Assembly (NCBI RefSeq): GCF_019904295.1
Contig: NZ_CP065359.1
Location: 707,001 to 771,000 of the forward strand
Direction: 5' to 3'
DNA: 64,000 bases
Source of the DNA: Ruegeria sp. SCSIO 43209
GTDB taxonomy: Bacteria; Pseudomonadota; Alphaproteobacteria; Rhodobacterales; Rhodobacteraceae
The notes under the pieces are model-generated. The model made no database searches. It was not told where the DNA came from and saw nothing but the letters and a program-made list of their open reading frames with translations. Positions 1-64,000 of the stretch are shown piece by piece. Every line of letters begins with the position of its first letter. The stretch's first letter is position 1. A program made the position numbers and the translations under genes.

Positions 1-7
1 GCTCAAC

Positions 8-1675
8 ATGAGCAGTGAACGACTGATCTATCTGCCGCTGGGCGGTGCAGGCGAAATCGGCATGAATGCCTATGTCTATGGTTACGGTAAGCCGGGGCAA
101 GAGCGGTTGATCCTTGTGGATCTTGGCGTTGCCTTCCCGGACATGGACACCTCGCCCGGCGTGGATCTGATCTTTGCAGACATCACCTGGTTGAAAGAGC
201 GCGCCGATCAGCTGGAAGCAGTTTTTGTCACTCACGCGCACGAAGATCATGTCGGGGCGGTGGCCCACTGTTATGAGGCTTTGGGCGCGCCGGTCTACGC
301 GCGCGCTTTTACCGCCAATATCGCGCGTCGCAAGATGGAAGAACGCGGCCACCCGACCGAGGCGGTGCAAACTGCGTCTCCATGGCCCGAACAGATCAAG
401 GCTGGCCCGTTTACCGTTGGCTTCCTGCCGGTTTCGCATTCCATCCCTGAAAGTGCAGGGCTCGTTATCGACTCGCCTGCCGGACGCGTGGTGCATACGG
501 GGGATTTCAAGCTCGATTCCAACCCGGTCGTGGGCGAACCATTCGATCCCGATCTGTGGGCCGAGGTGGCAAAGCCCGGCGTCAAAGCGTTGGTCTGTGA
601 CAGTACCAATGTGTTCTCAAGCCATCCCGGGCGTTCGGAATCCGAAGTCGGCCCCGAGATCACCCGTCTGGTTCAAGAGGCCAGCGGCATGGTCATCGCA
701 ACCACGTTTGCCTCGAACGTGGCACGCGTGAAAACGCTGGCAGAGGCGGGACAGAAAGCCGGCCGTTCGGTCGTACTGCTGGGTCGTGCGATGCGGCGTA
801 TGATCGAGGCGGCGACCGAGACCGGCATCCTGACCGATTTTCCAAAGGTTATCAGCGCTGAAGAGGCCGTCGACGTGCCGCGCGCGAACCTGATGTTGAT
901 TGTGACTGGCAGCCAAGGCGAGCGCCGCGCGGCCAGCGCTCAACTGGCGCGTGGTAAATATCGCGGGCTAGAAGCGAAAGAGGGCGATCTGTTTCTGTTC
1001 TCGTCCAAGACTATTCCCGGCAATGAACGTGGCGTAATCCGCATCATGAACCAGCTCAGTGAGAAGGGCGTGGATGTGGTCGATGACAGCTCTGGTCTGT
1101 ATCACGTCTCGGGTCACGCCAACCGGCCTGATCTTGAGAAGGTTCACGCCCTGATCGATCCGCAGATGGTCATCCCGATGCATGGCGAACACCGCCACTT
1201 GCGTGAGCATGCCAAACTGGCCGAAACGGGTGGTCGCACTGGGATTCTCGCTGTTAACGGCACTATGCTGGATCTGACTGGGAATGCGCCCAAAGTGGCG
1301 GATTATATCGAGACTGGCCGGACCTATCTGGATGGTACAGTCAAAATCGGCGCCTTGGACGGCGTGGTGCGCGACCGGATTCGGATGGCGCTGAACGGCC
1401 ATATCATCATCACCGTGATATTGGACGAAGAAGACGAACCGCTGGGTGAGCCGTGGTGCGATACGATGGGCCTGCCCGAAACGGGATCATCCCGCGCGGG
1501 GCTGATTGAGGTGCTGGAAGAGGACCTGAACCAGTTCCTGATGCGTGCGGGCGCAAAGACGCTGCGTGATGACGACAAACTGGAAGAAGGGTTGCGCCGG
1601 ATCGCACGTCAGACCGCGCAGGCCGAGATCGGCAAGAAACCCGAGGTAACAGTGGTTGTTAGCCGAATGCGTTAA
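8..1675 (+). CDS. rnj: Ribonuclease J
   Basis: This is a 555-residue metallo-beta-lactamase/beta-CASP ribonuclease that processes and degrades mRNA in the cytoplasm from the 5' end or internally. The N terminus has the family opening LPLGGAGEIGMN, and the zinc motif HAHEDH lies near residue 76. The later GTGSQGE-like stretch (VTGSQGERR) and PMHGEHRH match the beta-CASP and C-terminal metal motifs. Length is normal for RNase J. The upstream region is outside the window, so the ribosome site cannot be judged. The convergent NUDIX gene on the other strand overlaps its stop by 4 bp. In alphaproteobacteria RNase J often works with RNase E. Family assignment is firm; substrate range is not visible. 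Confidence 0.96.
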   Translation: MSSERLIYLPLGGAGEIGMNAYVYGYGKPGQERLILVDLGVAFPDMDTSPGVDLIFADITWLKERADQLEAVFVTHAHEDHVGAVAHCYEALGAPVYARAFTANIARRKMEERGHPTEAVQTASPWPEQIKAGPFTVGFLPVSHSIPESAGLVIDSPAGRVVHTGDFKLDSNPVVGEPFDPDLWAEVAKPGVKALVCDSTNVFSSHPGRSESEVGPEITRLVQEASGMVIATTFASNVARVKTLAEAGQKAGRSVVLLGRAMRRMIEAATETGILTDFPKVISAEEAVDVPRANLMLIVTGSQGERRAASAQLARGKYRGLEAKEGDLFLFSSKTIPGNERGVIRIMNQLSEKGVDVVDDSSGLYHVSGHANRPDLEKVHALIDPQMVIPMHGEHRHLREHAKLAETGGRTGILAVNGTMLDLTGNAPKVADYIETGRTYLDGTVKIGALDGVVRDRIRMALNGHIIITVILDEEDEPLGEPWCDTMGLPETGSSRAGLIEVLEEDLNQFLMRAGAKTLRDDDKLEEGLRRIARQTAQAEIGKKPEVTVVVSRMR

Positions 1676-2373
1676 TCTGCATAGGGCATCGGATAGCCCC
1701 GAAGCTGCAGGAAAAGGCTGGCCTCTTCGTTGTTGAGAAAGAAGGGAACGGTTTCAGGCGGGTTCGGGTCCTCTGCACGGGCAGCGACTTCGGCCAGAAC
1801 AACTTCGGTGATGAAGGGCAGGTCGAACTCTCGCGCTTGGCTGATCTTGACCCATTGCAAATGCGATAGCTCGTCCGAGGCATGCGTGAAGTCGTCAAGA
1901 TCCCCCTGAATCGCGTCCGCATCGACCAGAAAGAACCTGGCGTCGAACCGGCGGGGTCGCCCCGGTGGTGTGACTGCGCGAAAGACAAATTGCAGTGCTT
2001 CCGCAGACGGCAGGTAGCCCATCGCCGCAAAGCTTTGCCAATCGGCCGGGATCGCGCCTTGCCAATTCCCTTGTTGTCCCAGAACAAGCCCGGTTTCTTC
2101 CCACAACTCTCGGATCGCCGCGACAGCCAGAGAGGTCTGCAAGTTTGGCGCTGATTGTTGTGACAGGCGATCGGTGCATAGATCGGGCAATGGCGTACTG
2201 AGCGGGATGCCTGCATCGGAAGCATCAACCGCGCCGCCCGGGAATACGAATTTGTTCGGCATGAACGCAGCCTTGGCACCGCGTTGGCCCATCAGGATCG
2301 ACGGGTCTGTGAACCGATCACGCAATACGATTACGGTAGCAGCATCCCGGATTGCGGTTTTATCCGCCGTCAT
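1672..2373 (-). CDS. NUDIX hydrolase
   Basis: This 233-residue NUDIX-fold pyrophosphohydrolase would cleave a nucleoside diphosphate linked to another moiety. The core Nudix box is visible as REL-WEETGL preceded by the expected glycine-poor helix, and the N terminus has the beta-strand signature ATVIVLRD followed by FVFPGGAVD. The start was set at ATG 2373, because the frame upstream runs through the DUF983 gene and this ATG overlaps the DUF983 stop as ATGA, a typical coupled junction. It resembles the long NUDT19/CoA-pyrophosphatase-like branch, but the substrate is inference only. Confidence 0.9.
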   Translation of the reverse strand: MTADKTAIRDAATVIVLRDRFTDPSILMGQRGAKAAFMPNKFVFPGGAVDASDAGIPLSTPLPDLCTDRLSQQSAPNLQTSLAVAAIRELWEETGLVLGQQGNWQGAIPADWQSFAAMGYLPSAEALQFVFRAVTPPGRPRRFDARFFLVDADAIQGDLDDFTHASDELSHLQWVKISQAREFDLPFITEVVLAEVAARAEDPNPPETVPFFLNNEEASLFLQLRGYPMPYAD

Positions 2374-2768
2374 CCGGCCTTGCCAAACCCGTGCATCCGC
2401 CGCGCCCATTGATAGGCGACAACGGCCCCTTTGAGACGGGGCAGAAGGAACAGGGATAGCGCGACGCAGCCGATCGAGAATGCAATCGCCATGGTCCATG
2501 GATCGGGACGCCACTGCACGTAAGAGACATGAAGGGCGGGTGCCAGAAGGTGCCCCACCAGCAGGATCGTCAGGTAGGCCGGGCCGTCATCAGCGCGATG
2601 ATGGAACAATTCCTCCCCGCATTCCGAACAGGTGTCATTCACCTTGAGATAGCTGTGCAACAGCGCACCCTCACCGCAATTCGGGCATTTGCACCGGAAC
2701 CCTCGGATCAATGCGGGTTTTGTTGGGCGGTCTTCTTCGAGCGAACTGTCAATAGTTTGGTCAATCAT
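2370..2768 (-). CDS. DUF983 family zinc-ribbon membrane protein
   Basis: A small protein (about 132 residues) with an N-terminal zinc ribbon, CPNCGEG...CSECGEE, followed by two hydrophobic segments (around YLTILLVGHLLAPAL and MAIAFSIGCVALSLFLL). This matches the DUF983 family, whose function is unknown. It sits upstream of the NUDIX gene with a 4-bp overlap, so the two are likely one transcript. In-frame upstream ATGs at 2798 and 2783 exist. 2768 is preferred because it gives the short N terminus usual before the zinc ribbon, but this choice is uncertain. Confidence 0.85.
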   Translation of the reverse strand: MIDQTIDSSLEEDRPTKPALIRGFRCKCPNCGEGALLHSYLKVNDTCSECGEELFHHRADDGPAYLTILLVGHLLAPALHVSYVQWRPDPWTMAIAFSIGCVALSLFLLPRLKGAVVAYQWARRMHGFGKAG

Positions 2769-2989
2769 ATGTATCTCGCGCATCTTTCCTGGAGGCATAT
2801 AGGCAGGATCAGACCCAACGGAAAAGGGGGGTGCGTCGCTTTGTGGCGCTGCTGCTTAGCGTATCATTTTCTATTGGCGTTTCAAATAAAGCAAAAAAAG
2901 TTGTGCCGGAAGCGACGGAAACCCGCCCAAGCCGCGTTTGAATAGGTATCAACAGCGGCAAATGGCCGCCAAATTCAGGGAACTATGTA

Positions 2990-3445
2990 ATGAAAACCAA
3001 AAGCTTCATTTCGGCAATCGTCGTAGCTGCAGTTACTGTGACCGGCACTTCCGCTTTGGCCAAGGGCCCGCGTGCGACATTTCAGGAACTGGATGCCGAC
3101 GGGGACGGGCAGGTGACTCAGGCCGAGATCGAGACACATCGCAACCAGAAATTCACCGCTGCCGATACGGATGGCGACGGCCAACTGAGCGTCGAAGAAA
3201 TGCAGGCTGCGGCGCAGACCAAGGCCAACGAGCGTGTCACCAAGATGTTCGAAAAGCACGACGCAAATGCGGATGGTTTCCTTAGCGAAGATGAATTGCC
3301 GAAGCCGCGCCGCGCCTCCAAGATGTTCGAGCGCATCGATGCCGACGGCAACGGTTCGATCTCAGAACAGGAATACGCGGATGCAAAAGACAAAATGGGC
3401 CGGAAACACAAGCGGCATCAGAAGTCGGACACCGACAACAACTGA
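2990..3445 (+). CDS. Secreted EF-hand calcium-binding protein
   Basis: The 151-residue protein starts with a clear Sec signal peptide (MKTKSFISAIVVAAVTVTGTSALAK) and then carries four EF-hand loops: DADGDGQVTQAE, DTDGDGQLSVEE, DANADGFLSEDE and DADGNGSISEQE. All four keep acidic ligands at positions 1, 3, 5 and 12, so calcium binding in the periplasm is likely. The C terminus is basic and histidine-containing (GRKHKRHQK). The gene lies 6 bp before the sigma-factor gene on the same strand, which suggests a shared transcript and perhaps a calcium or envelope signal feeding the sigma/anti-sigma pair; that link is inference. Confidence 0.92.
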   Translation: MKTKSFISAIVVAAVTVTGTSALAKGPRATFQELDADGDGQVTQAEIETHRNQKFTAADTDGDGQLSVEEMQAAAQTKANERVTKMFEKHDANADGFLSEDELPKPRRASKMFERIDADGNGSISEQEYADAKDKMGRKHKRHQKSDTDNN

Positions 3446-3451
3446 TGCGGG

Positions 3452-4066
3452 ATGGAGGATCTGACCTCTTATCCCGACATCGAGCATGGCGGAACACCTG
3501 CCATGCCCGAGCCCAGCGACGAAGAGTTGCTGGGCCGGTTTTCTGATGGCGATGCTACGGCGGCCCGCCTGCTGACCGGGCGGTTGGGGCCGCGAAGTTA
3601 TTCCGTGGCTTTGCGAATGCTGGGAAACCCAGCAGAAGCAGAGGACGTGACGCAAGAAGCGATGATGCGCCTTTGGAAGATGGCACCTGACTGGGTGCCG
3701 GGGCAGGCGCAGTTATCGACCTGGCTCTATCGCGTAACACTGAATCTATGTGTGGACTTGCGCCGGAAAAAGCGGCCTCAAGCGTTGGACAATGTGGCCG
3801 AACCCGAAGATGAGACTGCCAGTGTGGTCGACCAGATGCAGGAGAGTGCCCGCAAGGACGCGTTGCAGGCTGCATTGGAGCATTTGCCGGACCGGCAGCG
3901 GCAGGCTGTGGTTCTGCGGCACATCGAAGAATTGTCCAATCCCGAAATCGCGGGGATCATGGATATTTCGGTCGAGGCGGTTGAAAGCCTGACCGCGCGT
4001 GGCAAACGATCTCTTACCGCGATACTGGCGGGGCGTCGGGATGAACTGGGGTACGAACATGGCTGA
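3452..4066 (+). CDS. ECF-type RNA polymerase sigma factor
   Basis: A 204-residue sigma-70 family protein with region 2 (SVALRMLGNPAEAEDVTQEAMMRLWK) and region 4 (LEHLPDRQRQAVVLRHIEELSNPEIAGIMDISVEAVESLTARGKRSL). It lacks regions 1 and 3, as ECF sigma factors do. The reading frame opens at ATG 3452; a second in-frame ATG at 3503 (MPEPSDEEL) is an alternative start. The stop overlaps the next start by 8 bp, so the downstream membrane protein is translated together with it and is a good candidate for its anti-sigma partner. Confidence 0.92.
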   Translation: MEDLTSYPDIEHGGTPAMPEPSDEELLGRFSDGDATAARLLTGRLGPRSYSVALRMLGNPAEAEDVTQEAMMRLWKMAPDWVPGQAQLSTWLYRVTLNLCVDLRRKKRPQALDNVAEPEDETASVVDQMQESARKDALQAALEHLPDRQRQAVVLRHIEELSNPEIAGIMDISVEAVESLTARGKRSLTAILAGRRDELGYEHG

Positions 4067-4403
4067 TCAAGATAACGAACTCGACCATCTGTTTGCACAG
4101 GCGCGTGCGGCGCGGGATGTGCTTCCCGACGATCTGGCTGTTCGCATCGAAACGGATGCCGAAGCCATACGTCTGGCCCGGACTGCAAGACCGCAGCGGC
4201 GGACATGGCGGCAAAAGATAGGCGTTATCGGGGGGTGGCAAGGGTTGAGCGGTCTTGTGGCCGCAAGCGCAGCTGGCGTCTGGATCGGGTTCTCCGCGCC
4301 GACCTTCTTGCCGGACCCTGTTGATTATTTCATCTCACAAGAGACGGCCTATCTGATGGCCGATCTGAATTTAGACGAAAACTATCTGGAGGATGCAGAA
4401 TGA
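4059..4403 (+). CDS. Probable anti-sigma factor, single-pass membrane protein
   Basis: A 114-residue protein with a cytoplasmic charged N-terminal half, one hydrophobic segment (LSGLVAASAAGVWIGF) near the middle and a short acidic C-terminal tail. No enzyme motif is seen. Size, topology and overlap with the upstream sigma gene and the downstream CpxP-like gene fit an anti-sigma factor, but this rests mainly on context. The start at 4059 was chosen over an upstream in-frame ATG at 3999 inside the sigma gene, because it gives the usual short overlap. Confidence 0.72.
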   Translation: MADQDNELDHLFAQARAARDVLPDDLAVRIETDAEAIRLARTARPQRRTWRQKIGVIGGWQGLSGLVAASAAGVWIGFSAPTFLPDPVDYFISQETAYLMADLNLDENYLEDAE

Positions 4404-4873
4404 GCGATCATCCCGCACCCAAACGCAAATGGATGCCGATATTGCTGGTTGTCTCTCTTGCTTTGAATCTGCTGATTGTCGGAGTCATTTTGGGTGCGGC
4501 ATTGCGCTTTAAAGGAAGCGCTCATGCCGATGCGCCTCCGGGATTTGGCCCGGCGCTGTATTATGCGCTGCCAAAGTCGGATCGAAAGGCTCTGAGGGGT
4601 GAGTTGTCGGACCTGCGCGGAAAAGGATCACATCGGCGCAAGCAGGATTTTACTGCTCTTAGTCAAGTGCTTAGGGCCGTGCCTTTCGATCCCGCAGCGG
4701 TTGCGAGTCTTTTGGCACAGCAGTCGAAGGCAACTGCTGATCTGCAGACTGCGCTTCATCAGCAATGGCTGGCCCAGATCTCGGCCATGAATGATGACCA
4801 ACGTGCCGCTTACGCGGACCGGCTGGAGGACGTGGTTAAACGCGGCCCGCGCAAACACAAAAAACGGGACTGA
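4400..4873 (+). CDS. Periplasmic heavy-metal sensor / CpxP-like protein
   Basis: A 157-residue protein with an N-terminal membrane anchor (MPILLVVSLALNLLIVGVILGAAL) and a helical periplasmic domain rich in charged residues, ending in a lysine-rich tail. This is the layout of the Metal_resist/CpxP-like LTXXQ group. The start overlaps the previous gene by ATGA. In this position, after a sigma and a probable anti-sigma gene, it could modulate the anti-sigma factor from the periplasm. That role is inference; metal binding cannot be shown from the sequence. Confidence 0.82.
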   Translation: MSDHPAPKRKWMPILLVVSLALNLLIVGVILGAALRFKGSAHADAPPGFGPALYYALPKSDRKALRGELSDLRGKGSHRRKQDFTALSQVLRAVPFDPAAVASLLAQQSKATADLQTALHQQWLAQISAMNDDQRAAYADRLEDVVKRGPRKHKKRD

Positions 4874-4877
4874 CTAG

Positions 4878-6278
4878 TCACGCTGCGCTTTGCCGAATCT
4901 GTACCTGGTTGCGGCCCGCTTTTTTGGCGGCATAAAGTGCTTTGTCCGCCGAGCTGATCAATCGACCAACCGGGTCTGCTTCGCCTGGATGAGAGAGTTC
5001 GGGCGGGGTACATAATTTCACCCCCACGCTGATCGTTACGGGTACTGGGGCCGGACGATCCGGCAGCTGAAAAGGTTTTTCGCAAATTGTTTCACAAATC
5101 TGTTTCGCTTGCTTCAGCGCTTGGTCGGTTGAGGTATTCGGTAGCCCGATCATGAACTCTTCGCCGCCGATACGCGCGACAAAACCGGTTTTTCCTATCA
5201 CGACTCGCAGCCTTTTCGCGGTTTCGGTCAGAACCAAATCCCCCGCGGCGTGACCGTAACGGTCATTGATTGCCTTGAAGTGGTCCAGATCGGCCAGCAT
5301 CACGGCGAATCCGTGTTCCGTTTCTGGGGCCTGATGCGCGATCTGGTCCAGCGCGCGCATCGCATAGCGGCGATTGAACAGTCCCGTCAGCGGATCGATC
5401 AGGGATTCGGCCAAATCCCTGCGCAATGTCGCTCGCAATCTGTCGTCTCGGGTCTTGCGGGCGATCAAAGTTTCAAGCCGCAAGCATATCTCATCTGTCT
5501 GAAACCCGCCCATGCAGACCGCATCAGCGCCTCGGTCCAGCGCCTCGGCCGCAAGTGCGGGATTATCATCCGGCAACACACCGATCAGCACCGTATTTCG
5601 TGTCGCACCGCGCGACCGAAGATCTGCCAGTAGGTTCCGCCCCGAGCTATTCGGTGCAAGCTCAACAACAATCGCGTCCGGGATCGTCCCGGACAGGATG
5701 CCTTTGAGATCAGGCAGAGTATGGCCGGTCACACGATGCCGGGTTTGATGGGTCAGAGCATTACTCCACAACGCGCTGGTTCGAACTGTTTGCGTCAGGA
5801 TCGCGATCTCTGCCGTCGATGGCGGGGCGATCAGCACCTGTGGCGCCTCGCCAAAGCCAATGGTTTGGGCCGAACCTTCGATGTTTAATTCCTGCCGTTC
5901 GGCGCGCGCACGTAACAAGCTGCGCACGCGGGCCAATAGAAGTGTATCCTTGAACGGATAGCCAAGCACATCATCCAGCCCGTCCGACAGTGCCTTCAAA
6001 CGCGCTGCTTTGTCGTTTTGCGGTGCAATCGCAACAATCGGCACATCGATCAGAGCAGGATCTGCCGCCATCACTTTCTTAACATCCGCAGCGCTTCCGT
6101 CGGGCAGAGTTTGCGCTGTAAGAACCAGATCAGGCCGTGTCCGCCGCAGCAATGCACCAAGCCCGGCCAGTTTCTCACCCTGCACGACATGGTACCAGGC
6201 GGCCGTCAACTGAACCTTGAGCATTATGCGATTGGTCGAAACACCGTCGAGGACGAGTATGGTGCCTTGTACAGACAT
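4878..6278 (-). CDS. pleD: PleD-like diguanylate cyclase with two receiver-like domains
   Basis: About 466 residues: receiver-like domain 1 (roughly 5-120), receiver-like domain 2 (155-280) and a C-terminal GGDEF domain (295-460) with active-site motif GGEEF. The layout is that of Caulobacter PleD, which makes cyclic di-GMP. The usual phosphoacceptor aspartate of receiver 1 is replaced (PDLVLTAQTLP where LLD is expected), and the acidic pair reads LDG. Receiver 2 has glutamate (VVELAPNSSG). The RxxD inhibitory site five residues before GGEEF is absent (GKTG). The cyclase may therefore not respond to phosphorylation or product inhibition in the standard way. ATG at 6284 is an alternative start. 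Confidence 0.9.
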   Translation of the reverse strand: MSVQGTILVLDGVSTNRIMLKVQLTAAWYHVVQGEKLAGLGALLRRTRPDLVLTAQTLPDGSAADVKKVMAADPALIDVPIVAIAPQNDKAARLKALSDGLDDVLGYPFKDTLLLARVRSLLRARAERQELNIEGSAQTIGFGEAPQVLIAPPSTAEIAILTQTVRTSALWSNALTHQTRHRVTGHTLPDLKGILSGTIPDAIVVELAPNSSGRNLLADLRSRGATRNTVLIGVLPDDNPALAAEALDRGADAVCMGGFQTDEICLRLETLIARKTRDDRLRATLRRDLAESLIDPLTGLFNRRYAMRALDQIAHQAPETEHGFAVMLADLDHFKAINDRYGHAAGDLVLTETAKRLRVVIGKTGFVARIGGEEFMIGLPNTSTDQALKQAKQICETICEKPFQLPDRPAPVPVTISVGVKLCTPPELSHPGEADPVGRLISSADKALYAAKKAGRNQVQIRQSAA

Positions 6279-6367
6279 AGCCATTCACCGTTTGATTGCA
6301 TGCGTTGCTAAAGTGTTTATGAGTCTGGTTAACAAACCCTTTCCAACACATTGTCCGAGGCCAGTTT

Positions 6368-6652
6368 ATGCCGATCTCCGCCAATTCCGCTGAAACTCTG
6401 GCCCTGAATGTGCTGGGCTGGCTGGTGGGAAATGATGAGTTGCTGCCCGTTTTCCTGGGGGCGACAGGTGCCTCGGAACAAGATTTGCGCGACCGTGCGG
6501 GTGAGACAGAATTTCTTGGGTCTGTGTTGGACTTTCTGTTGCTTGACGATTCATGGGTGATCGCTTTTTGTGACGCCAATTCCGTGCCCTACGAAGAGCC
6601 GGGTCAAGCCCGTGCCGCGTTGTCCGGAGTTTCGGATATGCACTGGACCTAA
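6368..6652 (+). CDS. DUF3572 family protein
   Basis: A 94-residue helical protein (MPISANSAETLALNVLGWLVGNDELL...) that matches the DUF3572 family found in Rhodobacterales and rhizobia. Function is unknown. It is divergent from the PleD-like gene, 89 bp apart, and in the relatives I know of it keeps this neighbour. No signal peptide or catalytic motif is visible. It ends 19 bp before the HAD phosphatase gene, so the two are probably co-transcribed. Confidence 0.85.
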   Translation: MPISANSAETLALNVLGWLVGNDELLPVFLGATGASEQDLRDRAGETEFLGSVLDFLLLDDSWVIAFCDANSVPYEEPGQARAALSGVSDMHWT

Positions 6653-6671
6653 CCCAAAGGAAATTTGTTTC

Positions 6672-7367
6672 ATGGCAATCGACGCCCTCGTGTTCGACAA
6701 GGACGGTACTCTTTTTGATTTTGCAGCCACTTGGGGTGCGTTCGGGCGTATCGCGATGCTGCAGCTCTCTGATGGAGATGTGCAGCGCGCGACCGAGTTG
6801 GGGAAGGCCATCGGATTTGATTTTGAACAAGAGAGCTACGACCCGAATAGCGTAGTCATCGCCGGAACGGTCGATGAAGTTGCTGCAGCCCTGACACCGC
6901 ATTTGCCTGAGGTATCTCTGGGGCACCTGATCGAAACACTCAACCGGGCGTCAGCGAACGCAGAGCAGATCCAAGCCGTTCCCTTGGCACCATTCCTTGC
7001 CGAGCTGCGGCGCGCCGGGCTGAAACTGGGCGTTGCGACGAACGATGCTGAAATGCCGGCCCTGCAGCACCTGCAGTCCGTTGGTGTGCGGGACCATTTT
7101 GATTTTGTAGCCGGATATGACAGCGGACATGGTTACAAGCCAGGTCCGGGGCAGCTATTGGCCTTTGCTCAGCATGTCGAGGTCGCGCCATCTCGTGTTG
7201 CGATGGTTGGTGACAGTCTTCACGATCTAGAGGCGGGACGCGCCGCAGGGATGGTCACCATCGGGGTTCTGACCGGCATGGCGACGGCCAAAACACTCGA
7301 ACCGCTGGCGGATGTCGTCTTGCCCAACATCGGGCACATTCCCGGCTGGTTGTCGAAAACCGAATAA
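6672..7367 (+). CDS. HAD-family phosphatase, phosphoglycolate phosphatase-like
   Basis: A 231-residue HAD hydrolase with all four motifs: I DKDGTLFD (residues 8-15), II GVATNDAE, III lysine in GHGYKPGPG, and IV MVGDSLHDLEAG. The first aspartate would form the phospho-enzyme intermediate. The cap after motif I is helical, as in phosphoglycolate phosphatases. Start 6672 follows a good ribosome site (AAAGGAAA), whereas the upstream ATG at 6570 lies inside DUF3572. The true substrate is unknown. Confidence 0.9.
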   Translation: MAIDALVFDKDGTLFDFAATWGAFGRIAMLQLSDGDVQRATELGKAIGFDFEQESYDPNSVVIAGTVDEVAAALTPHLPEVSLGHLIETLNRASANAEQIQAVPLAPFLAELRRAGLKLGVATNDAEMPALQHLQSVGVRDHFDFVAGYDSGHGYKPGPGQLLAFAQHVEVAPSRVAMVGDSLHDLEAGRAAGMVTIGVLTGMATAKTLEPLADVVLPNIGHIPGWLSKTE

Positions 7368-7480
7368 TCTCGGTTCCAAATCGCCGGGTTGGATAATAAA
7401 ACCGACAACTCTTGTCGCAGACAGAACGGCGATACTGAATCTTCGGGGCTTTCATAGGAGTGAAAGCGCGGAGGATGGTG

Positions 7481-9040
7481 ATGGCTGAGAGCAAGACACG
7501 CAAACGTCGCGGTGGTGGACGCGCGGGTGCAGCCGCAAGGCGCGGCGCGGCGGTGATCGAGCAGATGCCCTGGAACCCGCCCACAAACATCGACAAGCCA
7601 ATCGAGCCGTTGGGACCCGAGGGGATCGAAGCGGTTCACGAAGGTGCCATGCGGATTCTCGAAGAGATCGGCATCGAGTTCTACAATCAGGAAGCCATCG
7701 GGATCCTGCGCAAGGCGGGCTGTACAATTTCCGGCGACAACGTCCGCATGGACCGGGATTTCGTGATGGAAATGGTGGGCAAGGCGCCCAGCAAATTTAC
7801 CATCACGCCGCGCAACCCGGAGCATCAGATCGAGATTGGTGGCAAGACCATTCTGTTCGGCAATGTTTCATCCCCACCAAATTATTGGGACATGGAAATC
7901 GGAAAAAAAGTGCCCGGCACCCGGCGGATGTGTCAGGACCTGCTGAAGTTGACGCAATACTTCAACTGTATCCACTTTGCAGGTGGATATCCGGTTGAGC
8001 CGGTCGATATCCACGCCAGCATACGGCACCTTGATGTGCTTTATGACAAGCTGACCCTGACTGATAAGGCAATGCATGCCTATTCGCTGGGGAAAGAGCG
8101 CGTCGAAGACGTGATGGAGATGGTGCGTATCGCGGGTGGCCTGAGCCACGAGGAATTCGAGGCCACGCCCCGGATGTACACTAACATCAACTCGACCTCA
8201 CCGTTGAAACACGACCATCCAATGATCGATGGCTGCCTGCGGTTGGCGCGGCGTGGGCAGGCAATTGTCGTGACGCCTTTCACTCTGGCCGGGGCGATGG
8301 CCCCTGTGACGATGGCTGGCGCAGTGGCACAATCGCTTGCCGAAGCGCTGTGCGCGATTGCGTTGTTTCAGTACGTTCGCCCGGGTATTCCATGCGTGAT
8401 CGGGACCTTTACTTCGAATGTCGATATGAAATCCGGTGCGCCTGCATTCGGGACACCGGAATACATGCGCTCGACCCAGATGACTGGGCAGATGGCACGG
8501 TATTATGGCTTGCCTATGCGGTCCTCGGGTGTTTGCGCGGCAAATGTGCCCGATGGGCAGTCGGTTTGGGAAACCTCGAATTCCCTTTGGGCGGCGGTGC
8601 AGTCAGGCACCAACATGGTATATCATGCGGCAGGCTGGCTTGAAGGAGGCCTTATCGCAAGCCCCGAGAAATTCATCATGGATTGCGAAATCCTGCAGCA
8701 GATTCAGCGGTATATGCAGCCGGAACTGACAGCGACGGGCCCGGATGACATCGCCCTTGAAGCGATCCGGTCTGTTGGAAACGACGGGCATTTCTTTGGC
8801 ATCCAACATACGCAAGATCGCTATACCACCGCATTTTATCAGCCGTTCCTGAGTGACTGGAAAAACTTCGAAGCCTGGGAAGCAGCTGGTGGTATCTGGA
8901 CTGCGGAACGTGCCCATCGGATGTTTAAGGAGATCGTGAACAATTTCGATGCCCCGAAGATGGATGAGGCGATCCGCGAGGAGCTGGCCGAGTTTGTTGA
9001 GCGCCGCAAGGCCGAAGACGGTGCGCCGACCGATTTCTGA
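7481..9040 (+). CDS. Trimethylamine methyltransferase (MttB) family protein, non-pyrrolysine
   Basis: A 519-residue member of the MttB/COG5598 superfamily. It begins with a very basic tail (KTRKRRGGGRAGAAARR) and continues into the family TIM barrel (EAVHEGAMRILEEIGIEFYNQEAIGILRKAG). The frame is read through without an amber codon, so it is of the non-pyrrolysine type, which includes glycine-betaine and other quaternary-amine demethylases. Start 7481 is set by GGAGG six bases upstream; GTG 7460 and ATG 7475 are poorer. No corrinoid protein is adjacent, so the methyl acceptor must be encoded elsewhere. The substrate is not predictable. Confidence 0.9.
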   Translation: MAESKTRKRRGGGRAGAAARRGAAVIEQMPWNPPTNIDKPIEPLGPEGIEAVHEGAMRILEEIGIEFYNQEAIGILRKAGCTISGDNVRMDRDFVMEMVGKAPSKFTITPRNPEHQIEIGGKTILFGNVSSPPNYWDMEIGKKVPGTRRMCQDLLKLTQYFNCIHFAGGYPVEPVDIHASIRHLDVLYDKLTLTDKAMHAYSLGKERVEDVMEMVRIAGGLSHEEFEATPRMYTNINSTSPLKHDHPMIDGCLRLARRGQAIVVTPFTLAGAMAPVTMAGAVAQSLAEALCAIALFQYVRPGIPCVIGTFTSNVDMKSGAPAFGTPEYMRSTQMTGQMARYYGLPMRSSGVCAANVPDGQSVWETSNSLWAAVQSGTNMVYHAAGWLEGGLIASPEKFIMDCEILQQIQRYMQPELTATGPDDIALEAIRSVGNDGHFFGIQHTQDRYTTAFYQPFLSDWKNFEAWEAAGGIWTAERAHRMFKEIVNNFDAPKMDEAIREELAEFVERRKAEDGAPTDF

Positions 9041-9163
9041 TCGCTGCCCAATCCGCCCTTCAGTTTGGGATTAGATCGGATTCTCATAATCCCGTATCGG
9101 ATTTTGGGTGTTTGTTAAGCTTTCTGCGATCACTTGAGAGTGTCTTTCAATCTGAGGCGACAC

Positions 9164-9751
9164 ATGCACGGGCTGATCAACAGGGCGATCCAATCCTTTG
9201 TCTGCGCCACCTACGGGCGTCAATGCTGGTTGCGCGCGACTCATACGGCCGGGCTGGGATTTGACGAGTTCGAGGCGATGTTGATCTATGACACGGAGAT
9301 ATCGACCCGAGTGCTCGACGCTTTGTGCGCTGACTTGAACCGCCCAAAATCCGAATTTCTTGAGGATTTGGGCACTTATCTGGTCTCACACTCGAACATG
9401 GAAGATCTACGCAGGTTATTGCGTTTTGGCGGGGTAACCTATTTGGAATTTTTGCATTCGCTTGATGACCTGTCGGATCGTGTCCGCCTTGCCGTGTCGG
9501 ATCTGAGGTTGCCTGATTTGGAATTGCAGGAACATTCACCCGGAGAATATCACTTGCACTGCTCTGCTGATTTGCCGGGATATTCCAGCGTCATGACCGG
9601 TGTGCTGCGCGCCATGGCGGATGACTACGGCGCGCTGGTGATCCTATCCAATGAAGGTCACCAAAGCGGGGCCGAGGTGATTTCGATCACATTGATCGAA
9701 AGCGCGTTTGCCGAAGGGCGTCACTTTGATCTCGGGGCACGTAAATCATGA
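9164..9751 (+). CDS. H-NOX (haem NO-binding) fold protein lacking the usual haem ligand
   Basis: A 195-residue protein starting MHGLINRAIQSFV, the clear H-NOX opening, with the family pattern kept to the end. Aligned by eye to known H-NOX proteins, the proximal histidine in LDNLHARV is serine here (LDDLSDRV), and the YxSxR propionate-binding motif reads HCSAD. Both standard haem contacts therefore look lost, although a histidine six residues upstream (FLHSL) and other residues might substitute. The stop overlaps the next gene as ATGA, which couples it to a GGDEF protein. H-NOX/diguanylate cyclase pairs are an established NO-to-c-di-GMP arrangement; whether this one senses NO is open. The start at 9164 was chosen over 9134 because it gives the family N terminus. 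Confidence 0.88.
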   Translation: MHGLINRAIQSFVCATYGRQCWLRATHTAGLGFDEFEAMLIYDTEISTRVLDALCADLNRPKSEFLEDLGTYLVSHSNMEDLRRLLRFGGVTYLEFLHSLDDLSDRVRLAVSDLRLPDLELQEHSPGEYHLHCSADLPGYSSVMTGVLRAMADDYGALVILSNEGHQSGAEVISITLIESAFAEGRHFDLGARKS

Positions 9752-10746
9752 TCAAGACCGCGGAGCTTGGACAGTTGCTGGACACCTTGTGCCCGATGTT
9801 CGTTCTTGTTGATGGCAAGGGTCGGGTCGAGCAGGTTGGACCAACCCTGCAGAAACTGCGCCCGGATCAACCGATGGCGGGCCAAAATTTTCTGGATATC
9901 TTTGAACTGGTGCGCCCCCGATCCATCAAGACAATTGCTGCGCTGATGACGGTGCCGGACCGAAAATTGCATCTCAGGTTTCAAGACCAGCCGCAGACGG
10001 CGTTCAAAGGTCTGATCGCGCCGTTTCCTGGCGGAAGCGGGGCGGTCATCAACCTGTCGTTTGGAATTTCGATACTGGATGCGGTACGCGACTATTCTCT
10101 GACCAGCACCGATTTCCCGGGCACTGATCTGGCCATAGAATTGTTGTATCTGGTCGAGGCAAATTCTGCCGCGATGGAAGCGTCACGCTCGCTGAACTTG
10201 CGTCTGCAAGGTGCGATGCTGGCGGCAGAAGAACAAGCCTACACGGATACGTTGACCGGGCTGAAAAATCGACGTGCGATGGATCATATTCTAGGGCATT
10301 TGATTTCGGCGAAATCGAGTTTTGCAATGATGCATCTGGATCTGGATTTCTTCAAATCAGTCAATGATCGATTGGGGCATGCTGCAGGGGACTATGTTCT
10401 GCAGCAAGCTGCAAAGATCATGCTGGACGTTACACGCAGCGACGACACGGTTGCCCGAGTCGGGGGTGATGAGTTTGTCTTGATTTTTAAGGGCATGAAC
10501 GATCGTACAAAGCTTGATGGTATTGCAGGGCGCCTGATTTCACGCCTGTGCAAGCCGATGCAGTTCGATGGGGCAACCTGCCGAATATCGGCAAGTATTG
10601 GTACAGCACTCTCGACACAATTCGAAGTGCCCAAGGCCGAAGATATTCTTCATGCCGCCGATCTGGCTTTATACGCAGCGAAACGAAGCGGGCGATCCTG
10701 CCACCGTTTCTATTGCGAGCTATCGGATGCGCAGCATTCCGGTTGA
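9748..10746 (+). CDS. Diguanylate cyclase with HNOBA-like N-terminal region
   Basis: A 332-residue protein. The first 150 residues (LLDTLCPMFVLVDGKGRVEQVGPTL...; DLAIELLYLVEANSAAMEASRSLNLRL) resemble the haem-NO-binding-associated (HNOBA) domain and its coiled coil. Then comes a GGDEF domain with intact GGDEF active site and an RxxD inhibitory site (RSDD, five residues before). It should make cyclic di-GMP and be product-inhibited. The 4-bp overlap with the H-NOX gene implies equal expression and probable physical interaction; that interaction is known for related pairs and inferred here. Confidence 0.9.
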   Translation: MIKTAELGQLLDTLCPMFVLVDGKGRVEQVGPTLQKLRPDQPMAGQNFLDIFELVRPRSIKTIAALMTVPDRKLHLRFQDQPQTAFKGLIAPFPGGSGAVINLSFGISILDAVRDYSLTSTDFPGTDLAIELLYLVEANSAAMEASRSLNLRLQGAMLAAEEQAYTDTLTGLKNRRAMDHILGHLISAKSSFAMMHLDLDFFKSVNDRLGHAAGDYVLQQAAKIMLDVTRSDDTVARVGGDEFVLIFKGMNDRTKLDGIAGRLISRLCKPMQFDGATCRISASIGTALSTQFEVPKAEDILHAADLALYAAKRSGRSCHRFYCELSDAQHSG

Positions 10747-10770
10747 CGCAGGTGGCCCCCCTTTGCTTCG

Positions 10771-11457
10771 CTACAGTGTATCCAACATCGCCGCGATGTG
10801 TCGCTTGACCTGAGGAAGCTCTGAAATCACGGGCATTACGTGTCCGTGAAAGCTGGCGCGGGCAAGTTCCTCGGGTACATCTTCCAAAACATGGCCTCCG
10901 GTGCAGGCAAAAAACGGCAGGCACAGCGCCTTGCCACCGCACCCGGTGGCGGCGTCCGCAATTGATGGGGTTTGCTCAACGAACCCGGTGCGAATGCTAT
11001 TGAACGCGGAAAGCCGACCCAGATTCTCGGCGAAACCCTTTGCGACAATGGCCGGATTGGCGCTGCGGCCCGAGCCATGTGCAGCGATCACAAGATCTGT
11101 GTCCGCCGCGCTCCAAACCCTGTTCGTCAGTTCCTGATGTATGGCCGCTGTAATCAGGGCAGGCAGTTCGGGATCGATACCCATGGGGTCCAGAATCGTG
11201 ACAGAACGCTGGCCAATCCGCTTTGGCAGAGCGCTGGTGACAAACCAGCCGCGCGCCATGAATAAGGGGTAGATAACCGTGTCGCTGGTCAATCCATCAA
11301 GGCAATTTTCCAACGCCTGCGGGGCTGCCAATGTGGCCGACGATACCGAAACCCGTTGACATAACTCATCTACCTCTCGCGCAAAGGCTACTAGCGCAGC
11401 TTCTGCAGGTGCAGGGTCCGAGGGTTGGCCATGGGCGACGATAACGGCGTGTGTCAT
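10771..11457 (-). CDS. CbiX/SirB-type chelatase-like protein
   Basis: 228 residues built from two similar halves, each opening with a hydrophobic strand and AHG: VIVAHGQP at the N terminus and LVIAAHGSGR near residue 125. These are the metal/tetrapyrrole-binding histidines of class II chelatases (CbiX, SirB, CbiK). The protein may insert cobalt, iron or nickel into a tetrapyrrole. No cobalamin or sirohaem gene is next to it, so the substrate is open. It converges on the GGDEF gene and lies 72 bp downstream of the AEC transporter gene on the same strand. Confidence 0.82.
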   Translation of the reverse strand: MTHAVIVAHGQPSDPAPAEAALVAFAREVDELCQRVSVSSATLAAPQALENCLDGLTSDTVIYPLFMARGWFVTSALPKRIGQRSVTILDPMGIDPELPALITAAIHQELTNRVWSAADTDLVIAAHGSGRSANPAIVAKGFAENLGRLSAFNSIRTGFVEQTPSIADAATGCGGKALCLPFFACTGGHVLEDVPEELARASFHGHVMPVISELPQVKRHIAAMLDTL

Positions 11458-11529
11458 GCAGGGCTCCGGATAGGTTCTGCGATAGATGTATTGCTGGTGG
11501 GCAGAGTCAATGCGGTGTTGGCAATTTCG

Positions 11530-12462
11530 TCATCCCAGTAGAGTCAGCCACAACCAGACCGTCAATATTGACGCGGTCGTTCCGATCAGAACCGACGACG
11601 CGGCCACACGTTTGGCATGTCCGTACATGTTTGCGAAGATGTAGCTATTGATCCCCGGCGCCATCGCTGCGGTAAGAACGCCCGAGCGGAACAGGTCTTG
11701 CGGCAACGCCAGAGATGACCCGAAGAACCAAACCAGGCTCGGGTGCAGCATCAATGAGATACAGCAGACGAAAATAATGGTACGCAGATCGCCCTCGGGT
11801 CGGTACTTAACCAGCACACCCCCCAGCGCGAACAGGGCACCGGGCAAGGCCGCGCGGGTGATCAGGTTCAAGGCTTCGTCCACAACTCCGGGTATGGCCA
11901 GTCCAGTGAGGTTTACGACAAACCCCAACGAGATCCCAAGAATGAGTGCATTCTTGAACATGGCCGACAGCACGGATTTCAACATCAGCACTCCGCCGTT
12001 GCCGCGGTTTCGAAGCACCTCCATCACCGTGATGCCGAGGCAATAGCAAAAGGGTGAGTGGAACGCGATGATTGTGAAGTTGCCAACTAAATTTTCGACC
12101 CCATAGGCGCGCTCGGTAATAGGCAACCCCAAGAGGACCGAGTTTGAAAACAGACAGCAAAATCCAATAGCAACCGAATCCTCCCACGCTCGTCCGAAGA
12201 TCAGGCGCGCACCGATCATACCAGCGACAAAACACAGACCAGCTGCTGAATAGAAACTGACCAAAAGCCGAGGATCGAAGCTGGTGCCGAGATCGAGATT
12301 GGCAATGGCGAGAAACAGTAGGCAGGGAATGGCAAAGTTCTGCGTGAAACTCATTAACCCATCGATATGGGTTTCGCGAAAATAGCCGAACCTCGTCGCC
12401 GTGTATCCGGCACCGATGACCAGAAACACCGGCAGGATGACATCAATCAGGCTTTGTAACAT
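11530..12462 (-). CDS. AEC family transporter (auxin efflux carrier-like)
   Basis: A 310-residue integral membrane protein with about ten hydrophobic segments in two halves. The N-terminal half opens with VILPVFLVIGAGYTATRFGYF and contains NSVLLGLPI, typical of the AEC family of organic-acid or auxin-like permeases. The C-terminal half carries the conserved APGINSYIFANMYG. The gene is monocistronic or at the end of the upstream minus-strand operon (45 bp gap). Substrate is unknown. Confidence 0.88.
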   Translation of the reverse strand: MLQSLIDVILPVFLVIGAGYTATRFGYFRETHIDGLMSFTQNFAIPCLLFLAIANLDLGTSFDPRLLVSFYSAAGLCFVAGMIGARLIFGRAWEDSVAIGFCCLFSNSVLLGLPITERAYGVENLVGNFTIIAFHSPFCYCLGITVMEVLRNRGNGGVLMLKSVLSAMFKNALILGISLGFVVNLTGLAIPGVVDEALNLITRAALPGALFALGGVLVKYRPEGDLRTIIFVCCISLMLHPSLVWFFGSSLALPQDLFRSGVLTAAMAPGINSYIFANMYGHAKRVAASSVLIGTTASILTVWLWLTLLG

Positions 12463-12506
12463 GGCGGCGCCATACGGGGTATCGTAAGCGCGTGCAGCAG
12501 CATGCC

Positions 12507-13304
12507 TTACAGGGCGTGCCGGATCACCATGCCATCATAGGCAGGCGTGATATGATCCGGTGTTTCCGCATCGACCGTCGCATAATCCAGATCGATATGC
12601 ATGTTGGTCAAAACGGCGCGTTTTGGTTTCAATTGGTCGATCCACTCCAGCGTCTTTTCCAGATGGGCATGGGTTGGATGCGGGGAACGACGCAGAGCGT
12701 CAATAATCAGGCAGTCCAGATTCGCCAGTTCAGTCATGCTCTCATCATAAAGCTCTGCTACATCAGGCAGATAGACGATGTTTCCCATTCTAAAGCCAAG
12801 CGCATCAATCGATCCGTGGTTCACGCGAAATGGCCGAATCGGGATCGTGCCGCCTGGGCCGGGAATTTCGAACGGCCCATTGATTGTCTTGAGGTCGAGT
12901 ATGGGCGGATAGGGCGATCCCTCGGGCTGAACGAAGGCATAGCCAAACCGGCTGAGCAGATCGTTCTGCGTGTCACCATCGGCCCAGACGGGGACGCGGG
13001 TTTTCATATTGAAAACGATCATCCGCAGATCGTCGATCCCATTCATGTGGTCCGCGTGGGAATGCGTATAGACGACACCATCCAATCGCCCAGTCCCGGT
13101 GTCCAGCAATTGGCTACGCATATCCGGTGAGGTGTCGATCAGAACCGACGTAGTCCCATCCGGCCCGTCCCGTTCGACCAGTAACGAGCATCGCCGCCGC
13201 TGGTTTTTCGGGTTTTCCGGATCACAATCGCCCCAATGCCCCCCGAGACGGGGGACGCCACCGGATGACCCGCAGCCCAGAATTGTCAGGCGCAGCTCGC
13301 TCAT
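12507..13304 (-). CDS. MBL-fold metallo-hydrolase, PhnP-like
   Basis: A 265-residue metallo-beta-lactamase fold hydrolase with the N-terminal GCGSSGGVPR and the zinc motif HSHADHMNGIDDLR. Both are characteristic of the PhnP/RNase Z-related branch that hydrolyses cyclic phosphates or phosphodiesters. Its start overlaps the TatD stop by 4 bp (ATGA), so it is the last gene of the lipoprotein-dac-tmk-holB-tatD operon. No other phosphonate gene is nearby, so a C-P lyase role is not supported. Confidence 0.9.
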   Translation of the reverse strand: MSELRLTILGCGSSGGVPRLGGHWGDCDPENPKNQRRRCSLLVERDGPDGTTSVLIDTSPDMRSQLLDTGTGRLDGVVYTHSHADHMNGIDDLRMIVFNMKTRVPVWADGDTQNDLLSRFGYAFVQPEGSPYPPILDLKTINGPFEIPGPGGTIPIRPFRVNHGSIDALGFRMGNIVYLPDVAELYDESMTELANLDCLIIDALRRSPHPTHAHLEKTLEWIDQLKPKRAVLTNMHIDLDYATVDAETPDHITPAYDGMVIRHAL

Positions 13305-14107
13305 GCAGCCGCCTTGTATGTGGCGGCTTTAGTGAAGAGCCGATCAAAATTGGCCTGCGTTTTTGCGGCGAAATCTGCGTAATCCAATCCGAAGACCTCA
13401 GCCCCTTTACGGGCGGTGTGTGCGGTATAGGCGGGCTCATTCCGTTTACCGCGATATGGTGGGGGGGCAAGATAGGGCGCATCGGTTTCGACCAGAATTC
13501 GGTCAACAGGTGCCGAAGCGAAGATATCGCGCAGTTCCTGGCTTCTTGGGAAGGCCGCGATGCCGGACATGGACAGGTAAAAGCCCAGATCAAGCGCGGC
13601 CCGGGCCAGTTCAGCCGATGAAGAGAAACAATGCATGACGCAGGAATAGGGCGCATTGCGATGCTCTTCGGCCAGAATGCGGGCCATGTCGTCATCAGCA
13701 GCGCGCGCGTGGATGATCAATGGCAGGCCAGTGCGCTGGGCGGCCTCGATATGGATGCGCAGTGATTGTTTCTGCACATCCGCCGACTCGGCCGTGTAGT
13801 GATAATCAAGCCCGCTTTCCCCAATGCCCACGAACTTGGGATGCTTAGCCAATGCGACCAGCTCATCGACCGCGGCCATCGGCTCATCAGCGGCGCTCAT
13901 CGGGTGGGTGCCTGCAGCGTAGAAGACTGGGGCGTGAGCCTCGGCGATGGCGCGCACAGCGGGTTCGTTGCGCAGCCGGGTGCAGATGGTCACCATGCGG
14001 GTCACGCCAGCCTCGGCAGCGCGGGCGACGATATCATCCAACTGACCGTCGAAATCAGGGAAATCCAGATGGCAGTGGCTGTCGGTAATTTCGGGGGTGA
14101 GGCTCAT
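13301..14107 (-). CDS. tatD: TatD family metal-dependent hydrolase
   Basis: 268 residues with the amidohydrolase-type metal motif DSHCHLDF at residues 9-16, GIGESGLDYHY, LIIHARAADDD, CVMHCFSSS and LVETDAPYLAPPPYRGKRNEP. These are the full TatD DNase family signature. Members are 3'-5' exonucleases or D-aminoacyl hydrolases. The gene overlaps holB by 1 bp (TGATG) and the MBL gene by 4 bp, a junction style seen in this operon throughout. Confidence 0.95.
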   Translation of the reverse strand: MSLTPEITDSHCHLDFPDFDGQLDDIVARAAEAGVTRMVTICTRLRNEPAVRAIAEAHAPVFYAAGTHPMSAADEPMAAVDELVALAKHPKFVGIGESGLDYHYTAESADVQKQSLRIHIEAAQRTGLPLIIHARAADDDMARILAEEHRNAPYSCVMHCFSSSAELARAALDLGFYLSMSGIAAFPRSQELRDIFASAPVDRILVETDAPYLAPPPYRGKRNEPAYTAHTARKGAEVFGLDYADFAAKTQANFDRLFTKAATYKAAA

Positions 14108-15225
14108 CAGCTGTGACCGGCGGTTTCCTGTATCTTGAACACCGTATCTAGGACAAGCGAGGCAGGGTCAAGGTTCACCGCCTGCCCGTGTCGTGCGCGC
14201 GCCGTGATGAGCGCGGCGACCTCCGCCCATTGGCGGGCCTTGTGCTGCGAGTTAGAGAGGCGCGACAGAGTTTCAGCCTCATTCGGGGCGGCCTCGGGTA
14301 TGGAGGCGGCACCTTTTGCACCTGTCAGCGCCAAACGCGAGAGCGCAACGTCGATCAGTGAAAGCAGCAGATCAAACCGTTCGGCAGCCCCCCGCTGAGC
14401 TGCCGCTTCTGCCAGTTTCAGGGCGCGCTGGCGGTCGAGCCGGGGAAGGGAGCCCAGAATTGCAATCAGCTCGGCATAAAGCTCTAGCCCGCCGAGATTG
14501 ATCAAGCGGACGGCATCACCCACTGAACCGGCGGCGAGGGCTGCCAAATGCTCGGCCCGACTAGGGATTTCTGTGCCGGTCTGCGCTAGCGCGGCCTGCA
14601 TGTCATCTGCGCCAAGGGGTGAAAGCCGCAGCGTGCGGCAACGCGAACGGATGGTCGGCAGCAGGCGCGAAGGTTGGTGTGAAACCAGCAGCAGCGTCGT
14701 GCGCGCTGGGGGTTCTTCGAGCATTTTCAGCAGCGCATTGGCGGCGCTGACATTCATTTCATCCGCTGAATCGACGATAACAACCCGGCGACCACCATCG
14801 GCAGAGGACAGGCCGAAGAACTTGCCCAGTTTGCGGATGTCATCGACAACAATTTCGTTGCGCAACCGTCCCTGATCGTTGACGGACCGGGTGATTGCGG
14901 CAAGGCCGGGCTCGGCCCCCGCCTGGATACGGTGTGCGACAGGGTGGCCCGGGTCGATGTCCAACGTCTCAGGCGCAGGAGGGGCACCAAACAACCCGCC
15001 TTCATCTGCCGGAGGTGTGGCCAACAAAAACTGTGCAATGCGCCAGGCAAGGGTAGCCTTGCCCACGCCGCGCGGCCCCGTTAGCAACCAGCCGTGGTGC
15101 AGCCGGTCCGAGTTATACGCGGTTAAAAACGCCTCTTGGGCCGCATCCTGTCCGAACAGCTTGAGAGTTTCGCGCGGATGCGGGGCACCAGGGGCCTGAT
15201 CCGGTGTTTGGATATCGTCGCTCAT
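14107..15225 (-). CDS. holB: DNA polymerase III subunit delta prime
   Basis: A 372-residue AAA+ protein with P-loop GPRGVGKAT (near residue 50), the NALLKMLEEPPARTTLLLVSH box typical of clamp-loader subunits, and the SRC motif in TIRSRCRTLRLSPL. It is part of the clamp loader that places the beta clamp on DNA. It sits between tmk and tatD, a common order in alphaproteobacteria. The start is 1 bp from the tmk stop (15227). Confidence 0.95.
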   Translation of the reverse strand: MSDDIQTPDQAPGAPHPRETLKLFGQDAAQEAFLTAYNSDRLHHGWLLTGPRGVGKATLAWRIAQFLLATPPADEGGLFGAPPAPETLDIDPGHPVAHRIQAGAEPGLAAITRSVNDQGRLRNEIVVDDIRKLGKFFGLSSADGGRRVVIVDSADEMNVSAANALLKMLEEPPARTTLLLVSHQPSRLLPTIRSRCRTLRLSPLGADDMQAALAQTGTEIPSRAEHLAALAAGSVGDAVRLINLGGLELYAELIAILGSLPRLDRQRALKLAEAAAQRGAAERFDLLLSLIDVALSRLALTGAKGAASIPEAAPNEAETLSRLSNSQHKARQWAEVAALITARARHGQAVNLDPASLVLDTVFKIQETAGHS

Positions 15226-15226
15226 G

Positions 15227-15859
15227 TCAGCTCAATTGCAGGGACGCCATGACAATATCTGTCACATCCCGCGCAACGCTGTCCATGTCCCGATTGCCGT
15301 CGACCACGTGGAAACGGTCAGAGAATTCTTGGGCCAGACCCAGAAAACCTGCCCGCATCTGTTGTTGAAGATCCAAACCGAAATCTTCGAATCGTTCTTC
15401 GGTGCCCTGACGACCTTTGGCGCGCAACAGACCGGTTTCCGGGTCCATATCGATCAGCAAGGTCATATCTGGCTCTCGCCGGATCATCAAGCTGTGCAAC
15501 TGATCCACCAAACCCCGCAGATCGCCGCGCGACAGACCTTGATACATCCGGGTACTGTCGGCAAAGCGATCGCAGATCACAACCTTGCCCTCTGCCAACG
15601 CGGGTTCAATCGTGCGCTCAAGATGATCGCGCCGGGCAGCGGTGAACAGCAGGATCTCGGTCTCGGCCGACCAGCGGTCCGGATCACCCTGCAGCACAAG
15701 GCTGCGAATTTCTTCTGCCCCGTCCGATCCGCCGGGCTCGCGCGTCAGAACGACGTCGCGGCCTTGATGCCGCAAGTGCTCGGCCAGCAGGCGCGCCTGC
15801 GTGGACTTGCCTGATCCGTCAATGCCTTCGAAGGTCAGAAACGTTCCGCGCGCTGTCAC
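15227..15859 (-). CDS. tmk: Thymidylate kinase
   Basis: 210 residues. The P-loop FEGIDGSGKST, the DRF/S motif ICDRFADSTRMYQG and the lid-like arginine region GRQGTEERFE identify dTMP kinase, which makes dTDP for DNA synthesis. The start overlaps the carboxypeptidase stop by 4 bp (ATGA). Length is normal. Confidence 0.97.
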   Translation of the reverse strand: MTARGTFLTFEGIDGSGKSTQARLLAEHLRHQGRDVVLTREPGGSDGAEEIRSLVLQGDPDRWSAETEILLFTAARRDHLERTIEPALAEGKVVICDRFADSTRMYQGLSRGDLRGLVDQLHSLMIRREPDMTLLIDMDPETGLLRAKGRQGTEERFEDFGLDLQQQMRAGFLGLAQEFSDRFHVVDGNRDMDSVARDVTDIVMASLQLS

Positions 15860-17022
15860 ATTTGCTCCAGCGGGGTGTTGATCACTTCTTTCAGAACGAT
15901 GCCACCCACGGTCAACATACGCACGACAAACCCGCCCAAGGGAACATCCTTTTCCGCCACCAGCGGGCGGCGGATTTCGGGCAATCCTTCGGGTTGGATC
16001 ACCAGCTCGGCCAATTGCTGGCCTTTGCTGACCGGTGCGTTGATAGGGCCGTCATAGACAACATCGGCCTTGATGTCCTTGTCGCCCAAAACGGGGAACA
16101 GCAGGGTCAGATCACCCTCGGGCACCAATCCCACAGTCTTTTCCGCCCCCATCCAAAGCTTGGCCTGGGCTACCGGTTCTTCTGATTTGGCAACTGTCCT
16201 CTCGACAAAATTTCGAAACGACCAGTTAACCACGGCCTCAGCCTCCTCTGCGCGCTTGGCGGTGCTGTCGAGCCCTGAAAGAACAAAGACAACCCGTCGG
16301 TCGCCTTGTTTGGCAGAACCGACCAAACCATATCCTGCCTCTTGAGTATGGCCCGTCTTGAGGCCATCGGCCCCGATATCCAGCTTCAGCAGCGGATTGC
16401 GGTTCCGCGCGTTCGAGGGCGCTCGGCCATCGAATTCGAACTCTTCTTCGGCAAACAGGGGATAGTACTCGGGGAAATCGGTGATCAGCCGGTCGGCCAG
16501 AACTGCCAGATCGTGCACTGACATCATGTGCCCAGCAGCAGGCCAGCCGTTGGAATTGGCAAAGTTCGAGTTGTTCATGCCCATCTGCTGCGCCCGCTGA
16601 GTCATGAAACGGGCGAATCCGGCTTCGCTTCCGTCGGGGCTGAGCGCTTCGGCGATCACGACACAGGCGTCATTGCCCGAAAGCACGATGATCCCGCGCA
16701 AAAGATCCTCGACCCGGACACGATCCTGCGTGTTCAGGAACATGGTCGAGCCGCCATAGCTCATTGCATGCTCCGAGACGGGCAAAGTTTCGTCCAGCGT
16801 CAAACGGCCATCGCGCAAGGCTTCAAACGCCACATAAAGCGTCATGAGTTTCGACATGGACGCTGGAGGCAGAGGCTGATCGGCGTCTTTAGACAACAGC
16901 ACAGTGCCGGTTTTCTGGTCCATCACATAAGCCGCACGCGCGGTGGTGTCGAAGGCATGGGCGGGCAGTGCCAACAGCGCCAACCCGAGGGCCAGTGTGG
17001 TGGATCGCAAAGCGGAAAGCAT
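15856..17022 (-). CDS. D-alanyl-D-alanine carboxypeptidase (DacC/DacF-type PBP)
   Basis: About 388 residues: signal peptide (LALGLALLALPAHAF), then a penicillin-binding transpeptidase fold with SMSK (catalytic serine and lysine), SGN and KTG motifs, and a C-terminal beta domain (PBP5_C-like). It trims the terminal D-Ala from peptidoglycan pentapeptides in the periplasm. AGGAGG lies six bases before the ATG at 17022 and three before the ATG at 17025; the former spacing is more usual. It belongs to the operon with the upstream SPOR lipoprotein, which fits a cell-wall role. Confidence 0.94.
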   Translation of the reverse strand: MLSALRSTTLALGLALLALPAHAFDTTARAAYVMDQKTGTVLLSKDADQPLPPASMSKLMTLYVAFEALRDGRLTLDETLPVSEHAMSYGGSTMFLNTQDRVRVEDLLRGIIVLSGNDACVVIAEALSPDGSEAGFARFMTQRAQQMGMNNSNFANSNGWPAAGHMMSVHDLAVLADRLITDFPEYYPLFAEEEFEFDGRAPSNARNRNPLLKLDIGADGLKTGHTQEAGYGLVGSAKQGDRRVVFVLSGLDSTAKRAEEAEAVVNWSFRNFVERTVAKSEEPVAQAKLWMGAEKTVGLVPEGDLTLLFPVLGDKDIKADVVYDGPINAPVSKGQQLAELVIQPEGLPEIRRPLVAEKDVPLGGFVVRMLTVGGIVLKEVINTPLEQM

Positions 17023-17040
17023 CATGGGCCTCCTGTTTGA

Positions 17041-18354
17041 TCAGTTCTTCGCCGTGAAAGCATCGGTAAACCCAAGGTCTTTCACATCGTTCAACATCGC
17101 CCGGCGTTCCGCGCGGGTTGCAACGGGTCCAACCAAAACGCGCCAGACCGACTTGTCCTCGCTTTTCAGTTCCATGACTTCGGCAGCCATGCCATTGCGC
17201 CGGATCTTGTCCACCGCGCTCTTGGCGTTGGATTCTACGCTGAATGTGCCCGCCTGAACAAAAGGTTTTGCCAACCCACTTGTCGCCGCAGCACTCGCCG
17301 TCGCTGGTGCGGCCGCCGTTGGTTCAGAGGCCTCGATGGCCGCTGCCGCTCCGGCAATCGGGTCCAGAGGCGTTTCGGTGATTGCGTTAGGGTCTTTCTT
17401 TTGCCACCACTTGCGCTTGGCCGGTTTTTCAGCCGGTGCCGTCAGTTCGGGATCCGACAATGCTGCCGTCTGTGTTTCTGACGAAGGGGATTCGGTCCCG
17501 GCAGCAGCTGCGGTTGCTGCGCCAGCTGCTGCGACTGCAGTCTCGTCGCTTGGCTTTTTCTGCCACCATTTGCGTTTGGCCGGTTTCTCTGGGGCTGGTG
17601 CCTCATTCGCGGCCAATTCACTGGTCGGTGCTTCTGCATTGGTCGGGGCTTCTGCACTGGGCGCATCTTCATCCGACGATGCAACAACGGCGGCCCCGGC
17701 AACGACCGCAGCTCCGGTCGCTGCTTCGGTGCTTGGCTTTTTCTGCCACCATTTCCGCTTTTGAGGCTTTTCAGCAGCGCCCGTTTCCGACGCTTCTGCG
17801 GTGTCGGTTGTTTCCGAACTCTCTGCACTATCTGTCTCTTCGGCAGGTTCCGCGGCGACAGGTGCAGGGGGTTCTTCAATAGCCTCACGTCGCAACGCGA
17901 CAACCTGCACCCTGGTTGGAGCACCAGCCAGCATTCCCAATTGCTCGGCAGCGGATGACGAGACCTGCAGCGCGGGTCCCGGCAAATTCCGCTCACGGCG
18001 GAACAGGGCACCCGTTACCGATTTGTTGTTGGCTGTATTCTTGATCAGCACCCGCTCGGGTTGAGTCACATCAGGGTGCGCCACCCAGATACCACCCAGC
18101 GATGGCCGCCCGTCCCACAACCCTGCTTCGGTGACCTGAAAAACCTCGGGGGCTTCAACATCGCGCTGATTGGTCGCGGCAGCCTCGGGGAACAGTTCGA
18201 ACCGGTTTGTGTTGTCCGCATCTTCGGCGGCCGTATCCTCAGGCGGGTCCTCTGTTGTAAGTAGCCCTTCTTCGCATCCAGCCAATGCTGCCATGGTCAC
18301 GACCAAAATTGCCAGCCGTTGTGGCCCAAAGCGTGTGCCCGTAGCTCGCTCCAT
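17041..18354 (-). CDS. SPOR-domain lipoprotein with low-complexity linker
   Basis: 437 residues. It begins with a lipoprotein signal (lipobox LAGC, cysteine about residue 27), then a globular part around DGRPSLGGIWVAHPDVTQPERVLI. A long Ala/Glu/Thr-rich linker holds three copies of KRKWWQKK, and the C-terminal SPOR domain (PFVQAGTFSVESNAKSAVDKI...VGPVATRAERR) should bind denuded peptidoglycan. It lies 18 bp upstream of the carboxypeptidase gene. Start 18354 gives the proper signal peptide, whereas the frame open to 18534 adds a non-signal N terminus. It may be related to RlpA, but no RlpA double-psi barrel was recognised with certainty. Confidence 0.86.
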   Translation of the reverse strand: MERATGTRFGPQRLAILVVTMAALAGCEEGLLTTEDPPEDTAAEDADNTNRFELFPEAAATNQRDVEAPEVFQVTEAGLWDGRPSLGGIWVAHPDVTQPERVLIKNTANNKSVTGALFRRERNLPGPALQVSSSAAEQLGMLAGAPTRVQVVALRREAIEEPPAPVAAEPAEETDSAESSETTDTAEASETGAAEKPQKRKWWQKKPSTEAATGAAVVAGAAVVASSDEDAPSAEAPTNAEAPTSELAANEAPAPEKPAKRKWWQKKPSDETAVAAAGAATAAAAGTESPSSETQTAALSDPELTAPAEKPAKRKWWQKKDPNAITETPLDPIAGAAAAIEASEPTAAAPATASAAATSGLAKPFVQAGTFSVESNAKSAVDKIRRNGMAAEVMELKSEDKSVWRVLVGPVATRAERRAMLNDVKDLGFTDAFTAKN

Positions 18355-18558
18355 TTTCTCAATCCCTTGCCTGACAAGGCCATTCCGGCCGCGCCCCACC
18401 GCGTCATTGCTGGTTCTTGTTGCCAGTCTTGTGCGGTCTTTCCCGCAGATCATAGCGCGGGCATCGGGCCATGGAAAGACTGCTACATTCGCTTCGGCAA
18501 GATTTCCCGCTTTATGGCTTGCCTCCGCGCTCAACTCGTCATAGACCCAGCCTCACGC

Positions 18559-18648
18559 GGGGAGGTGGCAGAGTGGTCGAATGCGGCGGTCTTGAAAACC
18601 GTTGAACGTGAGAGCGTTCCCAGGGTTCGAATCCCTGTCTCCCCGCCA
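18559..18648 (+). tRNA. tRNA-Ser (anticodon UGA)
   Basis: A 90-base class II tRNA. The acceptor arm GGGGAGG pairs with TCTCCCC (one G-U), and the discriminator G and CCA are encoded. There is a long variable arm (about 18612-18620), a T arm CAGGG-TTCGAAT-CCCTG and an anticodon loop CTTGAAA with TGA at 18593-18595. It decodes UCA. The last 25 bases also form the beginning of a 671-bp direct repeat found again at 52667, so this is the integration-type boundary of the accessory region. Confidence 0.97.
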
Positions 18649-19294
18649 CTCATACCTGTCTCACTTCAGTTGTGTTTTTTGACCCGGAATTGTGCCGCAA
18701 TTCCCGCGAGTTGACGCATGCACTTTCAATCAGAGACGGAGCAGATCGTACACTCGGATCACGATTCAGGCCCCAGTCTCAGTGCCGCATTTTGGTGGGA
18801 TCGCTTTGGGCGGGATTTCCCTGATACCCGGAAGTTTACAGGGAAATTTCGCAAAACGGGACTGAGTTCAGTAATTTCACCTGTCAGAACTGAATGTTTT
18901 ACAGGGGGTTAATGTTGCAAATTCCCTAAAAGGTGGAGCAGGGAATTTTCTCGTGCGAACAGGGAATTGTTCCGCCGGATCAGGGAGGGCGAAGTCTGTA
19001 TCAGTGACGCAGGATCTGGAGATGTCAGAAGCCGAACAGGCGTTCCTGTTCGGACCAATCAAGTGGGTGGGTCACGCTGACCAGACGCTTGAGTGTAAGT
19101 TCAGGCGGCTGGGTGCCGTCGAGTATCGCGGCCTGAATCTTCGGTGAGAGAAACGCGAGCTGGGCACGGGCAAGGATGAAAGCGCCGGGGACGCTTTCAC
19201 GCCGCGCAACTTCCATCAGTTGAACTCCGGACTTCAGATCGTGGGTCCAGCCATGGGCGCGGATCAACATGGACCGGAGGCGGGGATCGGGTTG
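18624..19294 (+). repeat. Left copy of 671-bp tRNA-linked direct repeat
   Basis: This stretch matches 52667-53337 over 671 bp with no gaps and, by my reading, seven substitutions, all in the right-hand 305 bp; the first 366 bp are identical. It begins inside the T arm of tRNA-Ser and ends one base before the IS6-type element at 19296. It contains the C-terminal coding end of a serine recombinase and several CAGGGA motifs. Between the tRNA end and the recombinase stop (18649-19024) I see no convincing gene. Confidence 0.95.
18839..18990 (+). repeat. CAGGGA motif series, partly 21-bp phased
   Basis: CAGGG(A/G) occurs at 18839, 18902, 18939, 18960 and 18981. The last three are exactly 21 bp apart, and the first two are 63 bp (three times 21) apart. 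In one frame the phased part reads as a seven-residue repeat beginning EQGI. The series lies just downstream of the recombinase stop and is conserved in the right copy of the long repeat. Its role is unknown; a recombinase or replication-protein binding array is one possibility. Confidence 0.7.
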
Positions 19295-19295
19295 G
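19025..19295 (-). pseudogene. Serine recombinase, C-terminal remnant (left copy)
   Basis: About 90 codons that encode the very C terminus of a large serine recombinase of the alphaproteobacterial type. The marks are RAHGW, an ALAFLSPKIQAAIL-like helix (here AQLAFLSPKIQAAIL), the QPPELTLKRL segment and the closing PLDWSEQERLFGF. The N-terminal catalytic part is missing; the gene is cut at 19296 by the IS6-family element, and the open frame continues into IS sequence only by chance. The right-hand copy is at 53068. It is probably the fossil of the integrase that once acted at this tRNA; that is inference. Confidence 0.8.
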
Positions 19296-20112
19296 GGTCT
19301 TGTCAGAAGAACGTGTCTTGAGCGGGGCAGGGGTGTTGCATAGCTTTTGCCCATGACCAGACCTGCCTCTTTCAAATACTTCAAAACCAGTCCCGATATC
19401 ATCCGTCTTGCGGTAACGCTGTACATCCGCTTCCCGCTCTCGCTTCGGAATGTCGAAGACTTGTTGCACGAGCGAGGCATCGACGTGAGCCACGAAACCG
19501 ACTGCTACTGTTGGAACAGGTTCGGTCCGATGTTTGCCTCTGAGATCCGAAGAAAGCGTGTTCAGCAATTGAGAGCATACTCCAGATGGAAGTGGCACGC
19601 GGACGAGGTTTTCGTGAAGGTGAATGGTAAGCGGCATTATCTTTGGCGGGCTGTTGATCACGAAGACGAGGTGCTGGAAGCCGTTGTCACGAAGCGCCGA
19701 AACAAAGCTGCAGCACTGAAATTCCTCAGGAAAATGATGAAGCGGCACGGTTGCGCCGAATAGATCGTCACAGATCGCTTCGCTTCCTACAAGGCTGCGC
19801 TCAGAGAAATGGGCGCGCTTGAAAAGCAACAGACGGGCGGGTGGCTCAACAACCGTATCGAGAATTCGCACCTGCCGTTTCGACGACGCGAACGCGCGAT
19901 GCAGCGTTTCAGGCGGATGCGAAGTTTGCAGAAATTCGCCTCCGTCCATTCCTCTGTTTACAACCACTTCAACCAGGAAAGATCGCTAGCCAGTCGAGAC
20001 ACCTTCAAGCTGACCCGCGCGGCCGCTCTTAGCGAGTGGCGTCAACTTTGTTCCGGATAGTTTCGCGGTTTCCGCCGCAAACTGAGACTGGTTCGAATTC
20101 GTTTGACAGCAC
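19296..20112 (+). mobile_element. IS6-family insertion sequence, copy A (degenerate)
   Basis: About 817 bp. The left end reads GGTCTTGTCAGAAGAAC and the right end, read inverted, starts GTGCTGTCAAACG; the outer bases of the two are imperfect inverted repeats. One transposase frame runs through the element. The left end interrupts the recombinase remnant. I see no matching 8-bp target duplication across the two flanks, so the element has probably taken part in rearrangement since insertion. Confidence 0.8.
19353..20060 (+). pseudogene. IS6-family transposase with in-frame amber codon
   Basis: The frame encodes a 235-codon DDE transposase of the IS6 group: the opening FKYFKTSPDIIRLAVTLYIRFPLSLRNVEDLLHERGIDVSHET, the first aspartate in WHADEVFVKVNG, the second in VTDRFASY and the glutamate in ENSHLPFRRRERAMQRFR. 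A TAG at 19761 (copy C has an asparagine codon there) splits it between the first and second catalytic aspartates. The other two catalytic residues remain downstream in the same frame. It is probably inactive unless suppressed. Confidence 0.9.
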
Positions 20113-20148
20113 CCTCTAAGATGTCCGCTCTTTTCCCACAGCCAGACT

Positions 20149-21303
20149 TTACTCTAACTTGACCCAAGCCGCATTCCTTGAAGAGCTTTGCACGCATGCG
20201 GCTACAAACTTTACACCATTGAGTCCATCATGGACCGTTGGATAGACAACCGAAGTATCAGGTGAAATCCCGCCTCGGAAAGCTTGGATTGCCTCAGCAG
20301 CCTCTCCATAGATATTGGCGAAACCTTCAAGATATCCCTCTGGATGGCCCGGAGGGACCCTACTCAACCGATTGGCAGCATCGCCCGCTCCAGCTCCATT
20401 TCGGGTGATCAGCCGCTTGGGTTCATTGTATGGCGTGAACCAAAGGTAGTTGGGATCTTCCTGAGACCACTCCAACCCACCTTTCTCACCATAGACGCGC
20501 AAACGAAGTGCGTTTTCATTGCCGGGAGCCACCTGAGAAGACCACAGCATACCCCGCGCTCCGCCTTCGAAGCGAAGCAACACGTGCGCGTTGTCATCGA
20601 CTTTTCGCCCCGGCACAAAGGCCTGCAAGTCCGCCGCCAAGCTTTCCGCCGTCAGCCCGGTTACAAAACAAGCAAGGTTGTAAGCGTGAGTTCCGATGTC
20701 ACCGGTTGATCCACCCGCGCCCGAGCGTTCGGGATCGGTTCGCCACTCAGCCTGTTTGAAATCCTGCTGCTCGGTCAGCCAGTCCTGAGGGTATTCGACC
20801 TGAACCACGCGGATCTTGCCAATATCTCCGTTAGCGACCATTTCACGCGCCTGCCGAACCAACGGATAGCCCGTGTAATTGTGGGTCAAAATGAATAGGG
20901 CATTCGCGCTTTCTGCTGCTTTGACCAGTTTTTTTGCATCGGCAAGAGTCGAGGTGAGTGGCTTGTCACAAATGACATGAATACCGCGCTTCAGGAACTC
21001 ACGCGCGGCTGCATAGTGAACGTGATTTGGCGTGACGATTGAGACCGCCTCGATTCCAGATTTCAACCGAGCTTCCCTGATTGCCATTTGTTTGAAGTCT
21101 TCATAGACCCGTTCGAGCCCCAATGCCTGCCCACTTTCCATGGATTTCTCTGGCGTCGAAGACAAAGCACCGGCGACCAGCTCGAACTTGTCGTCCAGTC
21201 GTGCAGCTATGCGATGAACACCCCCTATGAAGGCGTCGTTTCCGCCGCCAACCATGCCAAGCCGAATGCGTCCTGATGTTTCTTCACTGCGTCCTGTGAC
21301 CAT
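20149..21303 (-). CDS. Gfo/Idh/MocA-family oxidoreductase
   Basis: A 384-residue NAD(P)-dependent sugar or inositol dehydrogenase-like protein: nucleotide-binding GMVGGGNDAFIGGVHR near the N terminus, the EKPL-type motif as CDKPL (lysine conserved), and the catalytic histidine in GSTGDIGTHAYNLACF. It is the last gene of the polyol operon and overlaps the isomerase stop (TGATG with the ATG used here; GTG at 21306 is possible). It probably oxidises a sugar or polyol intermediate; the exact substrate is unknown. Confidence 0.92.
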   Translation of the reverse strand: MVTGRSEETSGRIRLGMVGGGNDAFIGGVHRIAARLDDKFELVAGALSSTPEKSMESGQALGLERVYEDFKQMAIREARLKSGIEAVSIVTPNHVHYAAAREFLKRGIHVICDKPLTSTLADAKKLVKAAESANALFILTHNYTGYPLVRQAREMVANGDIGKIRVVQVEYPQDWLTEQQDFKQAEWRTDPERSGAGGSTGDIGTHAYNLACFVTGLTAESLAADLQAFVPGRKVDDNAHVLLRFEGGARGMLWSSQVAPGNENALRLRVYGEKGGLEWSQEDPNYLWFTPYNEPKRLITRNGAGAGDAANRLSRVPPGHPEGYLEGFANIYGEAAEAIQAFRGGISPDTSVVYPTVHDGLNGVKFVAACVQSSSRNAAWVKLE

Positions 21304-22358
21304 CACTCAATCCCCAGCATTTTCCGATTGGCGGCTTCGTCGGCGCCACTATCAGCGAAATCATCAAAGGCTTTCTCGGTCACACGGATGATGTGATCTG
21401 ACACAAACTGAGCGCCTTCACGCGCGCCATCCTCGGGGTGTTTGAGACAGCATTCCCATTCGACCACAGCCCAACCATCAAAGTCATTCGCCGCCATTTT
21501 TGAGAAGACCGCACCGAAATCCACTTGGCCATCACCAAGCGACCGGAACCGCCCAGCCCGATCAACCCAGCTTTGATACCCGGAATAAACACCTTGCCGC
21601 CCGGTTGGGTTGAACTCGGCATCTTTGACATGGAACATCCGGATCCGATCTTTGTAGATGTCGATATTGTCCAGATAGTCGAGGCATTGCAGCACGTAGT
21701 GCGACGGGTCGTATAGCATGCAGGCCCGTGGGTGATTTCCCGTCCGTTCCAGAAACATCTCGTACGTCACACCATCGTGGAGGTCCTCTCCGGGGTGGAT
21801 TTCGTAGCATACATCAACGCCGCAGTCTTCGGCGTGATCAAGGATTGGCACCCAACGACGCGCAAGCTCATCAAACGCCGTTTCAATCAAGCCGGCGGGG
21901 CGCTGCGGCCAAGGATAGACATAAGGCCATGCCAACGCGCCCGAGAATGTCGCATGTGCAGAAATACCCAAGTTTTTCGAAGCTGATAGCGCTTTCTTGA
22001 CCTGGTCTACTGCCCATTCTTGCCGGGCTTTCGGGTTCCCTCTGACGCTTTCGGCCGCAAAGCCGTCAAATGCACTGTCATAGGCCGGGTGAACGGCCAC
22101 AAGCTGGCCCTGAAGGTGCGTTGAAAGTTCAGTAACTTCGACACCATTGTCCCTGGCTTTTCCTTTGAAGTCATCGCAGTAACCGGTGCTGGACGCGGCC
22201 TGTTCCAGGTCGAACAGCCGGCCGTCCCAACTGGGCACCTGAACGCCTTTGTATCCACAGTCAGCTGCCCATTTAGTGATCGCGTCCCACGAATTGAACG
22301 GCGCTTCGTCCCCCGCAAATTGCGCAAGAAACAAAGCTGGACCTTTGATCGTCTTCAT
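21303..22358 (-). CDS. TIM-barrel sugar isomerase/epimerase
   Basis: A 351-residue AP-endonuclease-2/xylose-isomerase-like TIM-barrel protein (Asp/Glu/His metal ligands in VCYEIHPGEDLHDG, YDPSHYVLQ, MFHVKDAEF and AVVEWEC). Members isomerise or epimerise sugars and keto-sugars with a divalent metal. It sits between the LacI regulator and the dehydrogenase gene, overlapping the latter, which supports a shared pathway. The paired occurrence of this protein with a Gfo/Idh dehydrogenase is common in rhizobia and roseobacters. Confidence 0.9.
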   Translation of the reverse strand: MKTIKGPALFLAQFAGDEAPFNSWDAITKWAADCGYKGVQVPSWDGRLFDLEQAASSTGYCDDFKGKARDNGVEVTELSTHLQGQLVAVHPAYDSAFDGFAAESVRGNPKARQEWAVDQVKKALSASKNLGISAHATFSGALAWPYVYPWPQRPAGLIETAFDELARRWVPILDHAEDCGVDVCYEIHPGEDLHDGVTYEMFLERTGNHPRACMLYDPSHYVLQCLDYLDNIDIYKDRIRMFHVKDAEFNPTGRQGVYSGYQSWVDRAGRFRSLGDGQVDFGAVFSKMAANDFDGWAVVEWECCLKHPEDGAREGAQFVSDHIIRVTEKAFDDFADSGADEAANRKMLGIE

Positions 22359-22385
22359 AAAATCTCCTCCCCAAAACCTGAGCCT

Positions 22386-23444
22386 CTATGGCGGTAAATT
22401 TTCCTTCAGATAGATGTCGATGCGGATACGTTCCTGCGCTTTGTTGAACGGAACCTTATCCGAAGTCGCGCGCAGCAGGCGGACGGCTGAACGTACAATG
22501 TGCCCAGTGTCTTGCGAGATCAGAGCGTCAAATGTACCGAGCGTGAGCGCCTCACGACTGAGCGGTGTAAGCTCATGAGCTATGATCACCAGATCTTCGC
22601 TGAGCTTGTTTTCTGAAAGGAATTGAATCAGGCCTGCGTTACCCGCTGCTGACGAGTATATTCCGACCAGATCTGGATAGGTTTCAAATATTTCGGGCAT
22701 CATCCTGTAAATCAGATCCGGGTCATCTCGGCCCTCGACTGATGCTACGACTTCGAGGTGCGGAAATTCCTCAGCCACAACAAGGTCAAAGCCTTGACGT
22801 CGTTCGAGGTGGTCACGTGCCAAACGGGATCCTGTAAGTACCAAGACCTTGCCGTCACGATGCACAAATCGCCCCATTAGCTGAGCGGCGGTTCGTCCTG
22901 CCGAAACGTTATCAATACCGACAAAGTGGTCTCGTTCAGAACTCGGCAAGTCAGACACCAGGGCAACAACCGGAACGCCTTTGTCCCTGAGCCTTTTAAC
23001 AGCATCCCGGACAGAAGGCGTTTCGGGCCCGAAAACGGCGACTCCGTCTACATCCAAACTGTCTACAGCATCCAGAATGTTGACGATATCTTGGGGCTCA
23101 AACGGAGCAACCTTCTTTATTGCAATGCGAGTCCGTTCGATAAATTGGTCGCGTGATTGTTCTGCGATCTGACTGCTGATTGCCTCCACAAACTCGTTGT
23201 CCGTGTCCGGCAGAACAAAGAGGAAGTTGTAAACTCGGTTACGCGCAAGGTTGGCCGCGGCCGTGTCGCGCACATACCCCAGCTCATCAATCGCCTTTTG
23301 TACTTTCTGTACGGTCACCGCCCGCACGCCGGGGCGTCTGTTCAAGACCCGGTCAACAGTCGCTAGGCTAACACCCGCAACGCGCGCGATGTCATTAACG
23401 GTTGGCTTTTTCACCAATTCTAGTTTTTGTTTTTGGTCTTCCAC
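22386..23444 (-). CDS. LacI-family transcriptional regulator
   Basis: About 352 residues: N-terminal helix-turn-helix and hinge (TVNDIARVAGVSLATVDRVLNRRPGVR...AANLARN) and a periplasmic-binding-protein-like effector domain ending around 340. It would sense the sugar or a pathway intermediate and control the operon. The start is uncertain: GTG 23444 is used here, TTG 23462 overlaps the kinase stop by 11 bp, and other GTG/TTG codons lie just downstream. Candidate operators are the twin palindromes at 30703-30751, before the operon's first gene. Confidence 0.92.
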   Translation of the reverse strand: MEDQKQKLELVKKPTVNDIARVAGVSLATVDRVLNRRPGVRAVTVQKVQKAIDELGYVRDTAAANLARNRVYNFLFVLPDTDNEFVEAISSQIAEQSRDQFIERTRIAIKKVAPFEPQDIVNILDAVDSLDVDGVAVFGPETPSVRDAVKRLRDKGVPVVALVSDLPSSERDHFVGIDNVSAGRTAAQLMGRFVHRDGKVLVLTGSRLARDHLERRQGFDLVVAEEFPHLEVVASVEGRDDPDLIYRMMPEIFETYPDLVGIYSSAAGNAGLIQFLSENKLSEDLVIIAHELTPLSREALTLGTFDALISQDTGHIVRSAVRLLRATSDKVPFNKAQERIRIDIYLKENLPP

Positions 23445-23451
23445 GTGTTCT

Positions 23452-25074
23452 TCAGCCCTCAATCTCCCGCGCTAAGCCTTCAAACAACAAAGCAACAGCC
23501 TCAGCGCCGGGATCGTTATGTCCAACAAGGTTTTCTTCGGGAACATAGGCTGCGCGGCCTGCCTTAGCACGTCGAATATTTGCGGTGTTGTTCGCGCCTT
23601 TGCGGGCAGCCTCGGCCGCGTGCGTCAGACCAGATGGCAGCGCGGCAAGTGCCGGTGCCAGGGCGTCAATCATTGTCCTGTCACCGACCTTGGCACCCCC
23701 AACCTGGCTGACGCGATTCAGTCCTTCGACGAGAGATTTCGGTACCGATGCTCCGCTCGCACAGGCATCTCCAGCTGCGTTGAAGAAGATTGCGAGTATC
23801 ACGCCGGAAGAACCACCCATTGTCTGACTTAACTCATTGCCCAACGCCGGAAACAGTTGTGTCAGATCAGCAAGCGGCATGCGGTCAAGGCTACCTTGCA
23901 ATGCTCTTGCGGCAGTCGCCAATGTGCTTCCTGTATCGCCATCTCCAGATTTCGCGTCCAGTTCGTTGAGGTTCTTCTCCGCGTTGATGAGCAGTTCAGA
24001 CAACCGGGTGATCGTTTCCCTTGTGGTGGGATTGTTCGAAGGAATTGGATCGATAGGGGTCAGGCCATCAGGCAATGGGGCCACTTTGATCGGGCCGATG
24101 GAATCGACCCCGGGCCATGCGGCCAGATCAACGGGTGTTTCAAGGGCTGACAAATCGTCCTGATCCACAGGCAGAATGGAAACCGAAAACCCGTGCATAT
24201 CCAGCGACGTCATCATGGGTGCCGGGCCAATGATATGGTGGGCAAAACCAGTTTCGGACAACGCATGCGTAAGGACAGCCATTTCTAGCGGAGTTGTAGA
24301 ACCCAGGTTGTTGACCAACGCCACGCAATCCCCGGACCCCACCCTTTGCTTCAGCTTCTCCACCACTGTGGACATAGCCGATACAGCATTTGAGAACTCG
24401 ACTTGCTGTACACCGGGCTCGCCATGAATACCCAAGCCAAGCTCTGCTTTCCCGGGGGCGATCCGGTCTTCTTTTGGAGATCCCGGAACGGTACAGGTGT
24501 CCAAGCTCATACCGATGCTGACAACCTTCGCAATGGTGCTTCTTGCAGCATTTGTAACGGTGTCTAGGTCAGCACCGTCTTCAGCAAGCGCTCCGGCGAT
24601 TTTGTGAACGAACAACGTACCCGCCACGCCACGTGGTTGCGGAAGATCGGGCAGGGCGATGTCATCGTCGACAACGACCATCTCTACCTTGCGGCCCAAT
24701 GCACGGGCGCGTTCAGCTGCCAGTCCAAAGTTCAACCGATCACCGGTGTAATTTTTGACGATAAGCAGGCACCCAGCCTCACCCGTGACCGCAAGAATGC
24801 CCGCCAGAACCGCCTCGACTGACGGGGATGCAAACACTTCCCCGCACACTGCGGCTGTCAGCATACCGGCGCCAACAAAACCTGCATGGGCGGGTTCGTG
24901 ACCAGACCCCCCGCCAGAAACCAGGGCGACCTTCGACTTGTCCCAATCCGACCTGTAAACAACCTTGATGTGCGGGTAACCGTCCAACCGGGTCAGTTGC
25001 CCTCCGGAAGACGCCAGAAGACCGTCTATGGCCTCTGTAACCAAAGTTTCTTTTGTGTTGAGGAACTGGGCCAT
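23452..25074 (-). CDS. ATP-type dihydroxyacetone kinase-like protein (DhaK-DhaL fusion)
   Basis: 540 residues. The N-terminal DhaK domain has GGGSGHEPAHAGFVG and the substrate-binding histidine in LGIHGEPG. The C-terminal DhaL domain has the ATP/Mg motif KSGDGDTGSTL. Fused proteins use ATP rather than a PTS phosphodonor. Besides dihydroxyacetone, this family phosphorylates other ketoses such as erythrulose or apulose. Given the TIM-barrel isomerase and dehydrogenase next to it, a ketose made by those enzymes is the more likely substrate (inference). GGAG lies eight bases before the ATG. Confidence 0.93.
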   Translation of the reverse strand: MAQFLNTKETLVTEAIDGLLASSGGQLTRLDGYPHIKVVYRSDWDKSKVALVSGGGSGHEPAHAGFVGAGMLTAAVCGEVFASPSVEAVLAGILAVTGEAGCLLIVKNYTGDRLNFGLAAERARALGRKVEMVVVDDDIALPDLPQPRGVAGTLFVHKIAGALAEDGADLDTVTNAARSTIAKVVSIGMSLDTCTVPGSPKEDRIAPGKAELGLGIHGEPGVQQVEFSNAVSAMSTVVEKLKQRVGSGDCVALVNNLGSTTPLEMAVLTHALSETGFAHHIIGPAPMMTSLDMHGFSVSILPVDQDDLSALETPVDLAAWPGVDSIGPIKVAPLPDGLTPIDPIPSNNPTTRETITRLSELLINAEKNLNELDAKSGDGDTGSTLATAARALQGSLDRMPLADLTQLFPALGNELSQTMGGSSGVILAIFFNAAGDACASGASVPKSLVEGLNRVSQVGGAKVGDRTMIDALAPALAALPSGLTHAAEAARKGANNTANIRRAKAGRAAYVPEENLVGHNDPGAEAVALLFEGLAREIEG

Positions 25075-25085
25075 GCTTTTGCTCC

Positions 25086-26078
25086 TTAATTCACGCGCGC
25101 GCCGGACGCGTCAAAATACAACGGGTTGTGTGGGCGGATTTTTATAAGTTTTCCAGATGGATAATCCTGATGTACATCAATCAAGGTCACAACCGGGTGA
25201 CCGTTCAGGTCCAGGTGTAGCCGCGTTTGATCCCCCAGATGCTCTGCGCGTATTACCCGCGCTTCGCTGCCTTCTCCTTCGATGATGTTTTCCGGGCGAA
25301 GACCTATTTGCGGACCTTTGTGATTGCCTCCGAACAGCTCGGAAGGCAGAATGTTGATCCGCGGCAGTCCCAACCGGCTGGCGACATAAACGCTACCGGG
25401 GTTTTCATAGATGTCCCGGGGTGTTCCGTACTGAACCAGCCTGCCGTTCTCCAAAACGCCGATATGCGTCGCCATTGTCATGGCTTCGACTTGATCATGG
25501 GTCACGTATAGCAAGGTCGATCCCAGATCCGCCTGAATTCTTTTTAATTCGACCCGCAAATCCGCCCGAAGCTTGGCGTCCAAAGAGCTGAGGGGTTCAT
25601 CCATCAGAAATATCTGGGGGTCTCGCACCAGCGCTCGTCCAATTGAAACGCGCTGCATTTCACCGCCAGACAGTTCAGTCGCTTTGTTGTTCAACTTGTG
25701 CGGAATCTGGAGGATGTCCGCAACTTCGTTAACCTTCCTCTTGATCTCATCCTCTGGCGTCTTCAGGATCGGCGACCTCAGAGGAAAAGACAGGTTCTCC
25801 CGCACTGTCATATGCGGGTACAGTGAGTATTGCTGGAAAACCATAGCCACATCGCGCTGGGCTGGCGTTTCTATTCCAACATCCCGTCCAGCAATGCGAA
25901 CGGTTCCAGAATCCAGTTTCTCAAGTCCGGATATCAATCTCAGCGTCGTTGTCTTTCCCGCGCCCGTTGGACCCAATAGCACCACAAAGGCGCCGTTGGG
26001 GATCGTCATTGAGATATCATCCACCGCCTTTAGATTGCCGAATGACTTCGAGATATTCTCTAAAACGACTTCAGCCAT
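25086..26078 (-). CDS. ABC transporter ATP-binding protein (carbohydrate uptake, first of two)
   Basis: 330 residues with Walker A GPTGAGKTT, signature LSGGEMQRVSIGRA, Walker B IFLMDEPLSSLD and a C-terminal TOBE-type regulatory region, as in MalK/UgpC importers. It overlaps the second ATPase gene by 8 bp. Two different ATPase genes plus a small DUF2160 membrane gene is the composition of the GlpSTPQUV glycerol importer described in Rhizobium, so the two probably form a heterodimer. The substrate is not fixed by this. Confidence 0.93.
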   Translation of the reverse strand: MAEVVLENISKSFGNLKAVDDISMTIPNGAFVVLLGPTGAGKTTTLRLISGLEKLDSGTVRIAGRDVGIETPAQRDVAMVFQQYSLYPHMTVRENLSFPLRSPILKTPEDEIKRKVNEVADILQIPHKLNNKATELSGGEMQRVSIGRALVRDPQIFLMDEPLSSLDAKLRADLRVELKRIQADLGSTLLYVTHDQVEAMTMATHIGVLENGRLVQYGTPRDIYENPGSVYVASRLGLPRINILPSELFGGNHKGPQIGLRPENIIEGEGSEARVIRAEHLGDQTRLHLDLNGHPVVTLIDVHQDYPSGKLIKIRPHNPLYFDASGARVN

Positions 26079-27168
26079 TACTTAGTACCTCGTCGTTCAG
26101 AGCGGACCTCAACGCGCGTCCGGTGGCCTTTTCAAACAGTGTTACTGAGGGTGAGCGGAACTCTAACCCCACCGTCTCGCCGGGATTTACGACTTCGCGC
26201 GCATCAATCCGGGCTTTCAGCTCTCCGTTCGGGCTTTGCAGCGTCACGATCTGGGTGGTTCCCAAATATTCTGTCGCCAGAACCTTGGCTCTGTAGGCGC
26301 TCGCATCCGATAGAAAAACATGCTCAGGGCGAACCCCAAAAACTAAGTCACCTTCCGCCCCCTCCATCAGTTTGGGCACGGCTTCGTCATGGCCATTTAG
26401 TCGAACCATTTCCGAGTCAGGCGCGACCTTTCCTTGAAACGGCAGGAAGTTCATGGAAGGGGACCCGATAAAATCTGCAACGAACATTGTGGCTGGTTTG
26501 TCGTAGATTTCCTGAGGTGTGCCGAATTGCTCAATCACAGCGTTGTTCATCACTACGATCTTGTCGCCCATTTGCATGGCTTCCAACTGGTCGTGTGTCA
26601 CGTAAACAGTGGTTGCGCCCATACGGTCATGAAGCGCGCGTAACTCTTCGGCCATGTGTTCTCGAAACTCGGCATCTAAGGCACCCAACGGTTCGTCCAT
26701 CATGAATGCCTTGGGTTCGCGAACGATCGCGCGGCCCAGTGCCACGCGCTGCCGGTCGCCACCTGACAGTCCACCTACCGGGCTATCGAGGATGTCGTTG
26801 ATCCCCAGAATTCCCGCGACTTCTTCTACTTTGGCTTTTACAGCAGCACGCGGCATGCCCTGCGATATCAGGGGGTAGCTGATATTTTTGCGCACGTTCA
26901 TGTGGGGATACAGCGCAAACATCTGGAACACGAATGCAATGTCTCGCTCTGATGGGGGTCGCTGGCTGATTTCTTCGCCGTCGAGATAGATCTCACCCGA
27001 TGTTGGAAGTTCCAAGCCTGCGATCATCCGCAGTGTCGTCGTTTTGCCGCAGCCCGATGGACCAAGCAGCATGAAGAATTCACCATCTTCAATCGTGAAC
27101 GAGCTTTCCCGCACAGCGGTGAAATCGCCGAACATCTTCTTTACGTTTTTGACAACGATCTGGGCCAT
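26071..27168 (-). CDS. ABC transporter ATP-binding protein (carbohydrate uptake, second of two)
   Basis: 365 residues with Walker A GPSGCGKTT, signature LSGGDRQRVALGRA (unusual D in place of Q), Walker B AFMMDEPLGALD and a C-terminal TOBE-type domain. Start 27168 (MAQIVVKNVKK) was chosen because the longer frame runs into the permease genes. It lies two bases after the stop of the DUF2160 gene. It probably pairs with the ATPase encoded next to it and drives the two permeases upstream. Confidence 0.92.
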   Translation of the reverse strand: MAQIVVKNVKKMFGDFTAVRESSFTIEDGEFFMLLGPSGCGKTTTLRMIAGLELPTSGEIYLDGEEISQRPPSERDIAFVFQMFALYPHMNVRKNISYPLISQGMPRAAVKAKVEEVAGILGINDILDSPVGGLSGGDRQRVALGRAIVREPKAFMMDEPLGALDAEFREHMAEELRALHDRMGATTVYVTHDQLEAMQMGDKIVVMNNAVIEQFGTPQEIYDKPATMFVADFIGSPSMNFLPFQGKVAPDSEMVRLNGHDEAVPKLMEGAEGDLVFGVRPEHVFLSDASAYRAKVLATEYLGTTQIVTLQSPNGELKARIDAREVVNPGETVGLEFRSPSVTLFEKATGRALRSALNDEVLSNG

Positions 27169-27170
27169 TT

Positions 27171-27359
27171 CTACTCCGGAAAATGGCTGACGATGATGAA
27201 CATGACAGTTCCGATCAGCGTAACGATGAAGGAATAAGTGAACGCCCAAAGGACGAACGGTTGCATCAGCATAAATACGCCGACCGCGATGAGGATGGTC
27301 GCGACCATCTCCCATGGGCCTCGGCGAAAACGCATTAATCCTGATAGAAACTCGCTCAT
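27171..27359 (-). CDS. DUF2160-type small membrane protein of the ABC importer
   Basis: A 62-residue protein with two hydrophobic segments (MVATILIAVGVFMLMQPFVLW and YSFIVTLIGTVMFIIV). Size, topology and the place between the permease and ATPase genes match DUF2160, the small subunit (GlpU position) of the GlpSTPQUV-type glycerol ABC system. It overlaps the permease stop by ATGA. Its role in transport is not understood. It is a strong clue that this importer takes a polyol. Confidence 0.85.
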   Translation of the reverse strand: MSEFLSGLMRFRRGPWEMVATILIAVGVFMLMQPFVLWAFTYSFIVTLIGTVMFIIVSHFPE

Positions 27360-28294
27360 TTGCGCACCGCTCCGAATGTGATCCCGCGCAGCAGGTGTTT
27401 GCGCATCAGGATGGTGAAAATCATGACCGGAATCAGGAAGATCGTGGCACCAGCCGCAACTGCAGGCCAATCCAGCCCACCGATCCCGATGATGGTGGGA
27501 ATAAAGGGCGGCGCGGTCTGCGCATTCGCGGATGTCAGCAACACGGCAAACGCATACTCGTTCCATGCAAAGATAAGGCAGAAGATCGCTGTCGAAGCGA
27601 TACCCGTCGCAGCCTGCGGCAGTACAACTTTGTAAAACGCCTGAAACCGGGTGTAGCCGTCTATTAGTGCCGCTTCCTCATACTCTCGCGGGATTTCGTC
27701 GATGAACCCTTTCAGCAGCCAAACAGCCAACGAGATGTTCACACCCGTATAGAGAAGGATCATCCCCAAATGCGTGTCGCTTAGACCGAGGTTTCTGAAC
27801 ATCAGGAAGATTGGGATCGCAACGGCAACCGGGGGCATCATTCTCGTACTGAGGATGAAGAACAGAAGGTCGTCCTTGAGCGGCACCTTGAAACGGCTGA
27901 ATGCATAAGCAGCCAAGGTGCCAAGGAAGATGCTTAGAAACGTCGATCCAAACCCGATGATCACCGAATTCATAAAACGCTCGCCAAACTTGGATGGCCC
28001 GACAATAACCATGTCATATTGCCGGACGATCTCATCGGCCCAGTTCTGTGGCGGGTTGGCTTCCAGGAACTCCTGCGTCTGCCGTGTGCGAGTGGTGAAG
28101 AGATTGACATAGCCTTCAAGCGTTGGATCAAAGACAACCTTGGGTGGGTAGCTGATCGCATCGGCTGGAGACTTGAAGCCAGTTAGCAAAATCCAAACCA
28201 GCGGGATCATCGTGATCAGCGCATAGGTGATAACCAGAAACCCGGCGATCCACTTTGAACGGTTCGAAGGTTCGGTGACGGAAAAACTGCTCAT
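27356..28294 (-). CDS. ABC transporter permease (MalG-type)
   Basis: 312 residues with about six transmembrane segments and the EAA loop EYEEAALIDGYTRFQAFYKVVLPQAATGI, the site that contacts the ATPase. A large periplasmic loop follows the first segment (EGYVNLFTTRTRQTQEFLEANPPQNW), as seen in this importer branch. Start 28294 overlaps the other permease stop by 4 bp; the longer frame to 28396 lies within that gene. It is the inner-membrane partner of the permease encoded upstream. Confidence 0.92.
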   Translation of the reverse strand: MSSFSVTEPSNRSKWIAGFLVITYALITMIPLVWILLTGFKSPADAISYPPKVVFDPTLEGYVNLFTTRTRQTQEFLEANPPQNWADEIVRQYDMVIVGPSKFGERFMNSVIIGFGSTFLSIFLGTLAAYAFSRFKVPLKDDLLFFILSTRMMPPVAVAIPIFLMFRNLGLSDTHLGMILLYTGVNISLAVWLLKGFIDEIPREYEEAALIDGYTRFQAFYKVVLPQAATGIASTAIFCLIFAWNEYAFAVLLTSANAQTAPPFIPTIIGIGGLDWPAVAAGATIFLIPVMIFTILMRKHLLRGITFGAVRK

Positions 28295-29238
28295 CTCTGT
28301 TTCACCTTGTTCAGGGCTTTGACGTAGATCGACGCGAGGCCGAACACGGTGACGAAAAGGATGATCGCATAGGCCGAGGCATAACCCGTGCGCCATTTCT
28401 CAAAGGCTTCGCGCTTCAAATTGATGGAGGTCAGCTCCGTAACAGACCCTGGCCCGCCGCCCGTCAGTTGCACCACCAGATCGAACATCTTGAAGTTCTC
28501 GATCCCTCTAAACAGCACCGCCAACATGAGGAATGGCAGGACCATCGGGATGGTAATCGTAAAGAACTGGCGCAGCTTGCTGGCCCTGTCGATCTCAGCT
28601 GCCTCGTAGATGTAATCGGGAATACTGCGCAGCCCGGCCAGACAGATGAGCATCACGAAGGGGGTCCACATCCAGGTGTCGACAATCACGATGGACCAGG
28701 GCGCCAGCGTTACGGACCCGAGCATCTCAAAGCTCGACGGGTCTTTGCCGGTAAACCACGATACGATGTAGTTAAACAGACCGATCTGGGGCTGATAGAG
28801 AAACTTCCAGAAGTTCCCGACGACGGCAGGCGACAACATCATCGGCAGCACGATGATCGTGGTCCAAAGATCATTGCCCTTGAATTTCTTGTTGATCAAC
28901 CACGCCAGAGTAAATCCGATCAGGACTTGAAAAAAAATCGTCCAGAACAGGAAATGCGCCGTCGCCTGCATGTTCAGCCATGTGTCCGAGTCTGTCAGGA
29001 TGCGCTCGTAATTCCTGAACCCGACATCTTTGACCTCGCGCCCGATCCGGTTGGCCTTGTAGTTGGTAAAGCTCAGTTGGATGGTCCAGATCAAAGGGAA
29101 GATATTGATCGCCAGCAGTAGAAATATCGTTGGGGAGATGAATATCCAGGCGATCGCGCGGTCGGATAACCCCCGAATTTTTCGCGCAACTCGCTCGGGC
29201 GTTGCCTGCGCAACGCGATCTACGGTCCTGTCAGACAT
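28291..29238 (-). CDS. ABC transporter permease (MalF-type)
   Basis: 315 residues: a charged N-terminal tail, six hydrophobic segments starting at WIFISPTIFLLLAINIFPLIW and an EAA-type loop (IYEAAEIDRASKLRQFFTITIPM). It belongs to the sugar ABC permease family. ATG 29238 is used; GTG 29271 (MSPKPTRTGKE) is an alternative, and neither has a strong ribosome site. It lies 79 bp downstream of the binding-protein gene. Confidence 0.9.
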   Translation of the reverse strand: MSDRTVDRVAQATPERVARKIRGLSDRAIAWIFISPTIFLLLAINIFPLIWTIQLSFTNYKANRIGREVKDVGFRNYERILTDSDTWLNMQATAHFLFWTIFFQVLIGFTLAWLINKKFKGNDLWTTIIVLPMMLSPAVVGNFWKFLYQPQIGLFNYIVSWFTGKDPSSFEMLGSVTLAPWSIVIVDTWMWTPFVMLICLAGLRSIPDYIYEAAEIDRASKLRQFFTITIPMVLPFLMLAVLFRGIENFKMFDLVVQLTGGGPGSVTELTSINLKREAFEKWRTGYASAYAIILFVTVFGLASIYVKALNKVKQR

Positions 29239-29317
29239 CTCTTTGCCAGTTCTTGTTGGTTTAGGACTCACGGGTGAAGGTAGAGCGGGTTTGCACCCGC
29301 TCCTGCCTGTGTCCGGA

Positions 29318-30637
29318 CTAAAGCTTGCCTTCGTCTTCGAAGACTTCCGTCCAATCTTCGATCAGAAGATCAAGCGCTTCTTGAGCTGTGCCTTGGTCGG
29401 CAACCACGTAGTCGTGGATGCGCTTCTGCATTGCCAGCAGCAGTTCCGCGTAGGCAGGCTCTTGCCAGAAATCCTGCACCCCGGCCATTGCTTCCAGGAA
29501 GTCACCGGCGAACGGTTGGCTGTCTACGAAACCAGGATCTTCCAGCACCGAATTATGTGCCGAGTAGCCGCCTAGTTCCCACCATTTGGCCTGAACTTCT
29601 GGCTGCGCGAACCACTTAATGTACTCAAGCGCGGCGTCCTGTTTGTCAGAGTAGCTGACAACAGAGATACCTTGTCCGCCCAGTGTCGAGCCTGCCTGAT
29701 TTTGTGGTGGGTTGACGAAGAAGTCGATCTTGTCACCACCGGTATTGGGATCGGCATAGAGACCCGGGAAGAACGCAAACCAGTTCATAGCCATGGCGAC
29801 CTGACCGGACTTAAAGGCGTCCAAGCTCTCGCCCATGTAGGAGTTTGTGTATCCTGGGGGTGTCGCTGTTTTGTAGAATTCTTTGTAAAACTCTAGCGCT
29901 TCGACTGCTTCGGGCGAGTTTACGGCACCCTCCATATCGTAGGATCCTGGTGTGTTTTCATATTTGAAGCCCCACGGATAGAGCGCTCCGGTCACACCCA
30001 TGGTGATCCCTTCGGACCCACGCTCAGTAAAGATCGCCGCACCGTAGACCGTCTTTCCATCGATCTCACGACCCTGGAAAAACTGCGCGATTTGCAGCAA
30101 TTCTTTCTGAGACTGAGGTTCACGCAAATCTTGCCCTGTTGCTTCCTTGTACGCAGCTTGGATGTCCGGATTCTCGAACCAGTCCTTGCGATAGAACCAG
30201 CCGTTTGCATCCCCCATTGCGGGCAATGCGTAGAAGTTCGGAGTACCTTTAGGCCATGTCGAATAGGCGTAAACCGTTGCCGGCGCGAAATCGTCCATGC
30301 TGATACTCTCGGCATCGAAGAAATCATTCAGTTTTACATAATGACCGTTTTCAGCGCCCCCGCCGATCCACTGACTATCTCCGATCAACAGGTCGCAGAG
30401 CTTCCCGCCGGAGTTCAGCTCGTTCAGCATCCGGTCGGCAAAGTTTGGCCAGGGAACAAATTCGAAGTTCATCGTGTGGCCGGATTCTGCTTCGAATTCT
30501 TTTGATAGCTCAACAAGCGCGTTGGCCGGGTCCCATGCAGCCCAACAGAGCGTCAGGTCTTCAGCATTTGCCTTGGTAGAAAGAGTAGTAGCGGCAAGGA
30601 CTATTGCGCTGGCCGAAGCCAGTTTTGTGTAAGTCAT
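29318..30637 (-). CDS. ABC transporter substrate-binding protein, extracellular family 1
   Basis: A 439-residue periplasmic protein with signal peptide (LASASAIVLAATTLSTKANA) and the family 1 solute-binding fold (LSKEFEAESGHTMNFEFVPWPNFADRMLNELNSGGKLCDLLIGDSQWIG). It is the first gene of the minus-strand operon. A strong AGGGAGGA ribosome site precedes ATG 30637, which rules out the longer frame to 30772. Twin palindromic operators lie 66-114 bp upstream. The ligand is probably a polyol or small sugar, judged from the gene set. Confidence 0.93.
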   Translation of the reverse strand: MTYTKLASASAIVLAATTLSTKANAEDLTLCWAAWDPANALVELSKEFEAESGHTMNFEFVPWPNFADRMLNELNSGGKLCDLLIGDSQWIGGGAENGHYVKLNDFFDAESISMDDFAPATVYAYSTWPKGTPNFYALPAMGDANGWFYRKDWFENPDIQAAYKEATGQDLREPQSQKELLQIAQFFQGREIDGKTVYGAAIFTERGSEGITMGVTGALYPWGFKYENTPGSYDMEGAVNSPEAVEALEFYKEFYKTATPPGYTNSYMGESLDAFKSGQVAMAMNWFAFFPGLYADPNTGGDKIDFFVNPPQNQAGSTLGGQGISVVSYSDKQDAALEYIKWFAQPEVQAKWWELGGYSAHNSVLEDPGFVDSQPFAGDFLEAMAGVQDFWQEPAYAELLLAMQKRIHDYVVADQGTAQEALDLLIEDWTEVFEDEGKL

Positions 30638-30702
30638 CCATTCCTCCCTTTTTTGCACCGTCATTCGAGGATGTGCGAATCGCGGCATGTCTATAAGGCT
30701 AT

Positions 30703-30720
30703 TTGAGGTACGCACCTCAA
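30703..30720. promoter_or_regulatory. Palindromic operator 1
   Basis: An 18-bp near-perfect palindrome TTGAGGT-ACGC-ACCTCAA. It is one of two copies, centre-to-centre distance 30 bp, before the ABC operon. Spacing of about three helical turns puts both on the same face of the DNA, which fits cooperative binding by a dimeric or tetrameric repressor. Confidence 0.75.
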
Positions 30721-30731
30721 GTCCAGAAATA

Positions 30732-30751
30732 TTTGAGGTTCGTACCTCAAA
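30732..30751. promoter_or_regulatory. Palindromic operator 2
   Basis: A 20-bp palindrome TTTGAGGT-TCGT-ACCTCAAA, with the same half-site as operator 1. The central CG is usual for LacI-family sites, so the LacI-type protein encoded at 22386-23444 is the likely binder. This is inference, since no binding data exist. Confidence 0.75.
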
Positions 30752-31036
30752 AAGGCGGAGAGGAACGTTCAATTTGCTTCTTAGTCGTTGATTATATGAG
30801 AATTTGTTTATTTTTCTTGATACGCATCTATTCTCGTCAGCGAGGTATTAAATGGCTCTATCGACTAAAATTGGCACAGCCTACAATCGCGGCCATCATG
30901 CGGCCAACGCGTTTAGCGAACCCTCTGCTGAAGCACTCACAGATTATTTGGTCGATACCTTTGAGAATTGGAGGTAGCGTCGAATAGCGCGGACCACTCG
31001 GGGACGTGTATAACTTGTTTGGTCAGGTGCAGACGT

Positions 31037-31816
31037 ATGAACACACTCACTATCGTCAGATTGAACCGCTATCCAATTAAAGGATTGAGTGCCGAGCCTA
31101 TGCAAACCGTGACGCTGCGAGCAGGGGAGGGGATTCCAGGTGATCGCCTTTTCGGGTTCGCGCGCTACAACTCCGGATTTAACGCACAGAACCCTCAGCC
31201 TCTGCCGAAAGATCGCTTTGTTGTTCTATTAAATGAGGCTGCTCTGGCAGGTGTTAAGACGAATTTTGATATTGAGACCCAAAATCTTGTGATCAAAGCG
31301 AGCGGCAAAACACACAGCTTTAACATGCAAGCTGCAGAAGATCGGAAAAATGCGTCAAATTTCCTTTCTTCAGAGATTGGCTTAAAAGATCCCGAACCGC
31401 CAATATTCGTTTCGTCGGCTCCTCATCGGTTTACAGATGTGTCTGTCGTATCACCCAAAATGATGAACGCGATATCCGTTTTAAATTTGGCGTCTGTGGA
31501 AAAGTTGGGTGAAAAACTGAACGCAGAAATCCACCCAGCGCGCTTCCGGGCGAATATCGAGATGGACGGTTTACCTCCGTTTTCTGAGTTGGATGAAGCT
31601 GGATCAGTTTTCAGATTTGGCGATGTTGAGTTAAAGATACTTTCACGTACGAAAAGGTGTGCAGCCACTGAAGTGAACCCGGAAACGGCCGAGCGGGACA
31701 TGAAGATACCCTATCAAATTCGGGTGTTGATGGGTCATTCGGACATGGGTGTCTATGTTGAGGTTGCTAAAGGCGGAACGTTGAGAGTCGGCCAAACTGG
31801 GGAAATCTTAAATTGA
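31037..31816 (+). CDS. MOSC domain-containing protein (mARC/YcbX-like)
   Basis: 259 residues with the N-terminal MOSC beta-barrel (NRYPIKGLSAEPMQTVTL...GIPGDRLFGF) and the C-terminal MOSC core with conserved cysteine (about 208) in KRCAATEVNPETAERD. In mARC and YcbX that cysteine binds the molybdenum cofactor, which is used to reduce N-hydroxylated compounds. No separate ferredoxin domain is attached. The PNPOx-ferredoxin-reductase fusion encoded at 39303 is an electron donor candidate, but nothing ties the two beyond proximity. Start 31037 gives the family N terminus. Confidence 0.9.
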   Translation: MNTLTIVRLNRYPIKGLSAEPMQTVTLRAGEGIPGDRLFGFARYNSGFNAQNPQPLPKDRFVVLLNEAALAGVKTNFDIETQNLVIKASGKTHSFNMQAAEDRKNASNFLSSEIGLKDPEPPIFVSSAPHRFTDVSVVSPKMMNAISVLNLASVEKLGEKLNAEIHPARFRANIEMDGLPPFSELDEAGSVFRFGDVELKILSRTKRCAATEVNPETAERDMKIPYQIRVLMGHSDMGVYVEVAKGGTLRVGQTGEILN

Positions 31817-32262
31817 ATGTTACTCACACCGCCAAAGTAGCAACCCCGTGCGGTTTGTCCCGCGTTCTCTCAAATGATTTGTGTCTACTCTCAGCAAAGC
31901 GGCGATTTCTGCCATTTGAGGCGTTACATCATTTCGCTTCGCAATGAGAAATTCTGCTACGACTTTTTGAACTTAGGAGGGCCTGTCTTGTACCGCGCTG
32001 AGTAGGACCTCCTCTGTCCCAAAACTGCATTGCAAAAATCCGGCGTTCACCGGGCTGCAATCTTTGCACACTATATTGATATTGGGCTGCGACCTCGGGT
32101 CCTGCTTCCTTCAGAACGTAACCTATGGCAGCTTCCACGTTGAAAGCATGAAGATCGGGATTGCTGACGTCCATGGGAGAACATGGGTTCCGGTGTTGAA
32201 GTCGTTGAACAACCTCAATCTACCTATCAGTCCCGCGGCGCCTCTTTGTCCACCCGGCGTTG
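31817..32262. other. Gene-poor gap before IS copy B
   Basis: No recognised gene. A minus-strand frame at 31929-32174 (81 codons, MDVSNPDLHAFNVEAAIGYVLKE...) has a protein-like composition and could be a small gene or a remnant, but I know no family for it and see no ribosome site. Confidence 0.4.
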
Positions 32263-32933
32263 CGCTTCGGAATGTCGAAGATTTGTTGCACGCGCGAGGC
32301 ATCGACGTGAGCCACGAAACTGTCCGGTATTGGTGGAACAGGTTTGGCCCAATGTTTGCTGCTGAGATCCGAAGAAAGCGTGTTCAGCTATTCAGAGCAT
32401 ACTCCAAATGGAAGGGCACGTGGACTAGGTTTTCGTGAAGGCGAATGGCAAGAGACACTACCTCTAGCGGGCCGTCGATCATGAGGGCGAAGTGCTCGAA
32501 GCAATCGTTACCAAACGTCGAAACAAAGCAGCAGCACTGAAATTCCCCAAGAAATTGATGTAGCGATACGGTAAAGCGGAAACCGTCGTCACGGATCGCT
32601 TCGCATCGTACCGGGCCGCTCTTAGAAAGCTTGGCGCTACCGAAAAACAACAGACGGGCAGGTGGCTTAACAACCGAGTCGAGAATTCACACCTTCCTTT
32701 CCGACGGCGTGAACGCGCCATGCAACGTTTCGGGCGCATGCGCAGTCTGCAGAAATTCGCCGCCGTCCATTCCTCCGTATACAACCACTTCAACCAGGAA
32801 AGATCGCTAACCAGCCGAGACACCGTCAAGCTGACCCGCGCCGCTGCTCTTAGCGAGTGGCGTCAACTTTGTTCCGGGTAGGTTCGCGGTTTCCGTGGCA
32901 AACTGAGACTGGTTCGAATTCGTCTGACAGCAC
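32263..32933 (+). pseudogene. IS6-family element, copy B, 5'-truncated with several stops
   Basis: DNA and translation match IS copy A from the codons for LRNVEDLL onward (LHARGIDVSHETVRYWWNRFGPMFAAEIRRKR). There is a one-base deletion near 32413 (GGAAGGGCACG against GGAAGTGGCACG), then in-frame stops at the expected DE (TAG), in YL-RA and in LM-RY. The right end CTGACAGCAC is present, but the left end is gone. It is a dead copy, older than A and C by number of lesions. Confidence 0.85.
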
Positions 32934-33186
32934 TTCGGTCCCGAAGGGCGGGAAGCTGACATTCTCTGCGGTTGCAAACCTATCCGGTAGCGGAGGCGAA
33001 ATCCGACCTTCGCGGTCGACGCCTACGGCTAGAATCGAAGATACAAAAAAGCCCCCTTGATTTCGTAGGCGTAGATAGCTTGGACGTGCGTTACGAAACT
33101 AAACAGACGCTCCCATGTTAAGGCAGTCAGTTTGAAGAGGCTGTTAAGAAACAACATTTTACCTAACAATACGGCCATTCGTTGGT
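32934..33186. other. Gap between IS copy B and autotransporter
   Basis: About 250 bp with no gene I can support. It has short self-complementary pieces (CTTCGG-TC-CCGAAG at about 32935), but none has the shape of a strong terminator. Confidence 0.3.
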
Positions 33187-36100
33187 TTAGAACCTTATGG
33201 AAGCCGTGAGTTCTCCGACAACACTGGATCCACCACCAAAAGTTGATTGAAACTCGCCGCTGAAGCCTATCGATCGGTTTCCATCTGCAGAGGTATGTTC
33301 AAGCGTAATTCCAAGAAACCCTGCAGCTGCATCTTCTGTTGAAGCTACGAAAGAAAAGGGTGTCGCTGCTACGATTGCGTCCACATCGTCGGATCCTGCA
33401 TCAAAAGTTGCATCTACTCCAACGGCCCAGTTCAGGTAGGTACTCGATCCATTTGCGGCCTCGTAGAGGCGGGGCAAGTTCAATTGAGCCCGCGTGTTGA
33501 ACAGCGAAACGTTCCGATCTTCGACAGTCAGCGGATACGCGGTTCCTGTTTCGGTATATTCATCAAGTTTCAGAAAGACATAGCTTGCGCGTGCACTGAA
33601 GAAGGCAGGAATTGGCAAGGCGTTGATGGGTGCCGAGATCGAGAGCGATGGCGAAACGAACGTGCCGTCAAAATCGCCTTTCGCTTCGCCGCCATCAACG
33701 TTTCGGGTCGCTTCATTGTCGGTTACGCCAGCAAGAAGCGCTGCGTTGAGGCTGTATCGTCCGTAGTCCCTTTCGAGGTAGACGCCCCCAAAATATGACG
33801 TGATATCGGTATCTCCTGCGTCTTGATCCAGCGAGACATGGCTGTCGTCATATCCGACAAGAACACCAAAATCGCTGTTATCGATGAATTCATTCGTCTC
33901 GGCACCAACTACGAAACCGTACATACGATGGCTGAATCCAAGATTTGAACCGTCTTCTTCAACATCGCGATCTCCTCCGAAGGCTGAACCCCAGACATAT
34001 GGGCCGTTATCCTGTTCAACATACCCGAAAGGACCCAGGTTTCTGCTAACCTGGCCACCGGACGAGCCGGACGCATAGGGGCTGGCGGTGTCAATCGTAT
34101 TGAACACCGCGTCGGTGAGATCGCTGATAAAGGTACCTTGGGCCGCGAATCCCGTCGTATCCACCGAAACCGCAGTGAGGCCATTGTTGGCCACAACGCC
34201 GGCCCCTTCAAAATTGACGACTTCGGGGGCGGATGCGAGGTCATTATCGTCACCCGATGCATCAGCAAAATTTACAACCGAATTCATCCCGCGCGCAAAG
34301 TTCAACGTGTCAATGTCATTCGGGTTCGTGCCCCCCATGCCATCGTTGCCATTGCCGAAATCGACCGATCCGTTCAGAATCGAGCCGGGCTCGAGATTCA
34401 ACGTGTCGTTCCCATCGCCGCCATATACGATGGAAAAGCCTTCTCGACCGGTGATGCGGGCGGAGTTTGTGATTATTGCAGCGGCGTTGTTGTCGCGATC
34501 TTCGATCTCGATACCGTATTCGAACGCATCAATATTTCCAGTGTTCACAATGGTGATTGAACCGGCTCCGTCCACGTCCACTTCGATCCCGTTATTGTCC
34601 AGCGAACGCAACGCCCCGCTGTTGGTCACACGGGCATCGCCGTCACCGTTTAGTTCGATATCGATCGCGTCGGAATCGGCGGTGAGCTGGGCAGAGTTCA
34701 CAATGCTGACATCGCCGCTTCCCTCGATATCCACTTCGATCGCATCGTCTTCGCGAGAGGTTATCCGCCCCGAGTTTCTAATGAAGACATCGCCATCTCC
34801 GAAGATTTCGGCGTCAATTCCCTCGTCGTTTCTGGCGGTTATGGATGCAGCGTTTGTAATGCTTATGTTGCCGTTCTCGGTCACATGGGCGAAGATTCCG
34901 TCAACTTCGGCATCGATGGTACCGGATGCCGAAATAGTAACATCGCCGTTTCCGTCTATTTCAGCGTTAATGCCATCAATATTTTCCGCCGCAATTTCAC
35001 CCGACGCTTCAACCGAGATGTTTCCGTCGCCAGCAACAAAGCTGCGGATCCCGTGTTCGCTTGCTTCGATATCTCCGTTCATCGTGATCGAGATGTCGCC
35101 GTCACCATCAACTTCGGCTTCGATGCCGTCATCCGAACCGGCGCGGATATCACCTGTGACCTGAATGTTGATATCACCGGAGTCCTCGGCATCAGCGTCA
35201 ATGCCGATCGCATCGCCAGTGATATTGCCCACCACAGTGACGTCAATCACACCTCCGGGGCTGCCGGTTTCCACATCAATTGCATCGCTATCGAGGGATT
35301 GGACGTCGCCCGTCACATTGACGGTCACATTCCCGTCCTCCGCGTCAGCAAAGATCGCATGTTCTTCTTCAGCAGAAATGTTGCCGTTAGAATTGACCGT
35401 TACGTTGCCTGTTCCATTTGCTACGCCGTAAATCCCGTATTCTCTGCCAGTAATATCCCCGATGCTGTCGACGACAACATCACCAGCGCCATTCACCGTG
35501 GCGTTGATACCGTCGCCCGCTGCTGCGCCGCTGACATCGCCCCGGTTCGAAATTGTAATGTCGCCATCATTGGTCAGAAGCGCGCGGATGCCGTCCCTTG
35601 CGGACGAAATATTGCCCGACGAAGTGACGCTGATATCTCCGTCTCCGCCCCTTTGGCGGGCAAAGATGCCGTCAGCGTTGTTTCCTTCTGTCGTGATATT
35701 TCCGGTCGAGCGGATCGTGATATCGCCGTCACCGTCGTCTTGCCGTGCAAAGATCCCGCGGGCGTTATTTCCAGAAGTCGAGAGGTTGCCCTCGGATTCA
35801 ATGGAGATATCCCCATCGCCGCCATTTTGACGCGCCAAGACGGCGTTCGCGTTGTTTCCTTCTGTTGTGATGTTTCCGGTTGATAGGATCGCGACATCGC
35901 CATCGTCATCGCTTTGCTGTCCAAGTATACCGCCAGAGTTGTTTCCAGCCGTTGAGATATTGCCATTCGACACCACCGAGACATCCCCTTCGCCGCCACT
36001 CTGAAGAGCGGTGATGCCTGTTGATCGATTTCGAATTGTGCTGATATCGCCCGCTGAGTTGACCGATACCGTGCCGTCTCCACCGTCCTGATTGGCGTAG

Positions 36101-36801
36101 ATTCCGTCTGAACGGCTGCCCGATGTGCTTATACGACCCGCTGAAACCACTGACACATCGCCATCACCACCTTGTTGCGTAGCGCCGATACCGGCGCTTC
36201 TGCTGCGTCCAGATGTCGTGATATTGCCGGTCGAGTTAACCGAAATGGCACCGTCACCCTCAAGATCGGATCGAATGCCAAAGGATCGACGTCCGTCGGT
36301 TGCAATTTCTCCCGTCGATGTGATCGAAACATCCCCGTCGCCGTCCGCATCCACAACAATCCCATCCGCGCCGTTCCCCGTCGTGACAATGCCGTCAGTT
36401 CCATTCGTCTGGATGTTAAGGGTTACGTTACCTGTTGGTGTGCTGAAAGCCACTCCGTCTGTTCCACCGCCCGGTGCAATTCCCGGAGCAGTCACGTTAT
36501 TGATATTGAGCGTTTCGATTGCTGGCCCGTTTGCCTGAACACCCGTTGAAACATCTCCCGTACAGGTGGCGAGGTCACCCGCAACACTGCACGGACCGTT
36601 TGATGGGGGAACAACCGTTTGCGCGATCGAAGGAGTTGCCACTCCAATCGATGCACCCAAACCTATCGCACCGGCAGCAACTGGAGCAGCGAAAGCGCGA
36701 TATGCAGCGGATTTTCCTTGATGGTATTTGCTCGTCTGCGCTTTGGAAAGTGCCGCTGTACGACGGCGCGCTTTGCGGTTCAAACCGCTTACTCGTAACA
36801 T
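33187..36801 (-). CDS. Repeat-rich autotransporter (type V secretion)
   Basis: About 1,204 residues. A long basic signal region of about 61 residues ends at ATPSIAQ. A passenger domain of about 850 residues is made of 22-25-residue beta-helix repeats of the form GDGDVSIxSxGxIxTxGxxxxGI, followed by a region rich in acidic variants (GDVDVEA..IDA). A C-terminal beta-barrel of about 280 residues ends in ASIRF with the terminal phenylalanine. The product is expected on the cell surface, with calcium-friendly acidic repeats that suggest adhesion or shielding. Start 36801 has AGGGG seven bases upstream; the frame also opens at GTG 36810. Confidence 0.9.
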   Translation of the reverse strand: MLRVSGLNRKARRRTAALSKAQTSKYHQGKSAAYRAFAAPVAAGAIGLGASIGVATPSIAQTVVPPSNGPCSVAGDLATCTGDVSTGVQANGPAIETLNINNVTAPGIAPGGGTDGVAFSTPTGNVTLNIQTNGTDGIVTTGNGADGIVVDADGDGDVSITSTGEIATDGRRSFGIRSDLEGDGAISVNSTGNITTSGRSRSAGIGATQQGGDGDVSVVSAGRISTSGSRSDGIYANQDGGDGTVSVNSAGDISTIRNRSTGITALQSGGEGDVSVVSNGNISTAGNNSGGILGQQSDDDGDVAILSTGNITTEGNNANAVLARQNGGDGDISIESEGNLSTSGNNARGIFARQDDGDGDITIRSTGNITTEGNNADGIFARQRGGDGDISVTSSGNISSARDGIRALLTNDGDITISNRGDVSGAAAGDGINATVNGAGDVVVDSIGDITGREYGIYGVANGTGNVTVNSNGNISAEEEHAIFADAEDGNVTVNVTGDVQSLDSDAIDVETGSPGGVIDVTVVGNITGDAIGIDADAEDSGDINIQVTGDIRAGSDDGIEAEVDGDGDISITMNGDIEASEHGIRSFVAGDGNISVEASGEIAAENIDGINAEIDGNGDVTISASGTIDAEVDGIFAHVTENGNISITNAASITARNDEGIDAEIFGDGDVFIRNSGRITSREDDAIEVDIEGSGDVSIVNSAQLTADSDAIDIELNGDGDARVTNSGALRSLDNNGIEVDVDGAGSITIVNTGNIDAFEYGIEIEDRDNNAAAIITNSARITGREGFSIVYGGDGNDTLNLEPGSILNGSVDFGNGNDGMGGTNPNDIDTLNFARGMNSVVNFADASGDDNDLASAPEVVNFEGAGVVANNGLTAVSVDTTGFAAQGTFISDLTDAVFNTIDTASPYASGSSGGQVSRNLGPFGYVEQDNGPYVWGSAFGGDRDVEEDGSNLGFSHRMYGFVVGAETNEFIDNSDFGVLVGYDDSHVSLDQDAGDTDITSYFGGVYLERDYGRYSLNAALLAGVTDNEATRNVDGGEAKGDFDGTFVSPSLSISAPINALPIPAFFSARASYVFLKLDEYTETGTAYPLTVEDRNVSLFNTRAQLNLPRLYEAANGSSTYLNWAVGVDATFDAGSDDVDAIVAATPFSFVASTEDAAAGFLGITLEHTSADGNRSIGFSGEFQSTFGGGSSVVGELTASIRF

Positions 36802-37153
36802 CTTGTTCACCCCTTAAGAGTGGTCTGGAAACCACCGCAACTTTTTTGCGCGAAAACCTCCGCGTATTTGTTAGCAGCAAAAAAAAGATGGCTTTTTGAT
36901 GTTCCGATTAACGATATATTAACGAATTTCTGACTGGTCTTTTGTATGATGCAATTTGATCACATGCATGCTCTGAAAAAACCGGCCAGCGGCAGCTCCC
37001 TACTTGGATCCGGTGGAATGATAGAATTATTCAAATAACCTCCAACTGTCTGCATGAATGCCAAACGGGTTTAGAACTCGTGCCCACTCAAATTTCTGCT
37101 GAGCGCTCTTAGCGCAGAACTTCGGATACACGTCGAATGTCTGCAACGGGCCG
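36802..37153. other. Upstream region of the autotransporter
   Basis: About 350 AT-rich bases between two minus-strand genes. It probably contains the promoter of the autotransporter (leftward) and the 3' end of the LysR unit. No RNA gene or clear hairpin terminator was recognised. Confidence 0.35.
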
Positions 37154-38056
37154 TCAGCGCTTTCCATCAGGACATAAAGTCGTGTCGCCTGCTAGGTGAT
37201 CCAGAAGCGCGCGCACCCGAGTTGTAATGCGCCTGTTCTGTGGAAATAATGCAGCGACGACATATGGCGACACCCGGTTCTCCGGAAACAGCTCGACCAG
37301 ATCGCCGGACCGTAAGGCATCTGCGACTGTATATGCCGGGCACCGTGCGATGGCGGCGCCTTGTTCAGCAAGGCGAGCTGACGCAGCGGGAGCATTCATT
37401 CGGAAGCGTCCGGTCACTTGGATAGCCTCTTCTTGGCCGCCGAAGTCGAACCTCCACACTGTAGGCTCTGTCATATTGCCATCGAGGATACACTCATGTT
37501 TGGCCAGTGCCCGGGGATGGTCCGGGCGCCCTGCGCGTTCCAAATAGGTGGGTGAGGCACAGACAACCAAGGGCATGCGGCCCAATTGCCGAACCTTGAG
37601 CGAGCTGTCCCGCATTGGGCCAATCCTGACAGCAAGGTCGAGGCCTTCTTCAACAATCGACGCTCTGCGATCAGAAAACTTCAGATCGAGCTCTACATGG
37701 GGGTGTTTCTCAGCGAATTTGGCGAGCGAAGGTACCAACCGCAATGCGCCAAACCCCGTTGGCGCCGAGATATGGATCACACCGCGAAGGGACGCCTGCT
37801 CATTTCTGACCCTGTCTTCGAGTTCGTCGAATCCGTCGAGAAGCGGCTCGCACAACATCAGGTATGTTGCACCCGCATCTGTCAACGACACGCTGCGGGT
37901 CGTGCGATTGAGCAGCTGTACACCAAGCGCGTTTTCCAGATCAGCGACGTACTTACTGACCAAACGCGCAGACCGCCCCATGCGCTGCGCAGCGACGGTG
38001 AACGACATGTTCTTTGCAACCAGCGCAAAGGCCCGCATGCGGTCTATCTTGTCCAT
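37154..38056 (-). CDS. LysR-family transcriptional regulator
   Basis: 300 residues, with the N-terminal winged helix-turn-helix (MDKIDRMRAFALVAKNMSFTVAAQRMGRSARLVSKYVADLENALGVQLLNRTTRSVSLTDAG) and a PBP-like effector domain. It is divergent from the GST gene, about 108 bp apart, so it probably controls the GST-DUF1348-oxidoreductase unit, following LysR convention. The effector is unknown. Confidence 0.93.
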   Translation of the reverse strand: MDKIDRMRAFALVAKNMSFTVAAQRMGRSARLVSKYVADLENALGVQLLNRTTRSVSLTDAGATYLMLCEPLLDGFDELEDRVRNEQASLRGVIHISAPTGFGALRLVPSLAKFAEKHPHVELDLKFSDRRASIVEEGLDLAVRIGPMRDSSLKVRQLGRMPLVVCASPTYLERAGRPDHPRALAKHECILDGNMTEPTVWRFDFGGQEEAIQVTGRFRMNAPAASARLAEQGAAIARCPAYTVADALRSGDLVELFPENRVSPYVVAALFPQNRRITTRVRALLDHLAGDTTLCPDGKR

Positions 38057-38163
38057 CCCATTGCGCCTTCTGAGGGCTTAAAGTTCGTCAAATATAGGGG
38101 ATTATCATCAAGAAGCGCAATATGTATTGCTTGTTCAACACCCGCAACCAACCGGAGAAACCC

Positions 38164-38787
38164 ATGTCCAACGCTGTTCGTATTCACCATTTCGCCAAAT
38201 CTGGCCATGCACACCGCGCTTTGGTCTTTGCGAAACTTGCCGGGATTGCACATGAGGTTGTTCCTGTCGATCTGGCAGCTGGCGCGCATAAGTCGCCTGA
38301 ATTTCTTGCGATGAACCCAAATGGGCAAGTGCCCGTCCTTGAGGATGGCGAGGTTGTTATGTCCGACTCGAACGCGATTCTTGTCTATCTTGCGCGGATA
38401 TATGCGCCTGATTGGATACCAAGTGATGCGGTCGGAGAAGCAAACGTGCAGCGTTGGCTCACTTTAGCGGCTGGAGAGATTGCGTTTGGTTCTTGCGCTG
38501 CGCGGTTGATCACCGTCTTTAGCGCGCCGCTGGACCCGGACTTTGCAGCCGCGACTGCCGAAAAAGCGATGCAGAAACTGGAGCATGGGCTCACGGGCCG
38601 CGACTGGCTCGTCGGCGAGCAACCCACGATCGCTGATGTGGCTAACTACTCCTATACGGCACACGCGCCGGAGGGGAATGTCTCTCTCGAGCCATACCCG
38701 AATGTCCGCGCCTGGCTCGCTCGGTTTGAGGCCTTGCCCGGTTTTGAAGCGATGCCGGCGACGGCTGTTGGTCTTGTTGCAGAGTGA
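38164..38787 (+). CDS. Glutathione S-transferase
   Basis: 207 residues. Its thioredoxin-like N-terminal domain (RALVFAKLAGIAHEVVPVDLAAG) contains the glutathione-binding QVPVLEDGEVVMSDSNAILVYLA, with cis-proline and SNAI in place of the canonical ESxAI. The C-terminal domain is all-helical. Start 38164 (MSNAVRIHHFAKSGHA) gives the typical GST opening; the frame to 38122 has no family match. It probably conjugates or isomerises electrophiles. Confidence 0.92.
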   Translation: MSNAVRIHHFAKSGHAHRALVFAKLAGIAHEVVPVDLAAGAHKSPEFLAMNPNGQVPVLEDGEVVMSDSNAILVYLARIYAPDWIPSDAVGEANVQRWLTLAAGEIAFGSCAARLITVFSAPLDPDFAAATAEKAMQKLEHGLTGRDWLVGEQPTIADVANYSYTAHAPEGNVSLEPYPNVRAWLARFEALPGFEAMPATAVGLVAE

Positions 38788-38799
38788 AAGGGCAAACCC

Positions 38800-39276
38800 A
38801 TGACGACCGAAGCCCAACGGCATCCTTTGCCACCGTTCTCAAAAGAAACCGCCATTCAAAAGGTGCGCCTGGCTGAGGACGGCTGGAACGGCCGGGATCC
38901 GGCCAAGGTCGCGCTGGCCTACACGCCGGACAGCAAGTGGCGCAACCGGATCGAGTTTCCCCAAGGGCGCGATCAGATTGAGGAGTTCTTGACCCGGAAA
39001 TGGGCCAAAGAACTGGACTACCGTCTGATCAAAGAGCTTTGGGCACATGACGGCAATCGCATCGCGGTCCGCTACGCCTATGAGTACCACGATGACGGCG
39101 GAAACTGGTTCCGGGCCTATGGCAATGAAAATTGGGAGTTCGACAAGGATGGCTACATGGAACGCCGGTTTGCCAGCATCAATGAACACCCCATCCAAGA
39201 GGCGGACAGAAAGTTCCGCTGGCCGCCGGGGCGCCGTCCGGATGACCACCCCGGTCTGAGCGATCTCGGGCTCTAG
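38800..39276 (+). CDS. DUF1348 (NTF2-like) protein
   Basis: 158 residues matching DUF1348: [69 protein letters not shown] and the ending [21 protein letters not shown]. The fold is NTF2-like; members often go with stress or detoxification genes, but no catalysed reaction is known. It lies 12 bp downstream of the GST gene and is surely in the same transcript. Confidence 0.9.
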
Positions 39277-39302
39277 CGTGGCTCTGGTGAAAGGATCAAG
39301 CG

Positions 39303-41276
39303 ATGGCACAGATACATAAATCGCACAGAGGTGAGTTGATGCTGCAAGAGCGGCGTCACACTCCCAAAGAGGTGAGCGATGCGATTCCGCACTACATCGA
39401 AAGCGACATGCCGAAACAGCATGCGGATTTCTTTGCGGGTCTGTCCTATTTGCCTCTCGCAACGCTTGATCGTAATGGGCGTCCGTGGGTCAGCCTTCTG
39501 GTTACACAATCAGACAGCGACCCTTCTGTTGGCATTCAGGTTGCGGGCCAGAACACCACGCATGTGGTCGCGGAAACCAATCCGCATGATCCCTTTGTGC
39601 GTGCTGTGAGCCAGGATCCCGCATCGGGCCTCGAAGCTCGGCTCTTTGCCGGGGTTGGGATCGATTTCGGTAACCGCCGACGAAACAAAATTGCGGGCTC
39701 CATACGTACCTCAGATGTCGAGGGCGAGGAGAAGATCAGGTTACAACTGTTGTCCGATCAGCACTTGGGGAACTGCCCAAAGTACATTACAGTCCGTTCC
39801 TTAGGGCACACGCGACGCAACCCTGAAATTATCCATGACGGCTTCGATGTGCACTCATCTGTGCTGTCGAATGAGGCCAAATCCGTCGTGGCGCGCGCCA
39901 GCACCTTGTTCTTGGCGACAAAACATACAAGCGATGCCACCACTGCAGGCGCTCAGACCGATATGGGCGTCAATCATCGCGGCGGCGCGCCCGGCTTTAC
40001 CCGGCTCTACGAGGAGAACGACGGGGCGCGGGTTACGACCTATTTGGTTCTGCCCGATCATTCTGGCAATCGCTTCTACCAGTCGCTGGGCAATATCGAA
40101 ACGGACCCGAAGGTTGGGCTGGTCTTTCCAGACTTTGAAACCGGTGAGATCCTCTACATTACGGGGGATGCTGAAAATCTGCTTGGGGATGACGCAGATG
40201 CGCTGATGCCGCGCGTGAGCCTGCTGACACGTATCAAGGTAACGGGCGCGGTTTTTGTGCGTGGAGGCCTAAACCTCAAGCAGGCATCAAAAGAGCAACT
40301 CTCCCCCTACAATCCGCCGGTCAAATATTTGCGCGCAGAGTTGGAGAAGATGGGGCATGCAATCAAGGCGCACGACGCCGCTATCCCGTTGACCGCCAAG
40401 CTTATCGCTACAAAACCCCTGTCCAGCACAATCAGTACCTTCGAATTCGAGTTGTCTGAGGCAATCAATGCCCCATTGCCCGGTGGCTTTGGCGTCTTTG
40501 ACTTCTCCGACCTGGTGGACGCCGGATACAGCCACATGAACGAGACAAACCCTCAGCTTGTGAACGAGGACTACGTCCGCACATGGACGCTTTCCGGAGC
40601 GCCAAAGTTTGACGAAGAGAACAACGCGTTTCGCACGACCAATCGGATCAGTGTTACGGTCAAACGCAAACCAGGCGGTCTGATGTCCAACCTCTTGCAC
40701 AACAACGCGGAGAAGCTGATCACGTACAATCTTCCAGTTAAATTCAAAGGCACCGGAGCGGGCTTTTCCTGTTTTTCCGAAGTGGCTGAGGGCAGCCCCC
40801 CAAAGTTCCCAGCAAAGATGCTTTGGATCGCGGGTGGCGTTGGCATCACCCCGTTCATGGTGATGTGGGACGGAGTCAAACAAGTGGTAGAGACTTACCC
40901 GCAGGACCAGCCCATCGATATCGTGTTTCTGTTTTCCGGTCGGGACGATGACATTGCAGTTCTGCAGCACTTTGCGAAAAAAAACAGCTCTGTTTCGGAC
41001 CAGGTGACACTACGTATTGTCGCGTTTCAAAGCGCAGGCGAAAACGCATTGGCTGCGAAATCCGCACGCGATGATCTGAACGCGACTTTCACCGACCAGC
41101 TGCTGAAGATTGAGGAGCGACGCATGCAAAGCGAAGACGTTCAATCGGTCGCGCATCTCGGAATGCGAGATGTGTACATGTGCGGTCCTGAAGCTATGAT
41201 GACCAGTACGGAGGCGGCGCTCAACGGGCTGGGCGTTGAGGAAGCAAGACGCCACCGCGAGACATTTGTGTTTTGA
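39303..41276 (+). CDS. PNPOx-like / ferredoxin-reductase-type fusion oxidoreductase
   Basis: 657 residues in two parts. Residues 1-340 hold a pyridoxamine 5'-phosphate oxidase-like split barrel (ADFFAGLSYLPLATLDRNGRPWVSLLVT...). Residues 345-657 are an FNR-like FAD and NAD(P)-binding module, with the FAD-binding RTWTLSGAP, nucleotide-binding WIAGGVGITPFMVMWDGV and terminal VYMCGPEAMM. I see no C-terminal 2Fe-2S ferredoxin domain, which relatives of the FNR half often carry. It may reduce an internal flavin substrate or a partner protein. GAAAGGA lies eight bases before the ATG. Confidence 0.88.
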   Translation: MAQIHKSHRGELMLQERRHTPKEVSDAIPHYIESDMPKQHADFFAGLSYLPLATLDRNGRPWVSLLVTQSDSDPSVGIQVAGQNTTHVVAETNPHDPFVRAVSQDPASGLEARLFAGVGIDFGNRRRNKIAGSIRTSDVEGEEKIRLQLLSDQHLGNCPKYITVRSLGHTRRNPEIIHDGFDVHSSVLSNEAKSVVARASTLFLATKHTSDATTAGAQTDMGVNHRGGAPGFTRLYEENDGARVTTYLVLPDHSGNRFYQSLGNIETDPKVGLVFPDFETGEILYITGDAENLLGDDADALMPRVSLLTRIKVTGAVFVRGGLNLKQASKEQLSPYNPPVKYLRAELEKMGHAIKAHDAAIPLTAKLIATKPLSSTISTFEFELSEAINAPLPGGFGVFDFSDLVDAGYSHMNETNPQLVNEDYVRTWTLSGAPKFDEENNAFRTTNRISVTVKRKPGGLMSNLLHNNAEKLITYNLPVKFKGTGAGFSCFSEVAEGSPPKFPAKMLWIAGGVGITPFMVMWDGVKQVVETYPQDQPIDIVFLFSGRDDDIAVLQHFAKKNSSVSDQVTLRIVAFQSAGENALAAKSARDDLNATFTDQLLKIEERRMQSEDVQSVAHLGMRDVYMCGPEAMMTSTEAALNGLGVEEARRHRETFVF

Positions 41277-41589
41277 TAGGGAGACAAAAAGCCTGCCCAT
41301 GACGTCTCCGGGCAGCATAATCAACTCTATGATTGGGTGTTGGAAAGGTTTTCACCAAGTCGAAACGATACCGGTTTCCTCAGTGCTATCCCGGATCGAT
41401 GACCGCTATGTGGGCTGCACTCGCGGAAACTGATCGCTCCGCGCAAGGCCCGGTTTAGGCCGTTGGATGTATCGTGGAGAACGGGGAAGGCGCTTGCGCT
41501 GCGTCTGCACCGAAGTCTGCAACGAGCCTGAAGCCGACCTGTTTAGACTCAAAGCAAATACGCTTTTCGCAAGACGTGTCTATTTTCGA
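41277..41589. other. Gap with no gene recognised
   Basis: About 310 bp between two convergent units. Short open frames exist but show no family resemblance and no ribosome site. I see no terminator hairpin that is convincing. Confidence 0.3.
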
Positions 41590-42546
41590 CTAAACAGCGC
41601 CTTGTGACTGATGTTGCAGCTTGCGGACTTTCCCTGGAGGCATGTTAAAAACCCGTTTGAATGCTTTGTTAAAAGAAGGTTCAGATAGGTACCCGATCTC
41701 AGCCACGATTTGCGAGATTGGTTGATCGGTAGCAATTAATCGTTCCCGCGCCAGATGCATTCGCCAAGTTGCGAGGTATTGTATTGCCGGCACGCCGACG
41801 AGTTCGGTAAACCGTGCGGAAAATGCCGATCTGGACATACCTGCAACCTGTGCAAGAGACTCGACTGTCCAGTTTGCTGCAGGTGCGCGATGAATGGAAA
41901 CAATGGTGCGGCCAATCTGTTGGTCTCTGGCGGCTTTCAGCCAACCTCGATTGGCGTCGGGCGCACTGTTCAACCATCGGCGAATAGCCTCGATGACAAC
42001 CACATCGGCCAAGCGTGTAATCACTGTTTCACCGCCCGGTCGTAATTCACGCGCCTCTCTTGCAATGAATTGCAAAGTTGCTTGTAGCCAGCTCCCTGCA
42101 TCCTCTTCCCACGGATCGATTTTGAGCACGTCGGGAAGCAAGGCCATCAACATGCCGCTGGCCGCGTGATCTATCCTGACGAGCCCGTACATGATTCCGG
42201 TCTCGGCTCCACCGCCGCCGTGCTCTAGCGTTTCGTAGAGCTCGGTCACCTTGCGTATGGGCAGTTCTTCCAGTTTCAAAAGTGGGGTGTCTTTTGAGCT
42301 GGAGAACCCAACTGGCGCGCCATTTGTCATCAGAACCAAGTCGCCTTTCTCGACTTCAAACGGCACATCTTCTCCGACCCTCATAAAGCAACGCCCGTGC
42401 GTAATGACCGCAAAGCTCAGTATTTCGGGGAAACCCGGTATAGAAACGCCCCAAGGCGCAGACATGCGCGACTGGCAATAGAATGTACCCGTCAGTTTCA
42501 GAAGATGAAGAATTTCCCCGAGCGGATCACCGATTGGCTGCGCCAT
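41590..42546 (-). CDS. AraC-family transcriptional regulator, cupin-6 type
   Basis: About 318 residues. The N-terminal cupin-like sensor (DPLGEILHLLKLTGTFYCQSRMSAPWGVSIPG) fits the AraC cupin-6 group. The C-terminal double helix-turn-helix ends AEIGYLSEPSFNKAFKRVFNMPPGKVRK. It is divergent from the NmrA-like gene, which it probably controls. The start is uncertain: ATG 42546 gives the usual family N terminus, and GTG 42621 would add 25 residues. Confidence 0.9.
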   Translation of the reverse strand: MAQPIGDPLGEILHLLKLTGTFYCQSRMSAPWGVSIPGFPEILSFAVITHGRCFMRVGEDVPFEVEKGDLVLMTNGAPVGFSSSKDTPLLKLEELPIRKVTELYETLEHGGGGAETGIMYGLVRIDHAASGMLMALLPDVLKIDPWEEDAGSWLQATLQFIAREARELRPGGETVITRLADVVVIEAIRRWLNSAPDANRGWLKAARDQQIGRTIVSIHRAPAANWTVESLAQVAGMSRSAFSARFTELVGVPAIQYLATWRMHLARERLIATDQPISQIVAEIGYLSEPSFNKAFKRVFNMPPGKVRKLQHQSQGAV

Positions 42547-42722
42547 TGCATGGGGGTCGGGAATATGGGGGTTGATCTGGCTCACTGCACCAGACTGTTC
42601 GATATCTCCCCAATTGTCCACAGTATTTGGATGAATGGATAAAAAGTCAGGACAATGCAGACTTCTTCATCCTTCGTGCTTACCTATTTTGGGGTCATTG
42701 ACTGATTTTACGGAGATGACCG

Positions 42723-43550
42723 ATGACACAGCAAACCATTCTCGTACTTGGCGCAACAGGTAAAACCGGATCACGTATCGTGACGCGCCTTGAAGACAGG
42801 GGCCATGCAGTTCGGCGTGGATCGCGGAATAGCAAAACCCCATTTGATTGGGAAAAACCGCAGACATGGCCTGCAATCCTGGACGGTGTTTCTGCCGCCT
42901 ATATTTCCTATTTTCCTGACATCGCCTTTCCGGGCGCGGTCGAGCAAGTTGCGGCCTTTTCGGCATTGGCTCGAGAAAAAGGACTGCAGCGACTTGTGCT
43001 GTTAACAGGTCGCGGAGAATTTCATGCCGAACGTGCCGAATGGGTTGTTCGGAACTCCGGCGTGCCCTTTACGATCGTCCGTGCGGCGTGGTTTGCGCAA
43101 AACTACTCTGAAGGTGCATTGCTGGAGCCGGTAATGGCCGGTGTGTTGCCCATGCCCGCAGGTGACGTGCGTGAACCGATTATCGACGTGGACGACATTG
43201 CCGACGTTGCCGTCGCCGCCTTGACCGAGGAAGGACACACTGGCGAGCTTTATGAAGTTACAGGGCCGCGTCTCATGACATTTGCCGAAATGGCTGCCGA
43301 GCTTTCGCGCGCAATGGGTAGAACCGTGCAATATGTGCCGATTTCGTTTGAAGACTTCCATGCGGAAATCATCAACGCGAGCGGAGAGATGATTGCTGAC
43401 GTGATTACTGACATAGCGAGGGAAACGCTTGATGGTCGCAATGCGAACACTGCGGACGGTGTTCAACGTGCCTTGGGGAGAGCTCCGCGCGATTTCTCTG
43501 ATTTTGCTGATGAAGCCGCAAAGTCTGGCGCTTGGACACAAGCTGCATGA
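42723..43550 (+). CDS. NmrA-like NAD(P)-binding protein
   Basis: 275 residues of an atypical short-chain dehydrogenase fold, with N-terminal VLGATGKTGSRIVTRLEDRGHAVRRGSRN (glycine-rich NAD(P) motif GATGKTG). It lacks a canonical YxxxK pair, which fits NmrA-type redox sensors and quinone/NAD(P)H-linked proteins. It lies 28 bp before a small DUF4345 membrane gene and probably shares its transcript. Confidence 0.88.
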   Translation: MTQQTILVLGATGKTGSRIVTRLEDRGHAVRRGSRNSKTPFDWEKPQTWPAILDGVSAAYISYFPDIAFPGAVEQVAAFSALAREKGLQRLVLLTGRGEFHAERAEWVVRNSGVPFTIVRAAWFAQNYSEGALLEPVMAGVLPMPAGDVREPIIDVDDIADVAVAALTEEGHTGELYEVTGPRLMTFAEMAAELSRAMGRTVQYVPISFEDFHAEIINASGEMIADVITDIARETLDGRNANTADGVQRALGRAPRDFSDFADEAAKSGAWTQAA

Positions 43551-43578
43551 GTCGGTCTGACGACAAAGGAACACAATC

Positions 43579-44022
43579 ATGACGTTTGACGTAAAACGCA
43601 GGCTTGTCCTGGGGTTGGCGGGTCTTGTTGCAGCCACCCTGGGGCTGATCATCACGCTGGCCCCACTGGCCTTTTATTCCAGCTACGGCATTGATATTTC
43701 GCCGCAGCCGAACTTGATGAGCGAATTGCGCGCACCTGCTGCCAATCTGGCTGCACTTGGCCTGATCATCCTGTCGGGAGCGCTACACCAAAAGATGGCC
43801 CAGACATCAGCTTGGCTTGGAGCCACTGTGTTCTTCGCCTTTGCCGCGGGGCGCGTGGTCAGCATTATGCTTGATGGACGACCATCGGACAGCATCCTTT
43901 CTGCTCTTGGGATAGAGATGGTACTTGGACTGATGTGTTTGTGGGCCGCGAGCAAAGGGCGGCTAACGAAAGTTGGCATGCACCTCATGAGTCGCGCAAA
44001 CTCCGGACTTGAGACTCAGTGA
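43579..44022 (+). CDS. DUF4345-type small membrane protein
   Basis: 147 residues with four hydrophobic segments (LVLGLAGLVAATLGLIITLAPLAF, LAALGLIILSGAL, LGATVFFAFAAGRVVSIML and GIEMVLGLMCLWAA). It resembles the DUF4345 family of unknown function. It follows the NmrA-like gene on the same strand. Nothing catalytic is visible. Confidence 0.78.
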   Translation: MTFDVKRRLVLGLAGLVAATLGLIITLAPLAFYSSYGIDISPQPNLMSELRAPAANLAALGLIILSGALHQKMAQTSAWLGATVFFAFAAGRVVSIMLDGRPSDSILSALGIEMVLGLMCLWAASKGRLTKVGMHLMSRANSGLETQ

Positions 44023-44038
44023 AAGCTGCCTGTGTGCA

Positions 44039-44073
44039 TTTGGCCATTCACCGATACAGAGTGGGTGGCCAAA
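44039..44073. terminator. Possible bidirectional hairpin terminator
   Basis: A strong hairpin between two convergent genes: TTTGGCCATTCAC (44039-44051) pairs with GTGGGTGGCCAAA (44061-44073), with two wobbles and a nine-base loop. No long T-run follows in either direction, so it may act only weakly or as an mRNA 3'-end stabiliser. Confidence 0.55.
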
Positions 44074-44111
44074 ATATCTGAGTGACTCCGCGAAATACTG
44101 ATTGGCTGGCG

Positions 44112-44603
44112 CTACCGATTGTGAGTTATGACATTAAAACCTTCTTCGGGTGATGGTGCCTCGAAATACCTCGCCAAACGCCAATATTGATCTTCCGTTG
44201 CTGCAAAGGCATGCGCACCTTCACTGTTGCGCTTGTGCAGCCGGCGCAGACAAACCTCATCCGGCAAGTCCAAAAAGTGAAGCTGGTGCGTCGCAGCAGT
44301 TTCTTCCAGCAGCTTGCGCATCCAGGCTCTGTTTTCAATTGTGTTCGCCGGAAAGTCGAGAATGACAGAAACCCCGGCCTTCAGCAACGATGCGATGTGC
44401 CGCCCCATGACCGGCCGCAATTTCAAAGCGCAATTTACATAATCCTGCAGGGAGTTCATCTGGTCGCCGAATAGGACGCTAAGCCATTCATCTTCTGAAA
44501 TGAGCACCGCCCCGCCGCTATTCGCAAGTTTCGCCGCCAGACTTGATTTTCCTGAGGCGACTTTACCACAAAGCAAGTGAAGCGTTGGTTGGACCTGTGA
44601 CAT
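44112..44603 (-). CDS. P-loop ATPase/kinase of the AAA-33 type
   Basis: 163 residues with the P-loop GKVASGKSS at residues 13-21 and SEDEW, a DEW motif seen in zeta-toxin-like and nucleotide/sugar kinases of the AAA-33 group. A later arginine-rich stretch (RRLHKRNSEG) may be the lid. It could phosphorylate a small molecule. No antitoxin-like gene accompanies it, so a toxin role is not supported. Confidence 0.82.
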   Translation of the reverse strand: MSQVQPTLHLLCGKVASGKSSLAAKLANSGGAVLISEDEWLSVLFGDQMNSLQDYVNCALKLRPVMGRHIASLLKAGVSVILDFPANTIENRAWMRKLLEETAATHQLHFLDLPDEVCLRRLHKRNSEGAHAFAATEDQYWRLARYFEAPSPEEGFNVITHNR

Positions 44604-44619
44604 AGGGTGAACTCCCGGA

Positions 44620-45519
44620 CTACCTAATGGCCCCTGTGCTCAGTTGATCTGCAAGTTGATCAAACACCAACCTGATCCTTCGCGCAGTATGTAATTCCGA
44701 GTGCGTCGCCAGCCAAATCGGGAACTTAAACGGCTCTCGGTCGGGTAGCACGCGCTCCACACCCGGTGTCAAGGCAGCCACGTCATCCGACATTACACTG
44801 ATGCCAAACCCTTGGCGCACCAGCTCCCAGGATACAATTCCGCTTTGCGAGCCAATCCGGAAACTCTTTCGAGTGACCTTAATGCCCGCCGGATCTAGAA
44901 AGCCGATCATCGTGTCAATGTCGCCAAACCCCACGAAATCCAACTTCGCGAGCTCGTTTTCATTTTTCGGCCTTCCCAACTGATCAAGGTACGCAGGTGC
45001 TGCGTAAAAATGTGCCGTCGCCTCGGCGACAAGCTTTGCGGTCAGATCTGGTTGCGTCGGGCGTACATGTCGGATGGCGATATCAGCCTCACGTCTCTGT
45101 ATGTCTCGTAAGTCATTGGCAGCAACGACGTCGATCTCAAGACGCGGTGCTGCAAGTCGGATCTTTTTCAGTATAGGCGGCAGCTGATAGGCAGACATCA
45201 CATCTGACGCGGTGATCCTGACTTGCCCTTCGACAGTTTGCGACTGGCTTGTAGCAGTAAGGGAGATCCTGTGCGCGACATCCGCCATTTCTCTGACATG
45301 CAACAAAAGCTCGGCGCCAGCGGTCGTTAGACTAAGCGATTTACCAACTCTTTCAAACAGGGTGATCCCAAGCGCCAATTCCAGCGCCGCAACCTGACGA
45401 CCGACAGTAGGTTGAGTTTGCTCGAGAACGCGCGCCGCTGCGGAAAACGAGCCTTCTTCAGCCGTCGCAAGAAAGGTCCGTACCTGATTCCAGTCGAAAT
45501 TGATGGCATTCCAGTTCAT
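44620..45519 (-). CDS. LysR-family transcriptional regulator
   Basis: 299 residues, with N-terminal winged helix-turn-helix (VRTFLATAEEGSFSAAARVLEQTQPTVGRQVAALELALGITLFERVGKSLSLTTAG) and a PBP-like effector domain. It lies 97 bp from the divergent methyltransferase gene, so it may regulate it. ATG 45519 is used; ATG 45531 is an alternative. Confidence 0.92.
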   Translation of the reverse strand: MNWNAINFDWNQVRTFLATAEEGSFSAAARVLEQTQPTVGRQVAALELALGITLFERVGKSLSLTTAGAELLLHVREMADVAHRISLTATSQSQTVEGQVRITASDVMSAYQLPPILKKIRLAAPRLEIDVVAANDLRDIQRREADIAIRHVRPTQPDLTAKLVAEATAHFYAAPAYLDQLGRPKNENELAKLDFVGFGDIDTMIGFLDPAGIKVTRKSFRIGSQSGIVSWELVRQGFGISVMSDDVAALTPGVERVLPDREPFKFPIWLATHSELHTARRIRLVFDQLADQLSTGAIR

Positions 45520-45615
45520 GCATTTATGCATAACACTTCTGCGAATTATGGCAATTTAGTAAATGTGTGTATGGATGTATGGGATGCGACAACAAACTTG
45601 AAAGAGAGTAATAAA

Positions 45616-46263
45616 ATGGCTGCTTTGTCCAAAGATGCCGCGTTCTGGAGCAGAATCTCGCGAAAGTATGCGGCGGACCCAATCCGGAACATGGAAGGGT
45701 ATCTGAACACACTCGAACGTACGAAGTCGCACCTAAAAGCAGAAGACAGTGTACTGGAAATCGGTTGCGGGACGGGTTCAACCGCGCTGTTGCTTGCACC
45801 GCATGTCAACCATATCACCGCCTCGGATCTCGCTCCGGGCATGATCGAGATTGCCAACGAGAAGCGTGCTAAAGAAGGATTGGAGAATGTCACTTTCAAG
45901 GTGGCCGAAGTTCTCGAGCACGATCCTGTTGAAGGTGGTTACGATGCGGTTCTGGCGCATAACCTGCTTCATCTCCTGCCTGATTTGGATCAAGCGCTAG
46001 AGCATATTGCCAAATTGACAAAATCCGGTGGGGTTTTCATATCCAAAACGGTGTGTGCGCCTGAGAATGGTGGGTTCAAGTATGCGATGATCAGTCGTCT
46101 CGCGATTCCTATCATGCAGTTTTTTGGGAAAGCCCCGTTTGTGAATTTCGTTTCTATGTCGATGCTTGATAGGAAAATTGAGCGTGCAGGCTTTGAAATC
46201 CTGTATACTTCCGATCAAGCCTCGATGCTCCAGAGTCGTTATGTTGTCGCGCAAAAACCTTGA
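45616..46263 (+). CDS. Class I SAM-dependent methyltransferase
   Basis: 215 residues with the SAM-binding motif VLEIGCGTGSTALLLAPHV and post-motifs ITASDLAPGMIEIANEK and YDAVLAHNLLHLLPD. Start 45616 (MAALSKDAAFWSRISRKYAADP) is the family-like N terminus. The frame is open further upstream but overlaps the LysR gene and has no match. The substrate is unknown; small-molecule methylation is the usual role of this group. Confidence 0.9.
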   Translation: MAALSKDAAFWSRISRKYAADPIRNMEGYLNTLERTKSHLKAEDSVLEIGCGTGSTALLLAPHVNHITASDLAPGMIEIANEKRAKEGLENVTFKVAEVLEHDPVEGGYDAVLAHNLLHLLPDLDQALEHIAKLTKSGGVFISKTVCAPENGGFKYAMISRLAIPIMQFFGKAPFVNFVSMSMLDRKIERAGFEILYTSDQASMLQSRYVVAQKP

Positions 46264-46560
46264 AGCTCTAGTTCATTCAGCTTTGCAAGTGGAAACGCTA
46301 TCTGTGTCACATCACCAGTAACAGTACATTCGTGAATGAATAGACTGCATTCAGGTTTGTTTCCACCTTTAGAAAGCTATTGCGATTGGCGGCGTTGCCC
46401 GAAAACCATGAGTTTATAAGAACCAGATGTTGCGGCCGCGGCGAAAGTAAGGTCTGTCGGGCCGCAATTCAGCGTTGAGAACTGTTTGCCAATAGAAGGT
46501 CTGAGCCGTCCACACGAACGGCCCAAGTGTTTAGATTTCGATAGCTTCTGCAATGGCAAA
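46264..46560. other. Gap with no gene recognised
   Basis: About 300 bp between the methyltransferase and a cyclase fragment. No feature I can support; short open frames do not look coding. Confidence 0.3.
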
Positions 46561-46758
46561 TCACTTAGTGATGGTCCAAAGCGCCATTTGATCGGTTTTT
46601 CCGCGGGCATTGTAGGCGGGAAGTTGGGATAGCATTTTGTTAACTTCATCGGACAGTTGTTCCCTGACAGCATCCGAGATCACCACTTCTACTCCGAAGT
46701 CTCTGGCAGCACTTTCTATCCGGGCGACGGTGTTCATTGTGTCGCCCAGCAAAGCTAA
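46561..46758 (-). pseudogene. Class III adenylate/guanylate cyclase, C-terminal fragment
   Basis: About 65 codons ending with the classical cyclase tail: LLGDTMNTVARIESAARDFGVEVVISDAVREQLSD...ARGKTDQMALW. The GDTMNTVARIE stretch is the nucleotide-binding motif of class III cyclases. The catalytic N-terminal half is missing: the frame upstream of LALLGD has no match and soon stops. It is likely a remnant left by a deletion or insertion. Confidence 0.75.
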
Positions 46759-47229
46759 ACGAGTGAGTGCTTTTTCATGATTCTGTGCGAAATTGTTGGG
46801 TTCGACGGTGAGTCTGTCGGGCGACCGGATCGAAGGCCCTGCGTTGGATCAGGCAAAGCTCCCACCGCGGGGTGTTATCATTGGATTGTCGGACGCCGCG
46901 ATTGCCTGCAGGCACCTTTTCTCTAAGCGGTCTGGCTTATACCCCAGACCAATTCGAGAAACGGCGACATTTGGATGATGCTGAATGGTCTATCACAGAG
47001 TGAAATGACGTTACGCGTACAATGGTTTTCATGGCGCTGGTCGCGAAAAGCTTTACGACATTGCCGACAGAAACCGATCCGAAAAGGATCAGGGATTGTA
47101 CGCATGATCGACGCGTGCTGGTGTTCCTCGACATCGCAAAAAGCGGACGTCGCCGTTGATGCAGCATGGAAACCTGTGGCAATTGCAGCAAGGCTGCCGC
47201 ATTCCTAGCAGACTTACACCAGTAAGGTT
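46759..47229. other. Gap between cyclase fragment and SDR gene
   Basis: About 470 bp. No gene recognised on either strand; composition is mixed and may include further decayed sequence. Confidence 0.3.
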
Positions 47230-48087
47230 TTAGCTTAGGAACTGCTCAATCACGGCTGCTTGTTGCTTTTTTCCATCCGGGTCTGCTTCGGTTTTCAGGC
47301 GAGTAAACGCCTCACCCCAGTTTGAAGTGCGAACGCGGATCGGCGGGTCAGAGGCTTCAACCACGCCCATGACAACTGATGCCACTTGTTCCGAAGTTTG
47401 ATAGATATCGCTGCCATCCATTCGCGCCTGAGCGCCGCCGATATACTTCTGGAGAATAGGTAGATACTCATCCTCAAGCATCCCGCCCGTGGCCTCGACA
47501 TGTTTAAGCACATTGGTCGCAAACTCGGATTGAATACCGCCCGGTTCAACTGTCGAGAAATGGATACCGAAATTGGGCGTGACATAGCTGGCCAGAGCCT
47601 CAGTGTATCCCTCAACGGCGAACTTTGCGGCGCAGTAGATCTCGTTGAACGGCTGACCCACAAGGCCGCCTACGGATGAGATTGTGATGACATGGCCCGA
47701 GCGCGCTGCGCGCATGTGTGGCATCACCGCTTTTGTGCAGCGCACGACACCCATGAAATTCACGTCCATGACCCAGGCGACGTCTTCTTCGCTGGCTTGT
47801 TCGGTTGTGCGAACAAATCCAGCACCCGCATTGTTGATCAGCTTATCGATCCGCCCCTCGTTCGCGATGATCTGATCGACTGCGGCGTTTACGCTGGCGC
47901 TGTTCTGCACGTCCAGCTCAAGCACGTTGAAATTGACGCCAGCGTCAGAGGCGGCCGCATCCAAGATGCCACGCTTGGCGAGGTTTCGCATAGTAGCGTA
48001 GACAGTATGGCCCGCTTGGGCTGCTTGTACGGCGATTTGAACACCAAGGCCGGATGACGTGCCGGTGATCAGAATGACTTTGGGCAT
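47230..48087 (-). CDS. SDR-family oxidoreductase
   Basis: 285 residues, with the NAD(P) motif ITGTSSGLGVQIAV near the N terminus and the catalytic Ser...YxxxK as SSVGGLVGQPFNEIYCAAK. A classical short-chain dehydrogenase. Start 48087 (MPKVILITGTSSGLG) is used; the frame to 48126 lacks family support. It is in the same direction as the TetR gene, 63 bp apart, and probably controlled by it. Confidence 0.9.
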   Translation of the reverse strand: MPKVILITGTSSGLGVQIAVQAAQAGHTVYATMRNLAKRGILDAAASDAGVNFNVLELDVQNSASVNAAVDQIIANEGRIDKLINNAGAGFVRTTEQASEEDVAWVMDVNFMGVVRCTKAVMPHMRAARSGHVITISSVGGLVGQPFNEIYCAAKFAVEGYTEALASYVTPNFGIHFSTVEPGGIQSEFATNVLKHVEATGGMLEDEYLPILQKYIGGAQARMDGSDIYQTSEQVASVVMGVVEASDPPIRVRTSNWGEAFTRLKTEADPDGKKQQAAVIEQFLS

Positions 48088-48150
48088 AATGGAAGCTCCG
48101 AATATCAAATGAATTGCTTGCGGCAACGATCCGATGTGTCGGGGCGAAGG

Positions 48151-48714
48151 TCAACAGCGGGACTTTAAAACGCCCAAAGCCTCATCGAAGGTATTCACAT
48201 TCTCTTCTGCGCGCGCGGTCAGATGCGCGCCTTCCAAAAGGGCCAGTACCGCGCGGGACTCCGAGGTAGGATCGGTGATGCCGGTGATTGATTTGTCTTC
48301 TTGGCCAAGCTTCAGGATCTCTTCGATTTGGGTAACCATCATGGCGCGGAATTTTCTGATCTTTTGGATCACGTCATCCGAAAGGCTTTCACGGCTGCTG
48401 ATGAGCGACACGCAGAGACACAAGGTTTTCCCGTCATTGAGTGCATGCCGGTAGAGGTCGATCAGGGCCAGCAATTGCTCGGCCCCGGTTTTGTGTTCTA
48501 ACCGGATGCGGTTGCACTCTGCTTGCAGGGTCTCATGATAGCGACCCATGAGTGCCGCCGACAGCGCTGCTTTGGTCGGGAAATGATAGTGGATTGACGC
48601 CTTGCGAATACCCACCGCCTCTGCCAGATCGGCATAGCTGAACCCGTCAAACCCCCTCGCGCGCGCAGCGTGTTCGGCAACATCCAAAAGGGCAGTCTTG
48701 GTATCACTCGTCAT
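48151..48714 (-). CDS. TetR-family transcriptional regulator
   Basis: 187 residues, with an N-terminal helix-turn-helix (GFDGFSYADLAEAVGIRKASIHYHFPTKAALSAALMGRY) and a helical ligand-binding region. It lies six bases after the stop of the amine oxidase gene and before the SDR gene, so it is likely an autoregulated member of this five- to six-gene minus-strand operon (51798 to 47230). Confidence 0.9.
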   Translation of the reverse strand: MTSDTKTALLDVAEHAARARGFDGFSYADLAEAVGIRKASIHYHFPTKAALSAALMGRYHETLQAECNRIRLEHKTGAEQLLALIDLYRHALNDGKTLCLCVSLISSRESLSDDVIQKIRKFRAMMVTQIEEILKLGQEDKSITGITDPTSESRAVLALLEGAHLTARAEENVNTFDEALGVLKSRC

Positions 48715-48720
48715 ACGTGC

Positions 48721-49782
48721 TCAAACCTTTTCCGTCATGATCAGGGCCAGCGCGTTTTCCGCAGACTCCAGGGCGCCTTCGATATAGCCCCCGAACTGTG
48801 GTGCAACTTCGGTCCCGCCAAAGATTAGTCGGCCATCCCACAGACGGGTCATCGCATGGGGCAGCCCGTATTGCGGATGAGCGTATAACGGCTGTTGATC
48901 CGCTTCGATAGAGGTGAACGGGTCAAAGGCCCAGTCTTTAACATAGAGTGTCTTTGGCTCCGCAGCTGCGGCGCCGAACAGCCTGGACAGTTGCTCTTTG
49001 AGCAACTGCCGCAGCCGTTCTTCGTTGCTGCGGGTGCGCGGGGGTAAGCCGATAAAGCCGAACAACGCGTAAGGTCCGCCCTCGGCAGGGGAGGCGTCGT
49101 GTATTTCCACCATCGGCCCCCTGCGGCTCATCGCGTCACCGGACAGCCCGACCGTGCGCCAGAACGGGGTATCATAGACAGCGATGGCTTTGGCCTGTCC
49201 GGCCATCCAAGTCGCGATCCCGGTCATTGCCGCTAAAGCTTCATCTGGTAAAGCAGGTGAGAACGCGATCTTGCTCGCCACGCGAGGAGGGAGGGCCAGT
49301 ACGACTTCCTGAGCATGGATGACTTGCCCAGTTTGAGCGGTCGTGGTGATCCCAGACGCAGACTTCTCTAACCCGACGATTGGCGCGGATAAGATGAGCC
49401 GCTTCGACGGTATCTCAGCGGCAAGCGCATCAGTGAGGGCGCCCAGACCACCTTTCAAGCGATAAGATCCTTGCATCGAGGCAAACCCGCGATCGCGCTC
49501 GACCTGGCCGATCTCGTTTTCAAAGCTGAGAGCGCCTGTTGAATATTGCTCGAACCACTCCAGTCCGAGCCGCTTTATTAACGCTGCAATACGCGGCTGC
49601 CCGGGCCAGAACCAGGCGGGACCCATGTCGAAGTACCCACCCTCCAGCCTTTCCGTCAAGATACGTCCGCCCGGACGACCCCGCGCTTCGACCAGCAGGT
49701 AGTCATGGTTTCGTGCCTGTAGCTGTCGCGCAAGGCAGAGGCCAGAAAGGCCTGCGCCAATGATCAGAGTTTGCGTCTGCAT
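48721..49782 (-). CDS. FAD-dependent amine oxidase-like protein
   Basis: 353 residues, with N-terminal FAD-binding GAGLSGLCLARQLQARNHDYLLVEARGRPGGRI, the RxGGR motif of the amine oxidase family, and a C-terminal region with HAMTRLWDGRLIFGGTEVAPQFGGYIEGAL, which holds the second FAD contact. Members oxidise amines, amino acids or lipid-like polyenes. The substrate is unknown. It lies 3 bp after the SDR stop in one operon. Confidence 0.9.
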   Translation of the reverse strand: MQTQTLIIGAGLSGLCLARQLQARNHDYLLVEARGRPGGRILTERLEGGYFDMGPAWFWPGQPRIAALIKRLGLEWFEQYSTGALSFENEIGQVERDRGFASMQGSYRLKGGLGALTDALAAEIPSKRLILSAPIVGLEKSASGITTTAQTGQVIHAQEVVLALPPRVASKIAFSPALPDEALAAMTGIATWMAGQAKAIAVYDTPFWRTVGLSGDAMSRRGPMVEIHDASPAEGGPYALFGFIGLPPRTRSNEERLRQLLKEQLSRLFGAAAAEPKTLYVKDWAFDPFTSIEADQQPLYAHPQYGLPHAMTRLWDGRLIFGGTEVAPQFGGYIEGALESAENALALIMTEKV

Positions 49783-49785
49783 CGC

Positions 49786-50469
49786 TCAGAACCCCTCAGA
49801 TGCCGGGCGCAGGTCCAGCTCATGGGTCCAGGTGGATTGCGGTTGATGGGCTAACTGCCAGTAGGCCTCGGCAATCTCGTCCGGTTTCATCATCTTCGAC
49901 GGATCCAGCGAGTGCAAATCCCGCGAGCGGGGTGTATCGATGATCCCGTCCAAAACGACGTGCGAGATATGTACGCCAGCCGGTTGATATTCACGTGCCA
50001 GCGATTGTGTCAGCCCGCGCAGGGCGAACTTAGCCGACGCAAAAGCGGAAAACCGTGGGCCGCCGCGCAGCGACGCTGTGGCCCCCGAAACGATCAGCGC
50101 GCCACCACCGCCGCGCACCATCGGTTGCAGAACACATTGCCCCAGCAGGACCAAAGATTGCACCATTGATGTCCACGTTCTCTGATAGTCTTCCAATGCG
50201 GTTTCGGGGAATGGCGCGATCACCAGCTCAGCCGTATTGTGTACCACGAACTTCGGCGGGCCATGCGTAGCGATCAATTCAGAAATCACTGGCGCAACCG
50301 CACTCGGATCGGACAGATCGACCTGATGAAACGGCGCGATCGTTTCCTGCGGCTGCGTCCGTCCAAGACCAATGGCCGTCATGCCACCTGCCTGAAACCG
50401 CGCGAGAAGGGACTGGCCAAGGCCAGCCCCCGCACCGGCGACAATCGCCAGAGGTTTCTTGCTACTCAT
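49786..50469 (-). CDS. Atypical SDR protein with Phe in place of catalytic Tyr
   Basis: 227 residues, with NAD(P) motif VAGAGAGLGQSLLARF. The active-site region SGATASLRGGPRFSAFASAKFALRG keeps Ser and Lys, but the YxxxK tyrosine is Phe (FASAK). This makes standard SDR proton transfer unlikely. The protein may be a binding or structural partner, or use another residue. It overlaps no neighbour but is 3-4 bp from both, in the operon. Confidence 0.85.
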   Translation of the reverse strand: MSSKKPLAIVAGAGAGLGQSLLARFQAGGMTAIGLGRTQPQETIAPFHQVDLSDPSAVAPVISELIATHGPPKFVVHNTAELVIAPFPETALEDYQRTWTSMVQSLVLLGQCVLQPMVRGGGGALIVSGATASLRGGPRFSAFASAKFALRGLTQSLAREYQPAGVHISHVVLDGIIDTPRSRDLHSLDPSKMMKPDEIAEAYWQLAHQPQSTWTHELDLRPASEGF

Positions 50470-50472
50470 GAA

Positions 50473-51141
50473 TTAAACCACCGGTGGCTGTGCAAAGGGC
50501 AGGTGGCCAGTCTTCATCCAGACCTTCGCCCCGTCTGGGCCAGCCATAGCCGACAGCGCTTCACCCTCAGGCAGGCGTAGCCAGTCGTTCTTTTTCAGCA
50601 CGTCACCGCCTGAGGTCAGCGATCCGCCAATCATTAACAGCTCGATACCACCCGGCGCATTCGAAGTAATCTCGGTGCCTGCATCAACATGGCTGTAAGT
50701 GACAACCTCGCGGTCATCCTTGTGCAGCGTCGCAGTGGCGACCCCGTTCACGGGTGCGGCCAGTTCGTCGGCCATGGTTTTGCGGAACTGATTGCGATCA
50801 TCCATGTCGAATTGCCAGAGTTTGACGAAGATCGTGCAGCCGGGTTCTGAGCCGGGCGTGTGCTCGGTCGTTGGGGGATTGCGCACATAGGTGCCTTCCG
50901 GGAAATCGCCATGCTCATCCTGAAAGACGCCGTCCAGAACGATGAACTCTTCACCGCCTGTATGGGTGTGGGCCGAAAACTTGCTGCCTGGTGCATAGCG
51001 CACAATGGTGGTGGCGCGGGCGACTTCGCCACCAATTCGGTCCAGCATGCGCCGGTCCACACCCTTCATGGGCGAGGCCTGCCACTCAAGCTGATCAGAG
51101 TGAACAACGACACGCGAAGAGAAGTCCGAGTTGAGTTCCAT
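50473..51141 (-). CDS. Double-cupin protein, ChrR-like
   Basis: 222 residues with a cupin core: [33 protein letters not shown] (metal-binding His and Glu) and a second cupin-like half with weaker ligands ([18 protein letters not shown]). This resembles the ChrR anti-sigma C-terminal cupin, but no zinc anti-sigma N-terminal domain is present. It may bind a metal or a reactive small molecule. It lies in the operon before the atypical SDR. Confidence 0.85.
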
Positions 51142-51177
51142 GGGAGGGGTCCTTTCAACTTAAATGGCAGTTCTCGC

Positions 51178-51798
51178 TTAGCCGGCGATAGATGGACGGG
51201 CCGCCATCTTAGCACGCCAAGCTTGCAGGTTGGTCAGGGTTTCAGGAATTTCAACTTTGGCAAAATCGGCGAACGCCAATCCTGCAAAGGCGGTGATATC
51301 AGCCACCGAGAATGTGTCTCCAGCCAAGTATTCGTTTTCGGCCAATACCGCATCCAGATAGGCCATGGTGTTTCCGGCAACCTCTTTCTGTTTGTTGCCC
51401 CATTCGGCGCATTGATAGGTTTCCAGGTCCGGGCCGAGGCCAGGTGTGGCATGGTGGAAGTAGGTGCCGACCGCATTCAACAGACCGTTTTCCGCGCGCA
51501 GGTTCATCATCGAGATTCGGGCGCGCTCTTGCGCAGTCACGCCGGTCAATGATGGGCCATCGAAGGTTGCGTCGATATATTCAGTGATCGCGTTGCATTG
51601 AGCGATGTGCGATCCATCTTCCAGTTCCAAACAAGGCACCGCGGCATCGGGGTTTTTGGCTTTGAACTCAGGCGTACGATGTTCGCCGCCCATCACATCC
51701 ACAGGGATGAATTCAACTTTGTCTGACGCGCCTTTTTCAGCCAGCGCAATACGAACACGGGCAGGGTTCGGGAACCCTTCGACATCATATATCTTCAT
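51178..51798 (-). CDS. Glutathione S-transferase
   Basis: 206 residues: N-terminal thioredoxin-like domain (MKIYDVEGFPNPARVRIALAEKGA...AVPCLELEDGSHIAQCNAITEYI) with cis-proline and the QCNAI glutathione site, and a C-terminal helical domain. It is the first gene of the minus-strand operon that ends with the SDR at 47230. The ATG at 51798 follows a weak GGAGGTAC-like sequence (GAGGTACTCAG). Confidence 0.92.
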   Translation of the reverse strand: MKIYDVEGFPNPARVRIALAEKGASDKVEFIPVDVMGGEHRTPEFKAKNPDAAVPCLELEDGSHIAQCNAITEYIDATFDGPSLTGVTAQERARISMMNLRAENGLLNAVGTYFHHATPGLGPDLETYQCAEWGNKQKEVAGNTMAYLDAVLAENEYLAGDTFSVADITAFAGLAFADFAKVEIPETLTNLQAWRAKMAARPSIAG

Positions 51799-51874
51799 CT
51801 GAGTACCTCCGTCGGGGTTTGAGATTCATGATGTCTACCTATCAATAGGTAGGCATGATTGCAACCCTTTTTTA

Positions 51875-52675
51875 GGTCTTGTCAGAAGAACTTTGCTTGA
51901 GCGGGGCGGGGTGGTTGCGTAGCTTTTGCCCATGACCGGACCTGCATCCTTCAAGTACTTCAAAACTAGTTCTGAGATCATCCGCTTGACTGTGATGCTG
52001 AACATCCGTTTCCCGCTCTCGCTTCGGTATGTTGAAAATCTGCTGCACGAACGAGGCATCGACGTGAGCCACGAAACTGTCCACTATTGGTGGAACAGGT
52101 TTGGCCCGATGTTTGCCTCTGAGATCCGAAGAAAGCGGGTGCAACAACTGCGCGCATTCTCGAAATGGAAGTGGCATGTGGATGAGGTTTTGTGAAGGTT
52201 AATGGCAAGAAGCATTACCTCTGGCGGGCCGCAGATCATGAGAGCAAGGTGCTGGGAGCCGTTGTCACCAAACGCCGAAACAAAGCTGCAGCGCTGAAAT
52301 TCCTCAAGACATTGATGAAGCGACACGGTAAAGCGGAAAACGTTGTCACAGATCGCTTCGCCTCATACAGAACCGCTTTCAGAGAGCTTGGTGCTGACAA
52401 AAAACAGAAAACGGGCAGGTGGCTCAACAACTGCGTCGAGAATTCGCACCTGCCTTTCCGACGACGCGAACGCGCCATGCAACGTTTCAGGCGGATGCGA
52501 AGTTTGCAGAAGCTCGCCGCCGTCAACTCCTCTGTCTACAACCACTTCAACGAGAAAGAGCGCTTGCCAGCCGAAACAGCTTCAAGCTGATACTCACCGC
52601 CGCTCTCGCCGAGTGGCGGGGTCTTTGTGACGAATGAAGGACAGCTATACTGGCCTAGCTGAGACTGGTTCGAAT
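51875..52675 (+). mobile_element. IS6-family insertion sequence, copy C, fused to tRNA 3' end
   Basis: About 801 bp. The left end is GGTCTTGTCAGAAGAAC, the same as copy A. The right part has the internal CTGAGACTGGTTCGAAT seen in copies A and B. Instead of going on to the IS terminus, it then continues into tRNA-Ser 3' sequence (CCCTGTCTCC). The junction coincides with nine shared bases GGTTCGAAT. Copy C is in the same orientation as A and B. Confidence 0.82.
51932..52637 (+). pseudogene. IS6-family transposase with two frameshifts (copy C)
   Basis: The frame opens as FKYFKTSSEIIRLTVMLNIRFPLSLRYVENLLHERGIDVSHET. It is broken by one missing base near 52190 (GAGGTTTTGTGAAG against GAGGTTTTCGTGAAG in copy A), which falls right after the first aspartate. 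Reading resumes in the next frame with VTDRFASY and ENSHLPFRRRERAMQRFR, and a second deletion near 52560 shifts the tail (SRNSFKLILTAALAEWRGLCDE). Both lesions make it a dead copy. Confidence 0.88.
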
Positions 52676-53337
52676 CCCTGTCTCCCCGCCACTCATACCT
52701 GTCTCACTTCAGTTGTGTTTTTTGACCCGGAATTGTGCCGCAATTCCCGCGAGTTGACGCATGCACTTTCAATCAGAGACGGAGCAGATCGTACACTCGG
52801 ATCACGATTCAGGCCCCAGTCTCAGTGCCGCATTTTGGTGGGATCGCTTTGGGCGGGATTTCCCTGATACCCGGAAGTTTACAGGGAAATTTCGCAAAAC
52901 GGGACTGAGTTCAGTAATTTCACCTGTCAGAACTGAATGTTTTACAGGGGGTTAATGTTGCAAATTCCCTAAAAGGTGGAGCAGGGAATTTTCTCGTGCG
53001 AACAGGGAATTGTTCCGCCGGATCAGGGAGGGTGAAGTCTGTATCAGTGACGCAGGATCTGGAGATGTCAGAAGCCGAACAGGCGTTCCTGTTCGGACCA
53101 ATCAAGTGGGTGGGTCACGCTGACCAGACGCTTGAGTGTAAGTTCGGGCGGCTGGGTGCCGTTGAGAAGCGCGGCCTGAATCTTCAGTGAGAGAAACGCG
53201 AGCTGAGCACGGGCAAGGATGAAAGCGCCGGGGACGCTTTCACGCCGCGCAACTTCCATCAGTTGAACTCCGGACTTCAGATCGTGGGTCCAGCCATGGG
53301 CGCGGATCAACATGGACCGGAGGCGGGGATCGGGTTG
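52667..53337 (+). repeat. Right copy of 671-bp tRNA-linked direct repeat
   Basis: Direct repeat of 18624-19294 (offset 34,043). Its first 25 bases reproduce the tRNA-Ser 3' end including CCA, but there is no tRNA 5' part here. The copy goes on through the CAGGGA series and into the recombinase stub, ending where the left copy meets IS copy A. The sequence beyond 53337 is not that of the IS, so the right copy probably shows the original state of the recombinase gene. Confidence 0.95.
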
Positions 53338-53363
53338 CGCCTTTGGTATCTTCGCCTGTCATA
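53068..53363 (-). pseudogene. Serine recombinase, C-terminal remnant (right copy)
   Basis: Same tail as the left copy, but it keeps about eight more codons upstream (AKIPKAQPDP) before a TGA stop at about 53360. AKIPKAQPDP agrees with the sequence usually found before the RAHGW helix in such recombinases, so this copy retains slightly more of the gene. The catalytic domain is missing, replaced by an IS5-like remnant. Confidence 0.75.
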
Positions 53364-53372
53364 TTAATAGGT

Positions 53373-53490
53373 TTTTTTGCGCTGTTTTCCTCCGAGGACA
53401 CAGGCGCGTATCCCATTGTCTTTCAATGCTTCACGGAACCAATTGGTATCGTACGCGCGATCAGCGAAGGCAACACTTGCAGGTATCGAA
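53373..53490 (-). pseudogene. IS5-family transposase fragment
   Basis: A conceptual minus-strand translation gives ADRAYDTNWFREALKDNGIRACVLGGKQRKKTY and then TAA. ADRAYDxxWFREAL-K-GI-AC-xGRK is a hallmark of the IS5/IS427-type DDE transposases, around the second catalytic aspartate. Only about 40 codons remain, with no inverted repeat seen. Confidence 0.75.
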
Positions 53491-53828
53491 GACACACACA
53501 TGATCCGCGGAGGATAAATTACGCCTGGACTCGGTTAGTTTCAACGCATCGCGGATTTGGCTGCTTGACCTGTTGATCCGACGAAATTTCCACGCTCAGC
53601 GATAAATTTCGCGACAGAAATACGCCCTTTGAAAGCAGGCCCACTTCACTTTCTTTCAAGCGTTTCTGGGGAAAAGGCTATATTAAACCGTGGGCTAATG
53701 ATCTGCTTTGGTTTTTTTGGTTCGGGCCTCGGCTTCGCACTGTTCTCCGAGCGGCGCGCAGAAAACATCTTAGCAAGTTTGCGCTTAATCTTTCGTCTCA
53801 TCCATTTACTCCTTAACGAGGCGTTCTG
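53491..53828. other. Gap between IS fragment and polysaccharide genes
   Basis: About 340 bp of AT-rich sequence with no gene I can support. A plus-strand frame from 53629 runs into the glycosyltransferase antisense and looks spurious. Confidence 0.3.
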
Positions 53829-54905
53829 TCATGGCCGCGAAATACCGCCATTGGTCGAAGCCAAAAAATATTCTATTGAATCGTACTTTTCCGGCTCACC
53901 GTGATTATCTGAATTAGCCTCACTAATTTCCAACATTGCGTCGACAACCTTCCTTAGATTGCCTCCAAGTTTCTTTTGCTCTGCTGTACCTTGACGAAAT
54001 AGATCTTGAAACGCGTCATATTGTTTGCGCACAGTTTCATCACGGAACAGCGATGAACACCCAAACCCATCCAAAAACTGCGGGCTGCCACCTGTCCAAT
54101 GGGCAATTTTCATTGCAATCAGTTTATCTGCGATTGACCGAGCTTCTTGATTGTCAATTGCCGTAGTTGAGGCAATTTTTTCAGTATAGTAATCTCTCAG
54201 GTTTAAGGTTTCTTGTGCATGCTCCAGATAATGCAGACGGCTGGGCGGTCCAAACCTACTATGAGTGGCTAGTTTTGTGGTGAAGTAGCCAATTTCTGGC
54301 AAGGCCTTGATTTTTCCAGCCAGACAGTCGTGGAGGCCGACATTATAGTCGCCAAATATTTTCATGGCATTAAGCTGTAAGTTGTTACATCTTTCAAGGT
54401 AGTGATCACGGCGTGTCGCAGCATAACTGGTCGCGAAGGCCCATTGGCTGTATTTAGACAGACGAGAAACTATGTCTTCGTCTTGAAGGCTGAATGCATG
54501 AAGAAATTTCGCGTTGAACTGATCTTCGTCTAACATTGACAGGCAAATGATCCCGCCGATAGCGACGACGTGGTCGTGGTTTGCGCGCAGGAATTCAACA
54601 CCTTGATAGAGTGTATCAAGCACGGGAAAATCATCATCTGCTCCGACGAAGATAATGTCATCATCCAACCCGCTCACACAATCAACCATGCGGTCCCGAA
54701 AATGCAGACCGGAATCGTACTCCTTATATTCGATCTGCAAAAGACTGTCGTTGTCACGTACCGCTTCCTCATAAGCAGCAAGGTATGAATGATGACTGCC
54801 ATTGGCGATCACCACACGTTGTCCCGGATTGAACTCGCCCAGATACTTAAGGAGAAAGGACAAAGACATTGGACGGTTACGTGTGGGAATAACTAGAGGG
54901 ACCAT
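53829..54905 (-). CDS. TIGR00180-type glycosyltransferase
   Basis: 358 residues. It opens MVPLVIPTRNRPMSLSFLLKYLGEF, the GT-A style start of TIGR00180 glycosyltransferases. A DxD-like ADDDF motif follows near residue 90 (IIFVGADDDFPVLDTL). It probably adds a sugar to a surface polysaccharide. It is transcribed away from the CDP-sugar cassette, which lies about 590 bp away. No membrane segments are visible. Confidence 0.85.
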   Translation of the reverse strand: MVPLVIPTRNRPMSLSFLLKYLGEFNPGQRVVIANGSHHSYLAAYEEAVRDNDSLLQIEYKEYDSGLHFRDRMVDCVSGLDDDIIFVGADDDFPVLDTLYQGVEFLRANHDHVVAIGGIICLSMLDEDQFNAKFLHAFSLQDEDIVSRLSKYSQWAFATSYAATRRDHYLERCNNLQLNAMKIFGDYNVGLHDCLAGKIKALPEIGYFTTKLATHSRFGPPSRLHYLEHAQETLNLRDYYTEKIASTTAIDNQEARSIADKLIAMKIAHWTGGSPQFLDGFGCSSLFRDETVRKQYDAFQDLFRQGTAEQKKLGGNLRKVVDAMLEISEANSDNHGEPEKYDSIEYFLASTNGGISRP

Positions 54906-55494
54906 GGTGCATCCTTATGCGGCTAATACCGGAGATCTAGTGGGCTACACGGCGTCGAATTATGGTCTATTAGAAATTTGACGGTGTAGATATGCGGTCC
55001 AGCGCGGCTCATAACTTGATATTTTCGCATGTGTCCAACCCCAAAACACGATCGAAGTCAATCTGTGAAAATATAGGTGCTGGCAACTGAACTGGAATTA
55101 TTCCATGCTAACCAGCTTCTGGCTCTTGAATTTTTGGCTTGTTCGGGCGGGAGCAGCCTCACTTCGTTGCGCTCGATCAGATACGCTCAACCTCTGGGCT
55201 GACTACTCCGGTAGAATGGCGGCATGAGACAACATCTGCGAATAGATCGCAGTCCGCCGCAGACAACTTGGCAATACCCGAGTTCAATCAGGAACGCCAA
55301 CTCAACTCACGACCGAACTTTGAGCTGACCCAAAGTGGCAGCTTTGATTCACATGGGTTTTCAAATTATGTAGCAAACTGAGACCAGCTCGACGCGTCTC
55401 ACACCACTCTCCTTGCTAATCAAAGTTATCATGCTTAAAGGGAATTCAATTATCTGCGGCCTGTTGGTCGATTAGAACAGAGCGGAGCGATGAT
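54906..55494. other. Gap holding decayed IS6 remnant and rfb promoter region
   Basis: 589 bp. The left part, 54906-55270, has no feature I recognise. The part 55280-55404 looks like a decayed IS6 3' end. The remainder up to the rfbF start at 55495 should hold the promoter of the polysaccharide cassette. Confidence 0.4.
55280..55404 (+). pseudogene. Decayed IS6-family 3' remnant, copy D
   Basis: Codons FNQERQLNSRPNFELTQ resemble FNQERSLASRDTFKLTR of copy A. They are followed by GCAAACTGAGACC (A: GCAAACTGAGACT) and CGTCTCACACCAC (B: CGTCTGACAGCAC, the element end). The match is weak elsewhere, so this is a tentative call. Confidence 0.5.
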
Positions 55495-56259
55495 TTGAAA
55501 GCGGTAATTCTAGCGGGCGGGCTCGGAACTCGGATTAGTGAAGAATCTCACCTCCGCCCAAAACCCATGATTGAAATTGGTGGTTTGCCCATTTTATGGC
55601 ACATCATGAAAATCTATGGCGCCCATGGGATCACTGAATTTGTCATCTGCTGCGGCTACAAAGGCTATCTGATCAAAGAGTATTTCGCGAACTACTTTCT
55701 ACATACATCCGATGTCACATTTGATCTAAAAGACAATAAGATGAAGGTGCACAATCGATACTCGGAGCCTTGGCAGGTTACATTGGTCGACACCGGTCAG
55801 CTAACCCAAACCGGTGGCCGCCTAAAGCGTGTGAAGGAGCATCTGACCGACACGTTTTGTCTTACATACGGCGACGGTGTGACGGACCTTGATATTACCA
55901 AGCTTTTGGCCTTTCACAAAAGAACTGGCAGCCGTGCGACCGTTACCGCCTTGCAACCAGCAGCGCGGTTCGGAGCCTTGGAGATCGAGGGTGATTTTGT
56001 GACCCGGTTTAACGAGAAACCCGATGGAGATGGCTTCTGGGTTAACGGCGGTTTTTTTGTCTGTGAGCCTGAGGTGATTGACTACATCGACGGAGACGAA
56101 ACGATTTGGGAACGCGCTCCATTGGAAACTCTGGCAACTGAGCGACAGCTTTCAGTGTTCAAGCATTCGGGTTTCTGGGCTCCGATGGATACGATGCGGG
56201 ATCGTGATTACCTTGAAGAGCTTTGGAAATCCGGCGATGCACCATGGAAAACTTGGTGA
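55495..56259 (+). CDS. rfbF: Glucose-1-phosphate cytidylyltransferase
   Basis: 254 residues: KAVILAGGLGTRISEESHLRPKPMIEIGG (nucleotide-binding GGLGTR and lysine) and the rest of the RfbF fold (VICCGYKGYLIKEYF, YGDGVTDLD). It makes CDP-glucose from CTP and glucose 1-phosphate. The frame begins at TTG 55495; an ATG at 55490 is out of frame and runs into TGA, so TTG with GGAG seven bases upstream is the start. Its stop overlaps the rfbG start by one base (TGATG). Confidence 0.95.
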   Translation: MKAVILAGGLGTRISEESHLRPKPMIEIGGLPILWHIMKIYGAHGITEFVICCGYKGYLIKEYFANYFLHTSDVTFDLKDNKMKVHNRYSEPWQVTLVDTGQLTQTGGRLKRVKEHLTDTFCLTYGDGVTDLDITKLLAFHKRTGSRATVTALQPAARFGALEIEGDFVTRFNEKPDGDGFWVNGGFFVCEPEVIDYIDGDETIWERAPLETLATERQLSVFKHSGFWAPMDTMRDRDYLEELWKSGDAPWKTW

Positions 56260-57305
56260 TGAATGCGTTCTGGAAAGACAAACGCGTTCTGATTACCGGA
56301 CATACCGGGTTCAAAGGTGCATGGCTTGCGCTGTGGTTGACGCAACTCGGTGCCAAAGTCACTGGCATAGCACTGGCACCTGAAAGTCCCTTTTTTTCCT
56401 CTCTGAAACTAGAAGATACCATCAGGCACATTATCGGTGACATTCGAGATTCGTCTGTCGTGACAAACGCCGTAACAGCGTCAGACCCCGAAATTGTTTT
56501 TCACATGGCAGCACAATCTTTGGTTTTACGTGGATACGAAACCCCGATTGAGACCTGGTCCACCAATGTGATGGGGACGCTCAATCTGATGGAGGCGCTG
56601 CGTGATCTGACCGGTCCACGCGCCGTGGTTATGGTAACTACAGACAAAGTGTATGCCAACGACGAACAAGCGCGGCCATTTCGCGAAACTGATCCCGTAG
56701 GTGGTCATGACCCATATAGTTCCAGCAAAGCCGCGATGGAAATTGGCGTCGATAGCTGGAGAAAATCTTTTTTTGCACAGACAGAGATCCGTATGGCTTC
56801 GGCGCGCGCAGGCAACGTTATTGGCGGTGGCGACTGGGCCGAGAACCGCATCGTGCCCGATATTGCACGTGCCCTGGCGGCCGACATTCCAGTCAAAGTG
56901 CGCAACCCGAATTCCGTTCGACCATGGCAACACGTCCTGGAGCCTCTGCGAGGGTATTTGATACTCGCGGAAAAGCTGTTTACGTCGGCAGATCCCGATC
57001 TCCAAAGTGCGTTCAATTTTGGTCCACCATCTGAGGGGGTTAGAACCGTAAAGGACGTTGTTACAACGGCACTCTCCATGTGGCCGGGCGCATGGGAAGA
57101 TACTTCTCGGAAATCCTATTCTGCCCACGAAGCTCAGATTCTCCGGCTTGCCACTGACAAGGCAGAGGCACTGCTGGGTCATTTCGCCTGTTGGTCTTTC
57201 GAAGACGGCATCCGCGCTACAATACAGTGGTACCAGTCTGTTGCGGAGGGCCAGTGCCCTCGTGCGGTCTCACTTAAACAGTTGCAATATTATGGTGAAT
57301 CTTGA
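56259..57305 (+). CDS. rfbG: CDP-glucose 4,6-dehydratase
   Basis: 348 residues of the extended SDR family: NAD motif VLITGHTGFKGAWLALWL, then MVTTDKVYANDEQARPFRETDPVGGHDPYSSSKAAMEI (catalytic Thr/Asp-Lys and YSSSK). It turns CDP-glucose into CDP-4-keto-6-deoxyglucose. ATG 56259 gives the family N terminus; earlier in-frame ATGs lie within rfbF. The stop overlaps the next gene by 4 bp. Confidence 0.95.
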   Translation: MNAFWKDKRVLITGHTGFKGAWLALWLTQLGAKVTGIALAPESPFFSSLKLEDTIRHIIGDIRDSSVVTNAVTASDPEIVFHMAAQSLVLRGYETPIETWSTNVMGTLNLMEALRDLTGPRAVVMVTTDKVYANDEQARPFRETDPVGGHDPYSSSKAAMEIGVDSWRKSFFAQTEIRMASARAGNVIGGGDWAENRIVPDIARALAADIPVKVRNPNSVRPWQHVLEPLRGYLILAEKLFTSADPDLQSAFNFGPPSEGVRTVKDVVTTALSMWPGAWEDTSRKSYSAHEAQILRLATDKAEALLGHFACWSFEDGIRATIQWYQSVAEGQCPRAVSLKQLQYYGES

Positions 57306-57844
57306 AGCTTATCCCTCAAGATATTGATGGGCTTTACGAAGTCCAGTTGGCGCGCCAGTCCGATGCCCGCGGTGCTTTTGCTCGTACATTCTGTGCTGAC
57401 GTTTTTGCGCAAGCCGGTCTGCTGACCAATTGGGTGCAAATGAATATGTCGCAAACCAAGGGGCAAGGTACTTTGCGCGGTCTGCATTTTCAGCGTGCGC
57501 CGATGGCTGAGGCAAAGCTTATACGTGCAACCGAAGGAAAGGTATTCGATCTGGCGCTTGACCTGCGCGAAGGCTCTCCAACCTTTGGTCAAAGCAGAGC
57601 AATCACATTATGCGCTGAGGCTGGGAACGCAATCTACATTCCTGAGGGCTGCGCTCATGGTTTCCAGACATTGACCGAGACTGCGACGCTACACTATTGC
57701 CACACTGCTCCGTACACACCGGAACTTGAGGGTGGTGTGCGTGCGACAGACCCCGATCTGGGCATTGATTGGCCCTTACCTATCACGCTTATGTCGGAAA
57801 GAGATCAAAACTTGCCTGCCCTGCTGGATGTTCGCCCCTTATGA
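57302..57844 (+). CDS. dTDP-4-dehydrorhamnose 3,5-epimerase-like protein
   Basis: 180 residues of the RmlC cupin family: the opening DIDGLYEVQLARQSDARGAFARTFCADVF, HFQRAPMAEAKLIRATEGKVFDLALDLREGSPTFGQ and YIPEGCAHGFQTL (catalytic His). In this cassette it probably acts on a CDP-linked 4-keto sugar and not on dTDP-sugar; that is inference. The start is TTG 57302, overlapping the rfbG stop as TTGA, the counterpart of ATGA. No nearby ATG gives the family N terminus. Confidence 0.9.
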   Translation: MKLIPQDIDGLYEVQLARQSDARGAFARTFCADVFAQAGLLTNWVQMNMSQTKGQGTLRGLHFQRAPMAEAKLIRATEGKVFDLALDLREGSPTFGQSRAITLCAEAGNAIYIPEGCAHGFQTLTETATLHYCHTAPYTPELEGGVRATDPDLGIDWPLPITLMSERDQNLPALLDVRPL

Positions 57845-59052
57845 CCAATACCTGCCGACATTGTCTGTCTTCACGCACTATGGCGTTTCTTGATTTGGGA
57901 TATGCACCCCCGTCAAACGATTATCTAAGTGCGGAAGCGCTTTCTCGTCCCGAACTGACCTATCCGCTGCGGCTTTTCGTGTGCAAGGAGTGCCGCCTTG
58001 TACAAACGGAAGACTTCTCGTCGGGCGAGGCGCTATTCACCGAAGAATACGCTTATTTTTCTTCCACCTCGACCTCTTGGCTTGCCCATGCCAAAGCCTA
58101 TTGCGACACGGTTATCGAACGATTTGCTCTAGATGCGGATTCTCATGTGATCGAGGTTGCATCCAACGACGGTTATCTGCTGCGCAATTTTCGGAAGGCA
58201 GGGATCCCCTGCCTAGGTATTGAACCCACACATTCCACCGCCTCCGCAGCGACGGCAATCGGGATCAATGTTGTAGAGGAGTTCTTCGGGGAAGGGTTGG
58301 CTAAGGGGCTGGCCAAATCTGATCTTGTCATAGGTAACAATGTCTTTGCCCATGTACCCGACATTAACTGTTTCTCGCGAGGGCTGGCGGTTTGCCTAAA
58401 ACCTCAGGGCGTGGTCACACTCGAGTTTCCGCATTTGTTGAACCTGGTGACGCAAAACCAGTTCGATACCGTGTATCACGAACATTTCTCCTACATTTCT
58501 CTTCTTTCAGCCGAGCGTATTCTGGCGGCGGCAGGTTTGCGGGTGTTCGATGTTGAACAACTAACAACTCATGGCGGCAGCTTGCGTCTCTTTGCCTGTC
58601 TTGAAGGAGCCAGACATGCGCAAACCGACGCCGTGAAGGCCATGCGTGATCTCGAAGCATCTCACGGAATGAATGACGATGACTTCTACACAGGTTTCCA
58701 ACTCAAAGCGGAAAAGGTCAAAGACGATTTCTTGCGGTTCGTGCTGGATGCTAAGGCGGAGGGAAAGTCGGTAGCAGGATACGGCGCAGCCGCGAAAGGC
58801 AACACGCTTATGAACTTCGCAGGCGTTGGTCCAGACGCCATTGAATTCGTATGTGATGCTGCAGAATTTAAGATCGGCAAATACCTACCGGGCAGTCATA
58901 TCCCCATTCTGGCGCCAGACGAGCTACAGAACCGACGTCCAGACTACCTGGTGATATTCCCATGGAACCTGAAAACCGAGATTATGCAATCACTTGATTG
59001 GCTTGTAGATACCCGTTTTGTAACTGCTGTGCCAGAACTGCAAATCCTATGA
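57841..59052 (+). CDS. Sugar C-methyltransferase-like protein
   Basis: 403 residues in the three-part layout of sugar C-methyltransferases: an N-terminal zinc-binding module (CRHC...CKECRLVQ), a central SAM-binding domain (VIEVASNDGYLLRNFRKAGIPCLGIEP) and a C-terminal conserved module (GKSVAGYGAAAKGNTLMNFAGV). Relatives C-methylate NDP-4-keto-sugars, often at C3. It overlaps the epimerase stop (ATGA), so the product is likely a branched CDP sugar. Confidence 0.9.
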   Translation: MTNTCRHCLSSRTMAFLDLGYAPPSNDYLSAEALSRPELTYPLRLFVCKECRLVQTEDFSSGEALFTEEYAYFSSTSTSWLAHAKAYCDTVIERFALDADSHVIEVASNDGYLLRNFRKAGIPCLGIEPTHSTASAATAIGINVVEEFFGEGLAKGLAKSDLVIGNNVFAHVPDINCFSRGLAVCLKPQGVVTLEFPHLLNLVTQNQFDTVYHEHFSYISLLSAERILAAAGLRVFDVEQLTTHGGSLRLFACLEGARHAQTDAVKAMRDLEASHGMNDDDFYTGFQLKAEKVKDDFLRFVLDAKAEGKSVAGYGAAAKGNTLMNFAGVGPDAIEFVCDAAEFKIGKYLPGSHIPILAPDELQNRRPDYLVIFPWNLKTEIMQSLDWLVDTRFVTAVPELQIL

Positions 59053-60152
59053 CCGACCGCATCGTCTATACCCGACCCTCTATCACCGATCTCGAGGTTA
59101 GTTATGCCACTGATGCCGCCCGCACTGGTTGGGGGCCGAAATGTTATGACTACATTCATCGCTTCGAGGCGACCTTCGCAGAGTATGTCGGAACAAAACA
59201 TGCTATTTCGACTTCCAGTTGCACGGGCGCGATGGAGATGGGTCTGGCTGCGCTAGGTATCGGTCCGGGCGATGAGGTCATCCTTGCCGACACAAATTGG
59301 ATCGCTACGGTTGCTCCCGTCGTGCATTTGGGCGCAACACCGATTTTCGTTGATATCTTGCCAGACAGTTGGTGTATTGATCCTGATCAGGTCCGCGCGG
59401 CGATTACATCGAAAACCAAGGCCATCATAGCCACACATCTCTACGGTAATCTCTGTGAGATGGACACACTGTTGAGCATCGCAGATGAATGTGGAGTGGT
59501 GCTTATCGAAGACGCGGCCGAAGCGTTGGGTGCGCGATATCGCGCCATTCATACAGGCGCGATGGGAAAGTTCGGGACCTTCTCTTTTCATGGTACGAAA
59601 ACGTTGACCACCGGCGAAGGCGGGATGCTGGTGACCGATGACGATGCTTTGGCGGATCGCATTCTGACGCTGTCCAATCACGGACGTGACAAGGCGCAGA
59701 AAAAACAATTCTGGGCTGATACGGTCGGCTACAAATTCAAGATGTCAAACATTCAAGCTGCAATAGGAATGGGGCAGATTGAGCGCATTGAGGAACTGAC
59801 GAACCGCAAAGCGGAGATACTTGCAGCTTACAAAGAGCGGCTGTCGCATCTAGGGCTATCGATGAACCCTGAGCCTCCTCACGTCCGGAATGGCGCGTGG
59901 ATGCCCACTGTTGTTTTTGACAAGGCACTTGGCGTCTCCCGTGAGAGGGCCTTGGCAGCATTCGAGGCAGCAAACATTGATGCGCGTGTATTTTTCTACC
60001 CGCTTTCCAGCCAGCCTATGTTCGTAGAAGCGCCTACCCCGCATGCCCATGATATTTGCGAGCGGGCACTGAACCTGCCCAGTTTTCACGACATGACAGA
60101 CGGGGACATTGATCGAGTCTGTCGGGTAATCGAGACCTTGGCCTCTCCTTAG
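59049..60152 (+). CDS. DegT/DnrJ/EryC1-family sugar aminotransferase
   Basis: 367 residues of PLP-dependent fold: N-terminal WGPKCYDYIHRFEATFAEYVGTKHAISTSSCTGAMEM, ILADTNWIATVAPVVHLGATPIFVDI, DAAEALGA and the PLP-lysine in SFHGTKTLTTGEGGM. It is close to perosamine-synthase-type proteins, which aminate C4 of a 4-keto-6-deoxy sugar. The start overlaps the methyltransferase stop (ATGA). If it acts on the same intermediate, the product would be an amino sugar with a C-methyl branch (inference). Confidence 0.93.
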   Translation: MTDRIVYTRPSITDLEVSYATDAARTGWGPKCYDYIHRFEATFAEYVGTKHAISTSSCTGAMEMGLAALGIGPGDEVILADTNWIATVAPVVHLGATPIFVDILPDSWCIDPDQVRAAITSKTKAIIATHLYGNLCEMDTLLSIADECGVVLIEDAAEALGARYRAIHTGAMGKFGTFSFHGTKTLTTGEGGMLVTDDDALADRILTLSNHGRDKAQKKQFWADTVGYKFKMSNIQAAIGMGQIERIEELTNRKAEILAAYKERLSHLGLSMNPEPPHVRNGAWMPTVVFDKALGVSRERALAAFEAANIDARVFFYPLSSQPMFVEAPTPHAHDICERALNLPSFHDMTDGDIDRVCRVIETLASP

Positions 60153-60835
60153 GCTTTCACAATCTCGTCAATACGCCCGTTGATCTGGGCGCCTTTGGCA
60201 AGTCCGCGATACATGAACTCTTCGTACCCGCGCTCTTTCATCGCGCGTATCGTGCGGTCGATGTCATAAACGACTCTGTGCAGGGCAATCTGGCCATCTG
60301 ATAAGATTGCGTAAGCTGCACGTGGGTCTCCATCGCGCGGCTGTCCTACCGAGCCCGGATTGCAAAAGACGTGCGTACCGAAGTCTAGAATGCATTGCAC
60401 ATGGGTATGACCCGCAAAGAGCTGTGTTACGCCTTTGGGAAACGTATCGATCCCCACTTTATAGAGGTATTCATCGACATGATCCTGCGGTCCTCCGTGT
60501 ACAAACAATGTTGTGCCATCCTGGATGCTGTCCATTGATCGGCTCAACCATGCCACGCTGTCCGAACTTAGCTCTGCCTGATGTTTGTCTATGATACCCG
60601 CGACGACCTTAGAGCGTTCGCAATTCTGTCCCGACGTAACGTAGCTGTCGTGATTGCCCAGTATATTGCGCACCCCTTCTGCCTTGAGCAGTTGTACGCA
60701 TTCTTCCGGCTGACCATTATACCCAATAACGTCGCCAAGGCACACAAACTCTGTCACCCCTTTGGACTTCGCGTCAGCCAAAACCGCCTCAAGCGCGGCC
60801 AGATTGGCATGAATATCAGAGATCAGGCCCAGCAT
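60149..60835 (-). CDS. Metallophosphoesterase, YfcE/ApaH-like
   Basis: 228 residues of the calcineurin-like phosphoesterase fold: SDIHANLAALEAVL (Asp-x-His), CLGDVIGYNGQPEECV, LGNHDSYV and GHTHVQ, i.e. all metal ligands. It might act on a phosphodiester or phosphoryl-sugar intermediate. Its 3' end overlaps the aminotransferase stop by 4 bp, and its 5' end overlaps the ATP-grasp gene. Start 60835 (MLGLISDIHAN) gives the family N terminus; the frame to 60877 has no support. Confidence 0.88.
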   Translation of the reverse strand: MLGLISDIHANLAALEAVLADAKSKGVTEFVCLGDVIGYNGQPEECVQLLKAEGVRNILGNHDSYVTSGQNCERSKVVAGIIDKHQAELSSDSVAWLSRSMDSIQDGTTLFVHGGPQDHVDEYLYKVGIDTFPKGVTQLFAGHTHVQCILDFGTHVFCNPGSVGQPRDGDPRAAYAILSDGQIALHRVVYDIDRTIRAMKERGYEEFMYRGLAKGAQINGRIDEIVKA

Positions 60836-61805
60836 AACGTATCCGATCTGCGTTGTGACGCTGCGCAATCCCTTCACGCAAGACAGGTTGCGCAGGCCGT
60901 CGTCGGTTCAGGTAAAAGTCAACACACATCTCAGCTTCGTTGAACCCGAAAGCGGTTCGCAAGGAACAACTACTTGAAAACCGAGGGTTGATTTCAAGAA
61001 GATAGGCATCCTCATCTTCCAAACGGAATTGTAAGTTGGTTGGACCCAGCGGCTTGTAGTAGCGCATGATTGTATCAGTTGCTTTGGATACGGCTTCATG
61101 AGTGACGGTCTTTGCCTCGCCAGTGTTCCCGGCACGTGTCAATCGGCGCTGAAAGATCAGTGGGCCAATGTAATCGCCGTCGCCAAAGCCAAATGTACCG
61201 ACAGTATATTCATCGTCGTCCGTACCAACAATCCGCTGCACAAGAAATTCGCCCGAGGTTTTTCCGCTCCAATAATCAAAATCCACTTCGTCATGAAGCC
61301 GCACAATGCCAACGGAGCCTTCCCCAGTGCTGGGTTTCAAAAGAAATGGCGGTTTCCCCAGCGCCGCGCAGGCCGCTTCCCAAGTGCCACCTCCTGCAAT
61401 CGACGGGATGACTGGCAACCCCAATTGCGCATAGTCGGCTGCAAAATCCGACTTGTTTTCAGTCAACGCGATAAGATGTGTCGTGTTGATGGCCAACGCT
61501 ACCCCGAGGTCTTCGAAAAAACTTCGGTGGGCGTCTAGAAACGCCATGTCGATGCTGATACCTGGAATAATCAGTTCAATTCCGTGATCCTGCACCAAAT
61601 CTTTCCAGAACGTCAGATACGCATCTGAGCTTTCGTCTAGCTTGGGTTTCAGCAGAGTTTCATCGCACAGCTCTGCGCCGAATAGCGACATGCGCCGGTC
61701 AAGTCCAATTAACCACGATCGCCCGTCATCCCGCAGACTGCTGGCGATGCCCTGGCCTATGAGCGCTCCTACGCCGGTGACCAGAATACGTCGGCGCTCG
61801 TTCAC
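60816..61805 (-). CDS. ATP-grasp domain protein
   Basis: 329 residues. The N terminus is a Rossmann-like substrate domain (RILVTGVGALIGQGIASSLRDDG). The ATP-grasp core follows, with PFLLKPSTGEGSVGIVRL (phosphate lysine), VQRIVGTDDDEYTVGTF and PTNLQFRLEDEDAYLLEINPRFSSSCSL (metal Glu/Asn). Members join an amino group to a carboxylate using ATP. In a polysaccharide locus it may decorate an amino sugar; this is inference. It overlaps the phosphoesterase gene by 20 bp. Confidence 0.9.
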   Translation of the reverse strand: MNERRRILVTGVGALIGQGIASSLRDDGRSWLIGLDRRMSLFGAELCDETLLKPKLDESSDAYLTFWKDLVQDHGIELIIPGISIDMAFLDAHRSFFEDLGVALAINTTHLIALTENKSDFAADYAQLGLPVIPSIAGGGTWEAACAALGKPPFLLKPSTGEGSVGIVRLHDEVDFDYWSGKTSGEFLVQRIVGTDDDEYTVGTFGFGDGDYIGPLIFQRRLTRAGNTGEAKTVTHEAVSKATDTIMRYYKPLGPTNLQFRLEDEDAYLLEINPRFSSSCSLRTAFGFNEAEMCVDFYLNRRRPAQPVLREGIAQRHNADRIRYAGPDL

Positions 61806-61829
61806 AACTCAGGCCCCGCACAATCAGCT

Positions 61830-62549
61830 CTAGTCATGAGACACTTCTACAAGAAGACCAACACAAAGATCTGGAAAGTCAACGCCAACAGCCATCATCG
61901 CGCGCATGTTCTCTTCAAAGTTATCTAGCGTTCTGAGAACACCCAATGGAAGAGGCTTCAGGTAAAGCCCTTCCTCATGCGTTACTCTGTACCCGGCCGC
62001 CTCGATGGCGCTTCGCAATGTATCGCGGCAAAAATTGCGTTGATGTCCGAGCATTAAATCCGTTTCGTTCAGATCATAAATGTCCTCAATCATCCCCATC
62101 TCAAGCCCGAGGCGCCGGTTTAACGATTTTGCATTCGGTACAGCAATCCAAATGCGACCGTTGGGAGCTAGAAACTTTTTGTACCGGCTTAGAATGGCGA
62201 CTGGATCATCCACATGCTCGAGCACGAATCCCATGACAATCAGATCGAAGGTGTCGGTAGGTGTGTAAGTTTCGAAGTACCCCGCCTCCAATGATCCAGT
62301 ATACCAAGGGTTCTTGGACTGAAAATTCTCGATGACCTTTTGAGAGCCTTCAACGACGACGTGCTGGTCACTCATCTCGAAAAAGAAGGGAACTGTGTAA
62401 CCATGCCCCAACCCAAGCTCTAGCAAACGCCCGACATGTCCTGTGCGCTCAAACACCCTTTCGGGATACCACCGCATCATGAGATCATTCTCAATCTCGA
62501 CACTTGGTGGCTGCAAATACTTTGAGGCGACGTCGTCTAGGTTTTCCAT
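61830..62549 (-). CDS. Class I SAM-dependent methyltransferase
   Basis: 239 residues with SAM motif LLELGLGHGYTVPFFFEM and post-motif IVMGFVLEHVDDPVAILSRYKKFLAPNGRIWIAVPNAKSLNRR. It has the shape of the small methyltransferases found in capsule and O-antigen loci. It lies 24 bp upstream of the ATP-grasp gene and is likely in the same transcript. Confidence 0.9.
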   Translation of the reverse strand: MENLDDVASKYLQPPSVEIENDLMMRWYPERVFERTGHVGRLLELGLGHGYTVPFFFEMSDQHVVVEGSQKVIENFQSKNPWYTGSLEAGYFETYTPTDTFDLIVMGFVLEHVDDPVAILSRYKKFLAPNGRIWIAVPNAKSLNRRLGLEMGMIEDIYDLNETDLMLGHQRNFCRDTLRSAIEAAGYRVTHEEGLYLKPLPLGVLRTLDNFEENMRAMMAVGVDFPDLCVGLLVEVSHD

Positions 62550-63098
62550 CAGATAGTCAGCCCTTCTGAATACATGTCATGACAGGGAGAGGGAATTCCG
62601 GTCTGCGTCGGATAGGGTCGCAGCCATGTCAAAACCCCTCATACCACAGGACTTCGTTTTTCATAACGTCCCGAGACCGTCAATACCAGACCGACGACCC
62701 CTATAGACGGCGAGTTAACGAGTCCTTTTAGAGTAGGACGTTTAAAGCTGGGGAAATTCGAGTTGGTTGAACTGATCAAGGGCCAATTCATAAGAGACAC
62801 CGAGGCGGCTATGATGTAACGATAGCTAAATGGCCCCAGTTTTATCTAGAACGTTTTAAGAATTTGGAACTCTTACGCAAAGTGGGACACTCTATTGTTC
62901 TAACAGAGACCTTAGAGTTATTGATTCTGGCAACTAGCGAAAAGAGTGTTCGGATTGTTCAAAAGCGTGTCAGACCTTCGCGAATGTTCGCGACAAAAGT
63001 TCTTACTCACACAATGGATGGTGACACGACCTGTAACAAAGCTTAGATGAGAGCTCCAGAGCGTGGCAAATCACCAATAAAAATGCTGAAGGCAAATC
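62550..63098. other. Intergenic region, promoters of divergent polysaccharide units
   Basis: About 550 AT-rich bases between divergent genes. A 60-codon plus-strand frame at 62864-63046 has no match and no ribosome site, so I do not call it. The region probably holds two promoters. Confidence 0.4.
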
Positions 63099-63851
63099 AT
63101 GACGTCAAAAGACGACCGCAAAGAGTTTGAAGCTCACAAGGAAAAGCAATGCTTGGCGCTTGGGCAAGACGAGCATGTTTTTCAAAGTTCAATTGCACAT
63201 ATGTTACAACTTGACCCTTATGACTACTCCTATCTGTGGAGCTGGATGGGAGCACCCATTATTCAGATGCCTGCAGATGTGATGGCGACACAGGAAGTGA
63301 TCTGGAACACGAAACCCGATGTCATTATCGAAACCGGCGTGGCACGCGGTGGCTCGGTGCTGTTTATGGCCTCACTATTGCAGTTGATTGGCAATGGCAC
63401 CGTGATCGGAGTCGACATAGATATCCGCGCTCACAACCGCGACACGATCAACAAACACCCTATGTCGAAACGAGTCACTCTAATTGAGGGGCCGTCGACC
63501 AGCGAGGATACGCTGGCCGCCGTGCGTGCCGAGATCCCAGAAGGCGCCAAAGTCATGGTAGTTCTAGACAGCGACCACAGCCGCGATCATGTTCTGGCCG
63601 AGTGCCGTGCATACGGTCCGTTGGTTACACCTGGCTGCTACATGGTCGTTGCGGATACGATGATCGGGTATGTCGGCCAGAAGGACAGCCCACAAAACCG
63701 TTCCAAATCGTGGTTTGCCGGGAACGAGCCGCTATCAGCGCTTAATGACTATATGTCAGAAGCAGACCTATTCGAAGTTGATCCGGTGTTGAACGGCAAG
63801 CTTGTGCTGTCCTCTTCGCCCGGTGGGTATATTCGACGGAAATTTGCATGA
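63099..63851 (+). CDS. CmcI-like cephalosporin hydroxylase/methyltransferase family protein
   Basis: 250 residues with SAM-binding signature IIETGVARGGSVLFMASLLQLIG, followed by VIGVDIDIRAHNR and VVLDSDHSRDHVLAECRAYG. This is the CmcI/rhamnosyl-O-methyltransferase group, often found in cell-surface glycan loci. Its likely role is O-methylation of a surface sugar. The stop overlaps the next start by ATGA. Confidence 0.88.
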   Translation: MTSKDDRKEFEAHKEKQCLALGQDEHVFQSSIAHMLQLDPYDYSYLWSWMGAPIIQMPADVMATQEVIWNTKPDVIIETGVARGGSVLFMASLLQLIGNGTVIGVDIDIRAHNRDTINKHPMSKRVTLIEGPSTSEDTLAAVRAEIPEGAKVMVVLDSDHSRDHVLAECRAYGPLVTPGCYMVVADTMIGYVGQKDSPQNRSKSWFAGNEPLSALNDYMSEADLFEVDPVLNGKLVLSSSPGGYIRRKFA

Positions 63852-64000
63852 CTACTGTCGTCATTTCGCAACCTATGTATTTTCCGTGGCCAGGTTTTTT
63901 GGCCCAACTCGCTTTAGCTGATGTAGTCGTTTGGCTGGTAGATGCGCAGTTTTCTAGACGCTCGTTTACTAACCGCGTACAGATTAGATCGCCTTCTGGC
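63848..64000 (+). CDS. WbqC-like family protein (partial, cut by window end)
   Basis: Only the first 51 codons are in the window: MTTVVISQPMYFPWPGFLAQLALADVV and FTNRVQIRSPSG. ISQPxYFPWxGF and the later SFTNRVQI are hallmarks of the WbqC-like family found in O-antigen loci. It overlaps the CmcI-like stop by 4 bp. Confidence 0.82.
   Translation, partial: MTTVVISQPMYFPWPGFLAQLALADVVVWLVDAQFSRRSFTNRVQIRSPSG

Follow-up and report, generated by a model that had tools for sequence, protein, structure and literature searches.

The segment between the two direct repeats at tRNA-Ser in Ruegeria sp. SCSIO 43209 is probably a decayed tandem of tRNA-Ser islands, reshuffled by IS6-family elements and with homogenised end copies, and not one intact island. 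Within the window (the whole stretch of DNA analysed, 64,000 nucleotides), ARAGORN finds a sole tRNA, tRNA-Ser with the anticodon TGA. The repeat that starts in it is a gapless match of 671 bp (18624-19294 against 52667-53337) at an offset of 34,043, with 7 mismatches (98.96% identity). The sequence-only reading had reported such a gapless repeat with about seven substitutions, and a tRNA-Ser complete on the left and represented by its 3' part on the right; the exact alignment and ARAGORN bear out both statements. The features of the segment are as follows.

18559..18648, + strand: complete tRNA-Ser(UGA), the putative integration target (ARAGORN; Rfam RF00005)
18624..19294, + strand: left 671-bp module, comprising the tRNA 3' end, a spacer and the 3' end of the integrase gene (also in relatives)
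19028..19300, - strand: C-terminal stump of a large serine recombinase, 91/589 query residues, cut by IS6 (89% to the G022 protein)
19296..20113, + strand: left IS6-family element, with an in-frame TAG at 19761-19763 in the transposase (abuts the left repeat)
20114..31835, no strand: module 1, predicted polyol-type uptake and catabolism genes and a MOSC protein (Pfam)
32263..32933, + strand: middle IS6-family element, 5'-truncated and with its last base missing (alignment among IS6 copies)
33187..36810, - strand: autotransporter (PF03797)
37154..46263, no strand: mixed genes, LysR, GST, DUF1348, PNPOx/NAD-binding reductase, AraC, NmrA, DUF4345, AAA kinase, LysR and methyltransferase (Pfam)
47160..51874, - strand: module 3, SDR, TetR, amine oxidase, SDR, ChrR-like cupin and GST (Pfam; flush with the IS6 5' end)
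51875..52675, + strand: right IS6-family element, in which tRNA sequence takes the place of the final bases (IS6 alignment stops at 52675)
52667..52675, + strand: hybrid junction GGTTCGAAT, common to the IS6 3' end and the tRNA T-arm (9-bp overlap)
52667..53337, + strand: right copy of the 671-bp module (repeat alignment)
53071..53340, - strand: second C-terminal integrase stump, 90/589 query residues (86% to the G022 protein)
53338..53474, - strand: IS5-family transposase remnant, abutting the right module (73-78% over 125-137 bases)

The 671-bp module consists of the 3' end of tRNA-Ser(UGA), a spacer of ~380 bp and the final ~90 codons of a gene for a large serine recombinase. The repeat is longer than an att core because it is the integrase end of an island and not the att core alone. 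The module lies, whole or in part, directly 3' of tRNA-Ser(UGA) in 26 genomes read, including the one studied here. When used to search its own genome, it matches four places: the two 671-bp copies and two 25-nt tRNA 3' ends, those of tRNA-Ser(GGA) and tRNA-Ser(CGA). The integrase of a relative (L008) has the Resolvase and Recombinase domains (PF00239 and PF07508), and its best-scoring NCBIfam model is CcrB (NF047343, 160 bits), whose equivalog cut-off of 900 bits is far above this score. The stumps in the window correspond to query residues 499-589, outside both domains, and a search of the genome with the 589-residue query found no intact copy of the family. No homology of the right copy to the integrase was found past 53337, the sequence there being the IS5 remnant (7 of the best 8 of 89 matching records are plasmid genes annotated as IS5 family transposase). 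We kept 80 named loci of 302 to count integrase neighbourhoods. The integrase adjoins tRNA-Ser in 53 of the 80, tRNA-Arg in 2 and an IS6-type 3' end followed by GCCA in 5 (Ruegeria twice, Oceanibium, Tropicimonas and one MAG), with an IS6 transposase upstream in 4 of these 5. Judging from these sequence associations, insertion is probably carried out by the serine integrase.

The cargo is bounded by IS6-family elements. The family was assigned on a relative's intact copy (NF033587, 198 bits for a cut-off of 125, and PF13610), to which the left and middle copies of the window are 91% and 81% identical in protein, the former with its stop and the latter truncated. The terminal inverted repeats of the family are present (GGTCTTGTCAG ... 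CTGACAGCACC). The three copies, on which the earlier reading was silent, are 81-85% identical pairwise and all lie on the + strand, bracketing the cargo in the layout of a pseudo-compound transposon; the third abuts the right repeat. The module edges fall at IS6 ends. Module 1 (Gfo/Idh/MocA, TIM-barrel isomerase, LacI, Dak kinase, two ABC ATPases, two permeases and a binding protein) is collinear and 87-89% identical in 6 genomes, with homology starting at 20112-20148 and stopping at 31804-31835. Module 3 is 93-94% identical to G038 and G027, with homology stopping at 51872-51874. By these differing nearest relatives, the cargo comprises at least two modules. We searched 40 rows for 8-bp target duplications around IS6 and none reaches 7 of 8 matching bases (0/16 at att, including one with a misplaced 5' end, and 0/24 elsewhere), so that individual transposition events cannot be reconstructed from them.

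The outer ends of the islands were read in relatives, for which we collected the 16 module copies lying away from a complete tRNA in 15 other genomes (G019 gives two). The commonest form, in 12 of the 16 copies (11 genomes), begins at the att core CC/GCCA straight after an IS6 3' end (CACC/GCCA). The exceptions are G005, with merely a 13-nt IS6-like end before GCCA; G017 (C15), where a short tRNA 3' fragment precedes GCCA; G046, with neither an IS6-like end nor a tRNA fragment; and G012, where the IS6 end meets the module at an internal position. The clean case is G045, in which tRNA-Ser is followed by an unbroken 589-aa integrase match, 43.7 kb, and the IS6 end joined to GCCA. The right junction of the window differs from the commonest form; the right module and the IS6 alignment have exactly 9 bp in common there.

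A set of 36 junctions between IS6 and GCCA came from a search pattern that itself contained the junction. The association was also counted independently of the flank. Among the matches listed, GCCA follows 11 of 113 IS6 3' ends, against 0.44 expected. These ends are the listed matches that reach the IS 3' end, plus 30 loci; 103 of 105 flanks were read by script and 10 came from earlier readings, and two ends (L276 and L277) carry 6-7 terminus mismatches and may be false. The sequences of other tRNA classes were rejected as partners (ACCA 0, CCCA 0 and TCCA 2 of the 113, among the matches listed). In the pattern search, the IS6 3' ends within 200 kb downstream of tRNA-Ser on the same contig have one orientation in 34 of 34 cases (20 genomes; the count takes rows on the tRNA contig, and G019 and G047, with no rows on theirs, are left out). 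The same terminus occurs on plasmids of Mesorhizobium and Sulfitobacter, and Novosphingobium shows a looser form only. We judged it unlikely that the terminus derives from the island and not from the IS, as plasmid IS6 copies of other genera carry it. In the IS tree, the 17 attR-linked copies are intermixed with 25 dispersed ones (14 label changes, 13.6 in shuffles), which gives no support to a single ancient IS-ended lineage.

These observations suggest, tentatively and at a little short of even confidence, that the IS6 3' terminus acts as an attachment half-site for the large serine recombinase that targets tRNA-Ser, because the terminus is intrinsic to the IS, is joined to GCCA in 11 of 113 cases, belongs to IS copies that do not form a clade and occurs in several genera. 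A possible alternative is a single old lineage with an IS end, in which recombination later exchanged the IS bodies; another is that the IS6 transposase may recognise the end of the tRNA as though it belonged to an IS.

We propose the following history. The repeats would both represent the integrase-side end of an island family that inserts at tRNA-Ser 3' ends by means of its large serine recombinase, and whose outer end, in Ruegeria and some other bacteria, would often be the IS6 3' terminus joined to the att core (CACC/GCCA). Insertion of another island at this tRNA would have produced a tandem by accretion, reading tRNA, then module, integrase, cargo and outer end, then module, integrase and cargo. 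Subsequent IS6 activity, by deletion from IS ends and uptake of IS-flanked units, may have severed the two integrases and reassembled the cargo out of modules with same-strand IS6 copies at their borders. Recombination with the left module would then have homogenised the right one, which is the older, up to the 9-bp GGTTCGAAT. What the sequences establish is the identity of the modules, the integrase family, its association with tRNA-Ser, the junctions of IS6 and GCCA in relatives, the truncation, the modular cargo and the variable zone; from these we infer the order of events, the gene conversion and IS6 as the agent.

The end copies look recently homogenised: they are ~98.9% alike, against 83-92.5% for the pairs inside 8 other genomes. 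Six of the seven mismatches are packed into 61 bp (19103-19163; P ~0.0002 under random placement), which suggests an unconverted patch. Both copies end at the same base (19294 and 53337), where the left abuts the IS6 end and the right the IS5 remnant. This shared end counts against homogenisation, as conversion alone does not explain it. It would be explained, together with the 9-bp junction and the near identity, by a single event, if the right copy arose recently by templated duplication of the left instead of being the end of an old tandem. In that case a broken IS6 3' end would have primed at the 9-bp GGTTCGAAT in the tRNA, and replication would have copied the module, run off at the left IS6 terminus and been end-joined to the IS5 remnant. 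We regard this as unlikely, given the clustering of the differences and the presence among relatives of both window alleles at 19103 and at 19163, which point to an older, different copy; moreover, the genus commonly has extra module copies at this place with no event of this kind.

The sequence-only reading had taken the segment for one tRNA-targeted island, integrated as a circle and still excisable as a circle of 34,043 bp. Part of this holds. The segment has the complete tRNA at its left and the tRNA 3' fragment at its right, as such islands do, G017 also has a module copy after a short tRNA 3' fragment, and tRNA-Ser is a hotspot with accessory cargo: the distance from tRNA-Ser to recJ lies between 9.0 and 421.6 kb across 25 genomes (4 further genomes with both on one contig have another arrangement). 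Hence near-empty sites exist; an exact empty site for the segment was not found among the relatives compared. In G040, ~350 bp past the junction of IS6 and GCCA, there is a gene that shares 98% identity with the gene following tRNA-Ser in G009, and the ~350 bp before the gene are non-homologous. What does not hold is the single unit. Both integrases are truncated with no intact copy found in the genome, the cargo modules differ in their nearest relatives and have their edges at IS6 ends, the polyol and ChrR/amine-oxidase blocks are apart in the window and adjacent in G042 and G044, and the right junction is an atypical hybrid of IS6 and tRNA. Furthermore, recJ lies ~100 kb beyond the right repeat: tRNA-Ser and recJ are 136.5 kb apart in this genome, and the 34-kb segment is only the first quarter of the 136-kb variable zone that recJ ends. 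A single circle-borne island is thus quite improbable. A 34,043-bp circle formed by RecA homologous recombination between the repeats is a possible candidate, and present-day excision would require either this recombination or an integrase acting in trans.

Even less probable is a plain IS6 pseudo-compound transposon that came to lie beside tRNA-Ser by chance, with the tRNA and integrase stumps as bystanders. It accounts for a cargo bracketed by three IS6 copies in one orientation, but leaves unexplained the duplicated tRNA end with its integrase stump, the GCCA junctions, the 34/34 orientation relative to tRNA-Ser, the association of the integrase with tRNA-Ser and the layout of G045 with its unbroken integrase. 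Near-identical copies of 671 bp could mislead an assembler into collapsing or falsely duplicating a repeat, but such an artefact is hardly credible given the seven differences, the unique flanks on a 3.65-Mb contig and the additional module copies found in 15 further genomes, of which 11 show the IS6/GCCA layout.

The proposed tandem of islands shares traits with several known systems. The CcrA/B/C proteins of SCCmec are also large serine recombinases, and the relative's integrase scores best to CcrB, far under the cut-off; the target here is tRNA-Ser, whereas the SCCmec Ccr recombinases target rlmH. The tRNA islands of Islander, in the part of that source available to us, likewise insert at tRNA 3' ends, with a complete tRNA, a displaced 3' fragment and tandem arrays (PMC4383910). 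They have tyrosine integrases, whereas here the enzyme is a large serine recombinase and an IS6 terminus often forms the outer att arm. The same part of this 2014 paper states that no serine recombinase was known to have a tRNA gene as its target. The IS26/IS6 translocatable units and pseudo-compound transposons, as presented in the sections available (PMC7986276, PMC7885326), also have direct IS6 copies around cargo modules; in contrast to them, one IS6 end is here repeatedly joined exactly to the att core of the tRNA, and all copies counted in the vicinity of tRNA-Ser have one orientation relative to it. The Paracoccus phage vB_PamS_Pami6, also from an alphaproteobacterium, has a serine recombinase with a predicted tRNA target (tRNA-Met); it differs in being a phage, in its tRNA and in that the accessible text reports no IS end (PMC6536676). 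Among the titles and starts of abstracts listed in a literature search, none gives an account of these Ruegeria islands or of an IS end as attachment arm. Islands at tRNA genes are known as such; what is new is the variant at tRNA-Ser, in which a serine integrase is combined with IS6 outer ends that recur.

Islands at tRNA genes are a main route of bacterial gene gain. The Islander finder is limited to tyrosine integrases, according to the part of its description at hand (PMC4383910), and a finder of this type would therefore miss a serine recombinase family at tRNA-Ser found in many genera of Rhodobacterales. For the window, the picture of one mobile island of 34 kb gives way to that of a variable zone of 136 kb, of which the segment is the remodelled front. 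If IS6 ends do act as attachment arms, this would explain how a site-specific integrase picks up arbitrary cargo: any correctly oriented IS6 downstream of the integrase could form the outer end of a new island. IS insertion would set the limits of the island and the integrase would carry the intervening DNA, making a two-enzyme mobile element, and the family would yield serine integrases with a conserved landing site.

Comparison of the window with itself recovered both copies of the repeat where the sequence-only reading had placed them (18624-19294 and 52667-53337; 671 bp, 7 mismatches, gapless, offset of 34,043), with a complete tRNA-Ser(UGA) beside the left copy only. It also revealed three IS6-family copies absent from that reading:

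19296-20113, + strand, left IS6-family copy, with an in-frame stop
32263-32933, + strand, middle IS6-family copy, truncated
51875-52675, + strand, right IS6-family copy, truncated

The left repeat runs up to the 5' end of one IS6-family copy; the right one starts inside the 3' terminus of a second, in 9 bases common to both, GGTTCGAAT. Three further IS6 copies lie right of the window in the same variable zone (own genome, G000 C1:773494-774310, 823152-823967 and 835597-836003, all +).

A search of 148 relatives found the repeat unit, hereafter the module, in many genomes of the window's genus. Whole or in part, it directly follows a complete tRNA-Ser(UGA) in 26 genomes read, our own included. 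Its far part in relatives forms the 3' end of an open reading frame that spans 589 aa or more, runs toward the tRNA and carries Resolvase and Recombinase domains; the top NCBIfam model for this integrase, CcrB, scores far under its cut-off. A scan for the integrase gave 302 loci, of which the best 80, almost all from Rhodobacterales, were kept. Near the integrase end, 53 of these have a tRNA-Ser (anticodons UGA, GGA, GCU and CGA) and 2 a tRNA-Arg 3' end, at about 380 nt (326-445). Five have an IS6-type 3' end (4 of them with an IS6 transposase), one being the G039 copy also counted among the 16 module copies below. The 20 loci with neither tRNA nor IS6-type 3' end include many that keep CC/GCCA at the expected place (the slash marks the junction with the att core) and several with tRNA 3' fragments. 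Because the module follows tRNA-Ser and encodes the integrase 3' end, and because tRNA-Ser accompanies 53 of the 80 kept loci, we identify the repeat as the integrase-side terminus of a family of islands at tRNA-Ser.

We then considered 16 module copies lying away from a complete tRNA, from 15 other genomes. Twelve begin at the last tRNA bases, CC/GCCA, flush behind an IS6-family 3' end (11 genomes: G039, G051, G035, G011, G050, G019 twice, G041, G036, G024, G044 and G026). The four misfits have a mere 13-nt IS6-like end ahead of GCCA (G005), a short tRNA 3' fragment there (G017, contig C15), neither in front (G046), or an IS6 end meeting the module at position 354 (G012). A pattern search gave 36 distinct IS6/GCCA junctions that were read in detail; in 34 the IS6 sequence continues further upstream, and 2 (loci L078 and L111) have just the last 30 nt. 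The sequence 3' of GCCA is highly varied. Because the pattern had contained the junction, the search was rerun with whole IS6 without it: among the matches listed in 54 genomes, GCCA follows 11 of the 113 readable IS6 3' ends (0.44 expected; runner-up tetramer, 5). Of the pattern-search 3' ends located downstream of tRNA-Ser, on its contig and no more than 200 kb away, all 34 face away from it (20 genomes); one further end is upstream of the tRNA, in a 21st genome. The terminus at the att junction belongs to the IS itself, since plasmid-borne IS6 copies from Mesorhizobium, Sulfitobacter and Pseudorhodobacter conserve it; the mechanism operating there we infer. In a tree built from 42 IS6 copies, those at att junctions do not cluster (14 changes versus a shuffled mean of 13.6). 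The arrangement is cleanest in Ruegeria sp. HKCCSA071 (G045), where tRNA-Ser is followed by the module, an integrase match unbroken over 589 aa, 43.7 kb of further sequence and IS6/GCCA.

Other arrangements occur. Downstream of tRNA-Ser(GGA) in G017, two IS6 3' termini stand 67 bp apart (L119, 2050-2146), as if one end had been used twice. In the compact locus L134 (G039 C27 561500-571000), two IS6 copies lie between tRNA-Ser(GGA) and an IS6/GCCA border about 6 kb off, with no match to the integrase in that layout. In G002, G010, G029 and G040 (L091, L095, L096 and L101), what comes after this tRNA-Ser(UGA) is a sequence of another type, TAAAA..GGCGAA..TCGACCAC or close to it; in G020 (L068) an IS6/GCCA junction precedes similar sequence, TATTAAAGGCAAAATCGACCACC.

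Where 8 other genomes have module pairs, identity across the part in common (60-650 bp) is 83-92.5%, against 98.9% in the window; the G024 pair yielded no alignment. The window's mismatches are clustered, and at two of these sites both alleles are found among relatives. For these reasons we infer that the near identity arose when the left copy converted an older tandem copy, in a tract that would reach into the IS6 3' end, up to the 9 bp common with the tRNA. Conversion leaves the equal right ends of the two copies unaccounted for. A templated duplication producing the right copy would explain them but does not account for the clustered mismatches, and we consider it unlikely.

The far edge of the variable zone, recJ, is present in 54/54 genomes (87-95% identical outside our own). 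It lies 136.5 kb from the tRNA in our genome and 9.0-421.6 kb (median 77.1) in the 25 genomes where a single contig carries both, oriented as expected; 4 further genomes are arranged otherwise. Just right of the repeat, 53829-64000 holds a series of genes of the surface-polysaccharide type (glycosyltransferase TIGR04440, NTP transferase, epimerase, dTDP sugar isomerase, C-methyltransferase, DegT aminotransferase). G001, G002, G012, G020, G021 and G030 share cargo module 1 in collinear order at 87-89% identity; the homology starts at 20112-20148, at or just after the left IS6 3' end (20113), and stops at 31804-31835. Cargo module 3 (47160-51874), 93-94% identical in G038 and G027 (in the latter from 47480), ends flush with the 5' end of the right IS6. 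The polyol binding protein occurs at scattered places in 24/54 genomes (93-99% identical, one exception at 68%) and the amine oxidase in 16/54. The polyol and TetR-amine oxidase-ChrR blocks adjoin in G042 and G044, and one or the other lies within 4 kb of tRNA-Ser in G010 and G029; they look like habitual hotspot residents, rearranged in the window. Within the autotransporter gene, 35632-36004 holds two overlapping copies of 199 bp (offset about 174 bp, 74%). A search of our genome with the integrase as query gave only its two stumps and one distant 31% match. The earlier proposal of a tRNA-Ser island is partly supported. It holds for a tRNA-Ser hotspot and for a repeat that could recombine; a single intact 34-kb island is not supported, with integrase stumps and rearranged cargo against it.

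The Islander paper states that serine recombinases were not known to target tRNA genes (PMC4383910). A predicted exception in a Paracoccus phage concerns tRNA-Met (PMC6536676). More broadly, the analysis uncovered a family of serine recombinase islands associated with tRNA-Ser, in which an IS6 terminus recurrently forms the outer end.
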